From positions 1 to 64,000 of the forward strand of contig NZ_PJCH01000015.1 of assembly GCF_002943565.1 (NCBI RefSeq): DNA of 64,000 nucleotides, in the 5' to 3' direction. Source of the DNA: Hyphococcus luteus (GTDB taxonomy: Bacteria > Pseudomonadota > Alphaproteobacteria > Caulobacterales > Parvularculaceae). This document shows, in pieces, positions 1 through 64,000 of this stretch. Position numbers and translations under genes: made by a program. Position 1 is the stretch's first letter. The number at the start of each line of letters is the position of its first letter. Below the pieces are notes generated by a model. That model searched no databases, had not been told where the DNA came from, and saw nothing but the letters and a program-made list of their open reading frames with translations.

Positions 1-1
1 C

Positions 2-853
2 TTACTTTTTCTGTTTCGACAGATCATAGGCGCCAAGGCCGGGCTTGTAGGTTTTGTCGTCAAGGAACTGCCGCATGCCTTCCTTGCGCGCTTCATTGTC
101 GAAGAAATTGAGCGCCTCCTGCGCGCGGATCAGGTAATCCTCGGCATTCTCGTAGGTCATCTCGCCGACCCGGCGCATCGCGTCCTTGGTGGCTTTCAGC
201 GCCCAGGGGTTCTTCTCGAGCAGCTTGTTGGCGACTTCGCCGACGCGCGCTTTCAGCTTGTCCGCCGGCAGCGCTTCATTGACGAGCCCCGCCTCCTCGG
301 CTTCCCTGCCGGTGAGGTTCTCGCCCAGCATGGCGTGATACATCGCCTTGCGGAAGGGCATCAGAACCTGCGCCACCTTGGTCGCGCCGCCGCCGGGCAG
401 AATGCCCCAGTTGATTTCGGAAAGGCCGAACTGGGCGTCTTCCGAGGCGTAAGCGAGGTCGCAGGCGAAGAGCGGGCCGTAGCCGCCGCCGAAACACCAG
501 CCGTTGACCATGGCGATGGTCGGCTTTTGGTACCATCTGAGCCGCTTCCACCAGGCATAGGCTTCGCGCTGCGCATGCCGCGTGCCCTGAAGACCGAGCG
601 CTTCGGTTTCCCGGAAATATTCTTTCAGGTCCATGCCCGCCGACCACGCCGTCCCCTCGCCGGTCAGCACCAGAACGCCCACATTGTCGTCGAATTCGAG
701 CTTTTCGATCACCCGCAGCATCTGCCGGTTCAGCTTCGGGCTCATGCAGTTGCGCTTCTCAGGGCGATTGAATTTCACCCACGCCACTCGGTCCACAATC
801 TCGTAGGATACCGTTTCTTCTTCAGCCCGTTCAGCTGCCATCTGTTTCTCCAT
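2..853 (-). CDS. p-hydroxycinnamoyl-CoA hydratase-lyase (feruloyl/coumaroyl-CoA)
   Basis: Crotonase-fold enzyme of 283 residues that hydrates and retro-aldol cleaves 4-coumaroyl-, caffeoyl- or feruloyl-CoA to the hydroxybenzaldehyde plus acetyl-CoA. The assignment rests on family signatures that ordinary enoyl-CoA hydratases lack: NRPEKRN near residue 30, the oxyanion-hole stretch SAGMDLKEYF near 70, NGWCFGGGYGP near 118, FGLSEINWGI near 143, and the C-terminal QFLDDKTYKPG. Length is normal for the family. An ATG start is used; the stop (TAA) lies at the window edge, so the gene is complete. It diverges from the AraC regulator across about 450 bp. The matching CoA ligase and vanillin dehydrogenase are not in view and may lie upstream of the window. 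Confidence 0.9.
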   Translation of the reverse strand: MEKQMAAERAEEETVSYEIVDRVAWVKFNRPEKRNCMSPKLNRQMLRVIEKLEFDDNVGVLVLTGEGTAWSAGMDLKEYFRETEALGLQGTRHAQREAYAWWKRLRWYQKPTIAMVNGWCFGGGYGPLFACDLAYASEDAQFGLSEINWGILPGGGATKVAQVLMPFRKAMYHAMLGENLTGREAEEAGLVNEALPADKLKARVGEVANKLLEKNPWALKATKDAMRRVGEMTYENAEDYLIRAQEALNFFDNEARKEGMRQFLDDKTYKPGLGAYDLSKQKK

Positions 854-1308
854 ATTACCCCGGGGCCTTTCCCCGCGCCCGGTTCGCCAGCGCTCGCCGC
901 CGGCGAGCCGACGACATTGTTATGTTACATTACTATCTCCGGGTATCACGTTCCAGAGCGGATCAGAGCGCCGTGGCTGCGGGAATTTGCATCAAAATGA
1001 GAAATACCGGCGCGCGCCACCCGGGCTTCCGGCCATGTGGAAAGCCCCCTCAAGCTCATCTTCATGCCGGCTTCATGCCGGCAAAGCGCCTGCGGCAATG
1101 CTGCAGCGCAGCACGCCCGGCGCGGACAAGCTTGATGAAGCCGGCGTCAGAATTTACTTTTTCGGCGGCGCGCCGATTTTGTTTCATATTTCAAGAGGCG
1201 CAGGCAGCGGCGTTGGGGGATACTGATCATAACAGCTGGCCGCGCGAAGATAATCTTGCCGGGGGACTGCGGCCCGCTGTTTAGGCGCGTAGGGAGGACA
1301 GGCCTTGC
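854..1308. promoter_or_regulatory. Divergent intergenic region between hydratase-lyase and AraC gene
   Basis: 455 bp with no convincing gene; the short reading frames here lack a ribosome site or recognisable protein features. It must hold the promoters of both divergent genes. An exact 11-bp tandem direct repeat, TTCATGCCGGC twice in a row (1061-1082), is the only conspicuous pattern. AraC proteins often bind direct repeats, so it is a candidate operator, but this is inference. Confidence 0.4.
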
Positions 1309-2244
1309 ATGGTTCAAAATATTGAACATTTCGCCACTGCCGAGGTCGATCAACTGGAACGGCTTGAATTCTGGAACAGAATTGCGAGCGAGACCTTTTG
1401 CGGGCTGAGCATCGATTCCGAGCGAGAGTCCTTCGATGCGGAAATGTGGCGCTGGAGCATGGGCGATCTCACCATGATCCGACCGAGATCGCCGAACGCC
1501 GTCGTACAGCGCAACGCCCGCATCGCCCGCAATGGCGGCGACTGCGTCATGCTGCATCTTCAGCACGCGGGAAGCTGCCTTCATGCACAGGCGAATGAGA
1601 TTCATCATTTGCGCGCAGGCGATGTGATCCTCACAGACAGCAACGAAAATTACCGTGTCGATCTGTCCGGCGACAATGACATGCTCGTCGTTGAAATGCC
1701 GCGCCTTGCGCTCGTCCAGCGCGTGCCGAACCTGAACGATGTTCTCTCCCGCCGCATCGCAGGAGAAACGCCGTCCAGCCGTCTTCTGCACGACTTTCTT
1801 CTTTCTCTCTGGCGTCAGGGCGATCAAAGCAATGCAGACCCCGCCATGGTCAAAGGCGTAACGGACGTCTTTTATAACCTGCTGACAATGGCGCTCTGCG
1901 ACCGAAATGTGAACGCGGAAAGCGATGCGCGGATAATCAATAGGCTCACTGCGCTCGTGAAAGCGCGCATTTGCGACCCCGATCTGAGGCCGTCCGATCT
2001 CGCAGACCAACTCGGCGTATCGATCCGCACGGTTCAAAACGCATTCGCCACGATCGGCGCCACGCCGTCCGCCTACATCCTGTCAAAACGGCTTAGCCTC
2101 GCAGCCGACCGTCTTATTGCGGCGCAGCAACTCAGCATCACCAGCATCGCTTACGAGTCCGGTTTCAACGATTGCAGCTATTTCACGCGCTGCTTCAAAC
2201 AAAAATACGGCGTCTCTCCTTCGGCCTATCGCGCCCAGCACTAG
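1309..2244 (+). CDS. AraC-family transcriptional regulator
   Basis: 311-residue activator type with an N-terminal ligand-binding half (FeaR/AraC_binding_2-like; HLRAGDVILTDS near residue 105) and a C-terminal double helix-turn-helix of about 100 residues. The second HTH is well conserved (ITSIAYESGFNDCSYFTRCFKQKYGVSPSAYR). The ATG is preceded by AGGGAGGA about 10 nt upstream. Divergent placement next to the hydratase-lyase and upstream of the TonB receptor suggests control of aromatic uptake and catabolism, with the ligand probably an aromatic acid or CoA thioester; that is inference from position only. Confidence 0.85.
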   Translation: MVQNIEHFATAEVDQLERLEFWNRIASETFCGLSIDSERESFDAEMWRWSMGDLTMIRPRSPNAVVQRNARIARNGGDCVMLHLQHAGSCLHAQANEIHHLRAGDVILTDSNENYRVDLSGDNDMLVVEMPRLALVQRVPNLNDVLSRRIAGETPSSRLLHDFLLSLWRQGDQSNADPAMVKGVTDVFYNLLTMALCDRNVNAESDARIINRLTALVKARICDPDLRPSDLADQLGVSIRTVQNAFATIGATPSAYILSKRLSLAADRLIAAQQLSITSIAYESGFNDCSYFTRCFKQKYGVSPSAYRAQH

Positions 2245-2717
2245 CCCTGTCCCGAAGGGGCATCTGTGGCGCCACAATCACAGCTGCAAGACTTGCGCAT
2301 AAATCCGTCTGGCTTTCGCGTCAGTCCAAGACGCTGCGCTCAAACAAGCCGAGGATTTAGCGAATAATGCTTGGGCTGAAGTCGGATTTTCATCTGCGCT
2401 TCATGCGCGCCAATGCGAGATGGCGGCAAGCCGTTGAATCAGCTCCGCCGGTTCAACGGTTAAGCAGAGCCGGACTTGGGAGGAATGTTGTGAGGCAAGG
2501 CGGCGAAGCTGTGTTGACGCAAACGTCTTCAGCTCTGAACAGGTCGAAGCGCGCCATGAGCTCTTGCGCTCAGACTTCCAAAAAAGACAAAGATCGGCGG
2601 CCGCGCCAGCGCTCTTGCGCCATCCTAGCGCACGCAACCGCCGACAATTCGAACGCATAGAATCCCTTCGCTCCCTCGGGCGGAGGTGTTGGGCAATTTT
2701 GCCGGGAGGAACACGTA
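2245..2717. promoter_or_regulatory. Intergenic leader upstream of TonB receptor
   Basis: 473 bp without a supported gene; overlapping short frames on both strands show no protein-like pattern. It holds an 8-bp inverted repeat CCGTTGAA / TTCAACGG (2431-2438 and 2452-2459, 13-nt spacer) that may be an operator. The receptor's ribosome site GGGAGGA lies at 2704-2710. Confidence 0.35.
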
Positions 2718-5207
2718 ATGAAGTTGAAACTGACTACCAGCATCGGCGCCATGGCCATCGCTCTTTCGAGCGTCGCCTATGCGCAGGTCGACACCATCAC
2801 CGTCACCGCGCAAAAGCGCGAAGAAAACGTGCAGGACGTGCCGATCGCCGTCTCCGCGTTTGACGGCGACGCGTTGCAGGAACGCGCCGTCACCAGCGTT
2901 GCGGGCCTGTCGAACATCACCCCGAACGTCTCACTCGACGCCGGCACGCCGTTTTCCGGCGACACCGCCGTGATCTCCGCTTACATTCGCGGCATCGGCG
3001 CGAACGACTTCGCCTTCAATATCGACCCGGGCGTCGGCGTCTATCTCGATGGCGTCTATCTCGCGCGCTCCATCGGGGCCAACCAAGACCTTCTCGATGT
3101 CGAACGGATCGAAGTCCTAAAAGGCCCGCAAGGCACGCTCTTCGGCCGGAACACCATCGGCGGCGCCATCTCCATCGTCACCCATGAGCCGGGCGACGAG
3201 TTTTCGTTCTCGGGCGACGTCACCACGGGCAGCTTTGAATTGCTGCAAATTCGCGCGACGGCGGACATTCCGCTGTCGGACAGCCTGAAATCCTCGATCA
3301 GCGTCTCCATGAAGGACCGCCGCGGCTATTTGAAACGCATCCCCTATCCGGGCTTCGAAAATTATAATGTGGAGCCCATCCAGACCATGCGGGCCGCGAT
3401 TTACGGCAACCAGGGCGACTATGAAGGCGGCACGGACGCCAAAAACGCCCGTATCAAGCTGGTCTATGAAGACGGCGGGCCGTTCAAAGCGACGCTCTCC
3501 GGCGACTATGCGTTCTCCAAGCAAAGCCAGCTCGCCAACAAGTTGGTCGCGACCAGCGACGCCGTTTTCGCCGGCTCATACAACTGCGCCATCGAAGGCA
3601 TCCAACCGCCGGCGGGCGACATGTCCTGCGGCGGAGGCCCGCCGCCCATCGCTTACGCCGGCGGTATTGGCGGCCTCACCTGGGTCGCGGACAATCCGCC
3701 TATTTTTGGCGTCAATACGGATGCTGACCCGTATAATGATCGCCTGCCCTATGACGACCGTTTCATTACCGACGACATCGACACGAGCTACGCAAATGGC
3801 AACAACGTCGCACGTCTCGAAAATTACGGCGTTCACCTGACGCTCGATTACGATCTCGGCGCCAATGCAGCGCTGAAATCGATTTCCGCCTACCGCCATC
3901 TCGACTGGGATGTCGGCATGGACCTCGACAACTCGCCTTTGAACTTCCTGCATACGAGCTTCACCACCGACCAGTGGCAATTCAGCCAGGAAGTGCAGCT
4001 CACGGGCTCCGCTCTTGACGAGCGCATCAATTATGTCTTCGGCGGCTACTATTTCGTCGAGGAAGGCGACCTCCACGACTTCGTCACCTTCGCTGAAGGC
4101 CTGTTGCAGGTCGACGGTCCGAACTATCTGAAGACGACGAATTACGCCGGCTTCGGACAGATCGATTTCAAGGTCACCGACTGGCTGACGGTCACCGCCG
4201 GCGGCCGCTACACGCACGAGAAAAAACTCTTCGAGGGCGCGCAGTCGGACCGCAACGGTCTTAATTATAAAATCGCGCAGCAATTCGGCGATCCGGATTG
4301 CATGTCGCTTGCGCCGACCATCTCCGAAGCTTGCCGCATCGCGCAAGGTTTCCCCGTGCCGGGCGAACCGCTGCGCTATTACATCGAAGGCATCCAGACC
4401 AAGAAGTTCAACAACTTCTCGCCCAAGGTCAGTGTCCAGGTGTTCCCGACGGACGGCGTCATGCTCTATGGCAGCTACTCTGAAGGCTATCGCACGGGCG
4501 GCTGGACCACGCGTCTGTCTAACCCACTCGACTATGCGCCTGACTTCGACGAGGAGAATGCGACCAGCTGGGAAGGCGGCCTGAAGTCGACCCTGTTCGA
4601 CAATAGCTTGCTGTTCAACGTGGCGGCCTTCACAACAAAATATGAAGGCATCCAGCTGAACTTCCAGCAGGGCGTCTCGCCGACCATTCAGAACGCCGGC
4701 ACGGCGCGGATTAAAGGCCTTGAGGTCGAAACGGTCTACGCACCGGGCGGCGGGCTTTCGATCAACGCCTCGGTCGGGCTCATCAACGCCGAATATATCG
4801 ACGTTCTGGGCCCTGCACAGGTCGCCCCGAACCCGCTGCAAGCGGGCGTCATCCCGGGCGCTGACCTGCCGAAAACGCCTGACTTCAAATTCAATGTGAG
4901 CCCGCGTTATGAGTTCAACATGGGCAACGGCGCGATTGTGACGTTGCTCGCCGACTACACGCACACCGCGTCAATGTGGAACGACACGGAGAGGACATTC
5001 CTCTTGCAGCGTCCTTCCACTGACATCTTGAACCTCAGCGCGTCCTATGAAGAACCCGGCGGCCGGTGGAACATCACGGTCGGCGGCACCAACCTTACGG
5101 ACGAACGCTATCTGACCACCGGTCAGGCCCAGATCGCCGGCGGCCAGATCTACGGCACCTACAGCCGTCCGGCCGAATGGTATGCGCGATTGGGCGTTAA
5201 TTTCTAA
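2718..5207 (+). CDS. TonB-dependent outer-membrane receptor
   Basis: 829-residue receptor of the large sphingomonad/caulobacter type. A signal peptide covers about residues 1-22 (ends VAYAQ), then a TonB-box/plug start (TITVTAQKREENVQDVPIAV), plug motifs (GPQGTLFGRNTIGGAISI near 135) and a beta-barrel ending in the aromatic terminus ARLGVNF. The barrel has the usual NLTDERYLTTGQ region near the C-terminus. ATG preceded by GGGAGGA. Energised by TonB/ExbBD, it would import a scarce solute; next to the hydroxycinnamate enzyme and the catabolic run the substrate may be an aromatic or lignin-derived compound, but substrate cannot be read from the sequence. Confidence 0.92.
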   Translation: MKLKLTTSIGAMAIALSSVAYAQVDTITVTAQKREENVQDVPIAVSAFDGDALQERAVTSVAGLSNITPNVSLDAGTPFSGDTAVISAYIRGIGANDFAFNIDPGVGVYLDGVYLARSIGANQDLLDVERIEVLKGPQGTLFGRNTIGGAISIVTHEPGDEFSFSGDVTTGSFELLQIRATADIPLSDSLKSSISVSMKDRRGYLKRIPYPGFENYNVEPIQTMRAAIYGNQGDYEGGTDAKNARIKLVYEDGGPFKATLSGDYAFSKQSQLANKLVATSDAVFAGSYNCAIEGIQPPAGDMSCGGGPPPIAYAGGIGGLTWVADNPPIFGVNTDADPYNDRLPYDDRFITDDIDTSYANGNNVARLENYGVHLTLDYDLGANAALKSISAYRHLDWDVGMDLDNSPLNFLHTSFTTDQWQFSQEVQLTGSALDERINYVFGGYYFVEEGDLHDFVTFAEGLLQVDGPNYLKTTNYAGFGQIDFKVTDWLTVTAGGRYTHEKKLFEGAQSDRNGLNYKIAQQFGDPDCMSLAPTISEACRIAQGFPVPGEPLRYYIEGIQTKKFNNFSPKVSVQVFPTDGVMLYGSYSEGYRTGGWTTRLSNPLDYAPDFDEENATSWEGGLKSTLFDNSLLFNVAAFTTKYEGIQLNFQQGVSPTIQNAGTARIKGLEVETVYAPGGGLSINASVGLINAEYIDVLGPAQVAPNPLQAGVIPGADLPKTPDFKFNVSPRYEFNMGNGAIVTLLADYTHTASMWNDTERTFLLQRPSTDILNLSASYEEPGGRWNITVGGTNLTDERYLTTGQAQIAGGQIYGTYSRPAEWYARLGVNF

Positions 5208-5223
5208 CCTTCCCTTGGGTTCG

Positions 5224-5252
5224 GGGCGGGGCTCATGTCCCGCCCCTTTTTC
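5224..5252 (+). terminator. Rho-independent terminator after TonB receptor
   Basis: Perfect 8-bp stem GGGGCGGG / CCCGCCCC with an 8-nt loop, followed directly by TTTTT, 17 nt after the receptor stop. It separates the receptor from the sulfotransferase and argues against any start for the latter upstream of it. Confidence 0.85.
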
Positions 5253-5514
5253 TCAGGGCCAAACACAGTCGAGGCGGCATGAGAGGACGGGCGGTTCTGA
5301 AAACCGCGACACGGCGACAGACACCGCCCGGATTATTCCGACCGTCATGACCATATGTAATTTCAATCATCACGTTTTGGCGCCGAAAGTCGCGGCGCAA
5401 CCGCGTCCGAGCGCGCCGTTTACCAAACAGGGAAGACCGCCACGCGCGGCCAGGACGCCGCATTGCCTGCGGTCCGGGCGCGGTATAGTTTCCAGGCGCC
5501 GTCGTTTCAGGAAG

Positions 5515-6243
5515 ATGATGAAAGCGCCCCGCCTGCACAAATTGTTGGACTATGTTCCCCGCGGCGCCGTTGCGCGCAACGCCTACAAGCTGGCCCGCCC
5601 CCACCGCTATCGGATGATTGAAGACAGCCGCGCGCAGATATCGGGCGAGGAAGCGAATGTCGCCGCCTTCTTCCGCACGAAAACGATTTTCGTCCACATT
5701 CCGAAAACCGCCGGCATTTCCGTCGTCCTGTCGTTCTATGGAGACACGATAAGCATGGCGCACACGCGCCTGCGCATGTTCCGTCTTCTTTTCACCGAAG
5801 AAGAATTCGACAGTTTTTATAAATTCGCTTTTGTGCGCCATCCCACGGACCGGCTGATTTCCGCTTTCAATTTTCTGAAAGGCGGCGGCATCACGCAAGA
5901 CGACAGCGCATTCGCCGACGCGCATCTTGCGCCTTATGACGATTTTTCGAGCTTCGTCAGAAAATGGCTCACGCCGGCAAGCGCGTATTCCTACGTCCAC
6001 TTCGTCCCGCAGCACGATTTCGTCATGATCCGCGGAAAACCTGGACTCGACTATATCGGCCGTTTTGAATCCCTTGCTGAAGATTATGAACATATCCGCC
6101 ATGCGACAGGCATCGGCGAGGCGCTGAAAAAATATAATGTGCGCAATCAATCGAAAACACGCCCGGATCTCGCGCCGGATGTCCGGCGGATCATCGAAAC
6201 GGTTTATGAAAAAGATTTCGAACTCTTCGACTATCAGCCCTGA
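5515..6243 (+). CDS. Sulfotransferase family 2 domain protein
   Basis: 242-residue PAPS-dependent sulfotransferase-like protein. The 5'-phosphosulfate loop is visible as FVHIPKTAGIS near residue 60, and the 3'-phosphate-binding segment as FAFVRHPTDRLISAFNF near 105-120; both are diagnostic of the Sulfotransfer_2 group that modifies carbohydrates or small molecules. The frame stays open upstream to 5182, but that would overlap the receptor gene and its terminator; ATG at 5515 follows AGGAAG closely (a second ATG at 5518 gives better spacing). No signal peptide or membrane segment is seen, so it is probably cytoplasmic. Acceptor unknown. Confidence 0.75.
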   Translation: MMKAPRLHKLLDYVPRGAVARNAYKLARPHRYRMIEDSRAQISGEEANVAAFFRTKTIFVHIPKTAGISVVLSFYGDTISMAHTRLRMFRLLFTEEEFDSFYKFAFVRHPTDRLISAFNFLKGGGITQDDSAFADAHLAPYDDFSSFVRKWLTPASAYSYVHFVPQHDFVMIRGKPGLDYIGRFESLAEDYEHIRHATGIGEALKKYNVRNQSKTRPDLAPDVRRIIETVYEKDFELFDYQP

Positions 6244-6333
6244 TCGGGCGCAACGATGGGAATAGATTTGAAAATGGCGGGAAACGATACCTGAAAACAA
6301 AAGCGCCCGCCGCGCGTTAGGAAAGGAACCGAA

Positions 6334-6867
6334 ATGGCAGAAGCCGCAACTACGGAATTCTGGAAAGACATCACGCCGATCGAAAACGTGTTCAAGCCGG
6401 AGTCGATGGGCGACGCCTACATGTCTAAAATCGCCGAAGGCGACGAACGCTACTGGGTGCCGATTTCGGAAACGGTTTCTTCGAAGCCGGTCTGGATCTC
6501 GCCGCAGCGGAACATGTGGGCGGATGTCCTGATGTCGAAAGAAGCGGGTCTTGTGAACCGCCATTACCACCCACACCAGATCTTCGCCTATACGATCTCC
6601 GGCAAATGGGGTTATCTCGAACATGACTGGACCGCGACGGCGGGCGATTTCATTTATGAATCGCCGGGCGAAGGCCATACGCTGATCGCCTATGACAGCC
6701 CTGATCCGATGAAGGTTTTCTTTGTCGTCACCGGCCCGCTGATCTGGCTCGACGACGAAGGCAATGGCGTCGGCCATTACGACGTGCACGATTATATCGC
6801 CGCTGCGCGCGAGCATTACGACAAGGTCGGCATCGGCGCGGACTATGTCAAAACGCTGTTCAGGTAG
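6334..6867 (+). CDS. Cupin dioxygenase, 2,4'-dihydroxyacetophenone dioxygenase family (copy 1)
   Basis: 177-residue single-domain cupin. The putative iron ligands are His77, His79 and, 36 residues later, His115 (NRHYHPH and GEGHTL), plus a conserved YLEHDW acidic segment between them. Known members of this family cleave the C-C bond of 2,4'-dihydroxyacetophenone with O2 to give 4-hydroxybenzoate and formate. ATG at 6334 with GGAAAGG upstream. It is the first gene of a closely packed run with a second cupin of the same type two genes on. Many family members are uncharacterised, so the exact substrate is open. Confidence 0.75.
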   Translation: MAEAATTEFWKDITPIENVFKPESMGDAYMSKIAEGDERYWVPISETVSSKPVWISPQRNMWADVLMSKEAGLVNRHYHPHQIFAYTISGKWGYLEHDWTATAGDFIYESPGEGHTLIAYDSPDPMKVFFVVTGPLIWLDDEGNGVGHYDVHDYIAAAREHYDKVGIGADYVKTLFR

Positions 6868-6870
6868 GCC

Positions 6871-7278
6871 ATGAAAGTCAACGCCCTCGACCACGTCAAC
6901 ATCCAGACGCTCGACCTGAAGGCGACTATTAATTTCTACACTGATGTTCTCGATCTTGAGGCGCGCGATCCGCCGCCGCCGCTCGATCCGAAACTGGTGC
7001 AATGGATGTATGATGCGGAGGGCCGCGCGATCTTTCACCTGACGACACCGGGCTCGCTTTCGGGCGATAACGCCGTGCAAGAGCTGCCGCGCGAGACCGG
7101 CCCCGTCCATCATGTGGCCCTGAGCTGCACCGACCATGACGCCATGGCCGAGCGTCTTGTTTCGCTTGGGCTTGAGCACCGCCTCAACCATGTAACCGCC
7201 ATCGACCTGAAGCAGATCTTTGTGCGCGATCCGAATGGCGTGCTTCTGGAGCTCAATTACTTTCCGGGAAATCATTAG
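6871..7278 (+). CDS. VOC (glyoxalase/extradiol dioxygenase fold) protein
   Basis: 135 residues, one vicinal-oxygen-chelate module pair. Metal ligands can be proposed from DHVNIQTLD (His8), VHHVALSC (about residue 73) and LLELNYF (Glu near 131). Only 3 bp after the first cupin and 12 bp before the second, so almost certainly co-translated. Could be a lyase, isomerase or ring-cleaving dioxygenase; the sequence does not decide. No signal peptide. Confidence 0.75.
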   Translation: MKVNALDHVNIQTLDLKATINFYTDVLDLEARDPPPPLDPKLVQWMYDAEGRAIFHLTTPGSLSGDNAVQELPRETGPVHHVALSCTDHDAMAERLVSLGLEHRLNHVTAIDLKQIFVRDPNGVLLELNYFPGNH

Positions 7279-7290
7279 GGAGCAAATAAT

Positions 7291-7824
7291 ATGTCCGGCA
7301 TGAAAGCGCCGCCTTCCGGCGCCTATAAAATCGTCAAGGTCGAGGAGCTTTACGGCGATCTCATCAAGGAGCGCGGGCTTGAAGGCACTTATGTCGGCAA
7401 GTCGGAAGAAGAAAGCCCCTGGGTGCCCTTCGGCGACAACGCCGCCATCCGTCATCTCGCCTTCGACGTGCGCCAGAATATTTACTGCAACATTCTCTGG
7501 ATCAAATCGCCGGGCGTCATCGGCACGCACAAACATCGCGGCCCCGTTTGGGCCGTCGGGCTCGAAGGCTCCTTCCGCTATCTCGAATATGACTGGGTCT
7601 GCGGCCCGGGCGAGTTCATCACCGAAACGCCGGGCACCGCGCACACTCTTGTCACCGACGATCCGAACGGCATGAAGGCGCTGTTCTGGATGCAAGGCGC
7701 CAACGAGTTTTACGACGAAAACGGCGATTTCGTCGAAACGCTCGACGTGTGGTGGTTCATGAATCACTATGAGAGTTACTGCAAGGAACACGGCCTTCCC
7801 CTCAACAAGCAACTCTATATTTAA
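7291..7824 (+). CDS. Cupin dioxygenase, 2,4'-dihydroxyacetophenone dioxygenase family (copy 2)
   Basis: 177 residues, same length and fold as the first cupin but clearly diverged. The metal triad is kept with identical spacing: His80, His82 and His118 (GTHKHRG and GTAHTLV), and the YLEYDW segment is retained. Both cupins therefore look catalytically competent. They could be two isozymes for different substituents or two subunits of one enzyme; the sequence does not tell which. ATG start after AGGGAGCAA. Confidence 0.75.
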   Translation: MSGMKAPPSGAYKIVKVEELYGDLIKERGLEGTYVGKSEEESPWVPFGDNAAIRHLAFDVRQNIYCNILWIKSPGVIGTHKHRGPVWAVGLEGSFRYLEYDWVCGPGEFITETPGTAHTLVTDDPNGMKALFWMQGANEFYDENGDFVETLDVWWFMNHYESYCKEHGLPLNKQLYI

Positions 7825-7827
7825 GCC

Positions 7828-8649
7828 ATGAAAGCGCTCGAACAGTTCGACATCAAAGGCCGCTCCGCGATCGTCACCGGCGCGGCCTCGGGGATCGGTC
7901 TTTGCTACGCCGAAGCCATGGCGGAAGCGGGCGCCGGCGTCACCATCACCGATATCGACATCGACGGCGCCGAACGCGAGGCCAAGCGCCTTCTGGGCGA
8001 AGGTTATGATGCCCGCGCCGCGCATCTCGACGTGGTCGACCGCGAGGAGATGACCAAGGTTTTCGACGAGCATGTCGCCCATTATGGCGGGCTCGATATC
8101 GCTTTTGCGAACGCCGGGATCGACCCCGGCGCCGGTTTCGCCGCGCCTGACGGCGGTCGCAACCCGGAAGGCCAGGTCGATGCTTATGACGTTTCCGCCT
8201 GGGACCGCTGCATCGCCATCAACCTCACCGGCGTTTACAATACCATGCGCGAGGCGGCGCGCGTCATGAAAGCCGGCGGCAAGCCCGGTTCGATCATCGC
8301 CACCTCCTCGAACGCCGGCGTCGTCATCGAACCGATTGTCGGCATGCCTTATCATCCGGCAAAGGCCGGCGTTTCTCACATGGTGCGCTATCTCGCCATG
8401 GAGCTCGCCGAGTTCAGGATCCGCGTCAATTCCATCGCCCCCGGCCCCTTCGTCACCAATATCGGCGGCGGCTGGCTGCAGGACCCGGTGGTGCGCGAGG
8501 CCTGGGATTCGGTCGTGCCGCTGGGCCGCATCGCCGAAACCGACCAGATGAAACCGCTGGCGCTCTATCTCGCCTCTGACGCCTCGAACTATGTCACGGG
8601 CTCGCAGGTCCTGATCGACGGCGGCATGGCGCTTGGCGGCTTTAAGTAA
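7828..8649 (+). CDS. Short-chain dehydrogenase/reductase
   Basis: 273 residues, classical SDR. Cofactor loop TGAASGIG at about residue 19, acidic residue at the end of beta-2 (TDIDID) favouring NAD+, NAG motif (FANAGID), catalytic Ser in ATSSNAG and YHPAK as the YxxxK pair near residue 172. C-terminal VTGSQVLIDGG is typical. Begins 3 bp after the second cupin. Likely oxidises a benzylic or side-chain alcohol, or reduces the ketone, in the same pathway (inference from operon position). Confidence 0.85.
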   Translation: MKALEQFDIKGRSAIVTGAASGIGLCYAEAMAEAGAGVTITDIDIDGAEREAKRLLGEGYDARAAHLDVVDREEMTKVFDEHVAHYGGLDIAFANAGIDPGAGFAAPDGGRNPEGQVDAYDVSAWDRCIAINLTGVYNTMREAARVMKAGGKPGSIIATSSNAGVVIEPIVGMPYHPAKAGVSHMVRYLAMELAEFRIRVNSIAPGPFVTNIGGGWLQDPVVREAWDSVVPLGRIAETDQMKPLALYLASDASNYVTGSQVLIDGGMALGGFK

Positions 8650-8673
8650 TGTGTATCTGAGGACTGAGTAATT

Positions 8674-9795
8674 ATGCCCGTTCACGCAAAGGCCGCCATT
8701 TGCCGGGGAAACAGCGAACCCTTCGCCATCGAAGAGGTGACGCTGGATGATTTGCGCCCCGATGAATTGCGGGTTCGCATTGTCGCCTGCGGCGTCTGTC
8801 ATACGGACATGGCAGTGCGCGACCAGCAGGTGCCGGTCCCCCTTCCCGCCGTGCTCGGCCATGAAGGCGCCGGCATTGTCGAAGAGGTCGGCGCCGGAGT
8901 GACGGCGGCCAAGCCGGGAGACCGGGTGATCCTCAGCTTCAACAGCTGCGGCGACTGCCCCAGCTGCGATATCGACGCGCCGACCTATTGTTACAACTTC
9001 TTCCCGCATAACTGGTCAGGCGCGCGCACCGACGGTTCGGCGACACTCATGCTGAATGGCGAAAAGCTGAACGCCAATTTCTTCGGGCAGTCGAGTTTCG
9101 CCACCTATGCCATTGCGCATGAACGCAACACGGTCCGCGTGCCCGATACGGCCGCCGACATTCCGCTGGAGCGCCTTTCCCCGCTCGGCTGCGGGCTGAT
9201 GACCGGCGCGGGCGCCGTTTTGCGCAGCATGAAGGTGCGGGCCGGTCTGCCCATCGCAGTATTCGGCGCGGGCACGGTCGGCATGGCCGCGATCATGGCC
9301 GCCAAAATCGCAGGCGCCGATCCGATTATCGCCGTCGACGTCAATGACGAACGCCTCGCCATGGCCATGGAGCTCGGAGCAACCCACATTTTCAACGGCA
9401 AGGACGATGCGGCGGCCAAGATTCGCGATTTGTGTCCGGCGGGCCTCGGCTACGCCTTCGATACGACCGGTATTAATAAAGTAATCGAAGACGCCTGGGG
9501 CCTGCTCGCCCCGATGGGCGTTTGCGGCATCGTGGGCGCCTCCAACCCTGAAGATAATCTCACCTTCAACGAAGCCGCTTTCATGGGCGGCGGACGCCGG
9601 GTGATGGGCATTCTCGGCGGGGACAGCGACCTTGAATCGTTTCTGCCGAAACTGATCGACTATCACCTGAAAGGCCAATTCCCTTTCGAAAAGCTGATCG
9701 GCTATTTCGAGTTCAATCAAATCAATGACGCTATCGCGGCAAGCGAAAACGGTTCTGTCATCAAACCGGTGCTGCGAATGAGTGCGGAGACCTGA
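8674..9795 (+). CDS. Zinc-dependent alcohol dehydrogenase (aryl-alcohol type)
   Basis: 373-residue medium-chain dehydrogenase. Catalytic zinc region [11 protein letters not shown] with Cys near 40, [12 protein letters not shown] at 66-77, structural zinc cysteines in [15 protein letters not shown], and Rossmann motif GAGTVG near residue 192. The pattern is that of benzyl/aryl-alcohol dehydrogenases (XylB-like) that turn an aromatic alcohol into the aldehyde with NAD+. Spaced 24 bp from the SDR and 3 bp from the next dehydrogenase. Confidence 0.85.
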
Positions 9796-9798
9796 CCC

Positions 9799-10806
9799 AT
9801 GCGCGCAGTCGTTCACCAGGGGCTTCACAAGAAGCTCGCCCTCGAAACCATCGCCGAGCCCTCGCCGAAAGAAGGCGAGGTCCTTCTTTCCGTCGGCCGC
9901 TGCGGCATTTGCGGCTCCGATTTGCACATGACCGAAGACGAAGCCTTTGGCGTCGACGCCGGCGCCGTGCTCGGCCATGAATTCGCCGGCGAAGTGGTTG
10001 GCCTCGGCAAAGGCGTCGAGCGGTTCAAACTCGGCGACTTCGTTTCCGTCGTGCCGATTGCAAGCTGCGGCAAATGCCCGAGCTGTCTCGCGGGAGAGCC
10101 CGCTTGGTGCGAGAAAATGCATCTTCAGGGCGGCGGCTATAGCGAGCTCGCCGTCACCAATGAAAACCAGTGCGTGCCGCTGCCCAAGACCGCGAGCATG
10201 GCCGACGGCGCCATCATCGAACCGCTGGCCGTGGCGCTGCACGGTGTAATGATGGGCGAGCAAAAGCCCGGCAACAAAGTGCTGATTCTCGGCGCGGGAC
10301 CTATCGGCCTTGGCGTCGCGTTCTGGGCGCGGCGCTTCGGCGCGTCGAAAGTCGTCGTTCAGGACATCAACAATTTTCAGGAGAACCGCGCGCGCGAGAT
10401 GGGCGCGACGGATTTCATCGTCGATCTCGAAGACCCCGTCGGCGCGGCCGAGCGGGCGCTGGGCGGCAAGGCGGACATCGTCTATGAATGCGTCGGCGTG
10501 CCCGGTCTTATTCCGCAGGCGGTCGACCAGACCCGCGTGAAAGGCACGGTCCTCGTGCTCGGCCTTTGCACGCGCCCCGAAACCTTTGTACCCTTCGTGG
10601 CGCTTTCGAAAGAAGTGCGCATCCAAACCTCCGCCTTCTTCAAGCGGCAGGAATATGAAGCCGCCCTCGACGCGCTCGACGCGGGCGCGGCAGAGCCCCG
10701 CGCGCTCATTTCCGACACCATCAATCTCGACGCCGTGCCGGATGTTTTTGAATCGCTCAAAAAGCGAACCCATCAATGCAAGGTGCTGATCGCGCCGAAA
10801 GGGTAA
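9799..10806 (+). CDS. Zinc-binding dehydrogenase (butanediol/threonine dehydrogenase-like)
   Basis: 335-residue medium-chain dehydrogenase: CGICGSDLHM near residue 34, GHEFAGEVVGLG near 58, structural zinc set CGKCPSCLAGEPAWC, Rossmann GAGPIGLG near 165. Closer to the 2,3-butanediol / L-threonine dehydrogenase branch than to the preceding aryl-alcohol enzyme, so the pair probably acts on different hydroxyl groups. Follows the previous gene by 3 bp, hence the same transcript. Confidence 0.83.
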   Translation: MRAVVHQGLHKKLALETIAEPSPKEGEVLLSVGRCGICGSDLHMTEDEAFGVDAGAVLGHEFAGEVVGLGKGVERFKLGDFVSVVPIASCGKCPSCLAGEPAWCEKMHLQGGGYSELAVTNENQCVPLPKTASMADGAIIEPLAVALHGVMMGEQKPGNKVLILGAGPIGLGVAFWARRFGASKVVVQDINNFQENRAREMGATDFIVDLEDPVGAAERALGGKADIVYECVGVPGLIPQAVDQTRVKGTVLVLGLCTRPETFVPFVALSKEVRIQTSAFFKRQEYEAALDALDAGAAEPRALISDTINLDAVPDVFESLKKRTHQCKVLIAPKG

Positions 10807-10821
10807 CAGGGGGAAAAGACC

Positions 10822-11571
10822 ATGCGTTATGAAGGCAAATCCGTTCTCGTCACCGGCGCCGCCACAGGCATCGGCCGCGCCGCCGCCCTCGCCTTCTCCC
10901 GCGAAGGCGCGAAAGTGATGATCGGGGATTACAATGACGACGCCGAAGACGTAGTCGCCGAGATCAAGGGCGAAGGCGGGACCGCCGCCTTTCTTCATTG
11001 CGACGTATCGAAAGGCGACGAGGTCGAGGCGCTGGTCGCCGCCGCGGTCAAAAATCATGGCGGCCTCGACGCCGCCTTCAACAATGCCGGAATCTTTCCG
11101 CCGGAAAAGATGTTCGCCGAATTCGACGAGGAGACCTTTGACCGCACCATCGCCATCAACCTGAAGGGCGTGTTCCTGTGCATGAAGGCGGAGCTCACCG
11201 TCATGGCGAAGCAGGGAAAAGGCGCGATCCTCAACACCTCTTCTGTCGGCGGCGTCATCGCCAATCCGGGCATGACGCCATACATCGCCTCGAAGCACGG
11301 CGTTATCGGCCTCACCCGCACCGCGGCCATCGAATATGTTAAACAGGGCGTGCGCGTGAACGCGCTCTGTCCCGGTTTCGTCAGGACGCCCATGACCGAA
11401 CCCTGGTTCCACCGGGAAGGGTTTCTCGAAGCCTTCCTGCCCACCTCGCCTATCGGCCGCCCCGCGGCGCCGGAGGAAATGGCGGGAACGGTCCTGCATC
11501 TGTGTTCGGACGAAGCCAGCTTCACCAACGGCGCCGTCATTATCGTCGATGGAGGACAAACCGCGATCTAA
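10822..11571 (+). CDS. Short-chain dehydrogenase/reductase (second copy)
   Basis: 249 residues, classical SDR with TGAATGIG, NNAG (FNNAGIF), catalytic Ser (NTSSVGG), YIASK at about residue 153 and C-terminal TNGAVIIVDGG. Preceded by AGGGGGAAAA. Shorter and distinct from the SDR at 7.8 kb. Belongs to the same run; role probably oxidation or reduction of a pathway intermediate. Confidence 0.85.
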   Translation: MRYEGKSVLVTGAATGIGRAAALAFSREGAKVMIGDYNDDAEDVVAEIKGEGGTAAFLHCDVSKGDEVEALVAAAVKNHGGLDAAFNNAGIFPPEKMFAEFDEETFDRTIAINLKGVFLCMKAELTVMAKQGKGAILNTSSVGGVIANPGMTPYIASKHGVIGLTRTAAIEYVKQGVRVNALCPGFVRTPMTEPWFHREGFLEAFLPTSPIGRPAAPEEMAGTVLHLCSDEASFTNGAVIIVDGGQTAI

Positions 11572-11619
11572 ACAAGGCTCATCAAAATGACTGCGGCCAG
11601 AACCGCAGAAAGGGAGGAT

Positions 11620-12507
11620 ATGATGAAATTTTTGACCCGCGCGCTCGCCGCGCTGTTTTTGCTCCTGTCTCCTGCTTTCGCGCAGGACAAGCCGCTCGAA
11701 GTCGAAGTCCTGCAGACAAGCGCCGGCTCGCTCTACTCCAATGTGGTCCTGATCAAGGGCGAGAAAAAAGCCGTGCTCGTCGATCCGCCTTTCACCATGG
11801 CCGACGCCCACCGCGCCGCCGCCATGGTGCTCGACAGCGGCAAAGACCTCGAAACCATCTTCGTCACGCACGACCATCCCGATCATTTCTTCTCCATGGA
11901 AGTGCTCACCGACGCCTTCCCGGATACGAAAGTCGTCGCCCATCCGACCGTGGTCGAAGACATCTGGCGCTCGCTTCCCTTCAAGGTGAAACGCTGGAGC
12001 CCGATGCTGAGCGAGAACGGGCCGAAAACGCCGACCGCACCCGCCGCGCTCGACGGCGATGTGATCATGCTCGAAGGGCATGAATTGAAAGTGCTGGGCC
12101 CCATGCAGGGCGATCATGTTCATGCGACGGCGCTATACGCTCCTGATATCAACGCCCTCTTCGCGGGCGATCTTCTCTTCAATAAAATGCATCTCTGGCT
12201 CGGCGAGCATGGGCGAAAGGAAACAAAAGCCTGGGGCAAAGCGGTTGACGAGCTCGCAGCGCTCGAGCCGGAGATCGTCGTGCCCGGCCACGCCAAACCC
12301 GGCATGCCCAACGACGCCTCCGCGCTCGCCTATACGCGCGGCTATATCGACTTCTGGCTCGACGCCACAAAGAAGGCGAAGAACAGCGAAGAGCTGCGGT
12401 CCATGGTCACTGAGGCCTATCCCGACACGATCGACGCGCTCGGCGACTTCATTCTCGGCAATTCCTCTAAAGTCGCCATGGGCGAGGAGCCGCGCTGGCA
12501 GGAATAA
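11620..12507 (+). CDS. Exported metallo-beta-lactamase-fold hydrolase
   Basis: 295 residues from the chosen ATG. The first about 20 residues form a signal peptide (KFLTRALAALFLLLSPAFAQ). The zinc site is THDHPDH, the HxHxDH motif of the MBL fold, with a later FAGDLLF and PGHAKPG supplying further ligands. A start at 11587 is possible in frame, but GGGAGG at 11612-11617 sits just ahead of 11620/11623 and the signal peptide begins there. Last gene of the run. Periplasmic hydrolase, perhaps an esterase or lactonase releasing or opening a substrate; the substrate is unknown. Confidence 0.8.
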   Translation: MMKFLTRALAALFLLLSPAFAQDKPLEVEVLQTSAGSLYSNVVLIKGEKKAVLVDPPFTMADAHRAAAMVLDSGKDLETIFVTHDHPDHFFSMEVLTDAFPDTKVVAHPTVVEDIWRSLPFKVKRWSPMLSENGPKTPTAPAALDGDVIMLEGHELKVLGPMQGDHVHATALYAPDINALFAGDLLFNKMHLWLGEHGRKETKAWGKAVDELAALEPEIVVPGHAKPGMPNDASALAYTRGYIDFWLDATKKAKNSEELRSMVTEAYPDTIDALGDFILGNSSKVAMGEEPRWQE

Positions 12508-12560
12508 GCGCGTCGTTTATTTTTGCTGCTTGTCATGCGTCCGCCTTTCTCAATTTCAAC

Positions 12561-12583
12561 GGACGGGCATTATAGGCCCGTCC
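12561..12583. terminator. Hairpin between convergent genes
   Basis: Perfect 8-bp stem GGACGGGC / GCCCGTCC with a 7-nt loop, in the gap between the MBL gene and the convergent rsmB. It is not followed by a T tract on either strand, so termination is only probable. Confidence 0.4.
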
Positions 12584-12695
12584 GGAAAGGCGTGGATAAC
12601 TCCGCACCGAATGCGGGATTCCGGCAAGAATTCATCACATAGGATGTATTTTCACCGCCCCCGCTCGCCTTATTGGGGCAAGTTTTCAGCGTCGT

Positions 12696-14054
12696 TTATG
12701 CGCGGATAAGCACGGCGGTGAAAAAACCGTCGGCGCGGATTTTGTCCGGCGTCAGACGGATTGCGCTTTCGGGCGTGACGCAAGGCGCGAGCGCCGCCTT
12801 ACCCTTCTCCGTCAGGAGGCCAGACTCATCCATGAAATCGAGCGCCGGCGCGCGCGTAAAGTCCGGATGCGTTTCAAGAAACGCGGCCAGCCGGTCCTCG
12901 TTCTCCTCCATCAAAAAAGAACAGGTGACCCAGACGAGCCGCCCGCCGGGTTTGACGAAACGCGCCGCTTCTTTCAGGACGGCGTCCTGTTCGGCGATGC
13001 GGGTTTCAAGCTGCTTTTCCGTCAGGCGCCATTTCGTATCCGGGTGGCGCCGCCAAGTCCCCGCGCCGGTGCAGGGCGCATCGACAAAGACGACATCCAT
13101 CTTGGCTTCAAGATCGTCGAGCCCCTCCCCGCCGGCGGGCGAGCGAATTTGCAGCGCTCGAAGACCCGCACGCTTGGCGCGGTGAAACAGCGGCTTCAGT
13201 CGGCGCGGATCGCGATCCCAGGCGTAGAGTTGCCCGGTGTTCTCCATCAGCGCCGCCAGCGCCAGCGTCTTGCCGCCGCCGCCGGCGCAATAATCCAGGA
13301 CCTGCGCGCCTTTGATCGCCCCCGCAGCGCTCGCCGCGATCTGGCTTCCGAGATCCTGCACCTCGACCCAGCCTTTGTTAAAGGCGGGGATCACGGTGAC
13401 GCCCGGCGCCTTTTCGCTGGGGTCCGGCGCGGCGATGCGCGCGGCGGTGTTGAGCAGCGGAACCGCTTCGGCCTTCACCGTTTTCAAGGCGGCGAGCGCT
13501 TTTTCCGGCATCGTCTTCAGCGTGTTTAGGCGCAGGTCGATATCGGCGCGCTCGCAGAAAGCGGCCATGACTTCTTCAGCCTTGTCGGCGAAAACGCGCT
13601 CAATCTGCGGCGCCAGCCAGTCGGGGTAATCGGAAATCTTATCCCGCTCATTCCCGTGCAGGTGGGAATCCATGGCTTCATTTGTCTGGATCCCCGCTTT
13701 CGCCGGGATGAACGGAGAGGGAGCGGAAAGGCATTGAGTTTCGTTCTCAGATAAAGCCCCCGGCCCATGTTCTTCGACAACGGCCTCGGCGAGGTCGTCA
13801 GCGCTCACATCCCATAAAAACCGCAAAGCGCCGAGCACGGCGGCCCGCGCCGACCCGTCATCCATCGCCGCGGCCAGGGATTTGCGCCGGCGCAACGCAT
13901 CGAGAACGAGACCGGAAATGAACGCGCGGTCCTTCGCCCCGGCGTAGCGGTTCGAGCGCCCCCAGTCGGCGATCGCGGTTTTCAACGGCACGCGCCTTGT
14001 CTCGAAATCTTCGAAAATTTCAATGGCGGCGGAAATCCGCCCGGACAAGCGCAT
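12696..14054 (-). CDS. rsmB: 16S rRNA m5C methyltransferase, RsmB/NOP family
   Basis: 452 residues: an N-terminal NusB-like RNA-binding domain (about 1-100, 140-190) and a C-terminal SAM methyltransferase domain. Visible motifs are the SAM loop YCAGGGGK (about 255-262), motif IV DAPCTGAGTW (Cys328) and the catalytic TCSF (Cys378). Members methylate a cytosine of 16S rRNA. Residues about 115-136 (FIPAKAGIQ ... DSHLHGNE) are not family sequence but the translation of a palindromic repeat inserted in frame between the two domains, which explains the extra length. The ribosome site is weak (AAGG about 8 nt upstream). Confidence 0.85.
   Translation of the reverse strand: MRLSGRISAAIEIFEDFETRRVPLKTAIADWGRSNRYAGAKDRAFISGLVLDALRRRKSLAAAMDDGSARAAVLGALRFLWDVSADDLAEAVVEEHGPGALSENETQCLSAPSPFIPAKAGIQTNEAMDSHLHGNERDKISDYPDWLAPQIERVFADKAEEVMAAFCERADIDLRLNTLKTMPEKALAALKTVKAEAVPLLNTAARIAAPDPSEKAPGVTVIPAFNKGWVEVQDLGSQIAASAAGAIKGAQVLDYCAGGGGKTLALAALMENTGQLYAWDRDPRRLKPLFHRAKRAGLRALQIRSPAGGEGLDDLEAKMDVVFVDAPCTGAGTWRRHPDTKWRLTEKQLETRIAEQDAVLKEAARFVKPGGRLVWVTCSFLMEENEDRLAAFLETHPDFTRAPALDFMDESGLLTEKGKAALAPCVTPESAIRLTPDKIRADGFFTAVLIRA
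13647..13713 (-). repeat. Interspersed palindromic repeat inside rsmB (PAKAGIQ-type)
   Basis: About 65 bp with imperfect inverted ends: GGGATCCAGAC and ATGGATTCCCACCT arms around CGCTTTCGCCGGGATGA. On the rsmB strand it reads IPAKAGIQ ... MDSHLHGNE, the peptide signature of a repeat family dispersed through many proteobacterial genomes, usually between genes. Here it is intragenic and keeps the frame open. No second copy was seen in this window. Confidence 0.75.
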
Positions 14055-14073
14055 GTTTAAAACCTTAAACAGA

Positions 14074-14115
14074 AAACGCCGCGATCCATCCCTTTACGGA
14101 CAAACCGCGGCGTTT
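14074..14115 (-). terminator. Probable terminator of small cysteine-rich protein gene
   Basis: 10-bp stem AAACGCCGCG / CGCGGCGTTT with a 22-nt loop. On the minus strand it lies 14 nt after the stop of the small secreted protein and is followed by TTTTCTGTTT. It lies just upstream of rsmB and would insulate it. Confidence 0.6.
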
Positions 14116-14129
14116 AAGAGAATTCTTTC

Positions 14130-14387
14130 TTATTCCTCGACGCAGTGATCGATGGCGTCGTGCAGCGCGGCGGAGGCGTTCTCATAATCCTCCATGGTCA
14201 CCAGCGCCATCTGCTCTTCCTGCAGGTCCGGATCGTCCGCGACGGATTCGGCGATGCAGGAACAGGGCTCAGGCGACACGTCGTTCGTGGCGGCGAACTC
14301 TTCGCAGGCGGCTTCGGAATCGCCGGCGAAGGCCGCCCCGCAGCCAAGGGCCGCAACCATTGCGCCTGCAATCAAAACTTTTTTCAT
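14130..14387 (-). CDS. Small exported cysteine-containing protein
   Basis: 85 residues from the ATG that opens a signal peptide (MKKVLIAGAMVAALGCGAAFA), leaving an acidic mature part of about 64 residues with four cysteines (EACEEF, PCSC, DHC at the end). The spacing suggests two disulfides in the periplasm. The frame extends further upstream to 14426, but the signal peptide and position favour 14387. I do not recognise a family. It has its own probable terminator and lies between guaB and rsmB. Confidence 0.65.
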   Translation of the reverse strand: MKKVLIAGAMVAALGCGAAFAGDSEAACEEFAATNDVSPEPCSCIAESVADDPDLQEEQMALVTMEDYENASAALHDAIDHCVEE

Positions 14388-14593
14388 GACGTCAACTCCC
14401 GTGGAATTTTGCTGTTCTTTGAACATTCAGGATGGGCCTTTGCCGTCGACAATACGCGACCCCCAAGCGGCGCGCCCGGGCCTGACTCTACCTTAATTCC
14501 GGCCCGCTTCAACGCCCCGAACCGGGGCAAACCCGCTGATTTCCCTGCGAGCACATTAATTCCGCGCTAGGTTTCAAGGAGAGAGAACAAACC

Positions 14594-16645
<2,052 letters not shown>

Positions 16646-16649
<4 letters not shown>

Positions 16650-17464
16650 GCCCGCCCCCTGAAGCCGGTCGCGACCACATATTTCTCGGCAGAGCCCGAA
16701 CGCGAGGCTTTCGGTTTTACGTGTTTAACGCTTTCGAAATTCTGTTTGAGGCGCGTCAGGATATCGCCCTCAGCCCCGCCCGCGAAAACCTTGCACACGA
16801 ACGCCCCGCCGGGCGCCAGCACGTCTTCGGCGTAATCGAGCGCAGCTTCGGCGAGCGCCACGATCCTGAGATGGTCCGTCGATCGGTGGCCGGTGGTGGG
16901 CGCGGCCATGTCGGAGAGCACCACATCCGCGGGCCCGCCGAGCAGCTCTTTCAGCTTTTCGGGCGCGCCCTCGTCGAGGAAATCCATTTCGAGAATGTCG
17001 GCGCCGGGCACGGGCGGCACATGGAGATAATCGATCCCCGCCACCTTGCCGGTCTTGCCGACGGCTTTGACCGCGACCTGCAGCCAGCCGCCGGGGGCGC
17101 AGCCGAGATCGGCGATTTTGGCGCCGGGCTTCAACAGCCGGTGTTTTTCGTCCATCTCAAGCAGCTTGAAGGCCGCGCGCGAGCGCCAGCCCTCCGCCTT
17201 GGCCTTCCTCACATAGGGGTCGTTGAGCTGCCGCTTCAGCCAGATCGTCGAGGCGTAATCGCGCTTCTTGGCGGTTTTCACATGGACATTGAGGTCGCGC
17301 TGGGCGGCTTCGCCGCGGCTCGGGGCATCTTTTTTGCGCGAGCGCTTTTCCGGCTCGGCCCCGAGCGCCGTCGTCGCGATATCGGTCTTTTTCGCGCGCT
17401 TGGGCGCTTTCCCGGCGCCGCGCCGTTTCGCCGGCGATTTTGCTGAGGAATTGCGTCGCTCCAT
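16646..17464 (-). CDS. rlmE: 23S rRNA 2'-O-methyltransferase RlmE (FtsJ)
   Basis: 272 residues. The C-terminal about 210 residues are a complete FtsJ domain: [13 protein letters not shown] (catalytic Lys), SAM loop [18 protein letters not shown] (catalytic Asp), and CKVFAGG (Lys). It methylates the ribose of U2552 in the 23S A-loop. The N-terminal about 65 residues are a Lys/Arg/Ala-rich basic extension, common in alphaproteobacterial homologues and probably an RNA-binding tail. ATG start; overlaps the next gene by 4 bp. Confidence 0.9.
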
Positions 17465-17696
17465 GGGCCTTCATAGCGGAGTCTCATGAGGTTTCAACCG
17501 GTTTTTGAGGCCGGCGCGCGGGGACCGCCGTAGGGCCTGAAACGGCTCGTTTCACCGCGAAAAACCCACACATCGCCGCTTCCGGCTGGAAAAAGGCCGT
17601 CCGTCACATCCAATCAGGGCATCCGGCGCATCTATGGGGGACAAGCAGAAAATCCGGCCGCCCCAAGAGGCCGGACGCAAAAAAGGAGAAAGCCCC

Positions 17697-18068
17697 ATGG
17701 CCGAGGATATCGTCGTCCCCTTTGTCGTGTTCGCCTCTTTGGCGGCCGTCATCATTTCCGCCTTTTATTTCAATTTCAAAAAGCGGCGGGTGGTTTACGA
17801 CGCCATCAAGGTCGCCATCGAAAAGACCGGATCGGTCGACCCCGCTCTGGTGGAGACCATTATTCGCGAAAATGTCGGCCCTTATGCGGACCTTCGCAAA
17901 GGCATCATTCTGATCGCCATCGCCAGCGCGTTTGTGGCTCTGGGGCTTGCCATTCCGGCTCAAGAAGACGCGCTCGGACCAATGTTGGGCGTTGCATCCT
18001 TCCCCGGCTTTGTTGGGTTTGCTTACGTCCTGTTCCACTTCTTTGCCCCGAGAGAACCGACGGTCTAG
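17697..18068 (+). CDS. Small membrane protein, DUF6249-like
   Basis: 123 residues from an ATG preceded by AAAGGAGAA. Three hydrophobic segments: about 5-25 (VVPFVVFASLAAVIISAFYF), about 70-88 and about 95-115. Between the first two lies an amphipathic stretch (RRVVYDAIKVAIEKTGSVDPALVE) typical of DUF6249 inner-membrane proteins. It lies 25 bp ahead of an ECF sigma gene, and this arrangement suggests a common transcript. Function unknown; the family name is my best guess from the pattern. Confidence 0.65.
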   Translation: MAEDIVVPFVVFASLAAVIISAFYFNFKKRRVVYDAIKVAIEKTGSVDPALVETIIRENVGPYADLRKGIILIAIASAFVALGLAIPAQEDALGPMLGVASFPGFVGFAYVLFHFFAPREPTV

Positions 18069-18093
18069 CCTCTCCCGCGCGGAAGGCCGCCCA

Positions 18094-18699
18094 ATGGAGC
18101 CAAGCGACATCGAACTTGTCACGCTCGCAAAGGCCGCTCAGGACGAGCGCGCCTTTGCAGCGCTTGTGCGCCGGCATCAGGCGCGCCTGCGCGCGTTTTT
18201 GATCCGGCTTTGCGGCAATCCTCATCTCGCAGACGACATCGCGCAGGAAACATTCATGAAAGCCCATACAGGACTCTCAGGATTTAAAGGCGGCGGCTCG
18301 TTCCGGTCCTGGCTCTACGCCATCGCCTATCGCGAATTTCTGCAGGATGCGCGCAAAACGAAAGCGGCGGCGCGGCTTGAAGACGCGCTGAAGGAAAACG
18401 CGGCCGCCCGCAAGGCGGACAGGCACGAAGCGGGCCCTCTAGAAGCCGGCATGTCGCTTGACCTTCGACGGGCCCTCGCCGGACTCGACGCGATGGAGCG
18501 CGCGACGATCCTTCTGTGCGACGCCGCCGGGTTTTCGCATACCGAAGCCGCTTCGGTTCTTTCAACGCCCCTCGGCTCGGTTAAAACCTATGTGGCGCGC
18601 GCACGGGATAAAATGCGCGCCGCCCTGTCGGCCGAACCGCCGACTGCGAAAGAGTCATCACTTCCAACGCCAGCAAACGGAAAACATTATGCCCTCTGA
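18094..18699 (+). CDS. ECF-type RNA polymerase sigma factor
   Basis: 201 residues. Region 2: FAALVRRHQARLRAFLIRL ... ADDIAQETFMKA at about 20-60, with the RSWLYAIAYREFLQDARK end of region 2. Region 4: LDAMERATILLCDAAGFSHTEAASVLSTPLGSVKTYVARAR, a HTH with the usual GSVKTYVARARDKMRAAL. ATG at 18094 follows GGAAGG. Its end overlaps the next gene by 11 bp, as sigma/anti-sigma pairs often do. Confidence 0.85.
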   Translation: MEPSDIELVTLAKAAQDERAFAALVRRHQARLRAFLIRLCGNPHLADDIAQETFMKAHTGLSGFKGGGSFRSWLYAIAYREFLQDARKTKAAARLEDALKENAAARKADRHEAGPLEAGMSLDLRRALAGLDAMERATILLCDAAGFSHTEAASVLSTPLGSVKTYVARARDKMRAALSAEPPTAKESSLPTPANGKHYAL

Positions 18700-19030
18700 C
18701 ACGATCCCCCCCGATCCGATGGAAGACATGCTGAAAACCGATTTCGACGCGCTGGCGGGCCGTCTTGAACGGGATCGGTTTGCAGAGCGCCTGTTATTCA
18801 AGCTCGGCGCAAAACGGCGCGCGCGGCTCGGGATCGTCGCTTTCGCCAGCGGCCTCGGCGCCGCCGTCGCAGCCTCGCAGTTCACCAGCATGGTCGCCGC
18901 CCTCGCGCCGGCGCTCGCTGAGACGCCGCCGGAGATGGACGCCGCCGGCGTTTCACCGCATCTCCTCGCCGCCTTCATCCTGGCGGGCGCGCTCGCCGCG
19001 ACGGCCCTCGTCCTGCGCCAGGATTTTTAG
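18689..19030 (+). CDS. Putative anti-sigma factor (membrane protein)
   Basis: 113 residues. The N-terminal about 40 residues are charged and cytoplasmic-looking (DPMEDMLKTDFDALAGRLERDRFAE, then RRAR); two hydrophobic segments follow, about 48-75 and 92-110. No zinc HxxxCxxC motif. Translationally coupled to the preceding sigma factor by an 11-bp overlap, which with size and topology supports a membrane anti-sigma role. This is inference from context; there is no strong family match. Confidence 0.6.
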   Translation: MPSDTIPPDPMEDMLKTDFDALAGRLERDRFAERLLFKLGAKRRARLGIVAFASGLGAAVAASQFTSMVAALAPALAETPPEMDAAGVSPHLLAAFILAGALAATALVLRQDF

Positions 19031-19033
19031 ACA

Positions 19034-19065
19034 TAAAAAAACGGCGCTCCCGAGGGGAGCGCCGT
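19034..19065 (-). terminator. Terminator of cold-shock gene
   Basis: Perfect 11-bp stem ACGGCGCTCCC / GGGAGCGCCGT with a 3-nt loop; on the minus strand it is followed by TTTTTTT. It lies 30 nt after the csp stop. The plus strand lacks a T run, so it probably serves csp, with the sigma operon converging on it. Confidence 0.85.
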
Positions 19066-19094
19066 CTCGTAAAGCCTGGACTTAAAAGTCCGGC

Positions 19095-19298
19095 TTAGAC
19101 TTTTTGCAGATTGCCGGCAGCGCTTTTGCCGCGGTCCGTGACAATCTCGAAGCTGATTTTCTGGCCTTCGACCAGCGGCGGCAGGCCAGCCTGCTCAACA
19201 GCGGTCGCATGAACGAAGATGTCCTTGCCGCCATCATCCGGCTGGATGAAGCCATAGCCTTTTTGGCCGTTAAACCATTTCACTGTACCAGTCGCCAT
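19095..19298 (-). CDS. Cold-shock domain protein, CspA family
   Basis: 67 residues, the standard size of a single cold-shock domain. RNP1 is KGYGFIQ and RNP2 is DIFVHATAV; start MATGTVKWFNGQKG. Single-stranded nucleic acid chaperone in the cytoplasm. The ribosome site AAAGGAGA lies 6 nt upstream of the ATG. About 230 bp of non-coding DNA upstream leaves room for the long structured 5' leader usual in csp mRNAs, but no specific fold was established. Confidence 0.95.
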   Translation of the reverse strand: MATGTVKWFNGQKGYGFIQPDDGGKDIFVHATAVEQAGLPPLVEGQKISFEIVTDRGKSAAGNLQKV

Positions 19299-19534
19299 CT
19301 TTCGTCTCCTTTGACATTAGGCGCGCCTCACGGGAAAGCCCGAAAGGCTATTGGCCGGTGTTCAAATAACGCCGGCCGGTTCGTTGCAACCCGTGTCTTG
19401 GAAAGGTCGAAAGCTTAGCAGACAGTAGCGTCGGCCGCGGTTCGGCTGCGGCCCAAAACAGAAATTGCGGGAAGGAATATAACCATCCCCTACGCCGCCT
19501 GCAACTGACGTGTTTGCAAAGGCGCGGGCGAAAA

Positions 19535-20029
19535 TTACAACAATTTGTAAAGATGCATGCTGGGCACGCCGGGCCCGAAACCGGCTTTTTCATAAGCCCG
19601 GCGCGCGGGCGCATGACTGGCGTCGCCGCCCGTCCCCACGCTCGCGGCTTTCATCCCCGCTTCTTTCATGCGATCAAGCGCGAATGCATACATGGCCGCG
19701 CCCAGCCCCGCCCCCTGATGGCCCGGATGAACAGCGTTAAGACCGATTTCACCAAGACCGGCATCACGGTCGAGCGTCACTGAGCAAAACCCGGCGACCT
19801 CGCCTTTGCGTTCGGCCACATAGACTTCGCTCGCGGCGCCCGGCGCGCACAGACTGTCGAGCAGCGCTGCCTGTTCCTGCTCCGCGCCGGCGAATGCGAC
19901 GGACGCGATTTTTTCGCCGACAATGTTTCGGAAAGACGCGAAGACCGGCGCAAAAGCCGCCTCGCGGATTTCATGCAGCCGCGAAAGATCACCGGGCTTG
20001 AAAAGCCGGATGCAAACGCCTTCAGTCAC
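19535..20029 (-). CDS. GNAT-family N-acetyltransferase
   Basis: 164 residues. Acetyl-CoA-binding motif A reads LGEIGLNAVHPGHQGAGLGAAMYAFALDRMKEAG (about residues 87-120) with the Q/R-x-x-G-x-G/A signature, and the C-terminal ARRAYEKAGF is the usual motif B. Start appears to be GTG (20027-20029) with a weak ribosome site. It is transcribed away from dksA's stop with a 24-bp gap, so possibly in the dksA operon. Acceptor unknown. Confidence 0.8.
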   Translation of the reverse strand: MTEGVCIRLFKPGDLSRLHEIREAAFAPVFASFRNIVGEKIASVAFAGAEQEQAALLDSLCAPGAASEVYVAERKGEVAGFCSVTLDRDAGLGEIGLNAVHPGHQGAGLGAAMYAFALDRMKEAGMKAASVGTGGDASHAPARRAYEKAGFGPGVPSMHLYKLL

Positions 20030-20053
20030 GGGTTTTAATCACGAAACGGACCG

Positions 20054-20470
20054 TCAGTCGTCGCGATAGACTTTTTCTTCGCGCTCATGGCGTTCCTGCG
20101 CCTCAAGCGACAGCGTCGCGATCGGCCGGGCGTCGAGGCGGCGCACGCCGATAGGCTCGCCGGTTTCTTCGCAATAGCCGTATTCGCCGGTTTCGATGCG
20201 GCGCAGCGCGGCGTCGATTTTCGAGATCAGTTTGCGCTGCCGGTCGCGGGTTCTCAGCTCCAGCGCTTTTTCGGTTTCGCTCGACGCGCGGTCGGCAATG
20301 TCAGGCAGGTGATTGTCGTCTTCCTGCAGGTTTGTCAGCGTGCCCTGACTTTCTTTCAAAATGTCCTGTTTCCAGGTGAGCAGCTTCTTTTTGAAATACT
20401 CCTTTTGACGGTCATTCATGAAGGGTTCGTCTTCCGACGGACGATACTCATCAATCTCGGACGCCGACAT
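20054..20470 (-). CDS. dksA: RNA polymerase-binding transcription factor DksA
   Basis: 138 residues: coiled-coil arms (about 20-100, with acidic tip residues in LPDIADRASSE) and a C-terminal globular part. The zinc-finger region reads GYCEETGEPIGVRRLDARP with one cysteine instead of four, as in other alphaproteobacterial DksA proteins that work without a complete zinc site. With ppGpp it adjusts rRNA and amino-acid promoters. ATG has GGGAGA about 6 nt upstream. A strong hairpin lies in its leader. Confidence 0.92.
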   Translation of the reverse strand: MSASEIDEYRPSEDEPFMNDRQKEYFKKKLLTWKQDILKESQGTLTNLQEDDNHLPDIADRASSETEKALELRTRDRQRKLISKIDAALRRIETGEYGYCEETGEPIGVRRLDARPIATLSLEAQERHEREEKVYRDD

Positions 20471-20496
20471 GGTCTTCTCCCAACTGACACGCTCCT

Positions 20497-20533
20497 AAAA
20501 GCCGCGACCCGATTCCTCCCCCGGGTCGCGGCT
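20497..20533 (-). promoter_or_regulatory. Terminator-like hairpin in dksA leader
   Basis: Perfect 12-bp stem AGCCGCGACCCG / CGGGTCGCGGCT (20500-20511 and 20522-20533) with a 10-nt loop. Read on the minus strand it is followed by TTTT and then, about 27 nt further on, the dksA start. No minus-strand gene lies upstream to need a terminator, so it may be an attenuator or a stabilising leader structure. Confidence 0.55.
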
Positions 20534-20925
20534 CTCTATAACGGCGCCGCCCCGGCGGCTCAAGCAGGCTTTTTGCGCTCTTAAGCCCGTCCGACGTGAT
20601 TTCATAAAAATGAAATCTTGATTTTCGGTTGCGGGAGACGCTGGAGACGCCGGCAGCCCCCGATAACAGGCCGCCTGTTGCATATCCGCCATGAATCCGG
20701 ATGTTTCTCGCTGCACTGCAAAAACCGCCACGGCCCCCGCCTTTCCGCTGAACCGCCCATAGCCGGGGCTCCCCCCAATAGGCGTCTACAATTTCAATTA
20801 AATGCGCAATCCTTTGTTTTTCGCGGGCCTGTATAGGGTTCGGGAGAGCGGCGCTGCGCCGCCGAAAGACCGCCTTTTTGCTCCGTCTACAGACGAGCAA
20901 AACCGCATCAAGGGAGCCCCGTGTG
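20534..20925. other. Intergenic region between dksA and FlgN-like gene
   Basis: About 390 bp with no supported gene. It must contain the divergent promoters. One clean A/T-rich inverted repeat, GATTTCAT-AAAA-ATGAAATC (20598-20617), could be an operator or a small stem. A short GC hairpin (AGCGGCG/CGCCGC) lies near 20848-20862. No sigma-54 type -24/-12 element was recognised. Confidence 0.35.
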
Positions 20926-21288
20926 ATGACTGAAACCTCTTCGACACCGGACGCTGATTTCGGCGCGCATGCGGCGGAGCGGGTGCGCGCCCTTATCGAC
21001 CTTACAGACGATCTGGCCCGCATTTTCGAAGAAGAAAACCTCGCCCTTGCAAACAGCCGCCCGGACGATCTCGCCCCCTTGCAGGCGGAAAAAGCGCGGC
21101 TCGCCGCCGCCTACGCCCAGTCCATCCGCGCCGTCGCAGCGGACCGCGCCAGCGTCGCCGCGGTCGAAACGAGCCTTCTGTCCCGGCTGCGTGAGGCGAC
21201 CGAAGGCTTCGAAGCGCGTGCGGCGCGTCAAAAATCCCTGCTCGAGCGCGCCGCGAACGCCGACGGCGAATTCGCGCAAGCACTGTAA
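20926..21288 (+). CDS. FlgN-like helical protein
   Basis: 120 residues, almost wholly alpha-helical, with the length and heptad-rich character of FlgN-type flagellar chaperones: AERVRALIDLTDDLARIFEEEN at the start, and a second long helix with LSRLREATEGFEARAARQKSLLERA. ATG at 20926 with AGGGAG about 10 nt upstream. No signal peptide. The assignment to FlgN is by overall pattern, not by a diagnostic motif; no flagellar genes are visible in the window. Confidence 0.45.
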   Translation: MTETSSTPDADFGAHAAERVRALIDLTDDLARIFEEENLALANSRPDDLAPLQAEKARLAAAYAQSIRAVAADRASVAAVETSLLSRLREATEGFEARAARQKSLLERAANADGEFAQAL

Positions 21289-21499
21289 ACCCTTAAATTT
21301 TCCGCACGTGTTGGCGAACGCCCACAGCCGGGTCTCCGGCTTCTTCTGCGCGTGCGTCTCTAACCCATTCTTTTTGCGCCTTTTCCCGCTTTTCTTCAGC
21401 CTCCGGTTGAGGCGAGGCGCGGCGCTGCAGTCATAGCCCCGTGAGAAATCCTCATTTCCGCCCGGTCCATTCTACATTTCAGCCTTTTTTAGGGTTAAG

Positions 21500-22552
21500 G
21501 TGTCGGCGAAGCGGGGTGTGGGAGCGTTTTCCGTGAGAACGTCTGAAAGCGGCATTGAACTGATCAAACGGTTCGAGGGGCTGGAGCTCGAAGCCTATCA
21601 GGACATCGCCGGAATCTGGACCATCGGCTATGGGCATACGGGCCCCGACGTGGAGCCCGGCATGAAAATCAGCGAGCGCGACGCGGAAGAGCTGTTGCGC
21701 AAGGATTTGCGCCCCCGCGAACAGGCAGTCGACAGCGCCGTCAAAGTTCCCCTCAATCAGAACGAATTCGATGCGCTGGTGAGCTTCGTCTACAATGTGG
21801 GCGTGGGCGCCCTTCGCAGCTCCACGGCCTTGAAACGCCTCAACAAGGGCGACCGGATCGGCGCCGCGGACGCGCTCACCTGGTGGAATAAGGCGACCGT
21901 GGGCGGCGTCTTGCGCGAGGTTGTCGGCCTCACGCGGCGGCGCGCAGCCGAACGCGCGCTCTTTCTGACGCCGGCCCAGGCCCCGGATGTGCGCGATCCG
22001 GAACAGATCAATGAAAACACCCGCGCCACGCCGATTGAAGCTGCGCCGCGCCGCGGCAATCCGGCGGAGAGCCGAACGGTTCAGGGCGCCGCCGTCGCCG
22101 GGGGCGCCGGCGTCGCCGCCTCGACCATGGGGCGCGACAACGCCAAAGAGCTCGACCAGATCGAAACCAATATCGAAACCGGACAGGGCTTAACGGAAAA
22201 ACCCGCCGCCGGCGAAGAAAGCGCCGGCCAGACGGCAGGCGAAACGCAAACCGGCGAGGAAACCGGAAGCCAGGCGGGACAGGAGCAGGAAGGCGAAGCT
22301 GGCGTCGAAACCGGTGATCAGTCGCAAACAGGCGAAGAGACAGCGGCGCAAGCCGAAGACGCCGGACAAACCACGGGCGCAGACCAAACCGGCACGACAA
22401 GCCGCACCATCGAGATGCCGGACCGCCCATCCAAGCATGAAGTCCACGCGGTCGAATCGCAGGTTCAGTTTGCGCTTCTCATTCTCATCATCCTGGCGGT
22501 GCTGTTCGTCATCTTCGCGCGCATCGACGACTGGATGAATTACCGGCGCTAG
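21500..22552 (+). CDS. Membrane-anchored GH24 muramidase, SpmX-like
   Basis: 350 residues in three parts. Residues about 13-155 are a T4-lysozyme-type (GH24) muramidase with the Glu-Asp-Thr catalytic arrangement (KRFEGLELEAYQD, then WTIGYGHT). Residues about 170-320 are a low-complexity Gly/Gln/Glu/Thr-rich acidic linker. Residues about 323-343 form one transmembrane helix (FALLILIILAVLFVIFA) close to the C-terminus. There is no signal peptide. The order muramidase - disordered acidic linker - C-terminal membrane anchor is that of SpmX, the Caulobacter polar muramidase that recruits DivJ, but here with one rather than two membrane helices. A start at GTG further in is possible. Confidence 0.75.
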   Translation: MSAKRGVGAFSVRTSESGIELIKRFEGLELEAYQDIAGIWTIGYGHTGPDVEPGMKISERDAEELLRKDLRPREQAVDSAVKVPLNQNEFDALVSFVYNVGVGALRSSTALKRLNKGDRIGAADALTWWNKATVGGVLREVVGLTRRRAAERALFLTPAQAPDVRDPEQINENTRATPIEAAPRRGNPAESRTVQGAAVAGGAGVAASTMGRDNAKELDQIETNIETGQGLTEKPAAGEESAGQTAGETQTGEETGSQAGQEQEGEAGVETGDQSQTGEETAAQAEDAGQTTGADQTGTTSRTIEMPDRPSKHEVHAVESQVQFALLILIILAVLFVIFARIDDWMNYRR

Positions 22553-23163
22553 CGCAAAAGCGCGCGCACGCGCTTGCGCAGGACTGGCAGCAATTCCGCC
22601 TCAAACCACGGATGTTTCTTGAGCCAGGCGTTGTTGCGCCAGGACGGATGCGGCGTCGGAAAATGAAGCGGTGCATAGTCCCGCCAGCTCTCCACGGTTT
22701 CGGTCAGCGTCTTTTTCGCATCCGGCCCGAGATGCCATTTTTGCGAATAGGAGCCGACGAGAATCATCGTCTCGATATTGGGCGTCGCCCTCATCAGCCT
22801 TTCGCGCCATGCGGGCGCGCATTCCTTTCGCGGCGGCAAGTCGCCGCCCTTGGCGTCATAGCCCGGAAAACAAAACCCCATGGGAATGATGGCGATCTTC
22901 TTTTCGTCGTAAAACTCTTCGTCCGTGACGCCCATCCATTCGCGAAGCCGCACGCCCGACGGATCGGTGAACGGCTTGCCGCTTTGATGGACGAGATTGC
23001 CCGGCGCCTGCCCGAAAACCGCGATCTTCGCCGTCTTCGAGACGCGCAAGACTGGCCGCGGCTCATGCGGCAAGGGCGCGGCCTTGGGCGCGTCGACGCA
23101 GAGGCGGCAGGCGCGGATCTCTTTGAGCAAGGACGGAAGGCTTTGTTTTCGGACGGCCATCAT
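22549..23163 (-). CDS. Uracil-DNA glycosylase family protein
   Basis: 204 residues, COG1573-type fold. Motif 1 is FGQAPGNLVHQSGKPFTDPSG near residue 50 and the late His motif is HFPTPHPSWRN near 175. An N-terminal CRLC pair recalls the iron-sulfur-bearing family 4/5 enzymes, though the full set of four cysteines is not evident. It would excise uracil or related lesions from DNA. Convergent with the muramidase gene, overlapping its stop by 4 bp. Confidence 0.82.
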   Translation of the reverse strand: MMAVRKQSLPSLLKEIRACRLCVDAPKAAPLPHEPRPVLRVSKTAKIAVFGQAPGNLVHQSGKPFTDPSGVRLREWMGVTDEEFYDEKKIAIIPMGFCFPGYDAKGGDLPPRKECAPAWRERLMRATPNIETMILVGSYSQKWHLGPDAKKTLTETVESWRDYAPLHFPTPHPSWRNNAWLKKHPWFEAELLPVLRKRVRALLR

Positions 23164-23234
23164 GCTCCTATATCGCTTTCGTCAGAAATGTCATCGCGCG
23201 CCGCAGCGGTCGCGAGTCAAAATCCGGTGAAGCC

Positions 23235-23729
23235 ATGAAAAGCAGAAAAATCGAAGTCAGCGGCGGGTGTCAGTGCGGCGCAGTGCGCTATCGCGCCAGC
23301 GAAATGCTCGACAATGCGCATCTGTGCCATTGCCGCATGTGCCAGAAAGCGGTCGGCAATCTTTTCGCGGCACTGGTCGCGGCCCCGAACGACAAGCTTA
23401 CATGGACCCGCGGGCGCCCGGCGGTCTTCAAAAGCTCCGATCACGCCGAGCGCGGCTTTTGCGCAGCGTGTGGCACGCCGCTTTTCTATAACAGCCTCGA
23501 CAATGACCGCATCAATCTCACTATCGGCTCTCTCGACGCGCCGGAGAGATTTCCGCCCGTCTCACAGATCGGGCTCGAAGGCCGCGTCTCCTGGTTCGCT
23601 GACCTGGCGGGCCTTGAGGAAGGCGGCGAAACCGGCGCAGACGGCAACGAAGACTGGGCGCAATCTGTGGAGGCCTCGAGCCGTCAGCATCCCGACCATG
23701 ACACCGAAAGCTGGCCGCCTGTCCCATAA
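23235..23729 (+). CDS. GFA (glutathione-dependent formaldehyde-activating-like) family protein
   Basis: 164 residues with the zinc-binding cysteine pattern of the GFA/CENP-V fold: GGCQCGAVRY near residue 10, CHCRMCQK near 33, and CAACGTPLF near 78. Members are often called S-(hydroxymethyl)glutathione synthase, but most have no demonstrated activity. Divergent from the UDG gene. A second, different GFA protein lies 560 bp downstream on the other strand. Confidence 0.8.
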   Translation: MKSRKIEVSGGCQCGAVRYRASEMLDNAHLCHCRMCQKAVGNLFAALVAAPNDKLTWTRGRPAVFKSSDHAERGFCAACGTPLFYNSLDNDRINLTIGSLDAPERFPPVSQIGLEGRVSWFADLAGLEEGGETGADGNEDWAQSVEASSRQHPDHDTESWPPVP

Positions 23730-23812
23730 TGGCGCGCCTTTCGCGGCTCCTGTTAAGATAACGTCAAATGCGCGCTTCTATCGTCGCCCTTCGCGATCAA
23801 GGGGCGTGCGCC

Positions 23813-24283
23813 ATGAGACTGATGACAATCCTGTTCCTGACCCTTCTGCTTGCCGGCTGCGGTCAAGCCCAAGTGAAAGACCGCACCGTTGAGGTGGCGA
23901 CGAATGATGCGGCCGTCAATGCGGCGATGAAAGAAGCGCGGGCGAGCCTGCCTCAGTTTTTCGCCAAGGCGGCCGATCCCCAGCCCGGCACGGAAGCCTA
24001 TGCGCTGAAGGTGAAAGTCGAAGACAAGAACGGCGTCGAACATTTCTGGGTGACGCCTTTTTCAAAAACCGATGACGGATTTACAGGCGTCATCAACAAC
24101 GAAGCCGCTGTCGTTGAAAAAGTCAGTCTCGGCGAGCCTTACGCCTTTACGGCCGATGAGATCAGCGACTGGATGTATGTGCAAAACGGCAAGATTCACG
24201 GCGGCTATACGATCCGCGCCATGCTGCCATCGATGCCGAAAGAAGAGGCGGCGCAATACCAGGCTCTGCTGGCGGACCAGTAA
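23813..24283 (+). CDS. DUF2314-type lipoprotein
   Basis: 156 residues. Type II signal peptide with lipobox LLLAGC (Cys about residue 16). The mature part contains FWVTPFSKTDDGFTGVINNEAA and ISDWMYVQNGKIHGGYTIR, the signature stretch of DUF2314 proteins, which bind or process unknown ligands. The ATG chosen starts the signal peptide; the frame is open 15 codons further upstream. Function unknown; probably anchored in the outer or inner membrane facing the periplasm. Confidence 0.75.
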   Translation: MRLMTILFLTLLLAGCGQAQVKDRTVEVATNDAAVNAAMKEARASLPQFFAKAADPQPGTEAYALKVKVEDKNGVEHFWVTPFSKTDDGFTGVINNEAAVVEKVSLGEPYAFTADEISDWMYVQNGKIHGGYTIRAMLPSMPKEEAAQYQALLADQ

Positions 24284-24288
24284 GCGCC

Positions 24289-24681
24289 CTACTCTTTCGA
24301 CAAATGGGCAAGCCTGCCGGCGTGTTCTTCCCAATGCTGGCCGTCAAAAGGCTGGATCGTGACTTTCGCAAACTGCTCACGGTCCATGCAGCGCAGATTG
24401 AGCGCATAACCGTCCGGGTTCGAGCGCGGAATATAAAACGACTTCACGCCGCAAATTTTGCAGAACCAGTGTTTTGCAACGCCGGTGTTGAACAGATATT
24501 CCGTCAGCTTGTCCTCGCCGGTCAAAAGCCGGAATTTCGAGCGCGGCGCAATGACATGCAAAAAGCCGATCATCTGACAGATCGAGCAGTTGCATTCGTC
24601 GGCGACGATCTCGTCTGGAAGCGCCGCCTCCCAGGTCACGGCGCCGCAATGACATCCGCCTTTTTTGACGCTCCGGCTCAT
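24289..24681 (-). CDS. GFA family protein
   Basis: 130 residues, compact GFA/CENP-V fold: GGCHCGAVTWEA near residue 9, ECNCSICQM near 32, and CKICGVKSFYIPRSNPDG near 85. Closer to the centromere-protein-V type than the copy at 23.2 kb. Its stop meets that of the DUF2314 lipoprotein gene 5 bp away (convergent). Biochemical role unknown. Confidence 0.82.
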   Translation of the reverse strand: MSRSVKKGGCHCGAVTWEAALPDEIVADECNCSICQMIGFLHVIAPRSKFRLLTGEDKLTEYLFNTGVAKHWFCKICGVKSFYIPRSNPDGYALNLRCMDREQFAKVTIQPFDGQHWEEHAGRLAHLSKE

Positions 24682-24698
24682 CGCGCTGTTTCTCCGGC

Positions 24699-25961
24699 CT
24701 ATTCCCCGGGCGCTTTATAGATCTCGCCGGCTTTCATCACAAAACCGACATCCGTCAGCTCGGAAATGTCAGCAAGCGGATCGCCGTCGACAGCGATGAT
24801 GTCGGCGAGAAGGCCCGGCGCTATGCGCCCGCGATCATCAAATCCGAAAAGCTCAGCATCGTTAATTGTAGCGCTGCGGATCGCGTCGATCGTGGACTGC
24901 CCGAGTTCTACGCGCCGGACCAGTTCACCGGCGTTCTGACCGTGCGGATAGACGCCTGCATCCGTGCCCAACGCCATTTTCACGCCCTTGCGCAAGGCCA
25001 GTTTGAAGCTCTCGTCTGCAAGCGGCATGACCTCGCGGCCTTTCGCGACGAGCGGCGGCGGCAGCGCATCCCAATTGATGGTCTGGGCGAGATAAAGCGT
25101 CGAGTCGAGCCAGGTGCCGTTCTTCTTCAGGATGTTCGCCGCTTTTTCGGTGATCACCGATCCGTGCTCGATGGAATCGATGCCGGCCTCTGACGCGGCG
25201 ATGATTCCTTCTGTGCCGTGGGCGTGCGCGGCGACTTTAAGCCCATGGCGGTGCGCCTCGTCAGCGACCGCTTTCATTTCCTCGAAGGTCATTTGTTGAG
25301 CGCCGACAGAGTCCTCAAAAGACAAAACCCCCGCCGTCGCGCAGACCTTGATCGCCTTCGCCCCATGCTTGATTTGGTAGCGCACGGCTTTCACGAATTC
25401 GGCCGCGCCGTCGGCGACGCCCTCGGTTTCGTCACGTTCGAGAATGCCCGGGCCAAAGCCCGTCGTGTCGCAGTGTCCGCCGGTGATGCCGAGGGCGACG
25501 CCGGACGGGATCACATGCGGACCGTCGACCCGGCCGGCCTCGACCGCCTTGGAAAGAGCGACATCGACGAAACCGGGCGCGCCGACCTCGCGCACCGTGG
25601 TGAATCCTGCGAGCAACGTCTTCCTGGCGTTTTCAGCGGCGCGAAAGGCGTAATCGCCGGTCGTGAACCGGACTTCCGCCGTCTCGAAGCCGGGCTCGAT
25701 TTCATAAGAAAGATGCGTGTGCGCATCCATGAGCCCCGGCAACAGGGTCATGTCGCCCAGATCGACCATGTCTCCCTCAGGCGCCGCGTCAGGATTGATC
25801 GCCGCGATCTTGCCGTCCTCGACGACGATCACGGCGGGCGTCACATAGCGGCCGGAAGAGACGTCGAGATAGCGCGCCGCCTTGACGACGGTCGTTTGCG
25901 CCTGCGCCGCGCCGCAAAGCGCCAGCCCCGCCGCGCCTGCAATCATGATCCGTTTTAACAT
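24699..25961 (-). CDS. Exported metal-dependent amidohydrolase
   Basis: 420 residues from the ATG that opens a signal peptide (RIMIAGAAGLALCGAAQAQ). Amidohydrolase TIM barrel with metal ligands in DAHTHLSYE, AHAHGTEGI, SIEHGS and GTDAGVYPHGQN; the remaining region resembles imidazolonepropionase-like/Xaa-Pro dipeptidase enzymes that act on cyclic amides or dipeptides. Periplasmic. Follows the nucleoside transporter by 28 bp on the same strand, so likely co-transcribed. Confidence 0.85.
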   Translation of the reverse strand: MLKRIMIAGAAGLALCGAAQAQTTVVKAARYLDVSSGRYVTPAVIVVEDGKIAAINPDAAPEGDMVDLGDMTLLPGLMDAHTHLSYEIEPGFETAEVRFTTGDYAFRAAENARKTLLAGFTTVREVGAPGFVDVALSKAVEAGRVDGPHVIPSGVALGITGGHCDTTGFGPGILERDETEGVADGAAEFVKAVRYQIKHGAKAIKVCATAGVLSFEDSVGAQQMTFEEMKAVADEAHRHGLKVAAHAHGTEGIIAASEAGIDSIEHGSVITEKAANILKKNGTWLDSTLYLAQTINWDALPPPLVAKGREVMPLADESFKLALRKGVKMALGTDAGVYPHGQNAGELVRRVELGQSTIDAIRSATINDAELFGFDDRGRIAPGLLADIIAVDGDPLADISELTDVGFVMKAGEIYKAPGE

Positions 25962-25989
25962 TTTCTGGCCCTCTGCTTGCTGCTTCTTT

Positions 25990-27276
25990 TTATCCAACCC
26001 AGATGAGACCGATGACCGCGCCGGTCATCAGCGTTGCGAGCGTGCCGGCGATGAGCGCGCGCGGCGCAAGGTCGATGACGTCCTTGCGGCGGTCCGGCGC
26101 CAGCGCCGTCAGCCCGCCGATGACGATCCCGAGGCTCGAAAAGTTCGCGAACCCGCAAAGCGAATAGACGACAATGAGGATCGACCGTTCACTGAAGGTC
26201 CCCGGCTCCACTTCCGCAAGGCGCAGATAAGCGACGAATTCATTGAGCGCGGTTTTAAGTCCCATGAACTCGCCCGCCGCCTCCGCTTCCGACCAGGGCA
26301 CGCCCGCCAGCCACATGAAAGGCGCGAACATGTATCCCAGAATGCGCTCCAGCGTGAGCGGCGCGCCGGCGACATCCGGCCCGGCGGCGAGCATCATATT
26401 GATCAAGGCCACCGCCGCGATAAAGGCGATGAGCGAGGCGATAATGTTGAGATAAAGCCCGAGCCCGTCTGTGACGCCACGCATGAAAGCGTCCATGGTG
26501 CCGCCATAACCGAAATCGTCGGCCGCCTCGACCGGCGTCGGCGTCACGCCCTTTTCCTCCGGCATCATCACCTGCGCCATCAAGATCGCGGCGGGCACGG
26601 AAATGATCGAGGCGACGATGATATGCCCCAGGATCGACGGATCGACATTCGAGAGGATGGTCGCAAACACCGCCATGACGGAGCCCGCGACCGTGGCGAA
26701 GCCGCCGGTGATGACGATCAGCATTTCAGGCCGCGAAATTTTCGACAGATAGGGGCGGATCAACAGCGGCGCTTCGGTCTGGCCGAGAAAGGTGTTCGCC
26801 GCCGAAGAGAGGGCCACCGCGCCGCCGACCCGGAAGACTTTCTCGAGCAGAAAGGCGAAACCGCGCACGAAGAGCTTCAACACGCCCCAATGCCACATCA
26901 CGGCGGAAAGGCCGGAAAAGAAAATCACCAGCGGCAGGGCGCCGAAGGCGAAACTGAACATGGCGCCTTCATTCACCACCTCGAAGGGCGCCTCGCCGCC
27001 GCCGAGATAACCGAAAACGAAGGTCGTCCCCTCCCGCGTCGCCGCCTGCAGGACCTCCACGACGACTTGCAGCGACTGGAGACCTTGCCGGGCCCATGGC
27101 TGATAAAGCAGGAAAATCGCGATCAGGATTTGCGCGCCGACAGTCCACAGGGCGGCGAAAAACGGGAACCGCAGCTTCTGGCTGGAGAACAGCCAGGCGA
27201 TGAAGATGAAAACCACGAGGCCCATCGCGCTCTGGCCGCGCAGCCCCACATCGGCCAGCTCAAATGGCAAATCCAT
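25990..27276 (-). CDS. Concentrative nucleoside transporter (CNT/NupC family)
   Basis: 428 residues from the chosen ATG. Multi-spanning inner-membrane symporter. The core has the CNT hallmark stretch SSAANTFLGQTEAPLLIRPYL near residue 170, GGFATVAGSVMAVFA near 210, and the late ALNEFVAYLRL and YSLCGFANFSSLGI. These residues bind the nucleoside base and ribose. The frame extends upstream to 27357, but the segment is unlike the family and GCGGGAA precedes 27276. Uses a sodium or proton gradient for uptake. Confidence 0.9.
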   Translation of the reverse strand: MDLPFELADVGLRGQSAMGLVVFIFIAWLFSSQKLRFPFFAALWTVGAQILIAIFLLYQPWARQGLQSLQVVVEVLQAATREGTTFVFGYLGGGEAPFEVVNEGAMFSFAFGALPLVIFFSGLSAVMWHWGVLKLFVRGFAFLLEKVFRVGGAVALSSAANTFLGQTEAPLLIRPYLSKISRPEMLIVITGGFATVAGSVMAVFATILSNVDPSILGHIIVASIISVPAAILMAQVMMPEEKGVTPTPVEAADDFGYGGTMDAFMRGVTDGLGLYLNIIASLIAFIAAVALINMMLAAGPDVAGAPLTLERILGYMFAPFMWLAGVPWSEAEAAGEFMGLKTALNEFVAYLRLAEVEPGTFSERSILIVVYSLCGFANFSSLGIVIGGLTALAPDRRKDVIDLAPRALIAGTLATLMTGAVIGLIWVG

Positions 27277-27457
27277 AAATTCCCGCAGACCCCTCGACTT
27301 TCGCCGCCCCCACGTCCTCGCGACCCTTTTATGACACGAGAAACTATGCGCAAGCATGACCCGTTTGTCACTGATTCTGTTAATCTTCTTTATAGCTTGC
27401 GCGGCGCGCCGGGCTTATTATGGTGCGCTGCAAATCATCGTTATCCGGGGACATCAC

Positions 27458-28957
27458 ATGCTGCCTGCGCCGCGCGCCGACCTTAAAGCCAACACTTTCG
27501 CCTATGAGGTGACGCCGCTCGTCAAGCCCACGGGCTTTCGCGAATATGACGCCCGCTGGCTGTTCGAAAAGGAGATCAACCTGCTCGGCGTTCAGGCGCT
27601 CGGCATGGGACTCGGCACGCTGATCCGCGAAATGGGCAAGGAGCCCCGCATCGTCATCGGGCATGATTTCCGCAGCTATTCGGCCTCCATCAAGCAAGCG
27701 CTGATCGTCGGCCTGATGAGCGCCGGCGTCGAAGTGAACGATATCGGCCTCGCCCTCTCGCCGGTCGCTTATTTCGCGCAATTCGATCTCGACATCCCTT
27801 GCGTCGCCATGGTGACGGCGAGCCACAATGAAAATGGCTGGACCGGCGTCAAGATGGGCGCGGCGCGCCCCCTCACCTTCGGCCCCGATGAAATGGGCCG
27901 GCTGAAGGAAATCGTCCTGAAAGGCGAATACAAACCCTGCCCCGGCGGCGCCTATAAATATGTCGAAGGCATGCGCGAGCGTTACATCGCCGATCTCGCC
28001 GACAATGTTTCCTTCACGCGCAAGATGAAAGTCATCGCCGCCTGCGGCAACGGCACGGCGGGCGCCTTTGCGCCGGAAACGCTCGAACGCATGGGGCTTG
28101 AGGTGATCCCCATGGACGCCGAGCTCGACCATACCTTTCCGCATTACAATCCGAACCCGGAAGACATGCAGATGCTGCACGCCATGCAGAAAACGGTAAG
28201 AGAACAAGGCGCCGACGTCGCGCTCGGCTTCGACGGCGACGGCGACCGCTGCGGCGTTGTCGACGACGAGGGAGAAGAGATCTTCGCCGACAAGATCGGC
28301 GTGCTTCTCGCCCGCGACCTCTCTTCCCTGCATCCGGGCGCGCAATTCGTTGTCGACGTGAAATCGACGGGCCTTTTTGTCACCGATCCGGTGCTGCAGG
28401 AGAACGGCGCCAAGACCGTCTACTGGAAAACCGGCCATTCCTATATCAAGCGCAAGAGCCACGAACTGAACGCGCTCGCGGGGTTTGAGAAATCAGGCCA
28501 CTTCTTCTTCAATGCGCCCATCGGGCGCGGTTATGACGACGGCCTCGTCGCCGCCATCGCCCTCCTCCAGATGCTCGACCGCAACCCGGACAAAAAGCTT
28601 TCGGATTTGCGCAAGTCGCTGCCCATGACATGGTCGTCGCCGACCATGTCGCCTCATTGCGACGACGAAAAGAAATATGACGTCGTCGACAAAGTGGTGA
28701 AGGCCTTCGAAGAGCGCGCCAAATCCGGCGGGACGATCATCGGCCAGAAAATCCGGGATGTCGTCACCGTGAACGGCGTGCGGATCACGGCGGAGGACGG
28801 CACCTGGGGACTTATCCGCGCCTCATCCAACAAGCCCGAACTCGTCGTCGTGATCGAAAGCCCGACATCCGAGGAGAACATGAAAAAGATGTTCGAAGAG
28901 ATGGACGCCGAATTGAAAAAGCACCCGGAAGTCGGCGAATATAATCAGAAGATCTAG
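27458..28957 (+). CDS. Phosphomannomutase/phosphoglucomutase
   Basis: 499 residues, alpha-D-phosphohexomutase with four domains. Phosphoserine loop VTASHNENGWTG near residue 125, metal loop GFDGDGDRCGVVDDEG near 257, sugar-binding GFEKSGH near 345 and phosphate-binding RASSNKPELVVVIES near the C-terminus. It interconverts hexose 1- and 6-phosphates for polysaccharide precursors. The ATG at 27458 is preceded by CGGGGA and matches the family start; the longer frame to 27356 is not conserved-looking. Diverges from the nucleoside transporter and overlaps slyX's stop by 4 bp. Confidence 0.92.
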   Translation: MLPAPRADLKANTFAYEVTPLVKPTGFREYDARWLFEKEINLLGVQALGMGLGTLIREMGKEPRIVIGHDFRSYSASIKQALIVGLMSAGVEVNDIGLALSPVAYFAQFDLDIPCVAMVTASHNENGWTGVKMGAARPLTFGPDEMGRLKEIVLKGEYKPCPGGAYKYVEGMRERYIADLADNVSFTRKMKVIAACGNGTAGAFAPETLERMGLEVIPMDAELDHTFPHYNPNPEDMQMLHAMQKTVREQGADVALGFDGDGDRCGVVDDEGEEIFADKIGVLLARDLSSLHPGAQFVVDVKSTGLFVTDPVLQENGAKTVYWKTGHSYIKRKSHELNALAGFEKSGHFFFNAPIGRGYDDGLVAAIALLQMLDRNPDKKLSDLRKSLPMTWSSPTMSPHCDDEKKYDVVDKVVKAFEERAKSGGTIIGQKIRDVVTVNGVRITAEDGTWGLIRASSNKPELVVVIESPTSEENMKKMFEEMDAELKKHPEVGEYNQKI

Positions 28958-29172
28958 TAATGCGGCGGCGGCGGCTCGCGTTCGCCGCCCCGGGAAAAAT
29001 TGTCTTCCACGGCTTTCAATTCATCATTGAGACGCGAAACCTCCCGCTTGAAGCTTTCCAGCAGCTTCCACTGCTCGGTCACCGCCTGGGAGAGATCTTC
29101 GATCGTCTGCTCCTGAAAGGCGGAGCGTTCTTCAAGTTTTTCAAGACGTGCATTCAACGCATCATCGCTCAT
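28954..29172 (-). CDS. slyX: SlyX family coiled-coil protein
   Basis: 72 residues. One coiled coil (ARLEKLEERSAFQEQTIEDLSQAV then QWKLLESFKREVSRLNDELKAV) and the characteristic C-terminal PPPHY. Function unclear in the family. The ATG at 29172 matches the usual SlyX N-terminus (MSDDAL); 12 upstream codons are in frame but not needed. Confidence 0.88.
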   Translation of the reverse strand: MSDDALNARLEKLEERSAFQEQTIEDLSQAVTEQWKLLESFKREVSRLNDELKAVEDNFSRGGEREPPPPHY

Positions 29173-29257
29173 GGACGGACCTCGCATTCGCGCCTTCGGC
29201 GGGGCCACCGGATAGCGCTAAACCGCCGAAGTCACAACAATCGGCGCGCCTGCGCAG

Positions 29258-29289
29258 AAAAAAAGCGACCGGCAAGAAATGCCGGCCGC
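29258..29289 (-). terminator. Terminator of VPLPA-CTERM gene
   Basis: 10-bp stem GCGGCCGGCA / TGCCGGTCGC (one G-U pair) with a 5-nt loop and a TTTTTTT tail on the minus strand, 24 nt after the stop of the preceding minus-strand gene. Confidence 0.8.
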
Positions 29290-29312
29290 CGTTGCTCCCT
29301 CTTGTGAAACGC

Positions 29313-30137
29313 CTAAGCCTTCGTCTTGCGGCGGCGCAAAGCCGCGCCAAGCCCGGCGAGACCGAAGCCGAAAAGCGGCAGCGCCGCCGGCAGCGGCACT
29401 TCGGACACGCTGTCGCCAGTATATTCGCGCACGCTGAAATCAATCTGATAATCATCGCCATCGCGAGGCGCTCCCGGTCCAAATGACCCCAACCCGCCCA
29501 GCACTTGCAGCCGGTTTTCAAACTCCCAGAAACCACTCCAGGCCGTATTGCCGATGCGCGGCCCAAAAGGGGAACCGCCGCCCGCAACAACAAGATCCGC
29601 CGCCGTCGGCAACGCTTCCGAGTCAATCACCGTATTGTCGACCATTGTAAAATGCATGCGGAAATCCCGGAAGAACAAATCGCCATAGACGGGATCCCCG
29701 GTGTCAAGAAACGGCGTAATGTCCCCAGCAGGGATCGTTCCGTTGCGCGTGCCGCTCGGATAATTGACCTGATCGTCGAATATGCGGAAAGCCATGTTGT
29801 CATACGCTCCGCCGTTGGCGACCTGAATCTGACCGAAATTACCGGAGACCGAACCGCTATAGGTCTCGACGCCGCCCCGTTCCAGCGCGAAGCCGAAATA
29901 GGTGACGGCGTTTTTGTAGAGGGTGCCGCCGCCGAACGCTTCCGGGCTCCCCGCCTCTGTGTCGTAACGCACGGTGAGCATCGCCGTGTCGCCCGGCGCC
30001 ATGTAAGGATGAACCGTCGTATGCGTCGTCCCGTTGATCGACGTCGTCATCTTCAACTCAACGATCGACGCATGCGCAGCGCCGCTAAGAGCGGCGACGC
30101 CAAGCGCCCCCACCAGACAAAATGTTGAAATTTTCAC
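29313..30137 (-). CDS. Exported VPLPA-CTERM sorting-domain protein
   Basis: 274 residues from a GTG start with AAAAGGGG 7 nt upstream. N-terminal signal peptide (KISTFCLVGALGVAALSGAAHA), a beta-rich body of about 220 residues with no recognised domain, and a C-terminal sorting tripartite signal: EVPLPAALPLFGFGL, a hydrophobic helix, then ALRRRK. VPLPA-CTERM proteins are anchored or processed by an exosortase-type system, usually in exopolysaccharide-forming bacteria. No exosortase is in the window. Confidence 0.82.
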   Translation of the reverse strand: MKISTFCLVGALGVAALSGAAHASIVELKMTTSINGTTHTTVHPYMAPGDTAMLTVRYDTEAGSPEAFGGGTLYKNAVTYFGFALERGGVETYSGSVSGNFGQIQVANGGAYDNMAFRIFDDQVNYPSGTRNGTIPAGDITPFLDTGDPVYGDLFFRDFRMHFTMVDNTVIDSEALPTAADLVVAGGGSPFGPRIGNTAWSGFWEFENRLQVLGGLGSFGPGAPRDGDDYQIDFSVREYTGDSVSEVPLPAALPLFGFGLAGLGAALRRRKTKA

Positions 30138-30389
30138 GCAAAAACCCCTTTTGCTCAATTACGCTACAAGCGGGGCTTAAGAAGCCTGTCAGCTCGCCAG
30201 CCGTCAGGCGCGCAAGCTTTCACTGGGCCCCGCACATAAAACAATGCTCGCATTAACCGGGGAAGCCGTCTTGTATATTTTCGACATAGGTTGCGACGGG
30301 GAACAACGCCGCAACCCTGACTCTTTATGCGCAAAGGCTGCGCCCTGAAAACGCGGACAACCTTGTGCTGTCCCGCGTCCCTGCCGCGC

Positions 30390-31106
30390 TTACGGCGCCG
30401 CCCAGACGATCCAGGTTCCCGAAAGCGCGACCGCTGTCGCCGCTGCAACCGCAGCGAGAATGCCGACCGCCGCCAGCCGCGGCCCGTGCAAGCGCGTCCA
30501 TAGAAGAATTCCAGACAGACTCATAAACACCATGGCGCCCGCCATTGTATCCATGATCAGGATAAAGAGCTTGCCCACGCCGGCGACCTTGTGAAGGTCG
30601 ATCAGTCCTTTGAGCAGGCTGGCGTTGCTGCGCGTCACTTTCACCCGGTTTGCGCCGACCTCATACTCGCCGGTGATCGTCGCATTCGGCCCGCGAAACG
30701 TCACGCTGTGCGTCGCCGGCTGCTCCGCCTGGCGGCCGCCAAAAGAGACGGGACCGGCGGGACGGCCCCGGCCGCGGGACGGTTCCGCGCCGATCGAAAA
30801 CTCGCGCTGCATCCATGCGACCAGATCCGCCTCGCCGGCGATTAGTCCGGGATCGACCGGCACGCTCAGCGAGGCGACTTCCCGCACGACGCCGCCTTCG
30901 ATATGCATCACCGCAGTCCGGTGATTGAGATAAAAGCCGGTGAGCCCCAGGCAGAAAAAGAACAGAGCGCCGTAAAAGCCGGTCCAAGCGTGACCGCGCC
31001 GTAGCCAGGTGAGAACCGTTTTCGTTTGCAGGTTTTTCGGGATGAACAAATAGCCGCCGGCGCGCCGGACCGGTTTTTGTTGTTTCTGCAACTCAGTTTC
31101 ACCCAT
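30390..31106 (-). CDS. PepSY-associated membrane protein
   Basis: 238 residues. Membrane segments at about 43-62 (FYGALFFFCLGLTGFYLNHRT), about 177-200 (LFILIMDTMAGAMVFMSLSGILL) and about 212-232; the periplasmic loop between the first and second is 110 residues. WLRRGHAWTGFYGALF and LHKVAGVGKLFILIMDT are the PepSY-TM signatures seen in proteins that accompany TonB siderophore or metal receptors, some acting as ferric reductases. It lies just downstream of the OprC-like receptor on the same strand. Confidence 0.75.
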   Translation of the reverse strand: MGETELQKQQKPVRRAGGYLFIPKNLQTKTVLTWLRRGHAWTGFYGALFFFCLGLTGFYLNHRTAVMHIEGGVVREVASLSVPVDPGLIAGEADLVAWMQREFSIGAEPSRGRGRPAGPVSFGGRQAEQPATHSVTFRGPNATITGEYEVGANRVKVTRSNASLLKGLIDLHKVAGVGKLFILIMDTMAGAMVFMSLSGILLWTRLHGPRLAAVGILAAVAAATAVALSGTWIVWAAP

Positions 31107-31207
31107 TTTCCGTCTCCGCCATATTAAACGTCAGCACAGAGCTTTTAACGGCTGACGCGTGTGATTCCTGCGGTGGGATTGGAAGACAAAACGTCACATG
31201 GGCGACT

Positions 31208-31242
31208 GGAAGACCGGCCGGTCTCATGCCGGCCGGTCTTCC
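31208..31242 (-). terminator. Strong hairpin downstream of OprC-like receptor
   Basis: Perfect 14-bp stem GGAAGACCGGCCGG / CCGGCCGGTCTTCC with a 7-nt loop, starting 6 nt after the receptor stop. No T tract follows on the minus strand, so it may be a 3' stabilising stem that lowers PepSY-gene read-through rather than a full terminator. Confidence 0.55.
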
Positions 31243-31248
31243 CTGTTT

Positions 31249-33345
31249 TCAGCGCGTCATGTGAATGCGCACAAAGGCGCCCCGGCCATTGCCCGGAATG
31301 CGCTCGCCGATGGCGACGTCCGAGCCTGCGACGCGGTTATAGCCGGCGAGATGCTGGCGATAGTCCTTGTCGAAAAGATTGGTGACGCCGGCGGAAAGCG
31401 AAACCCCGTCAGCGAGGTCGATCTCGCCGGTGAGATTGAGGAGCGCATAGCCGTCCGTCGCCTGTTCGCTGTTCGTCGCCGAGACCTTGTTCTGATCCGC
31501 GATCAGTACGGTTTCGGCGCTGACAGACCAGATCGCCTGTTCGTAAGTCGCCGCCAGCGACGCGTGCGGCGGCGCGATGCGGTAGAGATTGTCGTCAATG
31601 TCCCGGCGTTTGCCGCGCACATAGGAAACCACGCCGTCGAGACGGAAATGATCGGTGAGCACGACCCCGCCATCCATGTCGACGCCGTAAAGCTCCGCAT
31701 CCACATTGGCAAAACGCAAAGGCGTTGCATCGCCGTTCATGGAAGCGACCATCTCTTGGGGCGTGTCAATGACGCCGACCGTGTCATCGAGAGGAACGCC
31801 CTGAACATAATAGTCGATGCGGCGGTAAAAGACCGTGGGCCTCAGATAAAAGCGTTCGCCGCGCAGATCGGCGCCGGCTTCCGTGATCCAGGCTGTCTCC
31901 GCTTTAAGGCCGAGATCGCCCACATAGACATTGCCGTCGGCGAGCCCGCCGCTCGCCGGCGTCGGCAGCCAGGAAAAGCGCTCTACATAACCCGGCGCGC
32001 GGGCCTTGCGGGCGAGCGTGAAGCGCCAAGAAACGCCGTGCGCTTCTTCGGTCCACAACCGCATGACGCCGTCGACCGTTGTCTTCTCCCAGTTGCGGTC
32101 AGCAGCGTTGAAGGCATTGGCGAGCATGGCCGGCATCATCGGCAAAGCCGGGCCGAGACTCGCTTCGCCGGCGCTCGCATCGTGCCTGTCGGCCCGAACC
32201 CCGAGCTCGGCGTTGAGCCAGCCGGACGCCCCGGTCCATTCCGCAAAGACGCCCTTGCGCTGCATCTGAACATCAGGAAGCGAATTGATGAAGAAATTCG
32301 CATTGTTCGGATTGGTGATGGTCACATCCTTGTCGGCGTCTTCCATGTCGACACCGAGTCTGAGATCGCCGCCTGCGGCCGGAACGACGAAGGCGAGCTT
32401 CCCGTGAAGCGTGCGCGCCGCCGCCAGGGTTTCGCGATAGCGCATCGGGTCGGGCGGCGTCGGACGCAGATCGAAATTGTTCATGGCGTGATCCACATCG
32501 GCGATGGAGAACGCGCTTTCGATTTTGATCCCGCCGAGATCGCCGTTCCATGTCGCGCGCGCGAAGTCCGTTTCGAAGAAGCGAATGTCCATAGGGAACG
32601 GCGGGTTTCCGGTGGGCCCGGTTTTCTGCCGGCGCAGGTCGATCCCGAATTCCTGATCGCCGAGTTTGACTCCGGCCGATGCGCCATAGACCGCGCGCTT
32701 GTGCGAAGACGATCCGATAACGCCGCCGGGAAACTGCACGTCATCGCCCTTTTCGTAAGAGCCAAGGATGTTGACGCGATAGGTTTCGTTCGACGCGCCC
32801 GCGACCCCGCCGACGGCGTAGCTTTCGCCGACCGTGCGGCCCAATGCAGTGACGTCGTAGCCGAGCCTCGCCTCGGAACTGTCGGTGAAATCGATGCGCT
32901 TGAATTCGGCGTTGACGCCGCCGGCAAGGCCCGGTCCGTTGCGCACCGGGCTGACGCCGCGGTCGACGACGATCAGGCCGACCAGCGGCGCCGGCGCGTA
33001 ATGCAGCGGCGGATCCATCATATTCGGCCCGCCCGATGCGAAATTCTGGCCGTCAACCCGGATATTAAGCCGGTCGCCGTAAAGGCCTCGATACTGCACC
33101 TGGCCCGAGAGCGCGCCGTTGTCGATCGCCGCGGCGCCCGGCAGGCGCGCGATAATGCCCGCCGCATCGGGGCCTGCGTCCGGCGTGAAGTCCGGGGCGG
33201 TTTCGTTGACCGTCATGCGACTGCGGGATTTGCCCGTCACCACAATGACGTCTTCGAGGGCGGAAGAAGAGGTTTGCGCGTAAGCCGCCGCTCCATGGGC
33301 CAGCGCGCCCGCGAGACTCGCGGACAGTAAAAGAGAGGGTTTCAT
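31249..33345 (-). CDS. TonB-dependent copper-type receptor (OprC/NosA-like)
   Basis: 698 residues. Signal peptide of about 22 residues (ends AAYAQ), TonB-box region EDVIVVTGKSRSRM, then a plug with YRGLYGDRLNIRVDGQNF and GGPNMMDPPLHYAP. The MDPP stretch at this place is characteristic of the copper receptors OprC and NosA. The barrel ends VRIHMTR, which lacks the usual terminal aromatic residue. ATG at 33345 has GGAGTG ahead; the frame is open much further upstream without coding character. Flanked by DUF2946 and PepSY genes, a common copper-uptake arrangement. Confidence 0.85.
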   Translation of the reverse strand: MKPSLLLSASLAGALAHGAAAYAQTSSSALEDVIVVTGKSRSRMTVNETAPDFTPDAGPDAAGIIARLPGAAAIDNGALSGQVQYRGLYGDRLNIRVDGQNFASGGPNMMDPPLHYAPAPLVGLIVVDRGVSPVRNGPGLAGGVNAEFKRIDFTDSSEARLGYDVTALGRTVGESYAVGGVAGASNETYRVNILGSYEKGDDVQFPGGVIGSSSHKRAVYGASAGVKLGDQEFGIDLRRQKTGPTGNPPFPMDIRFFETDFARATWNGDLGGIKIESAFSIADVDHAMNNFDLRPTPPDPMRYRETLAAARTLHGKLAFVVPAAGGDLRLGVDMEDADKDVTITNPNNANFFINSLPDVQMQRKGVFAEWTGASGWLNAELGVRADRHDASAGEASLGPALPMMPAMLANAFNAADRNWEKTTVDGVMRLWTEEAHGVSWRFTLARKARAPGYVERFSWLPTPASGGLADGNVYVGDLGLKAETAWITEAGADLRGERFYLRPTVFYRRIDYYVQGVPLDDTVGVIDTPQEMVASMNGDATPLRFANVDAELYGVDMDGGVVLTDHFRLDGVVSYVRGKRRDIDDNLYRIAPPHASLAATYEQAIWSVSAETVLIADQNKVSATNSEQATDGYALLNLTGEIDLADGVSLSAGVTNLFDKDYRQHLAGYNRVAGSDVAIGERIPGNGRGAFVRIHMTR

Positions 33346-33416
33346 CAATGCACTCCGTCGCGCGCCCGCAGCATGGCGGGAGCGCCAGTCTGATCTAAAA
33401 ACAAAAAGTCGGGTGA

Positions 33417-33827
33417 TCAGGCGCGGAAGGGAGGCGCGCGGGACGGCGGCGGCGCGGACGCGCTTTGGCTGTAATGGTCCTGCGATGAAACGCGCCAGCC
33501 GTCGAAACGTGCATAAAAGGTTGCAACGACGAGGTCGACGGCTTGTCCGCCCGGCGTGTAATGCAGGCTGAACGATGCAAACGGGCACTGGCCGGCGTCA
33601 TTGCTCGCCGGCGCCGGCGCGCCGTCATGATCGGTGATGTCGCCGGTTTCGGGGTCAAGATAAGCGGCATAAACGCCGTCTCCCGACCCTGTGCAGATGG
33701 TGATCGCGATGCGGCCCGTCTCGGGATCGGCGCCGAACATATAGCCGGCCGGCACGACGGCGCGCAGCGCCGCCGCAAGGAACGCCGCAAAAAGGAACAG
33801 CCGCACAGCCGCATTGCCGCGCGTCAT
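33417..33827 (-). CDS. DUF2946-type exported protein
   Basis: 136 residues. An N-terminal hydrophobic segment (FLFAAFLAAALRAVVPAGYMFG) and a single cysteine pair spaced far apart (TICTG, QCPFAS), as in DUF2946 proteins, which sit beside copper-related receptors. ATG at 33827 has AAGG 8 nt upstream. It lies 71 bp upstream of the receptor on the same strand, so probably first gene of that operon. Role unknown; perhaps periplasmic metal handling. Confidence 0.7.
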   Translation of the reverse strand: MTRGNAAVRLFLFAAFLAAALRAVVPAGYMFGADPETGRIAITICTGSGDGVYAAYLDPETGDITDHDGAPAPASNDAGQCPFASFSLHYTPGGQAVDLVVATFYARFDGWRVSSQDHYSQSASAPPPSRAPPFRA

Positions 33828-33942
33828 GGCGCGGCCTTCGGTCGATGAGCGGCGTTCGACAAACATGAAACGGATCGCATCCTTACGAAAACGGCGGCAC
33901 CATAGCGCGCGCCGCCCGCAAGGCCACTCGCAAAAGTTAGGG

Positions 33943-34641
33943 CTATTCGCCGCGTTTAAGGGCCTGCAAAGGCGTGCGATCGGCGATCCATTGGTCAAGC
34001 GCCGCCCGGTCGGGAACGCCGATGCGGCCGTAACCGAGAACGATCAGCCTCTCGTCTTGCAGTCCCGACAGCGCCTTGCCGATGGAGACCCGAGAGACGC
34101 CGAGGGTGAAGGCGAGATCGGACTGGCTGCATTCCACTTCTTCGGCGTTTTTGGCGGAACGGGCCATGCCGGCGATCATTTTTGCAGTCCGCACGAGCAA
34201 AGGCAGCCGCCGGACATCGTCTAAAAACTCAAGCACCGCATAAAGCCGCTGGGTGGTCGCTTCGAGCATGAGCCGCGCCAGCGCCGGCTCTTCATCGAAA
34301 ATCCGGTCGAAGCGGGGCTTGGAGATCTGCTCCACTCTGGTTTCGCCCACCGCAATGGCGTCATAAGCGCGCGGCAGATGCGCGAACAGGATCGCTTCGC
34401 CGAAACAATGGCCGGGCCCGAGGATCGAGGTCGTGATATAAGACCCGTCCGCCCCCGGAATGGCGAAACGCACCGCGCCCGACTGGATGATGGAAAGCCC
34501 CGGCTTGTCATCGCCGCGCGAATGGATGGTCTCGCCGTCGTCGTAGTCGACCGGCGTCGCCGCCGCGCTGAGCCGCGCCGCCAGCCCTTCCGGCAAGAGG
34601 GAAAGAAGCGGCCGGCTGTCGAAATCGAGCAAATCCGCCAT
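33943..34641 (-). CDS. Crp/Fnr-family transcriptional regulator
   Basis: 232 residues. Cyclic-nucleotide-binding-like beta roll at about 15-125 (GPGHCFGEAILF), a long dimer helix, and a C-terminal winged HTH (ECSQSDLAFTLGVSRVSIGKALSGLQDERLIVLGYGRIGV). There are no N-terminal cysteines for an iron-sulfur cluster, and the phosphate-binding arginine of true cAMP receptors is not obvious. A perfect palindrome overlaps its promoter. Confidence 0.85.
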   Translation of the reverse strand: MADLLDFDSRPLLSLLPEGLAARLSAAATPVDYDDGETIHSRGDDKPGLSIIQSGAVRFAIPGADGSYITTSILGPGHCFGEAILFAHLPRAYDAIAVGETRVEQISKPRFDRIFDEEPALARLMLEATTQRLYAVLEFLDDVRRLPLLVRTAKMIAGMARSAKNAEEVECSQSDLAFTLGVSRVSIGKALSGLQDERLIVLGYGRIGVPDRAALDQWIADRTPLQALKRGE

Positions 34642-34649
34642 ATATTCAA

Positions 34650-34669
34650 AATGCTAAATTTTTAGCATT
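34650..34669. promoter_or_regulatory. Palindromic operator between crp/fnr gene and hydroxylase gene
   Basis: Perfect 9-bp arms AATGCTAAA / TTTAGCATT separated by TT. It starts 8 bp upstream of the regulator's ATG and 78 bp upstream of the divergent hydroxylase. Position and symmetry suit a repressor or autoregulatory site for the adjacent Crp/Fnr protein. It is neither the CRP (TGTGA-N6-TCACA) nor the FNR (TTGAT-N4-ATCAA) consensus. Confidence 0.6.
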
Positions 34670-34746
34670 CTGACCCGCCCGCCAATGGTAATCAAGAGGC
34701 AAGACGCCGAAAAACCGGCGCGCGGGAGAAACAGGGAGCGCACCAC

Positions 34747-35577
34747 ATGAAACCGGAAATGATCGCCATCCTCGGCATTCTGGCGACCTTCGCCATGCTG
34801 GAAATCATCTACACCAACTTTTTCCGCAAGCCGGGCCAGACGCGCCAGGACGTGATCGTCGAATCCGTCAGCATCCTGACATTAATCTTAGTGACGCAGC
34901 CGCTGGCGCTGCTCGGGGGCGCGACGGTGGCGCATTTCATCGCGCCGGGCGCACAAGACTCTCTCGCGCATATTCCGGTCATCGCCGGGATCGCGCTGTT
35001 CCTGATCTTCGACGACATGATGCAATATTGGTGGCACCGCGCCTCGCACAGCCTGCCCTGGCTCTACAAGCTGCACCGCCCGCATCACAATGGCGAATAT
35101 CTGTCGATCCGCGTCGTCTATCGCAACAACATTTTCTACTACCTTCTCATGCCCGGCCTGTGGTTCTCCGGCGCCCTTGTCTATCTCGGGCTTGGCTGGA
35201 TCTATGCAGGCTACATCGTCGTCAAAATGGCGGTGATTGTCGGAGCCCATTCCGACGTTCGCTGGGACGAGCAACTTTACAAGGTAAAATGGCTCTCCCC
35301 AGTGATGTGGGTCGTCGAGCGTCTGATCTCCACGCCGGCGACCCACAGCGCCCATCATGGCAAGCACCAGGCCGACGGTGTGACGAACTACAAGGGCAAT
35401 TACGGCAATCTTCTGTTCTTCTGGGACGTCCTCTTCGGGACGGCGAAAATCACGCGCCGCTATCCCGAGCTGTTTGGCGTCGAAAACCTGCCAGACACCA
35501 GCGCCGGCGAGCAGCTTTTATGGCCGCTGATCCGCACGAAAGAAGCAAAAGCGCCGTCGATCGCACCCGCTGAATAA
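34747..35577 (+). CDS. Sterol desaturase / fatty acid hydroxylase family protein
   Basis: 276 residues, membrane di-iron enzyme. The histidine boxes are WWHRASH near residue 97, HRPHHNGE near 112 and HSAHHGKH near 198, with four or more hydrophobic segments. ATG is preceded by AGGGAG. It would hydroxylate or desaturate a lipid. Divergent from the Crp/Fnr gene across a palindromic site, so it is the likely regulatory target; substrate unknown. Confidence 0.88.
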   Translation: MKPEMIAILGILATFAMLEIIYTNFFRKPGQTRQDVIVESVSILTLILVTQPLALLGGATVAHFIAPGAQDSLAHIPVIAGIALFLIFDDMMQYWWHRASHSLPWLYKLHRPHHNGEYLSIRVVYRNNIFYYLLMPGLWFSGALVYLGLGWIYAGYIVVKMAVIVGAHSDVRWDEQLYKVKWLSPVMWVVERLISTPATHSAHHGKHQADGVTNYKGNYGNLLFFWDVLFGTAKITRRYPELFGVENLPDTSAGEQLLWPLIRTKEAKAPSIAPAE

Positions 35578-35588
35578 GCTGCCGAAAA

Positions 35589-36566
35589 TCAGTAGCGCGC
35601 CAGCGCCGAGCCCCAGGCGAGCCCGCCGCCGAGCGCAGCGAAGACAAGCAACTGACCACGTTTGATGCGCCCGTCGCGAATCCCGGCGTCGAGCGCCAGC
35701 GGGATCGAGGCGGACGAGGTGTTGGCGTGCTTGTCGATGGTGACGATCACCTTGCTGTCGTCGAGTTCAAGTTTCTTGCCGCAGGATTCAATGATCCGGA
35801 TATTCGCCTGATGGGGAACGAACCAATCGATTTCATGCCGGCTCACTTTCGCGAGCTCGGTCACCTCGAAGACGGCGTTTGAAATCTGTTCCACCGCGTT
35901 GCGGAAGACTTCCTTGCCGTTCATGCGCACCTTGCCGACCGTGCCTGTCGTCGACGGTCCGCCATCGGCGTAAAGATGTTTCGCCAGCCGGCCGTCGGAG
36001 GAGAGATAAGTGGCGAGAACGCCACGCGGTTCGCGCGCGGTCTGCGGCGCTTCGCCGGAGAGCACCACCGCCCCGGCGCCGTCGCCAAACAGAACGCAGG
36101 TCGCCCGGTCCTCCCAGTCGAGAAAACAGGACAACTTCTCCGCGCCGATGATGAGGGCGTGTTTCACCTTCCCCATCTGGATGAAATCATGGGCGATGTT
36201 GACGGCGTAAAGAAAGCCCGCGCAAGCGGCGGACACGTCGAAGGCGATGCCCGGCGGCGCGCCGATCTTGTCCTGCACATAGACCGCAACGGAGGGAAAG
36301 GTTCTGTCCGGCGTCACCGTGGCGACGATGATGAGATCGATGTCGCGGGGTTTCAGCCCCGCCTGATCGAGGGCGCTCCAGGCGGCGGCGGTCGCCAAAT
36401 CTGAGGCGGCTTCGTCGTCGGCGGCGAAATGGCGCTGGGCGATGCCGCTGCGACTCTGGATCCATTCATCAGAAGTGTCGACGATCTTGGCGAGGTCGTC
36501 ATTGGTGACCACCCGCTCGGGCAGATAAGACCCCACCCCGGAAATAATGGTTTCGACTGCCGCCAT
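35589..36566 (-). CDS. fabH: Beta-ketoacyl-ACP synthase III
   Basis: 325 residues, thiolase fold. Catalytic Cys115 (VSAACAGF), His252 (VPHQANIRI) and Asn282 (DKHANTSSAS) are all present with family spacing. It condenses acetyl-CoA with malonyl-ACP to start fatty-acid synthesis. GGGAGGGAAC lies directly ahead of the ATG. plsX and himA, its usual neighbours in alphaproteobacteria, are not adjacent, so this may be a relocated or second fabH. Confidence 0.93.
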   Translation of the reverse strand: MAAVETIISGVGSYLPERVVTNDDLAKIVDTSDEWIQSRSGIAQRHFAADDEAASDLATAAAWSALDQAGLKPRDIDLIIVATVTPDRTFPSVAVYVQDKIGAPPGIAFDVSAACAGFLYAVNIAHDFIQMGKVKHALIIGAEKLSCFLDWEDRATCVLFGDGAGAVVLSGEAPQTAREPRGVLATYLSSDGRLAKHLYADGGPSTTGTVGKVRMNGKEVFRNAVEQISNAVFEVTELAKVSRHEIDWFVPHQANIRIIESCGKKLELDDSKVIVTIDKHANTSSASIPLALDAGIRDGRIKRGQLLVFAALGGGLAWGSALARY

Positions 36567-36679
36567 GTTCCCTCCCGGACGCGCCCCCGTTTGGATTAAA
36601 CGGCCACCTTAGGGGCATGCGCCGGGGATGACGACAGAAAACTCGCCGCGCTGCACAAAAAATACGCCGGTCTGTTCGC

Positions 36680-37510
36680 TTAAGAGGTGAAAACATCCCA
36701 GGCGAGCGTCCCGGCGGCGAGCAGCACATAGAGCCCGAACCCTTTAGAAAGGAGGCCGCTATCGAGCTGATGGGCGGCTTTCGCACCTAATGGCGCGGCG
36801 ATCCCCGCCATCAGGGCCATGGCCGCAAAAGCCGGCAGATTCACATAGCCGAGTGAGCCCGCAGGCAATCCCGCCGCCGCCAGCCCCGACAAAACAAAGC
36901 CGATGACGCCAGGCACAGCCACGGAAACGCCGAAACCGGCGGAGGTCGCAATCGCCTGATGCATGGTCCGCCCGGCCAGCGTCATCACCATGACGCCCAT
37001 GGCCCCGCCGCCGATTCCCATGAGGCTGGAAAAAAAACCGGTGCCGAAGCCGAGCGGGATTTTCAGGCGCTTGCGGTGAAGATTGACGGGATGGGCGTGG
37101 CCGCGCTCCTTCGCGAAAATCCGGCGATAGCCGACATAAAGCGCGCCGCCGGCGAAAACGATGGTGAGAAGCTCCGCCGACGCCCAGTGGGCGAGCGCCC
37201 CGCCCATCCCGGCGCCGCCTGCGATCCACGGCCCCCACTGGCGCAGCATCTCCATATCCACATGGCCGGCGCGGTGATGGGTCGCGAGCGAGCGGATCGA
37301 CGTGACGATGATGACGGCGAGCGAGGTGCCGATGGCGGTTTTAAGGCTCTGCGCCTCCCCATAGCCGAGCATGTGGAAGATCGCGTAAAGCGCGGGCGTG
37401 GTGATGACGCCGCCGCCGATGCCGAACAGCCCGCCGGCGAAACCGGATATGAATCCTGCGCCGAGCAGCGCGGCGATCAGCGGCCAGTGCTCGGCGAGCG
37501 CCGCCCCCAT
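36680..37510 (-). CDS. TSUP-family (TauE/SafE) permease
   Basis: 276 residues with about eight hydrophobic helices and two internally similar halves: GAGFISGFAGGLFGIGGGVITTPAL at the start and GTGFFSSLMGIGGGAMGVMVM in the middle, the repeated glycine-rich signature of the family. Inner-membrane anion exporter, in characterised cases for sulfite, sulfoacetate or similar. Its ATG overlaps the dusA stop (TGATG), so the two are translationally coupled. Confidence 0.9.
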   Translation of the reverse strand: MGAALAEHWPLIAALLGAGFISGFAGGLFGIGGGVITTPALYAIFHMLGYGEAQSLKTAIGTSLAVIIVTSIRSLATHHRAGHVDMEMLRQWGPWIAGGAGMGGALAHWASAELLTIVFAGGALYVGYRRIFAKERGHAHPVNLHRKRLKIPLGFGTGFFSSLMGIGGGAMGVMVMTLAGRTMHQAIATSAGFGVSVAVPGVIGFVLSGLAAAGLPAGSLGYVNLPAFAAMALMAGIAAPLGAKAAHQLDSGLLSKGFGLYVLLAAGTLAWDVFTS

Positions 37511-38490
37511 CAGGCGGGCTCTCTTGCTCGCATGGCGGCGAGCGCGTCGTCGAGAATATTCGCCGAGCCCATGCTGGCGTTTTCGGACAGGAACCGACGC
37601 CAGGCCCGCGCCCCCGGCGCGCCGTGATAAAGCCCGAGCATGTGGCGCGTGATGGAATGGGGCCTGACGCCCTTGTCGAACTCCCGCTTCACATAGGCCG
37701 ACATCGCCCGCACCACATCTTCGCGCGACAGCGCCGGCGCGGTCTCGTCGAAGATCAGCTCATCCACCGACGCCAACAGATAAGGCGCGCCATAGGCGGC
37801 GCGGCCGAGCATGACGCCGTCGAAGTCTTCGGCGAGCGCGGCCGCATCGTTCATAGTCTCGATGCCGCCATTTAGAACAATCGTCAGGTCCGGCCGCGCG
37901 GCTTTCAGGCGCCGGACAAGATCGTAATCGAGCGGCGGGATGGTGCGATTGTCTTTCGGCGACAGCCCTTCGAGCCAGGCCTTGCGCGCATGGACAATAA
38001 AAACCTTGCAGCCGGCGCCGGCGACTTTTTCGACAAAGCCAAAAAGACTTTCCTCCGGGTCCTGATCGTCTACGCCGATGCGGCATTTGACAGTTACGGA
38101 AATTTTTACCGCCGCCTTCATCGCCGCGACGCAGCCGGCGACGAGATCGGGCTCTTTCATGAGACACGCCCCGAAAGCGCCCGACTGCACCCGGTCCGAC
38201 GGACAGCCGACATTCAGGTTGATTTCATCATAGCCAACCCCCCCGCCGATCCGCGCCGCTTCGGCGAGTTTTTCAGGGTCCGAGCCGCCGAGCTGCAGGG
38301 CGACAGGATGCTCGGCGGGGTCGAAGCCGAGCAGATAGTCCCGGTCGCCGTGAATGGCCGCATCCACAGTGATCATCTCCGTATAAAGCCGCGCGCGCTT
38401 CGTCATCAGCCGGTGAAAATACCGGCAATGGCGGTCCGTGCCGTCCATCAACGGCGCGACGCAGAACTTATGCGTTTGATTTTCTTGCAT
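37510..38490 (-). CDS. dusA: tRNA-dihydrouridine(20/20a) synthase DusA
   Basis: 326 residues, FMN-dependent TIM barrel. FCVAPLMDGTDRHCRYFHR at the N-terminus, NLNVGCPSDRVQSGAFGACLM with the catalytic Cys near residue 98, VKCRIGVDD, ARKAWLEGLSPK and MLGRAAYGAPYLL are the DusA-type signatures. It reduces uridine 20/20a in the tRNA D-loop. The gene is intact. Its leader and first codons recur near 57.88 kb, which matters because the 5' end of dusA is a known integration target of genomic islands. Confidence 0.93.
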   Translation of the reverse strand: MQENQTHKFCVAPLMDGTDRHCRYFHRLMTKRARLYTEMITVDAAIHGDRDYLLGFDPAEHPVALQLGGSDPEKLAEAARIGGGVGYDEINLNVGCPSDRVQSGAFGACLMKEPDLVAGCVAAMKAAVKISVTVKCRIGVDDQDPEESLFGFVEKVAGAGCKVFIVHARKAWLEGLSPKDNRTIPPLDYDLVRRLKAARPDLTIVLNGGIETMNDAAALAEDFDGVMLGRAAYGAPYLLASVDELIFDETAPALSREDVVRAMSAYVKREFDKGVRPHSITRHMLGLYHGAPGARAWRRFLSENASMGSANILDDALAAMRAREPA

Positions 38491-38556
38491 TTTTTCTTTT
38501 CGGACATCAAAGCAAAGACGACCTTATGCACATCTATGCGTATCTGCACAAATTCG
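38491..38556 (-). repeat. dusA leader, copy 1 of a duplicated segment
   Basis: The about 66 bp upstream of the dusA ATG. Shares with 57887-57953 the block GACATCAA(A/G)GCAAAGACGAC (20 of 21 bases) and, further out, an inverted repeat around GCATAGAT (minus strand TTGTGCA ... TGCATAA, one G-T pair). The homology continues into the first 12 dusA codons (26 of 36 bases). Confidence 0.7.
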
Positions 38557-38665
38557 CCCCACTTGGCGCCGATAGGGATTTCGACGCAGGCTGCTGCAAA
38601 TAAGGAAGCTGACCCGTTGCGCCTAGATCGTTGAAACAGCCTTTTCGACGCCCTTCCGCGCTTTC

Positions 38666-39907
38666 CTAAAAATACTGGCGAAGCTGGATATAGAGTTTTT
38701 TCGGCTGCTCGAAATAGACATTCGCGCCGGCGGTGAGCGCAACGCCGCCGAATTCGGTGTTCACGGGCCCGATAGGCAATTGCGCGCCGGCGACAAGTGT
38801 GAGGTTTTCGTTCAATGAATAGGTCGCCTGGATAAGGGCGTAAAAGCTCGCATCGTTGAGGTTGGCGATCAGGGTCGGGCTGATTTCGAGCAGCGGGCTC
38901 GCCTGCAGCTGCGCCCCGGCGGCGAAATAATCGCGCCCCGTGTCGAAGACCTGCCCGCGCAAGAGGCGGTCGACGAGATCGACCGGGAGCGCGTCGAGAG
39001 AATAACGCTTCTCCGGCAGGCCAAAGCCGTTCCGGTAATATTCGGCGAAATAGGTGACGTCGCGTCCAGCGATCTTGCGTGCGTTCGAAATATTAGCGAG
39101 CGCCGACACCGTTTCCTGACCGTCTACGAAAGTCGGAATGACTTCCGCGTTCCAGCTCGCCCCGCCAAGCGAACCGGCGACGGCGAGCCCGGCGACCGTG
39201 TCGCCGTGATCGCGTGCGACGAGCATGGCCGTCTGCAACGAGCCGACCCGCCTGCGGTAATGGAGGGCGAAGGAACTCGCCTGCGAGGTCAGCGGCCCGC
39301 CGCGGCGCTCCGGTCTTGGAACAATGACGGCCTGCAGATCCGAGCCGTCGTCAAAAAGATATTGCCCGTAAAGCATGTCCGCGCCGGGCTTGTATTCCGT
39401 GTCCGTCGCCTCCGGCGAAAACGGATCGAAAAGGTCCATCGGATGGAAGACGAATCCCGCCCCCCAGGTGAGCGCCTGCCGCCCCGCCCTGACGACAAGA
39501 TGCGGGCCCGTATAGCTGACAGAAAGCCGATCGATCTTGTGGAAAGCCGAAAGCCGGCGCCCGTCCGCGAGCGTGTCGTCAAGATCCCACCAGGTGAGCG
39601 GCGGCGCAGCCGGAAAAAGGCCGAGCGCATCTTCATCCGCCGCAAGGCCCGGCGCATCGCCCGCGTCGAAGCCCGCCTGATAAGCCAGATCGAAACTCCA
39701 TGCACCTGCGCGCGGGGCCCATGTCAGCCGCGCATCGCCGAGAACATCGTTGCGGCTCTCCGAGCCCAGACTCGCCGACAGGCTGTCCTTGCTTTCGCTC
39801 GCATAAACGTCCTGCAAAAGAATCCGGCCGTGCACGGGCTCCGCCGAGACGGGGGCGCCGACTCCCGCGAACGCCGTAGCAAGGATTATGGCGGCGAGCG
39901 CGCGCAC
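38666..39907 (-). CDS. Outer-membrane beta-barrel protein
   Basis: 413 residues. Signal peptide of about 22 residues (LAAIILATAFAGVGAPVSA). The rest is a succession of amphipathic strands with alternating aromatic girdle residues, and it ends LYIQLRQYF, the terminal phenylalanine expected for outer-membrane barrels. The central part (VVRAGRQALTWGAGFVFHPMDLFDPFSP) resembles DUF1302-type proteins. It lies 7 bp downstream of an ABC ATPase on the same strand, so it belongs to the same export operon as its outer-membrane partner (inference). Confidence 0.75.
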   Translation of the reverse strand: MRALAAIILATAFAGVGAPVSAEPVHGRILLQDVYASESKDSLSASLGSESRNDVLGDARLTWAPRAGAWSFDLAYQAGFDAGDAPGLAADEDALGLFPAAPPLTWWDLDDTLADGRRLSAFHKIDRLSVSYTGPHLVVRAGRQALTWGAGFVFHPMDLFDPFSPEATDTEYKPGADMLYGQYLFDDGSDLQAVIVPRPERRGGPLTSQASSFALHYRRRVGSLQTAMLVARDHGDTVAGLAVAGSLGGASWNAEVIPTFVDGQETVSALANISNARKIAGRDVTYFAEYYRNGFGLPEKRYSLDALPVDLVDRLLRGQVFDTGRDYFAAGAQLQASPLLEISPTLIANLNDASFYALIQATYSLNENLTLVAGAQLPIGPVNTEFGGVALTAGANVYFEQPKKLYIQLRQYF

Positions 39908-39913
39908 CCTTGG

Positions 39914-40615
39914 TCAGGCCGCCGCGCCGTCGCGGCGTTCATCGGAGGAAACGCGCCCGTCGGTGATGACGATATGCCGGCGCGTGCGGGCGATGACGCG
40001 CTGGTCGTGGGTCGCCATTAGGAAGGTGACCCCGGAGCTCTTGTTGAGATCCGACATCAAGGTGATGAGGTCTTCGGCTGTTTTCGTATCGAGATTGGCG
40101 GTCGGTTCATCGGCGAGCACGATCGCCGGCCGGCTCGCGAGCGCGCGGGCGACGGCGACGCGCTGCTGCTGGCCGCCCGAAAGCTGCGACGGGCGGCGCT
40201 TTTCGAGCCCTTCGAGCGCCACCGCCTTCAGCATCTCCACCGCCCTCGCCCGGCGCTCCTTATGCGGCGTTTTCATCAGTTGCAGGATGAATTCGACATT
40301 CTCCGCCGCCGAAAGCACCGGGATAAGATTATAGGCCTGAAAGATAAACCCTATCTTGCGCAGTCTAAGATCGGCGAGCGCATTGTTTCCGAGACTCGTG
40401 ATCGCGACGCCGTCGACGCGAACCTCGCCCTCGCTCGGCCGGTCAAGCCCGCCGAGAATATTGAGCAGCGTTGTCTTGCCCGAACCGGACGGGCCCGCGA
40501 GCGAGGCGAAATCACCCTCCTCGAGCGCGAGGTCAAGGCCGCGCAGAGCGGGAACATCAATCTGCCCCTGCCGGTATTTCTTGGCGACGCCCTGGCATTC
40601 GACGATTACACTCAT
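39914..40615 (-). CDS. ABC transporter ATP-binding protein, LolD/MacB type
   Basis: 233 residues: Walker A GPSGSGKTT near residue 40, Q-loop IFQAYNLIP, signature LSGGQQQRVAVARAL near 143, Walker B IVLADEPTANLD, H-loop MATHDQ. The sequence type is that of ATPases paired with FtsX-like permeases that drive lipoprotein release or mechanotransmission rather than substrate translocation. Followed 15 bp upstream by the two permeases. Confidence 0.93.
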   Translation of the reverse strand: MSVIVECQGVAKKYRQGQIDVPALRGLDLALEEGDFASLAGPSGSGKTTLLNILGGLDRPSEGEVRVDGVAITSLGNNALADLRLRKIGFIFQAYNLIPVLSAAENVEFILQLMKTPHKERRARAVEMLKAVALEGLEKRRPSQLSGGQQQRVAVARALASRPAIVLADEPTANLDTKTAEDLITLMSDLNKSSGVTFLMATHDQRVIARTRRHIVITDGRVSSDERRDGAAA

Positions 40616-40630
40616 AACGCCTCCTTCTTG

Positions 40631-41854
40631 TTACGCGCGCGCCATCGCCATGACAGGGCTGACATGCGCCGCGCGCCAGGCCGGCCATAGCGAGGCGCAA
40701 ACCCCGAGCGCCCAGATGATGAAGCTGTACCGGACAAAATCGCTTATATCGATCGAGAGATATAGCACCCGTCCGGCGCCGACGAGCTCCGCGCCGCGCC
40801 CGAGAAAACCGAGGTCCAGTCCGCCCGGAAAAGCCATGACGCTGAGCACGGCGAACGCGGCGCCAATGACGACGCCGATGCCGATCAACATGGTCGATTC
40901 AAGCGCGACTTCCATCAGTACAAGCCGCGGGCGCATGCCGAGCGCCTGAAACAGGCCGAATTCGCGCGTTCTTTCAAAGACGGCCATCAATTGCGTGTTG
41001 ACGATGCCGATGGCCATCATGGCAAACATCACCCCAAGCCACATCATGATGAATTCGTTGAAAAACGTGCTGACCGCGTAAGCGAGCGGCTTCAGCGTCT
41101 CCCACGACTGGACGTCGAGCGCCGGCGCCGCCGCCCTGAGCTTGTCGACAAGCGACGGCAACGCCTCAGCATCCGAGGAGTCGAACACGATTTCGGATAT
41201 GCCGCTTCCCGCGCCGATGAGCTTTTGCGCCGGATCGAGCCCGGTGAAGACAAATTCGTCCTCGATCTGTTGTGACGCGGCGTAGACGCCGACGACTTTG
41301 AAGGCGCGCTCGGCGAGCTCGCCCTTCGTATCCTGAACGAGCACCACGACGCGCTTGCCGACGCGGGTCTTAAGGCGGCTCGCGAGATTGCGGCCGATGA
41401 CGATCCCGTCGTCTTCGGCGTTTTCGAGATAGCGGCCTTTCGAAACCTTGTCGGGCAGGACGGACACCGCGCGCTCTTTCGCCGGCGCAACGCCCGTCAG
41501 CGTGATCGGCAGCGTCCGGTATTCGCTTTGCATGATCGCCGCGACACGCACGCGCTCCGCATAGGCTTTGACGGCGTCCGATTTTAGAATATCGGCGAGC
41601 GCGCCTTCAAGCGGCGCCATCCGGTTGGCGATGGTCGGATCGTCGAGATAGCCGGCGGCGTGGATCTGGCCCTCGCCGGTCATCATCTTCTGGGTCGTGT
41701 CGCGGCTGCTCGCGGACCAGGCTTCGAGCAGGACGGCGAAGACGAGGATCGACCACAACCCGACGCTGACGACCAGCACAGTGATAATCGTGCGCCGCGG
41801 ATTGCGCCAGAGACTGCGCCATGCGAGCGGCAGAAGGAGTTCAAGTTTCTCCAT
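40631..41854 (-). CDS. FtsX-type ABC permease (subunit 1)
   Basis: 407 residues: an N-terminal transmembrane helix (about 20-42), a periplasmic domain of about 210 residues, and three C-terminal transmembrane helices with the FtsX motif VFERTREFGLFQALGMRPR near residue 285. MacB/LolC/E topology. It overlaps the stop of the other permease (TGATG), so the two are made together and probably form a heterodimer with the ATPase at 39.9 kb. Confidence 0.9.
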   Translation of the reverse strand: MEKLELLLPLAWRSLWRNPRRTIITVLVVSVGLWSILVFAVLLEAWSASSRDTTQKMMTGEGQIHAAGYLDDPTIANRMAPLEGALADILKSDAVKAYAERVRVAAIMQSEYRTLPITLTGVAPAKERAVSVLPDKVSKGRYLENAEDDGIVIGRNLASRLKTRVGKRVVVLVQDTKGELAERAFKVVGVYAASQQIEDEFVFTGLDPAQKLIGAGSGISEIVFDSSDAEALPSLVDKLRAAAPALDVQSWETLKPLAYAVSTFFNEFIMMWLGVMFAMMAIGIVNTQLMAVFERTREFGLFQALGMRPRLVLMEVALESTMLIGIGVVIGAAFAVLSVMAFPGGLDLGFLGRGAELVGAGRVLYLSIDISDFVRYSFIIWALGVCASLWPAWRAAHVSPVMAMARA

Positions 41855-43074
41855 CAGGCGGCCCTCATCGCTGAAACCGGTTCAAGCCGGCGCACCCGCG
41901 CATAGGGAACGAGTCCGGCGAGGCCGATCGAACAGGCGATCGCCAGCGGGCCGGCGAGCGCCGTCGTCCAGTTGAGATCGGGATAAAGGGTCGACGGCAT
42001 GTTCCATTGGCTGAAAAGCGCCTCGGCGCCGGAAAAGACGAGGCCGCGCCCCTCGACCCAGGCGGTGATCCCCGCCCCGAACGCTATGCCGAGCCCCGCC
42101 CCTATGCCGGCGAGAAACAATAGCTCCAGCCAGACCATGGCGCCGATCTCGGAAGGCCGCATGCCGATCGCCATCAGCATGCCGAATTCGCGCGTCCGCT
42201 CGAGCACGGACATAAGGAGCGTGTTGAGAATGATGAAAACGACGACGACGACGAGGCTCACATAGAGGAGCACGGAAAAACTGGCGTCGAGCATGATGAC
42301 GTCGTGGAGCGCCGGCTCGAGCTCGGTCCAGTTGCGGAGGACGAGCCCCTCTTCTTCGGCGATTGTGCGCAGCTCCGGTAGCGCGTTCTGGATATCCGCA
42401 AGCCGGCGCCCTTTCACCGCGATCATATTCGCCTCGCCCTCCATCGCGAAAATCGACTGGAAGCGCGAAATCGGGGTTTCGATCACCTGCCGGTCGATTT
42501 CCGGCGCGCCCGTCGCGAACACGCCGACGACGGTCACGATATCGGCGGCGACCGACCCGTCGCGGGCCGCGCCCAGCATGGTCAGTTCGTCGCCGACCTT
42601 CAGTTTCAGGTTTCGCGCAAGACCGGCGCCGATCACCGTCACGCCGTCGTCGCCGGGTTTGAGATACCGTCCCTCCTTGATCGATGCGTCGAGGGTTGAG
42701 ACCTTTGTCTCTATAGACGGATCGACGCCGATGACGGCGCTTCCATAACTGCGCGGCCCGTTGGAGAGAATGACGTAAGTCAACGCGCGCGGCGCAGCGG
42801 CGGTGACCGCCTCCAGCGTCTCAAGGCGCGCGGCCAGCGCGTCCGGCTCGTCGATCGCCTTTCTGAGGGAGGGGTCGTCCGCATAGCCTTCGGGCTGAAC
42901 CTGCGCGAAGCCGTCAAGAAGACTGAGCACATTCTCTTTCATCGCGCTGTAGCTTCCCTGCTGCAATGCGAGGAGAAATATCGTGATGGCGCTTGCAAGC
43001 ACGATCGATATGAGGCTCAGCGCCGTTCGACGCGGCTGACGCCAGATGTTTCTCCATGCCAGCGCAAAGAGCAT
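41854..43074 (-). CDS. FtsX-type ABC permease (subunit 2)
   Basis: 406 residues with the same topology as the neighbouring permease and the same motif (VLERTREFGMLMAIGMRPSE). The periplasmic domain differs, consistent with a heterodimer of the LolC/LolE kind. Starts 3 bp after the stop of the LolA-like gene. Confidence 0.9.
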   Translation of the reverse strand: MLFALAWRNIWRQPRRTALSLISIVLASAITIFLLALQQGSYSAMKENVLSLLDGFAQVQPEGYADDPSLRKAIDEPDALAARLETLEAVTAAAPRALTYVILSNGPRSYGSAVIGVDPSIETKVSTLDASIKEGRYLKPGDDGVTVIGAGLARNLKLKVGDELTMLGAARDGSVAADIVTVVGVFATGAPEIDRQVIETPISRFQSIFAMEGEANMIAVKGRRLADIQNALPELRTIAEEEGLVLRNWTELEPALHDVIMLDASFSVLLYVSLVVVVVFIILNTLLMSVLERTREFGMLMAIGMRPSEIGAMVWLELLFLAGIGAGLGIAFGAGITAWVEGRGLVFSGAEALFSQWNMPSTLYPDLNWTTALAGPLAIACSIGLAGLVPYARVRRLEPVSAMRAA

Positions 43075-43077
43075 CAG

Positions 43078-43827
43078 TCAGCGCCTCGGATTCTGGAGGT
43101 TCGACAAGGTGAACAGATATGACGGCAAGTCGATATTGAAATCGGCGGAAGACGTTTCAATGCGCGTCCATTTTTCCGGCTCATCCGCAGGCCGCATGAC
43201 CATGACGAGAGGATAGTCGCGCCCGCCAACCTCGCCGACCTTCTCCGTCGTCATTTCACGAACGACTTTCATGTCCTGATCGTAATAAGTCTCGGCGAGC
43301 ATCACGCCGTCTTCGCGCACCTTGACGACGAGCTTTCCCCAGACGACCGGCGCATCGGGTTTTGGGATCGCCTCGATTGTGTAGATCTTGTCGCCGCCGG
43401 TTTCTTCGGTTTTGACGAGCTTATGCGTGTATTCGGTCAGAATGTCGTCGGCTTTGGAGAGATCGTTGTAGGAAAAATCAGAGCCCATCCAGCTCTGCGC
43501 CAGCATGCTGGCGGGCAGCTTGATCACCTGATTGAGCTTGGGATTGTAGATCCATGTCCCCTTATCGGTTTTCAGCGTGGCGTTGCCGGCGTCTTTCGCC
43601 GGCGCAGTGAAGCGCACCAGCGCGAAATCGTCGCCTTGCGTCCAGGCCTTCATGCTCATCGACCGTTCCCAGTCGGGCCGGTGAACGGTCATGGTGACCT
43701 CACTGTCCGAACTCTTTGCGCGCCAGTTGTCGAAGGCGGCGCGCAACAGTGCGTCGGCGTCGGCCTCCTGCGCGCGAACCGCGGTGGAGAAAAGGGACAA
43801 TATGCAGATGAAAGCAAGAATGCGCAT
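43078..43827 (-). CDS. Periplasmic LolA-like outer-membrane lipoprotein-sorting protein
   Basis: 249 residues from the ATG that opens a signal peptide (RILAFICILSLFSTAVRAQ). The mature part matches the LolA/LolB-like fold of the family found next to FtsX-type transporters: WTQGDDFALVRFTAPAKDAGNATLKTD, GTWIYNPKLNQVIKLP, SWMGSDFSYNDLSKADD. Such proteins shuttle lipid-modified cargo across the periplasm. A much longer open frame upstream is the opposite-strand shadow of the TetR gene. Lies 5 bp downstream of tetR on the same strand. Confidence 0.85.
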   Translation of the reverse strand: MRILAFICILSLFSTAVRAQEADADALLRAAFDNWRAKSSDSEVTMTVHRPDWERSMSMKAWTQGDDFALVRFTAPAKDAGNATLKTDKGTWIYNPKLNQVIKLPASMLAQSWMGSDFSYNDLSKADDILTEYTHKLVKTEETGGDKIYTIEAIPKPDAPVVWGKLVVKVREDGVMLAETYYDQDMKVVREMTTEKVGEVGGRDYPLVMVMRPADEPEKWTRIETSSADFNIDLPSYLFTLSNLQNPRR

Positions 43828-43832
43828 GGCGT

Positions 43833-44444
43833 TTATCCTTTCGCTGCAGCAAGGCCTTCGAAAAGGGAGCTTAGAAAGCGCTCGACATATCGACGCGGGT
43901 CGAAGCTCCGGTCGAGCCAGTATTGGAGAAAGAGCCCGTCGATCGCGCCGACCAGCATGGCCGCCACCGCTTCGGCGTCGACCTCTCGTCTGATTTCTCC
44001 GGCTTTCTGGCCGGAGTCGATGATCGCCGTCACTTCGGCCCGGTAAGCGACATATAGCTCGCGCATCACCGCCGAGAAGCGCTCGCGCGTGCCGGCCTTC
44101 GCGGCCGCGGCCCAGACTTCGAGCGTGACCGGATAAAGCGCAATGTGGTCGATCAGCGCATTCACGGAAGTTTCGGCGAAGGCGAAAAGCCGGGCGTAAG
44201 CGCTCGTCTCCTCTTCCATACGCTGGGCGCCGTCGCCCACCAGCGAGCCGAGGAACCATTCGAAGACCCCGTAAAAGAGGTCCTCCTTGTTTTTGAAATA
44301 ATCGTAGAGCGACCCTTTGCTGACGCCCGCCGCAGCGGCGACGTCGTCCATGGAGGTGGCGTCGTAACCGGCCTCAGCGAAGCAACTGGACGCGGCTTCG
44401 AGGATCTGAATGCGTTTGGCTTCCCGATCGACGACGCGGGCCAT
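43833..44444 (-). CDS. TetR/AcrR-family repressor
   Basis: 203 residues. The N-terminal HTH is clear: AGYDATSMDDVAAAAGVSKGSLYDYFKNKEDLF at about 26-60; the C-terminal domain is an effector-binding helical bundle (TetR_C family not assigned). A 34-bp palindrome begins 10 bp upstream of its ATG. It heads the operon for the LolA-like protein, both permeases, the ATPase and the barrel protein, and would repress it and itself. Confidence 0.9.
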   Translation of the reverse strand: MARVVDREAKRIQILEAASSCFAEAGYDATSMDDVAAAAGVSKGSLYDYFKNKEDLFYGVFEWFLGSLVGDGAQRMEEETSAYARLFAFAETSVNALIDHIALYPVTLEVWAAAAKAGTRERFSAVMRELYVAYRAEVTAIIDSGQKAGEIRREVDAEAVAAMLVGAIDGLFLQYWLDRSFDPRRYVERFLSSLFEGLAAAKG

Positions 44445-44453
44445 GGCGCAACC

Positions 44454-44487
44454 TCAATAATGACCGACTGGTCGGTCATTATTGAGC
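44454..44487. promoter_or_regulatory. TetR operator palindrome
   Basis: Perfect 16-bp arms CTCAATAATGACCGAC / GTCGGTCATTATTGAG around TG. The inner GACCGAC/GTCGGTC core is the classic type bound by TetR/AcrR repressors. It lies directly upstream of the tetR start, where it would overlap the promoter. From 44488 to 44781 (about 290 bp) I see no gene. Confidence 0.85.
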
Positions 44488-44781
44488 ATGGATGGCGGAA
44501 AATCAATGACCGTCCCGGCCGAAAACGACATTCCGGCGTATGCGCGGCGCATTCCGCCGAGATGTTCGATTCTCCTAACGCCCGGCAGCGCCCAGCCCAG
44601 CGCATAGGAGCCCCCTGGGCGAGGGCCCTAACTAGATTGTGGGAACGGAAAAGCTTTCGGGCGACGCGTCCAGGTTCAGGGCAGCCTAGCGAAAAATTAT
44701 GGCGAGGAATGCTGGGGCCAAGAACAAGGCTTTACGGGCATGAGTTCGCATTGTGTCGAAGACAAGACACTCCGTGTGCGA

Positions 44782-44943
44782 TTATTTCACACGCCGCCAC
44801 AATAGATAAGCAAGGCCGATAATAATCGGCGCCAGCCCAAGAAGGATGAGATCGCCCGGATGATGGTGCGGCGTCGAGTCGAAATGCGCCGCCGCGCTTG
44901 AGCAATTTGCAAGAATGACAAACAGAACAGTCAGGCGTCTCAT
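44782..44943 (-). CDS. Small His-rich membrane protein
   Basis: 53 residues from the ATG that opens a signal sequence (RRLTVLFVILANCSSAAA), followed by HFDSTPHHHPGD and one membrane helix (LILLGLAPIIIGLAYLLW) ending RRVK. The five histidines just after the signal peptide could bind a metal. Transcribed away from the hydrogenase operon, 256 bp from its start. Not a family I recognise; small size makes it uncertain, but signal plus helix is unlikely by chance. Confidence 0.5.
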   Translation of the reverse strand: MRRLTVLFVILANCSSAAAHFDSTPHHHPGDLILLGLAPIIIGLAYLLWRRVK

Positions 44944-45199
44944 GGTTTTTTTTCGCTCACGCGCTATAAAGGAGAGATCGACTGATCGAATGCGACGGTG
45001 CGCCTGCGCGATACGCGCTTTATATTGCACTTAGTCGGCGCGACGCAATGCGCGCCCGGAGGCGAATAAGCGCACCCCCGCGAGGCCGACGCCCTGCTTT
45101 CAGCGCCTTATGCGGGTTTGCGAACGTGTTTTCAATTTTGCCCTTTACACTGGACCGGCGAACCGCGACATTTCATAGAGCCGACAGATCAATCCAGGC

Positions 45200-46369
45200 A
45201 TGACACAGACGATGCTCTCCGCAGACCAGGTCAAGCCAGGCGCCCAGGCTGTTCTTTCCCGGGCGGATTTCGATCACCTCATCACCGTGCTGCAGGCGGA
45301 AGGCTATGACGTGATCGGCCCCACAGTCGACAACGGCGCCGTCGTCTATCAGGAAATCGATAATGCGGGCGCGCTTCCCGAAGGCGTCGCAAGCCGTCAG
45401 GCCGCCGGGCGCTATCGTCTTGAGAAACGCGCCGACAACGCCCTGTTCGGCTATATCGCCGGGGCGCAATCCTGGCGGCCCTATCTTTTCCAGCCAAGCC
45501 GCACGGTGTGGCGGGCGGAAAAATCCGGCGACGAGCTTTCCTTTACGGAGCCCGAAGAGCCTGCGCCCAAAATGGCGTTTCTCGGCATGCGCGCCTGCGA
45601 GCTTGCCGCGATCGAACTACAGGACCGCGTCTTCATGAACGGCGATGCGCCGGACCCCGATTACGCCGCACGCCGGTCGGGGGCGCTCTTTATCGCGGTG
45701 AATTGCGGCGAAGCCGGCGAGACCTGTTTTTGCGTCTCCATGGATACAGGGCCCAAAGTGACCCGCGGTCACGATCTCGTCCTGACGGAGCTCATTGCGC
45801 CTGACGCGCATGATTTTCTCGTGGAGATCGAAACCGAGGCCGGCGCCGAGATCGCACGCAAGCTGCCCTTGCGCGCGGCTGAGCCGCAGGAGGTCGGGCG
45901 CGCCGACGCCATCCTCGCCGAAACGGCGCAGTCCATGGGGCGCGCGCTCGACACGAACGGGCTGAAAGAGATCCTGCAAGACAATCAGGACGCGCCGCAA
46001 TGGGGCGACGTCGCCGAGCGGTGCCTTTCCTGTGCAAATTGCACCCTCGTCTGTCCGACCTGTTTTTGCAACACCACAGAGGATGTGACCGCCCTCGACG
46101 GCGAAAGCGCCGAACGCCGACAGCGCTGGGCGTCATGCTTCAATCTCGATTTTTCCTATCTCCATGGCGGTCCAGTCCGGCCTTCCGTCGAGGCGCGCTA
46201 TCGCCAATGGATGACCCACAAGCTCGCCCATTGGATCGATCAGTTCGGCGACAGCGGCTGCGTCGGCTGCGGGCGCTGCATTTCCTGGTGCCCCGCATCC
46301 ATCGACATCACGGAAGAAGCGGCCGCATTGCGCCGTCATGCGGAAGAGGCTGACAATGGTGAAAATTAA
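45200..46369 (+). CDS. hydB: NiFe hydrogenase beta subunit (4Fe-4S, HydB/AsrA-like)
   Basis: 389 residues. Two tandem ferredoxin-type cysteine clusters at the C-terminal end: [16 protein letters not shown] near 275-290 and [12 protein letters not shown] near 350. The N-terminal about 260 residues are the AsrA/sulfhydrogenase-beta domain. In group 3b enzymes this subunit passes electrons between the gamma flavoprotein and the hydrogenase core. First gene of an about 10-kb operon; the ribosome site is weak (CCAGGC). The frame overlaps the next gene by 14 bp. Confidence 0.88.
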
Positions 46370-46832
46370 GCCGCTTGAAGACATAATTCGATCCCACGCC
46401 TTCTTCGACGGCCTGACGCCCGACATCTCGTCGCTGATCGCTGGCTGCGCGCGCAATGTGCGTTTCAAGGCCGGCGAGATGATCTACCGGCTCGGCGATG
46501 CGGCGGATACGTTCTATGTCGTCCGGCACGGCCGGGTCGCCCTGGAAATGCCCGCCGCCGGCAAGGCGCTTTGTGTGGAAACGCTCGATGGCGGCGACAT
46601 TTTGAATGCGAGCTGGCTCGTGCCGCCTTATACATGCCGGTTCGACGCACGCGCCGTCGACGACACCCGCGCCATCGCTTTCGATGCGGTCTGCCTTCGC
46701 CAGAAATGCGACGCCGACAGCGCGGTCGGCTATGATCTCATGAAACGCTTCGTTCCGGTCATGGTCGAACGCCTGACGCACGCGCGCATTCAAGCGATGG
46801 ACCTTTACGCCGGCGGGAGCACGGCGCAGTGA
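46356..46832 (+). CDS. Cyclic-nucleotide-binding domain protein inside hydrogenase operon
   Basis: 158 residues. A single Crp-type beta-roll (PDISSLIAGCARNVRFKAGEMIYRLGDAADTFYVVRHGRVALEM) with no DNA-binding domain after it. ATG at 46356 follows GGAAGAGG, inside the end of the beta gene; its own stop overlaps the gamma start (GTGA). Tight coupling implies a protein that works with the hydrogenase, perhaps a subunit or sensor. Whether it binds cAMP, another ligand or nothing cannot be read: the phosphate-cassette arginine is not obvious. Confidence 0.78.
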   Translation: MVKIKPLEDIIRSHAFFDGLTPDISSLIAGCARNVRFKAGEMIYRLGDAADTFYVVRHGRVALEMPAAGKALCVETLDGGDILNASWLVPPYTCRFDARAVDDTRAIAFDAVCLRQKCDADSAVGYDLMKRFVPVMVERLTHARIQAMDLYAGGSTAQ

Positions 46833-47674
46833 CCGCTGTCAGCGCGCAGACAGACCCTTACCGCCCTCAGGTCTGGCGTATCGTTGAAAAGCAGATGGAG
46901 ACCGCGGACACGGCGACCTTAGCCCTTGAGCCGAAAGACCGGGCGAACGCCATGCCTTTCGAGCCCGGTCAGTTCAACATGCTGTACGCTTTCGGCGGCG
47001 GCGAGGTCCCGATCAGCATCAGCGGCGATCCGAGAGAAACGGGACGGATCATTCACACGATCCGCGCCGTCGGATCGGTGACGCGCCCGCTTATCGCGCA
47101 TGAACGCGGCGCCCTTGTCGGTCTGCGCGGCCCTTTCGGCGCCGGCTGGCCGGTCGAAGCCGCGCGCGGCAAGGATCTTCTCATCATCGCCGGCGGCCTT
47201 GGCCTTGCCCCCTTGCGTCCCGCCATTCTCGACGCGCTTCACCGGCGCAGCGCCTTTCAGCGCATCGTCATCCTTTATGGCGCCAAAGATCCGGACAGCC
47301 TTCTCTTTCTCGGCGACATCGCCGATTGGCGCGGGCGCCCCGACGTCGGCTTCGACGTGACCGTCGACCGCGCCGGACAGGACTGGCACGGCAATATCGG
47401 GGTTATCCTGCGCCTCATTAAAGCCGCGCATTTCGATCCGGCAAACGCCGTCGCTTTCATTTGCGGCCCGGAGGTCATGATGCGCCTCGCCGCCGACGAA
47501 CTCATGGCGAGGGACCTGCCGCAGGACTCGATTTATGTGTCGCTAGAACGCAATATGAAATGCGCGTTCGCCCGTTGCGGTCACTGCCAGTTCGGTCCGC
47601 ATTTCGTCTGCAAGGACGGACCGGTGTTCCGGCTCGACCGCATACGCGCCCTATTGCAAACGCCGGAGATCTGA
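46829..47674 (+). CDS. hydG: NiFe hydrogenase gamma subunit (FAD/NAD(P) reductase)
   Basis: 281 residues from a GTG start. Ferredoxin-reductase fold: FAD-binding half at about 10-105, NAD(P)-binding half at about 112-225 ([27 protein letters not shown]), then the [2Fe-2S] loop near the C-terminus ([21 protein letters not shown]). Together these mark the HydG/AsrB type. It exchanges electrons with NADPH. Overlaps the preceding gene by 4 bp. Confidence 0.9.
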
Positions 47675-47678
47675 TCTT

Positions 47679-48464
47679 ATGGCGAAACCGAAACTCGCAG
47701 TCTGGAAATTCGCGTCCTGCGACGGCTGCCAGCTTTCGATCCTCGATCTCGAAGACGAGCTTCTGGCGCTCGCCGAGACGGTCGAGATCGCCTATTTCCT
47801 CGAAGCCTCGAGCAAGACCGTTGCGGGACCCTATGACTTGTCGCTGGTGGAAGGATCGATCACCACGCCCCATGACGCCGAGCGCATACAGGACGTGCGC
47901 CGGCAGTCGCACAAGCTGGTGACGATCGGCGCCTGCGCCACCGCCGGCGGCATCCAGGCGCTTCGGAATTTCGCCGACGTCAAGGAATTCACCAAAGCGG
48001 TCTATGCGCGCCCCGATTACATCAAGACGCTCGAAACCTCGACGCCCATCGAAGATCACGTCACGGTGGATTTCAATCTGCGCGGCTGTCCGGTCGATAA
48101 AAAGCAATTGCTTGAGGTCGTCAGCGCCATGACCTTCGGGCGCAAGCCGATGATCGCCGCCGACAGCGTGTGCGGCGAGTGCAAGGCGCGCGGATCGGTC
48201 TGCGTCGCCGTCGCCGAGGGAACGCCCTGCCTCGGTCCGGTGACCCACGCCGGCTGCGGCGCGATCTGCCCGGCCTATGGGCGCGGCTGTTATGGCTGTT
48301 TCGGCCCCAGCGACGCCGCCAACATGCCGGCGACCGCGCGCCTGCTTCAGGCCCAAGGCTTGTCAGAAGATGAGATTGTTCGCATTTTGCGGACATTCAA
48401 CGCCTACGCGCCCGCCTTCCGGGAAGAGAGCGAAAAACATGACGCGCCGAACGATCAATGTTGA
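47679..48464 (+). CDS. hydD: NiFe hydrogenase small (delta) subunit, group 3b type
   Basis: 261 residues, no signal peptide, so cytoplasmic. Proximal cluster cysteines are in SCDGCQLS near residue 14, GACAT near 89 and RGCPVDKKQ near 131; two further 4Fe-4S clusters are seen from [11 protein letters not shown] and [15 protein letters not shown] at about 165-207. Short small subunits of this kind mark the NADP-dependent group 3b (sulfhydrogenase) branch. Overlaps the large-subunit start by 26 bp. Confidence 0.92.
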
Positions 48465-49749
48465 ATATCTCGCCCGCGTCGAAGGCGAAGGCGCGCTGAA
48501 CGCCACCATAAGGGACGGCGTCGTCGAACAGGTCGAACTGAATATTTTCGAACCGCCGCGCTTTTTCGAGGCTTTTCTAAGAGGCCGCGATTTTCGCGAA
48601 GCGCCGGACATCACTGCGCGCATTTGCGGGATCTGCCCCGTCGCCTATCAGATGAGCGCAGTTCATGCGATGGAGGCGGCGTGCGGCGGCGCCCTTCCGG
48701 ACCCGCTGCACGTCCTGCGGCGTCTCCTCTATTGCGGCGAATGGATCGAAAGTCATGTGCTGCATATTTTCATGCTGCATGCGCCGGATTTTCTCGGCTG
48801 CCACGGCGTTGTCGAGATGGCGAAGACCCATGGCGATCTCGTGCGCCGCGCGCTGCGCATGAAAAAGGCGGGCAACGCCATTGTGGCGACGGTTGGCGGG
48901 CGCGAGGTGCATCCCGTCAATGTGCGGGTCGGCGGGTTTTATCGCGCGCCCAGACGCGCCGACCTCCTGAAGCTGCGGGACGAGCTTCAATGGGCGCGGG
49001 ACGCCGCGATTGAAACGCTGAACTGGGCCGCCGGCCTGCCCTATCCCGATTATGAACGCGACTATCTTCTGGTCGCGCTGCGCAATCCTTCGCATTATCC
49101 GATGAATGAAGGGCGCATCGTCTCAAGCGCCGGTCTCGACATTCCGTATGACGATTTCGAGAATCATTTCCAGGAAATCCATGTGCCGCATTCGACGGCG
49201 CTGCACGGCCGCACGAAACAAGGCCGCTCTTATCTTGTGGGTCCGCTGGCGCGCTTTGCGCTCAACCATGACCGCCTCTCTCCCGAGATTGTCGCGCTGG
49301 CGGAAAAGGCCGGTCTCACGCCGTCCTGCCGCAATCCCTATAAGAGCCTGATCGCCCGCGCGGTCGAGGTGCTGTTCGCCTTCGACTTGGCGCTTGAAAT
49401 CATCGACGGCTACCGGGAGCCGGACGCACCCGCTATCGATGTCGAACCGCGAGAGGCGAACGGGCGATGGGCCACGGAGGCGCCGCGGGGTCTGCTTTAT
49501 CACCGCTATGAAATCGGCGACGACGGATTGATCAAGGAAGCCCGCATCGTTCCGCCGACCTCGCAGAACCAGCCGAGCATCGAAAAAGACGTCCGCGGCG
49601 TGATCGAAGCCAATCTCGACATGGCCGACGACGTCCTTCAGCACCGCTGCGAACAAACCATCCGTAATTACGATCCGTGCATTTCCTGCTCTACGCACTT
49701 TCTAAAACTCAATATCGAGCGCCTGACAGGCGACGAGGCGCAAGCATGA
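48439..49749 (+). CDS. hydA: NiFe hydrogenase large (alpha) subunit, group 3b type
   Basis: 436 residues from the ATG inside the small-subunit end. Nickel ligands are RICGICP (Cys63, Cys66) and DPCISCSTH (Cys414, Cys417). The 16 residues after His420 are the C-terminal peptide cut off by the maturation protease once nickel is inserted. The start ([18 protein letters not shown]) has the typical acid-arginine RVEGEG loop. Catalyses reversible H2 oxidation coupled to NADP(H). The upstream frame to 48277 is the shadow of the small subunit. Confidence 0.95.
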
Positions 49750-50195
49750 AGGGCCTTGTGATTGGCGTCGGCAATGCCGACCGGGGCGATGACGCGGCCG
49801 GCCCCGTCACCGCCGAAGCGGTCGCCGCCGCAGCGCCGCAGCTCGACGTGATGCTCTGCCGCGGCGATCCGGCGGAATTGATCGACGCCTTCTCTGGGCG
49901 GCGCCGGATCGTCATCATTGACGCCTGCGCAAGCGGCGGCGCTCCCGGACAGGTGCAACGCTTCGAGGCGCATAGATCGCCCCTTCCCGCCTGTTTCGGC
50001 GAAATCTCCACCCACGGCGTCGATCTTGGCGCCACGATCGAGATGGCGCGGGCGCTCTCCGGCTTGCCGGATAGGTTGATTGTCTACGGAATAGAAGCGG
50101 GCAGCGCCGAGCCCGGCGCGGCGCTGACGCCGTCCGTCGCGGAAGCGAGCCGCCGCCTCGTCACGCAAATCCTCGATGAATTCAGCCGGGAGTAG
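49746..50195 (+). CDS. Hydrogenase maturation protease
   Basis: 149 residues, HyaD/HybD/HycI fold. Nickel-sensing residues are placed in [23 protein letters not shown] and STHGVDLG, matching the Glu/Asp-Asp-His set. It trims the C-terminal peptide of the large subunit. Its ATG overlaps the large-subunit stop by 4 bp, which fits a dedicated protease for this hydrogenase. Confidence 0.88.
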
Positions 50196-50209
50196 AGGAA
50201 AACCATCTC

Positions 50210-50473
50210 ATGCATGAAGCCTCTTTGATGAAGAGCCTGATGGCGAAAATCCTGGACGTCGCGGAAAAGGAAGGCGCAAAGCGCATCACAGCCGTTGAGG
50301 TCTGGCTCGGCGCGCTGTCGCATATGACGCCCGGCCATTTCCGCGAACATTTCAACGTCGCCGCCAAAGGGTCCATCGCTGAAGGTGCAGAACTGGCCAC
50401 GGAAGTGTCGGAGGATATTGACGACCCGAATGCGGAAACCATTCTTTTGAAAAGCATCGAAACCGAAGAGTGA
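50210..50473 (+). CDS. hypA: HypA-like nickel chaperone lacking the zinc domain
   Basis: 87 residues, against about 113 for the family. The N-terminus is canonical: MHEASLMKSLM (nickel ligand His2) and the next strand set is typical (ITAVEVWLGALSHMTPGHFREHF). After GSIAEGAELATEV the sequence goes directly to DDPNAETILLKSIETEE, which corresponds to the last residues of HypA; the two CxxC pairs that bind zinc are absent and there is no cysteine at all. The deletion is in frame and the surrounding protein is well preserved, so it may still function. Start follows GAGGAAAA. Confidence 0.82.
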   Translation: MHEASLMKSLMAKILDVAEKEGAKRITAVEVWLGALSHMTPGHFREHFNVAAKGSIAEGAELATEVSEDIDDPNAETILLKSIETEE

Positions 50474-52780
50474 ATGACGCAGATTTTGACGCAGCCTGAA
50501 GAAGTGACGCGCCTGCGCCTTGTCGTGCAGGGCGTCGTGCAGGGCGTCGGATTTCGCCCCTTCGTCAGCCGGCTTGCGCATGATCTCTCCCTCGCCGGAC
50601 ATGTCTATAATTCAAGCGAGGGCGTCTCGATCGAAATCGAGGGACCTCGTGACAACGTCGGCGCGTTCGTGCGGCGCCTGCGCGAAACGCCGCCGCCCAG
50701 CGCCGAAATAGACGCGGTCCGCCTTTCTTCGATTCCTGTTCACGGCGATGTTTCCTTCAAGGTCCGGCGAAATTGCAGCGATCAATCGCTTACGACCCGC
50801 GCCCCGCCGGATATGGCGATCTGCGATGATTGCCTTGAAGAGATAAGGGATCCGTCCAATCGGCGTTACGGTTACCCGTTCACCAACTGCACAAATTGCG
50901 GGCCGCGATACAGCATCATCGAAACGATGCCTTACGACCGCGCCGCCACGACCATGCGCGATTTCGATCTGTGTGCGCGCTGTGCCGAAGAGTATAGCTC
51001 CCCGCATGACCGGCGGTTTCACGCCGAACCCATCGCCTGTTCCCATTGCGGGCCCGAGATCGCCTTGCTTGATAAAGAGCGCGTCTGTCTGGCGCGCGGC
51101 GGCGAAGCGTTGGACCATGCCGCGCGCTTTTTGCGCGAGGGCGCCTGCGTCGCGGTGAAAGGCGTCGGCGGCTTTCATTTGCTGGCGAACGCCTGTGACG
51201 AGGCGGCGATCCGCGCCTTGCGCGAAAAGAAAAAACGTCCCGCGAAACCCTTCGCGATCCTCGCCGGCCTCGACGAGGCCCACGCGCTGGCGCATGTCAG
51301 TCAGGCTGAAGAAAGGCTCCTCGCCTCCGCCGCCGCGCCGATTGTCCTCGTGACGCCCAAAGCCGATGCGCGCTTCGCGGCCAATCTTGCGCCGAATGCG
51401 CCTGAAATCGGAATCTTTTTGCCTTATACGCCGCTGCACCGGCTTTTGTCCGACCGGGCCCAATGTCCGTTCGCCGCGACAAGCGCCAACGGAAGCGGCG
51501 AGCCGATCATTTTTGACGAAACCCGGTCCTACGACGCCCTGTCGGAGCTTGCCGACTTCGTTCTGTTTCACAATCGGCGCATTCGCCGCCCCATCGACGA
51601 CGCCGTCATGCGCGTGATCGACGGCGCGCCGCAAGTCTTGCGCCTGGGGCGCGGCCTCGCTCCCGGCGAGATTAAACTCGGCGGCGCATCCGAAGCGTCC
51701 GCCATCTTGGCGCTTGGCGGTCATCTGAAAACCGCACCCGTAATCGTAACCGGAGAACGCGCCATTCTGGGGCCGCATGTAGGCGACCTTGGCTCGCTTG
51801 CCATGGACGACGCATTTCACGCCTCAATCGAAGGACTTCAGGATCTCAATGGCGTTAAGCCCGAGATCATCGCCTGCGATCAGCATCCGGACTATGAGAC
51901 GACGCGCTTCGCAGACGATCTCGGACTTCCCGTCATCCCGGTTCAGCACCATCACGCGCATATCCTCTCCGTCATGGCGGAGCATGGACTCGAACCGCCG
52001 GTTCTCGGCGTCGCCTGGGACGGGGCTGGGCTCGGGCCCGACGGAACGATCTGGGGCGGCGAGTTCCTGCATATCGAAGATGGAAGCTGGACGCGCATCG
52101 CCCGCCTAGTTCCGTTTCGCCTGCCCGGGGGGGAAAAGGCGATGCGCGAGCCGCGCCGGAGCGCTTTAGGCGCGCTCATGGCCATGAACGCCGATGTGAA
52201 CCGGATGGCGCCGGCCTTTAACGAAAAAGAATTTTCGCTCCTGCAGCAAATGGTGAAGCAGGGCCTGCACTCGCCGGCAACGTCAAGCGCCGGACGCTTG
52301 TTCGATGTCTGCAGCGCCCTGCTTGGATTATGCCTGAACGCGAGCCATGAAGGGGAAGCGGCGATGACGCTGGAGCGCTGCGCCCGCCTCGCCCGCGAGG
52401 GAGACTGCCGCCCTTATCCTTTCGATACCGTCAAAAGCGGCGCGCCCGGCCTCCTCGATATTGACTGGCGGCCCATGCTGGACGCGATGATCGGCGATCT
52501 TGAAGCACGCCGCCCGGCCCCGGCGATAGCCCGCGCCATCCATGAAACCTTCGCCGCCATGATTGCGGGCGCGGCGACCATCGCCGGGATCAGAACCGTC
52601 GCCCTGTCGGGAGGATGTTTTCAAAACCGCCTGTTGACGGAATGCGCGCTGCGGCGCTTACGCGCGCAAGGCTTTCAGGTTTTCATCAATCGCGCCGTCC
52701 CGCCCGGCGATGGCGGCCTTGCGCTCGGTCAGGCGCTGTGGGCGCGCGGACAGGCGTTGGAGAGTGCGGCATGTGTTTAG
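50474..52780 (+). CDS. hypF: Carbamoyltransferase HypF
   Basis: 768 residues, full length. N-terminal acylphosphatase domain (VVQGVVQGVGFRPF), two zinc fingers (CDDCLEEI ... CTNCG, and CARCAEE ... CSHCG), a YrdC-like domain (about 195-370) and a Kae1-like carbamoyltransferase domain (PVQHHHAHILSVMAEH, GVAWDGAGLGPDG). It makes the thiocyanate/cyanide ligand precursor of the iron atom from carbamoyl phosphate, passing it to HypE. Starts at the base after hypA ends; overlaps hypC by 10 bp. Confidence 0.96.
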   Translation: MTQILTQPEEVTRLRLVVQGVVQGVGFRPFVSRLAHDLSLAGHVYNSSEGVSIEIEGPRDNVGAFVRRLRETPPPSAEIDAVRLSSIPVHGDVSFKVRRNCSDQSLTTRAPPDMAICDDCLEEIRDPSNRRYGYPFTNCTNCGPRYSIIETMPYDRAATTMRDFDLCARCAEEYSSPHDRRFHAEPIACSHCGPEIALLDKERVCLARGGEALDHAARFLREGACVAVKGVGGFHLLANACDEAAIRALREKKKRPAKPFAILAGLDEAHALAHVSQAEERLLASAAAPIVLVTPKADARFAANLAPNAPEIGIFLPYTPLHRLLSDRAQCPFAATSANGSGEPIIFDETRSYDALSELADFVLFHNRRIRRPIDDAVMRVIDGAPQVLRLGRGLAPGEIKLGGASEASAILALGGHLKTAPVIVTGERAILGPHVGDLGSLAMDDAFHASIEGLQDLNGVKPEIIACDQHPDYETTRFADDLGLPVIPVQHHHAHILSVMAEHGLEPPVLGVAWDGAGLGPDGTIWGGEFLHIEDGSWTRIARLVPFRLPGGEKAMREPRRSALGALMAMNADVNRMAPAFNEKEFSLLQQMVKQGLHSPATSSAGRLFDVCSALLGLCLNASHEGEAAMTLERCARLAREGDCRPYPFDTVKSGAPGLLDIDWRPMLDAMIGDLEARRPAPAIARAIHETFAAMIAGAATIAGIRTVALSGGCFQNRLLTECALRRLRAQGFQVFINRAVPPGDGGLALGQALWARGQALESAACV

Positions 52781-53013
52781 CCATACCGGGACGCGTTCTC
52801 GACATCTCAGGCGCCGCTTATTCGCGCAGCGCGCGCGTCGACTTTGGCGGCGTGATCAAGGAGGCAAGCCTCGCTTTAGCGCCGGAGGTGCAAATCGGCG
52901 ATTACGTCATCGTTCACGCCGGCGTCGCGATCACCCGCCTCGATGAAGAAGCTGCGCAAAGAACGCTCGACGAAATCGCGAACTTAACCGCTCTCGACCA
53001 GGCACCGGATTGA
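52771..53013 (+). CDS. hypC: HypC/HybG-type hydrogenase assembly chaperone
   Basis: 80 residues beginning MCLAIPGRV, the invariant N-terminus whose Cys2 binds the iron being loaded. Carries iron with CO and cyanide from HypD to the large subunit. Lies inside the end of hypF (10-bp overlap) and 4 bp ahead of hypD. Confidence 0.93.
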   Translation: MCLAIPGRVLDISGAAYSRSARVDFGGVIKEASLALAPEVQIGDYVIVHAGVAITRLDEEAAQRTLDEIANLTALDQAPD

Positions 53014-53017
53014 TTGC

Positions 53018-54121
53018 ATGAGATATGTCGATGAATTCCGCGCTGTAGACAGCGTTCAGCGTCTTGCCGAAGAGATACGGAAGACCACAATTCAACACTG
53101 GTCTGTCATGGAAGTATGCGGCGGACAGACCCATGCAATCATGCGCTACGGCCTTCAAGAGCTGCTTCCCGAAGAGATCACGCTGCTGCACGGGCCGGGC
53201 TGTCCTGTTTGCGTAACACCGCAATCCTATATCGACAAGGCGATCGAAATCGCTCTTCTCCCCGATGTCGTGTTCTGCACCTTCGGCGACATGCTGCGCG
53301 TGCCATCCGGCGACAGCGACCTTGCGCAGGCAAAAGCGCGCGGCGGCGACGTGCGCGTCGTTTATTCGCCGGTCGATGCCGTTGAGGTTGCACGCGTCAA
53401 TCCAGACAAAGACGTCGTCTTCTTCGCTGTCGGTTTCGAAACGACGGCGCCGGCGAACGCGCTTGCCGTCAGGCGCGCCAAAGACGAAGGCCTGACGAAT
53501 TTTTCGCTTCTCGTTTCGCAGGTGCTCGTGCCGCCGGCCCTGCTGGCGCTCCTGTCCCAGCCGGACTGCAGGATCGACGCCTTTCTGGCGGCGGGCCATG
53601 TCTGCGCCGTCGCCGGGCTCGACGCTTATCATGCGATCGCCGAAAAACATCATACGCCGATTGTTGCGACGGGCTTCGAGCCTGCGGACATTTTACGCGG
53701 CGTCCTCCACGCCGTCCGCCAGCTCGAGGCGGGCGAGGCTTTCGTTGAAAACAGCTATGAACGCGCGGTCGCGCAACAGGGAAATAAAACCGCGCAAGCC
53801 CTCATGATGGAAATATTCGAGATCGCGCCGAAGGAATGGCGCGGCATGGGAGTCATCCCGGCGAGCGGTCTGGCCTTGAACGCCGCGCACGCCGATTTTG
53901 ACGCCGAACGCCGTTTCGGCGCCATTGGCGCGGCGCCCCGGCGCGACTGCGGCTGCATCAGCGGGGCGATCCTGCAGGGCGTGAAGCGTCCCCCGGATTG
54001 TCCGCGATTTGCAACAAGCTGCACGCCGGACAATCCCATCGGCGTCACCATGGCCTCTATGGAAGGCGCCTGCTCGGCCTATTACCAATATCGCGAAGGA
54101 GGCTCCGGCCATGAAAGATGA
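53018..54121 (+). CDS. hypD: Hydrogenase formation protein HypD
   Basis: 367 residues. Conserved cysteine motifs are all present: MEVCGGQTHAIMRYG, HGPGCPVCVTP and the C-terminal RDCGCISGAIL plus FATSCTPDNPIGVTMASMEGACSAYYQY region that holds the 4Fe-4S cluster and thiol pair. It assembles the Fe(CN)2CO unit with HypC and HypE. Overlaps hypE by 11 bp. Confidence 0.95.
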   Translation: MRYVDEFRAVDSVQRLAEEIRKTTIQHWSVMEVCGGQTHAIMRYGLQELLPEEITLLHGPGCPVCVTPQSYIDKAIEIALLPDVVFCTFGDMLRVPSGDSDLAQAKARGGDVRVVYSPVDAVEVARVNPDKDVVFFAVGFETTAPANALAVRRAKDEGLTNFSLLVSQVLVPPALLALLSQPDCRIDAFLAAGHVCAVAGLDAYHAIAEKHHTPIVATGFEPADILRGVLHAVRQLEAGEAFVENSYERAVAQQGNKTAQALMMEIFEIAPKEWRGMGVIPASGLALNAAHADFDAERRFGAIGAAPRRDCGCISGAILQGVKRPPDCPRFATSCTPDNPIGVTMASMEGACSAYYQYREGGSGHER

Positions 54122-55160
54122 GCCCGCCGGCCCCCATTGCGCGATCAACGCCGGCGACGGCGCGCTTATTCAACTCGGCCATGGCGGCGGCGGAAGCCTG
54201 ATGCGCGACCTGATCGGCAAGATCATCGCGCCGGCGATGGACCAGGCGAGCCTCGACATTGAAAGCGACGGCGCGGCGGTTTCGCTCGGCGGACCGGCCG
54301 CTTTCACGACGGATTCCTACGTCGTCAGCCCGCTGTTTTTCCCCGGCGGCGATATCGGTTCGCTCGCGGTTAACGGAACCGTCAATGATCTGGCGATGTG
54401 CGCGGCCGAGCCGTCTTATTTGAGCGTCTCCTTCATCATCGAAGAAGGACTTTCCATCGAAACCCTGAAACGGGTGGCGCAATCGATCGGCGCAGCGGCG
54501 AAAACCGCCGGCGCGCGCATCGCCACTGGCGATACCAAAGTCGTCGAACGCGGCAAAGGCGACGGGCTTTACATCAACACGGCCGGCGTCGGCTCTGTGA
54601 AGGCGCCTTTCGCGCCGGGGCCCAGCCGTCTGCGCCCCGGCGACGCCATCATCCTCAGCGGCGACATCGGCCGGCACGGCGTCGCCGTGATGGCCTCGCG
54701 CGCGGAACTCGACTTCACCCCGCCTATAAGAAGCGACTGCGCGCCTTTATGGGATCAGGTGCGCGCGCTCATCGATGCAGGCGTCGAATTGCACTGCCTG
54801 CGCGATCTGACCCGCGGCGGCCTTGCCGCCGCGCTTGTGGAAATTGCGCAAAGCGCCGGTTGCGAGATTGCCGTCGACGAACCGGAAATCGCGGTCAGCG
54901 AGCAAATCAGCAGCGCATGTGAACTTTTGGGGCTTGATCCGATCCATGTCGCCAATGAAGGCCGGTTCATCGCGGTCGTTCCCGCCGAACACGCCGATCT
55001 GGCGGTTGCAACGCTTGGATCGGCGAGCGCCGGGCAAGCGCGGCGCATCGGCGAGACGACGCCGGCTCATCAAGGCGGGCGCGCCCTTATTCGCAGCGCT
55101 TACGGCGTGAAACGTCAGATCCGCACGCCCAAGGGAGAACAGTTGCCGCGCATTTGCTGA
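54111..55160 (+). CDS. hypE: Hydrogenase maturation protein HypE
   Basis: 349 residues, PurM-like. HGGGGSLMRDLI near residue 24 and FTTDSYVVSPLFFPGGDIG near 65 build the ATP site; the C-terminus LPRIC carries the Cys that accepts the carbamoyl group from HypF and is dehydrated to thiocyanate. ATG at 54111 has GGAGG a few bases upstream. Last gene of the hydrogenase operon; hypB is not found here. Confidence 0.95.
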   Translation: MKDEPAGPHCAINAGDGALIQLGHGGGGSLMRDLIGKIIAPAMDQASLDIESDGAAVSLGGPAAFTTDSYVVSPLFFPGGDIGSLAVNGTVNDLAMCAAEPSYLSVSFIIEEGLSIETLKRVAQSIGAAAKTAGARIATGDTKVVERGKGDGLYINTAGVGSVKAPFAPGPSRLRPGDAIILSGDIGRHGVAVMASRAELDFTPPIRSDCAPLWDQVRALIDAGVELHCLRDLTRGGLAAALVEIAQSAGCEIAVDEPEIAVSEQISSACELLGLDPIHVANEGRFIAVVPAEHADLAVATLGSASAGQARRIGETTPAHQGGRALIRSAYGVKRQIRTPKGEQLPRIC

Positions 55161-55172
55161 CGCCCCTGCCGC

Positions 55173-56174
55173 CTAAAACCGAACCGAACGCAGCTCTTCA
55201 GCATCGTCTTCGGGACATGATGAATTGACCGGCAGGCCGGCCCCCAGTTCAAATCCGCCAAGATGCTGAATAGCGGGAACAATTCTTATATCCCAATGCC
55301 GATAGCGGCTGCCGGCGCTGTCCGCCGTCCCTGATTCAATAACGAAATTATACGGGGGATCATCGAGCACAGCATTCAAATGTTGCAGGGCGCGCTTCAG
55401 CGCGCCAGCAAGTTCCCGGATTTCCAATTCGGCAAGTTCGGAAAAACACGCCTGATGCCGTCGAGGATAAATCCTTTGTTCGAAAGGACCGGCGGCGGCG
55501 AACGGAACGACAATCAGAAAGTTATCGGTCTCCTCCACCACTCTCAGACCGCTTTCCAATTCACGCTGCACTTCTTCGCAAACGACACATTGACGGTGGT
55601 TTTCATAGTGGCGGCGCGCCCATGCCGCTGACGCCGAAAGACGCGGCGGGACCATACCGGTCGCGACGATCTGCGAATGAGGGTGGCCGAGCGATGCGCC
55701 GGCCCGGCGCCCGTGATTTCGAAAAACAATAACCGCTTTGACGTTTGGCCGCTTCATCAGATCGGCATATCGCCGCAAATAGGTCCGAATAACATCTTCA
55801 ACCTCTTCAACCGCCAATGCAGACAGATCGGCGTTATGCCGCGCGGTTTCGATAATGACTTCGTGATAACCGCCGCCCGCTATTCTGTCCGGCGCTCCCT
55901 CGAACGCCGGCGCCTTGCTAGCGCCAGAAGAAACCATGGGATACTTATTCGCGACAACGCGCGTCCGCCATCCCAAAGAACCGTCCAGCGGGCTTTCCAG
56001 AAGGATATCCGTCAGCATATTCTCATTGCCCGGACAAAACGGACATTCCGGATCTAATGCCCGGCCGTCGCCTGTCGAGGCGTGCCCGGAAAACCGCACA
56101 TGAGGCCGCCGCTTCCTTTCAGGCGCGACAAGAACCCATTCGCCTGTGGTTCTATCCCGTCGGTATTCACTCAC
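55173..56174 (-). CDS. galT: Galactose-1-phosphate uridylyltransferase (GalT)
   Basis: 333 residues from a GTG start preceded by GAGG (the frame is open a few codons further up with TTG). HIT-superfamily transferase with zinc cysteines CPFCPGNE near residue 46 and the nucleophile motif GHPHSQIVATG near 170. The family swaps UMP or AMP between a nucleotide sugar and a hexose 1-phosphate. Next to a trehalose synthase, it may act as an ADP-sugar or UDP-sugar exchange enzyme. Convergent with hypE, 12 bp apart. Confidence 0.82.
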   Translation of the reverse strand: MSEYRRDRTTGEWVLVAPERKRRPHVRFSGHASTGDGRALDPECPFCPGNENMLTDILLESPLDGSLGWRTRVVANKYPMVSSGASKAPAFEGAPDRIAGGGYHEVIIETARHNADLSALAVEEVEDVIRTYLRRYADLMKRPNVKAVIVFRNHGRRAGASLGHPHSQIVATGMVPPRLSASAAWARRHYENHRQCVVCEEVQRELESGLRVVEETDNFLIVVPFAAAGPFEQRIYPRRHQACFSELAELEIRELAGALKRALQHLNAVLDDPPYNFVIESGTADSAGSRYRHWDIRIVPAIQHLGGFELGAGLPVNSSCPEDDAEELRSVRF

Positions 56175-56271
56175 TCGTAGCGCCTCACACAAGGGACCCC
56201 GCGCCGCGCCGCCCTCTTTCGGAAAGCGCCCGCCCAGATCCCGGCCGCCGCATATTCGTCGAGCGCAAAGG

Positions 56272-57558
56272 TCAAACGCCGGCGTCTCCCCTCAAGCGAA
56301 AATGCGGTTCAAACGCCCCAACGAGATCCAGCCAGTCTTCCGCCAGCCGCGTAAGCAGGAACCGTGAACGCACGGACTGTTTCGCATTCGCGCCGATGCG
56401 TTCCCGCAGTTTTTTGTCTTTCAAAAGACGAACAATCCTCTCGGCCGCCTCTTCAACGCTTTCAACAAGAAATCCGTTGACGCCGTCTTCTATCTGACGG
56501 CGAATGCCGCCAACGTCTCCGCCGATGACCGGAACGCCTTTCCACATCGCCTCCGTCACCGTTAAGCCGAACCCTTCCCGCAAGGATTTCTGCAACACCA
56601 CCGCAGCGCGCTGTTGGAGCGCATTCACAAGCGCGGAATCCGGAACCGACAGAATTATGATGCGCTCCTCAGCGCAGTGACATAAGGACTCAAAGACCTC
56701 TTGCCCCTCCGGATCGTCGGTCGCCACGTTGCCGATCAGAACCAACGTCGCGTCAACTTCTTTCCGGGCGATTTTAAAAGCATCGATTACGCCCTGAGGA
56801 TCTTTCCATTTGTCGAAGCGGGACACCTGAACAACAAGCGGCAGGTCCGTCGGAATGCCGTAATGCGCAAACCGGTCCGCGATTTCGTCCTCGCTCAATT
56901 GTTTATTTGTCGTGGAAAAGGGATTGATCGCCGGCATGATAAATCGCTGAGGCGTCGTCAGTTTTTGCGCATATTCAGGCAGAGAAAAAACAACCGCATC
57001 ATATTTCTCGATGAACGGCGCGAGATATGACCAAAGCTCCTGATTAGGTCTTGTCATATCAACATGACAACGCCATATCCACGGCGCTTTTTTGCGAAAA
57101 TGCCGGATAAGAGGCAAAGGCTGTGGATCGTGAACGATCACAATGTCATGATCGAGATGCATGCGCATCGCATTTTCGAAAACGACTTCCTCATATATAT
57201 CTTGTTTTAACTCGCTAAGATTGATGTCCTCTCCTTGCAGCGCGTTGTGCATTTTTTTTGTAACGCTAAAATAGTCAGGGCGCCCCTCGATGACGCGCCA
57301 TCCGGTTTGGACGCCTGCGGCGTTCATCAGCAATGTCAGTGAAGAGAGAATCTCGGCTACGCCGCCGCCATAATAGGTTGAATTGACATTGACGATATGA
57401 ACGTCGCTGATCTGCTGCGCTTTCTTTTGTATGCGCTCCACCGCTTCCGCACCGATTAAAGGCTCGTAATCCTCGACAGTGATCAACCGATGCCCCGGAC
57501 CGGAATGGGACGCTGGGCCGGCTTCATCACGGGATGCGATTGCTGTGCTGTCTTCCAT
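56272..57558 (-). CDS. treT: GT4 glycosyltransferase, TreT-type trehalose synthase
   Basis: 428 residues, two Rossmann-like halves. VNVNSTYYGGGVAEIL near residue 55, IVIVHDPQPLPLI near 140, WRCHVDMTRPNQ near 163 and the C-terminal KSLREGFGLTVTEAMWKGVPVIGGDVGGIRRQI are the signature of TreT-like enzymes, which make trehalose from NDP-glucose and glucose reversibly. The gene is 97 bp upstream of galT on the same strand, so the two likely form an operon. Confidence 0.8.
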   Translation of the reverse strand: MEDSTAIASRDEAGPASHSGPGHRLITVEDYEPLIGAEAVERIQKKAQQISDVHIVNVNSTYYGGGVAEILSSLTLLMNAAGVQTGWRVIEGRPDYFSVTKKMHNALQGEDINLSELKQDIYEEVVFENAMRMHLDHDIVIVHDPQPLPLIRHFRKKAPWIWRCHVDMTRPNQELWSYLAPFIEKYDAVVFSLPEYAQKLTTPQRFIMPAINPFSTTNKQLSEDEIADRFAHYGIPTDLPLVVQVSRFDKWKDPQGVIDAFKIARKEVDATLVLIGNVATDDPEGQEVFESLCHCAEERIIILSVPDSALVNALQQRAAVVLQKSLREGFGLTVTEAMWKGVPVIGGDVGGIRRQIEDGVNGFLVESVEEAAERIVRLLKDKKLRERIGANAKQSVRSRFLLTRLAEDWLDLVGAFEPHFRLRGDAGV

Positions 57559-57790
57559 ATCGCCTCTGCGCAGTAAAACCGTCTCGCGTTACGCCGCCGC
57601 GAGATCAGCAACTTAACGCCTTTTGGGTTAAGAAAGAAGGCTTGGTTTAATATCTTAGGTTGTGAGAATCGGAAATCGTCGGTTAACGGCGAAGCGTCGG
57701 GCGGAATTCTTCTTGCATATCCGACCCCATATCTGAGGACGCAAACGCGCTGGAACGCCCCTTAAAACTCAGAAATAGTTGAGCCGACAG
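57559..57790. other. Intergenic region upstream of treT
   Basis: 232 bp with no supported gene. It should hold the treT promoter; no clear palindrome or ribosomal site was found other than AGAGGCGAT ahead of treT. Confidence 0.35.
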
Positions 57791-57886
57791 TCAAAATGCA
57801 AGCAAGCGCTCGCTACGGAAGATGACGAACTTCTTTGCGATATGGTCGAGGGCGAGACAGAGTTTATGCGTTTTCTTCCCCTCCAT
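57791..57886 (-). pseudogene. Fragment of dusA 5' end
   Basis: A 31-codon frame whose first 12 codons resemble DusA: MEGKKTHKLCLA against MQENQTHKFCVA in the intact gene at 38.49 kb (26 of 36 bases identical, AAACGCATAA exact). After that the similarity stops and the frame ends. It continues upstream into a leader homologous to that of dusA. Likely a left-over end of an integration at dusA, or a duplicated fragment. Confidence 0.65.
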
Positions 57887-57953
57887 TTTCCCCTTCAGAC
57901 ATCAAGGCAAAGACGACTTTTGCGCAGATCTATGCACATGTGCGCAAAGTCGC
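57887..57953 (-). repeat. dusA leader, copy 2 of a duplicated segment
   Basis: Same orientation as copy 1 at 38.5 kb. GACATCAAGGCAAAGACGAC matches it in 20 of 21 bases, followed by a clearer inverted repeat (minus strand TTTGCGCA ... TGCGCAAA around GCATAGAT). The homology stops at about 57953, where the reading frame of a truncated exported protein begins. Confidence 0.68.
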
Positions 57954-58080
57954 GCACCGGACCGAAGCTCGTAAGGGCGACAGGATGATCCGACGATTGC
58001 GCCGCAAGGGACCATGCGGGCACCGAAGCGGCAGCGAGGCTGCTTAGAACAAGCGCGCGGCGACTCAGACGGTAGTTCAT
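57954..58080 (-). pseudogene. Truncated gene for an exported protein
   Basis: Starts at ATG 58080 with GGGAGAGG upstream and encodes a signal peptide with a twin-arginine start (NYRLSRRALVLSSLAAASVPAWSLAAQ), then DHPVALTSFGPV, after which it runs into dusA-leader sequence and stops. The expected mature protein is missing. This is the right-hand break point of the dusA duplication. The lost gene may have belonged with eda/kdgK in sugar-acid breakdown (inference). Confidence 0.6.
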
Positions 58081-58129
58081 CGCCATCCTCTCCCTCCGCC
58101 CGCCTCTCGCGCTCGATCGTCTTTGCGCG

Positions 58130-58753
58130 TCAGCCTTTCGCAATCGCCAGCGCTTCTTTCGCAAGCGCCGTCACCGCCGCATAGTCGCCTTCGTCGATTG
58201 CTTTTTGCGACGTCAGCCAGCTGCCGCCGCAGGCGATGACGGACGGCAGGGATAGATACTCATTCAGATTGGAAGCGCTGACGCCGCCGGTTGGCATGAA
58301 GCGCATGTCGCGAAACACGGATGATAGCGCTTTTAACATCGGCGCGCCGCCGGCCAGTCCCGCCGGAAAAAATTTCACGGCGCGAAGCCCAAAATTCCAA
58401 GCGCGCTGAACTTCGGTCGGCGTGTTGACGCCGGGAAAGACCTCCAGTTTCTTCGATTGGCAGTAGCGGACAATATCGTCATTAAGCCCTGGCGAGACGA
58501 TGAACTCGGCGCCGCGCCTGACGACTTCTTCCGCCTGTTCCGGCGAAAGCACTGTGCCGGCGCCAACGACCGCGCCGGTATCGGCTTTTACAATCGCCTC
58601 AAGACACTCCATCGCGGCGTCCGTCCGCAAGACGACTTCGATGATATTGAGTCCGCCCGCCTGCAACGCCTGAACCGTTTTCAGCGCGACATCCGGGTCG
58701 TCCGCCTGCACGAGGGGAACGATGGGAGCTTCTTTTAATTGGTCCGCCAGCAT
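58130..58753 (-). CDS. eda: 2-dehydro-3-deoxy-6-phosphogluconate aldolase
   Basis: 207 residues, class I TIM-barrel aldolase. VVGAGTVLSPEQAEEV near residue 60 contains the conserved acid loop, FIVSPGLND, and LRAVKFFPAGLAGG near 125 contains the Schiff-base lysine; RFMPTGGVS is the phosphate-binding loop. Splits KDPG (and often 4-hydroxy-2-oxoglutarate) to pyruvate and glyceraldehyde 3-phosphate. Directly downstream of kdgK on the same strand (33 bp). Confidence 0.93.
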   Translation of the reverse strand: MLADQLKEAPIVPLVQADDPDVALKTVQALQAGGLNIIEVVLRTDAAMECLEAIVKADTGAVVGAGTVLSPEQAEEVVRRGAEFIVSPGLNDDIVRYCQSKKLEVFPGVNTPTEVQRAWNFGLRAVKFFPAGLAGGAPMLKALSSVFRDMRFMPTGGVSASNLNEYLSLPSVIACGGSWLTSQKAIDEGDYAAVTALAKEALAIAKG

Positions 58754-58786
58754 ATCAACTTCGCATCCTTGTTGCTTCGCCGCATC

Positions 58787-59815
58787 TTAACGTTGAACCC
58801 GCCCGGACGCATCGCCCGACATCAGCTTTTCGACCTCCGCCACACTGACGCGGTTGAAATCGCCAAGGACCGAATGCTTCAGACAGCTCGCTGCGACGGC
58901 GAATTCCAGCGATTGCTGACGGTCGGCGTAAGCGTTGAGCCCGTAGATCAAGGCGGACGCAAAACTGTCGCCGCCGCCGACCCGGTCGACAATGTCGGTC
59001 ATTTCATAGCGGCGGCTGAGCTTGAAGCCGTCCTTGTCCCGGAAACAGGCCGACCATCCGTTATGATCGGCGCTTTTGCTTTCACGCAGCGTAATGGCGA
59101 TCGCTTCCATATTCGGAAAAAGCTCCAGCACCTTTGCGGACAGGGCCTCGTATTTCTTCGTATCCAGTTCGCCGCTTTCAACCTCGACATCGACCGAAAT
59201 GCCGAGCGATTTCTGGCAGTCCTCTTCATTGGCGACGCCCACATCGACGAATTTGACGAGTTCGGTCATCACTTCGGGGGCCGACTTTCCATATTTCCAA
59301 AGCTTGCCCCGGTAATTGAAATCGCAGGACACCGAGACGCCGGCTTCCTTCGCCGCCTTGACGCATTCAAGACTCAACTCCGCGGCGCCTTGCGTCAGCG
59401 CCGGCGTGATCCCTGTGATATGGAGCCATTTCGCGCCCTTGAATATTGCCGGCCAGTCGAAATCGCCGGGTTTGCACTCGGCGATGGAGGAATTGGCGCG
59501 GTCATAAATGACTTTCGACGGCCGCTGGTTGGCGCCGGCCTCAAGAAAATAGACGCCGACCCGGTCGCCGCTGCGCCGGATATGGCTTGTATCGACGCCG
59601 AAGCTTCTAAGTTCGCGGACCGCACATTCGCCGATATCGTTATCGGGAAGCGCAGAGACGAACCCGGCGTCGAGCCCGTAATTGCACAGCGCCACAGCGA
59701 CATTCGCTTCGCCGCCGCCAAAAGTCGCTTCGAATTGAGGGGATTGAAAGAAACGCTCATGCCCGGGCGATTTCAATCGGAGCATGATTTCGCCGAACGT
59801 CAAATAATCCGCCAT
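58787..59815 (-). CDS. kdgK: 2-dehydro-3-deoxygluconokinase
   Basis: 342 residues, PfkB/ribokinase family. [15 protein letters not shown] near residue 33 and [20 protein letters not shown] near 287 with catalytic Asp in the GGGDSF motif. Phosphorylates KDG to KDPG, which eda then cleaves: the classic sugar-acid (uronate, pectin, alginate) branch of the Entner-Doudoroff route. The start at 59815 ([14 protein letters not shown]) matches the family; the frame runs 17 codons further up. Confidence 0.9.
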
Positions 59816-59850
59816 AAGGCTTTCTCCAAATACCGCGTAAGGCTGAAGCT

Positions 59851-59910
59851 TTAGCGCGCCAACCATCCCCCGTCGACGGCGAGGGTTGTCCCGCGCACAT
59901 AAATCGAGGC
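59851..59910 (-). pseudogene. C-terminal remnant of an SDR gene
   Basis: The last 19-20 codons of a short-chain dehydrogenase remain ([20 protein letters not shown] then stop), the characteristic C-terminus of the KduD/2-deoxygluconate dehydrogenase type. Upstream the frame breaks into unrelated sequence. Adjacent to kdgK, so the complete gene probably once took part in the same sugar-acid pathway. Confidence 0.7.
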
Positions 59911-59913
59911 GGA

Positions 59914-60122
59914 CAAGCTCGAGCGCATCGCCGCCTTGCAGTCAATGGGCGCGGCCCGTCACGCTTATTCTCGACACTCCTGAAACGGCGCAGGGCCTCG
60001 CCGCGAAAGCGAAGGCTCTGGGACAAACGTTCAATGTCCTCATCGATATCGATTGCGGCGCCCATCGCGGCGGCGTTCCAGGCCACGGCCCGGAACGTTT
60101 GTTAGAGATCGCGGCGGTATAG
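59914..60122 (+). pseudogene. Frameshifted fragment of a DSD1/D-threonine aldolase-like PLP enzyme
   Basis: On the plus strand, [13 protein letters not shown] (one frame) is followed after a shift by VTLILDTPETAQGLAAKAKALGQTFNVLIDIDCGAHRGGVPGHGPERLLEIAA (written here as a run of short pieces: VTLILDTPET, NVLIDIDCGAHRGGV, GPERLLEIAA), a recognisable stretch of the alanine-racemase-fold barrel. The N-terminal PLP lysine and the C-terminal half are missing. Not a working gene. Confidence 0.65.
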
Positions 60123-60421
60123 AGGCCGGGGAGAGCCTTTCTCTCGCCGGCCTATAACCCATGCGGGCTATTCCTGCGGCGCGGCAAACATGGCGGAAAT
60201 CGCTGTTATCCGCTGAAGACGCGCGCTGACTTCCCAACGCTCAGCGCAAAAGCGCCAGCCTCGGCCTTCCAGCGTTTTTCGTATTGGAGGAAGACAATAA
60301 CGCCCCTGACGGCCAAAGTTTTGCCCGGGGCGCATCGTCGCATATGCGGCCCTCGACAATATTGCTGATTTCGCGCCCGCAAAAAAAACCGCTATCGCCG
60401 GACCGGAGCTTATCGTGTTCG
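60123..60421. other. Gene-free stretch after the remnants
   Basis: About 300 bp. Short frames on the minus strand have no protein-like pattern and no ribosomal site. I see no repeat, terminator or RNA gene; probably decayed sequence continuing from the two gene remnants. Confidence 0.35.
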
Positions 60422-61651
60422 TCAGACGCCGACCACGAATGAACAGTTGGTCGTGCCAGATCCGCCGACATTATAAGTGGCGACGTTCTTCGCGCCATCG
60501 ACCTGATAATCGCCGGCTTTGCCAGTCGTTTGTTTTTCCGCATCAAGCAGCATGCGCACGCCGGTCGCGCCGACAGGATGGCCCATCCCGATAAGGCCGC
60601 CGGACGGATTGACGGGGATATCTCCGTCAAAAGCGATGCGGCCGTCCTCGACGGCTTTCCAGGCTTCACCCGGCGCAGTGATCCCGAAATGCTCTATGGC
60701 CATGTATTCCGTGATGGAAAAACAGTCATGCGTTTCAATTGCGTCAATCTCTTCGGGACCACTGACGCCGGCGCGCGCATAGGCGTCGGCGATAGACTTT
60801 CGCACCCACGGGAATATGTAGTCCTGATCGGCGCTTTCCTTCAGCTTGGTTTCCAGCAGCATCGGCGCCGTTGTATGTCCCCAACCCTTGATCCGGGCGA
60901 TCTCGTCGAGCGCGAGACCGCGCCGCTTTGCGTATTCCGCCGCCTTTTCTTCCGAAGCGAGGAAAATGACAGCCGCCCCGTCAGTAACCTGGCCGCAATC
61001 CTGACGGCGCATCATGCCCTCAACGACCGGATTCGCCTCATCGTCGGCGGTAAAGCTCTTTTCCGTGAACGACCAGTTTCGCGCCTGTGAATTCGGGTTG
61101 CGGCGGCCATTTTCGAAATTGATTTTCGATATGCCCATCAGGTGATCGTAATCGAGGCCGTAACGGCGCTCATACTCTTCCGCCAAATTCGAAAACATCG
61201 CGGGCCAGACATATTTCGCGTCAACGGCCTCCCGGCCCCGCCAAGCTGCAGCGCCCAGATGATCCGCAGCAATATCGCCCGGCACGTTGCGCATCAGTTC
61301 AAGTCCTGAGACACAGGCAAGATCATACCGGCCGCTTTCGATATCCGCCATCGCCGCGAGCGCCGCGAGCGAACCGGATGCACAGGCGCCCTCATGACGC
61401 GACGCCGGCATGCCGGAAAAACCCTCGTGAACGTGACCGAAATAACCGCCAAGCATCCCCTGCCCCGTGAAGAGCTCCGCAACGAAATTGCCGACATGCC
61501 CGACCTCTATTTCATCGGGCTCAAGCGCACAGGCATCCAGCGCGTTCAGCACCGTTTCCGAAAAAAGGTCGAACAGTGTTTTGTTGTCACGCGTCCAGTT
61601 TTTCGAAAAATCGGTTTGAAAGCCTCCGAGAATGAATACAGGCTTCGACAT
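60422..61651 (-). CDS. Thiolase-fold acetyl-CoA acetyltransferase, SCP2/SCPx type
   Basis: 409 residues from ATG 61651. Active-site cysteine in HEGACASGSLAAL near residue 90, HDCFSITEY near 312 and NPSGGLIGMGHPVGATG near 350; the HDCF variant instead of HEAF places it with SCP2/SCPx-like thiolases, which act on branched or bulky (sterol-side-chain) acyl-CoAs. It cleaves a 3-ketoacyl-CoA with CoA. The upstream frame extends to 61726 but only the ATG at 61651 matches the family start. Confidence 0.88.
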   Translation of the reverse strand: MSKPVFILGGFQTDFSKNWTRDNKTLFDLFSETVLNALDACALEPDEIEVGHVGNFVAELFTGQGMLGGYFGHVHEGFSGMPASRHEGACASGSLAALAAMADIESGRYDLACVSGLELMRNVPGDIAADHLGAAAWRGREAVDAKYVWPAMFSNLAEEYERRYGLDYDHLMGISKINFENGRRNPNSQARNWSFTEKSFTADDEANPVVEGMMRRQDCGQVTDGAAVIFLASEEKAAEYAKRRGLALDEIARIKGWGHTTAPMLLETKLKESADQDYIFPWVRKSIADAYARAGVSGPEEIDAIETHDCFSITEYMAIEHFGITAPGEAWKAVEDGRIAFDGDIPVNPSGGLIGMGHPVGATGVRMLLDAEKQTTGKAGDYQVDGAKNVATYNVGGSGTTNCSFVVGV

Positions 61652-61738
61652 GGCGCATCTCCCTAGCCATTGGCTCCAGTCCTGATATGCGGGCGCCGTT
61701 TTCAGGACATAGCCCAAATGCCGCATATTACTTTAGCG

Positions 61739-62107
61739 CTAACCGCGAAGCGGCGCGAGCGGCGTCGGATCGAGATACTCTTCGATCCGCTTTATCTTGC
61801 CATCTTCGACCAGGACAACGGCGATCGCCTCCGCCGCCAGTTCTTTTCCGTCCTGCGCGACAATGCGAAGCGTGTGCTGCTGCAAATACCCGCCATCGAT
61901 TTCAAGCAGGCGCTTATAGTCATATTTCCGCGACCTGGTTTTGTCGACAATATTCGCCGCCACGCGCATATTCTGATCGACTGTCTGCGTGACCCCGTCG
62001 TAATTATGCCAAATTCCGGCGTCTTCGTGGAAGCAGGCGCGCGCGGCGTCCAGATCTCCCCGCTCAATACAATCGATAAAGTGGCGCGCCAGTTCAAGCG
62101 TCTTCAT
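61739..62107 (-). CDS. NTF2-like (SnoaL) fold protein 1
   Basis: 122 residues, one SnoaL-like alpha+beta barrel: LELARHFIDCIERGDLDAARACF at the start, then IWHNYDGVTQTVDQN, and KRIEEYLD at the end. ATG 62107 follows GAGGAAGATCAA. In known enzymes this pocket holds isomerases, hydrolases and dehydratases of ketosteroid-like substrates. First of three adjacent NTF2-fold genes on this strand. Confidence 0.8.
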   Translation of the reverse strand: MKTLELARHFIDCIERGDLDAARACFHEDAGIWHNYDGVTQTVDQNMRVAANIVDKTRSRKYDYKRLLEIDGGYLQQHTLRIVAQDGKELAAEAIAVVLVEDGKIKRIEEYLDPTPLAPLRG

Positions 62108-62135
62108 TTGATCTTCCTCATTGCACATCCAAGCG

Positions 62136-62552
62136 TCAGGCGCGCCCTATCAAAGCTTTCACCCATTCGGCCTGCGCTTCTCCGGCCTTGTCTTTTTTGA
62201 CCAAGGCAGGATCCAGATAATCGCGCCAACGGCGAACCTTGCCGTTCTCGAACTCAAACACGCCCATATAGGGCGTTTGAATGCGCCGTCCCCTGGCGTC
62301 CACATAATCGTCAACGCCCTCGACCATAACCATATCGCCATTCTCAACGGCGTTCACGATGCGCCAGCGGATTTCCGATTGACCGGCGCCGAACTTTTCA
62401 AGAAGGGCGCGCATTTCATCCTTGCCGCGAAGGGGTTGCACGCCAACAAGATAATGATACTCGACGTCCTCATCCACATGATTGAGCACGGCGTCTATAT
62501 CCTTGCGGCGCCACGCATCGATGATCCCTTCAACCTGCCTGTAGTTCGACAT
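62136..62552 (-). CDS. NTF2-like protein 2, limonene-epoxide-hydrolase-like
   Basis: 138 residues, one domain: VEGIIDAWRRKDIDAVLNHVDEDVEYHYLVGVQPLRGKDEMRALL, MVEGVDDYVDARGRRIQTPYMGVFEFENGKVRRWRDYLDP. It is closely similar to the second half of the 63-kb lipoprotein (DAWRKGDVDAV, IQIPYMGAYRFENGKISRWRDYFDP), so the two share a recent ancestor. The Asp/Arg pair of the limonene-1,2-epoxide hydrolase fold is visible. Substrate unknown. Confidence 0.8.
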   Translation of the reverse strand: MSNYRQVEGIIDAWRRKDIDAVLNHVDEDVEYHYLVGVQPLRGKDEMRALLEKFGAGQSEIRWRIVNAVENGDMVMVEGVDDYVDARGRRIQTPYMGVFEFENGKVRRWRDYLDPALVKKDKAGEAQAEWVKALIGRA

Positions 62553-62584
62553 GCTTTGCCATTCTTCGCCCGTCGCCAGTCATG

Positions 62585-63511
62585 CTACTCGCCGTCGCTG
62601 ACAAGCTCCTTGAAAGACTGCGGCATCGTTTCGCCGCTGCGGATACGTTCGGCAATCGTCGGATCGAAATAATCGCGCCAGCGGCTGATTTTGCCGTTTT
62701 CAAAGCGATAAGCCCCCATATACGGAATCTGGATATGGTGCCCGTCGGCGTCAATAAAGTCCTCGACCCCCTCGACAAGCAAATCGTCGCCGCTTTCTTC
62801 GGACCGGACAACGCGCATATTGTTCTCCGTCATTGAATCCCTCAGCTGCCTCAAAAACGCGCCGACCTCCTCGCGTCCTTGCACCGGCGCCTTCCCGGCC
62901 AGCGAGTGAAATTCAATATCGTCAGTAAAATAGGTCGTCACCGCATCGACATCGCCTTTGCGCCAGGCGTCGATTACCGACTGATAGATCGCAACGTTCG
63001 AAGCCGCGTCATCGCTGTTCGCCGGCTCCGGCGCCGAAACGCCCATTTCGCTCAAAAGCTGATTACGGTCGTAATATTCCCGCCACTCGACGACATGGCC
63101 GTTTTTGATATCAAGGACGCCCACGACCGGCACGGAACCAGGCTTGCCGTTGACCGTGAATTCGTCAACGCGCTCCAAAAAAACCGTATTTCCCTTAACG
63201 GCGACGGTCCTGAGATTGAGTTCGAGGTGCGTCGCGCCGTTCAACAGCGCGCCGATATGGTCTCTCAGTTTTTCCCGGCCGATGATCGGCTCTTTCATCA
63301 TCGAATGGAGGGAACCGTCCTCTGCGAAAAGCGCGACAATCCGGTCCGTATCCAGATCATTCCAGGCCGTCACCATTTCATTGGCGACATCGAGCGACGA
63401 TGAAGACATGTTCGCTTCCTTTTCCGTGTCCGGGTCCGCACATGCGGCAAATGCAAGCGCCAAAATGAACGGAGCGCTGCGGATGCTTTTCCGAATTGCA
63501 TGAAATCTCAT
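62585..63511 (-). CDS. Lipoprotein with two tandem NTF2/LEH-like domains
   Basis: 308 residues. Type II signal peptide with lipobox FAAC (Cys near 24). Domain 1 (about 36-150): VANEMVTAWNDLDTDRIVALFAEDG; domain 2 (about 170-295): YQSVIDAWRKGDVDAVTTYFTDD ... GVEDFIDADGHHIQIPYMGAYRFENGK. The second domain resembles the adjacent 138-residue protein. A two-domain, membrane-attached arrangement of this fold is uncommon. The ATG at 63511 follows CGAGGCTTT. Perhaps binds or transforms a hydrophobic substrate taken in by the nearby TonB receptor (inference). Confidence 0.78.
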   Translation of the reverse strand: MRFHAIRKSIRSAPFILALAFAACADPDTEKEANMSSSSLDVANEMVTAWNDLDTDRIVALFAEDGSLHSMMKEPIIGREKLRDHIGALLNGATHLELNLRTVAVKGNTVFLERVDEFTVNGKPGSVPVVGVLDIKNGHVVEWREYYDRNQLLSEMGVSAPEPANSDDAASNVAIYQSVIDAWRKGDVDAVTTYFTDDIEFHSLAGKAPVQGREEVGAFLRQLRDSMTENNMRVVRSEESGDDLLVEGVEDFIDADGHHIQIPYMGAYRFENGKISRWRDYFDPTIAERIRSGETMPQSFKELVSDGE

Positions 63512-63610
63512 AAAGCCTCGCTTGGCTGAAAGGCGCCAGCCGTTAAAAGGCCAGCCGCTATGATCGCAAACTGCGCCAGCGGCGTCGAAGACGCCGCTGG
63601 CTATTGTTAA

Positions 63611-64000
63611 TCAGAACGAATAACCAAGCGAAATGCCCCATGTGCGCGGCGCGCCCAGCGTTGACACTTCATCGCCGAAGAAAGCAACGATATTCGTCCT
63701 GTAAAGTTTGTCCGTCAGATTTTTGCCCCAAAGCGAAAGGCTGTAATTCTGGTCCTCCGGCGCATATGTCAGCCGCGCATCGAGCAGGCCATAGGGGTTT
63801 TCATGCTGGAAGTTGTCCGGAAGCCAGTAGAGCTTGCCTTGCCGCGCATATGACCCCCGCAAGGTGAGCGCGTCGGGATGACCGAGAAAATCGGTCGTCA
63901 CTTCCGCCCCGACATTGAACTGATAACCCGGCGTGCGCTGAAGGCGGTTTCCTGTATTGACCAGGCCGTTGGAGTCCACGAAGTCCTTATATTCCGTATC
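63611..64000 (-). CDS. TonB-dependent receptor (C-terminal part, runs off window)
   Basis: The frame is open to the window edge (DTEYKDFVDSNGLV at the edge), so the gene continues beyond 64000. The visible 129 residues are the last barrel strands: LTLRGSYARQGKLYW, LLDARLTYAPEDQNYSLSLWGKNLTDKLY and the C-terminal ISLGYSF with a terminal Phe. The NLTDKLYRTN piece is typical of receptor ends. Transcribed toward the NTF2-fold genes, 100 bp upstream of them. Confidence 0.88.
   Translation of the reverse strand, partial: DTEYKDFVDSNGLVNTGNRLQRTPGYQFNVGAEVTTDFLGHPDALTLRGSYARQGKLYWLPDNFQHENPYGLLDARLTYAPEDQNYSLSLWGKNLTDKLYRTNIVAFFGDEVSTLGAPRTWGISLGYSF

Follow-up and report, generated by a model that had tools for sequence, protein, structure and literature searches.

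The block between 38.5 and 57.9 kb of the window, i.e., of the first 64 kb of contig C7 in a genome of 4.92 Mb, is on balance best explained as one or more decayed islands that an integrase inserted at dusA and that were then rearranged at the outer edge. This explanation was favored because the dusA start is repeated beyond the block in the expected orientation, far above chance, and because dusA is an island hot spot in this genus, where one relative (G016) shows the whole anatomy of such an island. It was also favored because the second dusA start loses similarity within the same core as the right ends of islands elsewhere, and because its position has a chance probability of only about 0.4% and the cargo is rare in the genus. 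The features are listed in Table 1.

Table 1. Features of the window that bear on the origin of the block upstream of dusA
Feature	Position	Strand	Basis
dusA, intact tRNA-dihydrouridine synthase A	37510..38490	-	Translation; 57-84% identity to 80 loci kept
Left copy: dusA codons 1 to ~19 (antisense) and upstream leader; putative attL side	38434..38571	+	Matches to C7:812 kb and G025
Cargo: 413-aa protein without Pfam match; ABC ATPase	38666..40615	-	Protein scans
Cargo: two MacB/FtsX-type permeases (LolCE-like)	40631..43074	-	Pfam (first permease); NCBIfam match below cut-off (second)
Cargo: LolA-like lipoprotein-sorting protein and TetR regulator	43078..44444	-	ORF calls overlap, real starts uncertain
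Cargo: group 3b-like [NiFe] hydrogenase (beta, cNMP-binding protein, gamma, delta, alpha)	45200..49749	+	Pfam, NCBIfam and PDB matches
Cargo: HycI protease, HypF, HypC, HypD (Pfam), AIRS-domain protein taken as HypE	49677..55160	+	Protein scans
Cargo: GalT-like and TreT-like genes	55173..57558	-	GC 0.552 vs 0.62-0.63 in the rest of the block
Right copy: dusA codons 1 to ~12 (antisense) and leader; putative displaced dusA 5' end (attR side)	57852..57957	+	Whole-genome search, alignment
N-terminal remnant (~42 codons) of exported carboxylesterase, cut at the leader junction	57951..58080	-	Comparison with intact G004 gene
Fragment of a sugar-acid operon, truncated on both sides: eda, kdgK and the final 20 codons of a short-chain dehydrogenase gene	58130..59913	-	Protein scans, relatives

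A second dusA start at 57.9 kb

The translation of dusA is a full-length DusA with the N-terminus MQENQTHKFCVAPLMDGTDRH. Its nearest proteins in a collection of named records were labelled Parvularcula sp. (84%) and Parvularculaceae (83%), which places the host in this family of Alphaproteobacteria. The first-pass annotation claimed that the dusA leader and first codons recur near 57.88 kb in the same orientation. This was borne out, as 38,456-38,571 (dusA start and leader) is repeated at 57,852-57,957. A whole-genome search with 38450-38600 found three places, all in the same orientation; the match at C7:57852-57953 was 75% identical (E 1.1e-10). Without the codons, the leader still scored 71, compared to a mean of 15.3 and a maximum of 25 in 500 shuffles. 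The near-identical leader motif of that annotation, GACATCAARGCAAAGACGAC, was found at two sites in the window (38503 and 57898) with up to 3 mismatches allowed, compared to a mean of 0.00 in shuffled sequence (n=100). In the coding part, 6 of 12 residues are identical between the right copy (MEGKKTHKLCLA) and dusA (MQENQTHKFCVA), and the similarity ends at about codon 12, as annotated, exactly where the island ends of relatives start. An ungapped repeat finder returned the pair as merely one of 16 direct-repeat families in 37.5-60.5 kb (35 nt, 83%), and therefore its strength rests on the gapped match of about 100 bases.

The third place, at C7:812592-812712 (76%, E 1.4e-15), lies 755 kb beyond the right copy and was not part of the first-pass annotation. 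A fourth copy was found on contig C19 of a genome of the same genus, G025, as a dusA fragment without a dusA gene. The left copy matches the 812-kb copy over 38444-38571 and the G025 fragment over 38434-38571. The concern that the 57.88-kb copy is a dispersed repeat present many times was justified in that the copy is not unique, but there are three copies in the genome rather than many. Only four copies of this leader type were counted (38.5, 57.9 and 812 kb and G025), since a fragment on contig C451 of G005, though used in training model R2, fell below z 4 against the others. The two other copies in the genome, at 75-76% identity to dusA, are too divergent for recent duplicates. The mutual divergence of the three copies in the genome is about the same as their divergence from the G025 copy (71-79%), which we counted against an island. 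The 21-bp att core is intact in dusA, and only a few core bases could be aligned at 57.85 kb.

The leader shared by these four places showed no significant similarity to the leaders adjoining intact integrases. The idea that it is the left end of the integrase-bearing islands was dropped after a leader-only comparison with 16 relatives gave z values of at most 2.3; a pairwise matrix, in which two separate leader families appeared, also countered it. The matches of the leader model in G012 and G003 are, therefore, probably due to dusA codons. The G025 fragment gave a weak hint of a connection in this matrix (z 4 against G026 and z 5 against G003). A match in G062 (E 0.0026) lies in G+C-rich, coding-looking sequence and was judged to be chance. 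The leader was absent from the plasmid records searched, and its exact 19-bp motif was absent from viral contigs; three viral contigs code for relatives (37-41%) of the G012 integrase. Two readings of the leader remain: either insertions displaced what had been the native leader of this lineage, or the leader marks the left end of islands of another family.

dusA loci and cargo in the relatives

The dusA start was searched in 60 genomes, including our own, and 33 had matches. Twenty stretches were retrieved: 19 with dusA and upstream DNA, and the G025 fragment. The 19 loci comprise 18 from the same genus and one from another genus (G029); their upstream lengths vary and some contigs end early. 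G012 and G016, two of the 18 loci from this genus, had an intact tyrosine integrase adjoining dusA, and five more (G026, G005, G021, G007 and G010) had N-terminal integrase remnants. Islands thus target the dusA 5' end in this genus, as the first-pass annotation had stated for islands and prophages in general, and dusA is an island hot spot. Neither G029 nor our own dusA had an integrase match in the 1.5 kb upstream. Downstream of dusA, TauE-like and FabH-like genes were found at three loci (L047, L048 and L049) and TauE at a fourth (L050), and the upstream content varied among the five relatives' loci with ORFs listed. The block of the window was absent upstream of dusA at all 19 loci. The region immediately upstream of dusA in G029 (L030:1382-13993) encodes a different [NiFe] hydrogenase, together with hypE, hypD and hypF, and follows a leader of the type associated with integrases.

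An island of 43 kb that appears to be complete is present in G016. Its dusA-integrase end is at C6:113.5-114.7 kb and its far end abuts a displaced dusA start: the right end at C6:71,434-71,513 (E 3.2e-5) is followed by dusA codons reading HSSHRFCVAPMM. This right end was found with an 85-bp profile, R1, built from nine sequences that did not include it, and served as an independent check. The profile was searched in 16 genomes, six of which had matches at E<=0.1. In right ends elsewhere, dusA-like codons are kept up to CCATCA and then diverge. The 57.9-kb copy is the mirror image, in that dusA codons and leader are kept and divergence proceeds leftwards within the same core. We take this mirror-image divergence, as read from the alignments, to be the best evidence for a junction made by site-specific recombination.

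The block itself contains the FtsX exporter and the hydrogenase that had been annotated, in the form of MacB/FtsX permeases and group 3b-like [NiFe] subunits. All four subunits of a group 3b hydrogenase (sulfhydrogenase type) are present, including the NAD(P)-binding gamma and the NiFe alpha, and the best PDB match of alpha was Sulfhydrogenase 1 alpha. In contrast to group 3b enzymes, the scores fall below the NCBIfam equivalog cut-offs and a gene for a cNMP-binding protein lies between beta and gamma. HypA and HypB were not recognized among the proteins scanned in the maturation set. A 34-nt near-palindrome (94%) at 44453-44486, just upstream of the TetR gene, is a likely TetR operator.

The cargo is rare in the genus. 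The hydrogenase alpha had strong matches in only two of 27 genus relatives (G002 and G014, 59-62%) and a weak one in G009 (E 8e-10), the exporter permease had only distant matches in the 27 (best E 5e-13, 29%), and TreT had none at E<=1e-30 in the 17 relatives chosen. The first-pass annotation named relatives with the hydrogenase block elsewhere and no dusA fragment as an outcome that would speak against an island. This was partly seen: G002 and G014 carry the related hydrogenase, at about 60% identity, away from dusA and have neither a second dusA start nor a right end. The position of this hydrogenase away from dusA was counted against the island. Relatives of the alpha subunit (48289-49749) were also found on 108 plasmid records, all below 60% identity, with the best matches in Paraburkholderia, Pandoraea and Burkholderia.

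No integrase (PF00589) was found in the block, in agreement with the first-pass annotation, and no recombination or transfer genes were recognized among the block proteins scanned. A tblastn search with the G012 integrase gave no match at 38.5, 57.9 or 812 kb, and the G012 and G016 integrases matched nothing in the 1.5 kb upstream of our dusA at E<=0.01. With filters, the right-end model had no match in the window at E<=1. With filters off, it found the core of dusA itself (E 0.0021), followed by a place at 44.77 kb (E 0.16), which was rejected as a right end within the block, having arms only and no core.

The outer edge and competing explanations

As annotated, the right copy runs into a truncated gene for an exported protein at about 57,951-57,957. 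The gene was identified beyond that annotation as a carboxylesterase, its exported nature being read from the N-terminus and its family from the intact gene in G004. The junction lies at a GCGCA microhomology. In G004 and G008, the esterase gene is intact and follows kdgK and eda; in G004, it precedes TRAP transporter genes (DctP and DctM, by Pfam matches). The dehydrogenase next to these genes has a Pfam match to short-chain dehydrogenases and is kduD-like by operon context only. Four of 17 relatives had a kdgK match at E<=1e-30; the gene lies 696 kb from dusA in G004 and on separate contigs from dusA in G008, G022 and G016. Since the operon is away from dusA in the relatives, 57.95 kb is a breakpoint and not the native flank of dusA, and judging from these gene orders the outer edge implies at least one further rearrangement. 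A search of our genome for the rest of the cut esterase found no orthologue; besides the remnant, it returned five paralogues (28-42%) in frames of 548-573 aa, together with two partial matches that were weak (E 2.6e-5 and 3.5e-4). The expectation that a relative would have dusA joined directly to the 57.95-kb sequence failed, as none of the 19 retrieved loci has such an empty site.

The first-pass reading of a decayed dusA-targeted island is, therefore, upheld in part by the hot spot, the anatomy in G016, the junction in the core and the rare cargo, and weakened by the missing right end, the missing empty site and the breakpoint at 57.95 kb. It is limited further because the block has no integrase, because its leader type differs from the leaders adjoining integrases and because stray dusA starts exist. 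These strays, at C7:812.6 kb and on C19 of G025, both away from a dusA gene, suggest another explanation, in which another island carried a stray dusA 5' fragment, now the right copy, to a secondary site, the block arrived otherwise and the bracket is accidental. The breakpoint within an operon fits this explanation, and so do five further island right ends in this genome without a dusA start. We consider it rather unlikely: if two fragments were placed at random, the probability that one fell in this orientation in the 20 kb upstream of dusA would be only about 0.4%, and insertion at dusA is the more probable origin, given that dusA is a hot spot. A regulatory site or RNA leader of several genes, unrelated to integration, could also explain a leader conserved in four places, and the right copy contains a TTTGCGCA/TGCGCAAA inverted repeat, read from its sequence. 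However, dusA codons form part of the repeat, and both the 812-kb copy and the G025 copy meet an island right end precisely at the core used for integration, which makes a regulatory role very improbable.

The block could also have been stacked up from two or three pieces acquired separately (exporter, hydrogenase and galT-TreT), a possibility that we hold tentatively and rate above the stray fragment. The GC content of galT-TreT (0.552) and of the spacer at 57.56-57.85 kb (0.503) is below that of the exporter (0.622) and hydrogenase (0.63) parts, right ends are stacked at C7:803-826 kb, and the hydrogenase loci of G002 and G014 (20 kb) show no exporter match. Against such a stack, no att-like junction was found inside the block, where the 44.77-kb place was the best right-end hit, and the leader had no significant match to 44.7-45.2 kb.

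Under the decayed-island explanation, a dusA-targeting tyrosine integrase would have inserted one or more islands into the dusA 5' end. Insertion at the core (codons for APMMDGTD) would account for what is seen in the sequence, namely that dusA is intact on one side and that a dusA start and its leader lie on the other. The integrase and the island right end would later have been lost, leaving the block as fixed cargo, and in a later rearrangement the right copy may have become joined, at its outer edge, to the carboxylesterase gene at the GCGCA visible there.

Right ends elsewhere in the genome and known island systems

The right-end model found six places in this genome: C7:803.3, 812.5, 819.6 and 825.9 kb and C2:210.3 and 225.2 kb. 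Five were in the training set; the 225.2-kb end was never included (E 1.9e-5), and the 819.6-kb end was first found by a profile lacking it (E 2.1e-16). The four ends at C7:803329-826000 (L004 and L005) share one orientation and are spaced 9.2, 7.1 and 6.3 kb apart over 23 kb. One of them abuts the dusA start and leader, and no integrase match was found between them. Between these ends lie multihaem cytochrome genes, a set of ECF sigma and TonB-receptor genes, and a TonB receptor with an AraC regulator. The two ends at C2:210320-225274 (L171), also in one orientation, have genes for an ECF sigma factor and FecR next to them. FecR in the C7 array (L005:1572-2660) and the TonB receptors on C2 were read from the sequence. 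The G016 island carries relatives of the C2 sigma (61%) and FecR (49%) genes.

Insertion of dusA-targeted islands is already a known kind of event. In the dusA-specific islands of Acinetobacter and Pseudomonas, as described in the main text of Farrugia et al. (2015; PMC4482086), the arrangement is the same as in G016. Alphaproteobacteria are named there as hosts; Parvularcula does not appear in that main text. According to the same account, these islands target the dusA 5' end, rebuild dusA on one side and leave a 5' remnant on the other, as in the window, where dusA 5' sequence is present at both ends in direct orientation. They have a semi-conserved 21-bp att core, and G012 and G016 are the comparable intact cases in the genus. 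Unlike the islands described there, the window has no recognizable right end, a rearranged outer edge and no dusA-associated tyrosine integrase at the dusA end (block and 1.5 kb upstream), and a related strain with an empty site was absent from the 19 loci of a collection with one genome per species.

CIMEs (cis-mobilizable elements), as outlined in the relevant passages of PMC7563491, carry cargo between att-like sites without a recombinase of their own; the window block, of which only one end is confidently att-like, may resemble them in this. By the definition given there, CIMEs derive from conjugative or mobilizable elements, whereas no transfer genes were recognized among the block proteins scanned and no intact att pair was seen. 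The tandem accretion described in those passages resembles the stacked units of one orientation at C7:803-826 kb, and from the sequence the C7 and C2 right ends look like an accretion of integrase-less modules of this kind. A more speculative idea, which we consider unlikely and place below the stray fragment, is that dusA islands of this family shed their integrases and persist as small cargo modules, dispersed and stacked head to tail, each closed by the same ~85-bp right end with a dusA-like core and maybe moved in trans by the integrases of incoming dusA islands; the window block would then be the copy that stayed at dusA.

These results show that dusA serves as a target of islands in a genus of Parvularculaceae, and the right-end profile, with one independent check, can be used to find decayed islands there that lack an integrase. 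The stacked ends at C7:803-826 kb would permit a test of in-trans mobilization of sigma factor/TonB-receptor modules. Decay of a dusA-targeted island is a likely reason why a hydrogenase with several of its own maturation genes sits upstream of dusA here and not at the other same-genus loci seen.
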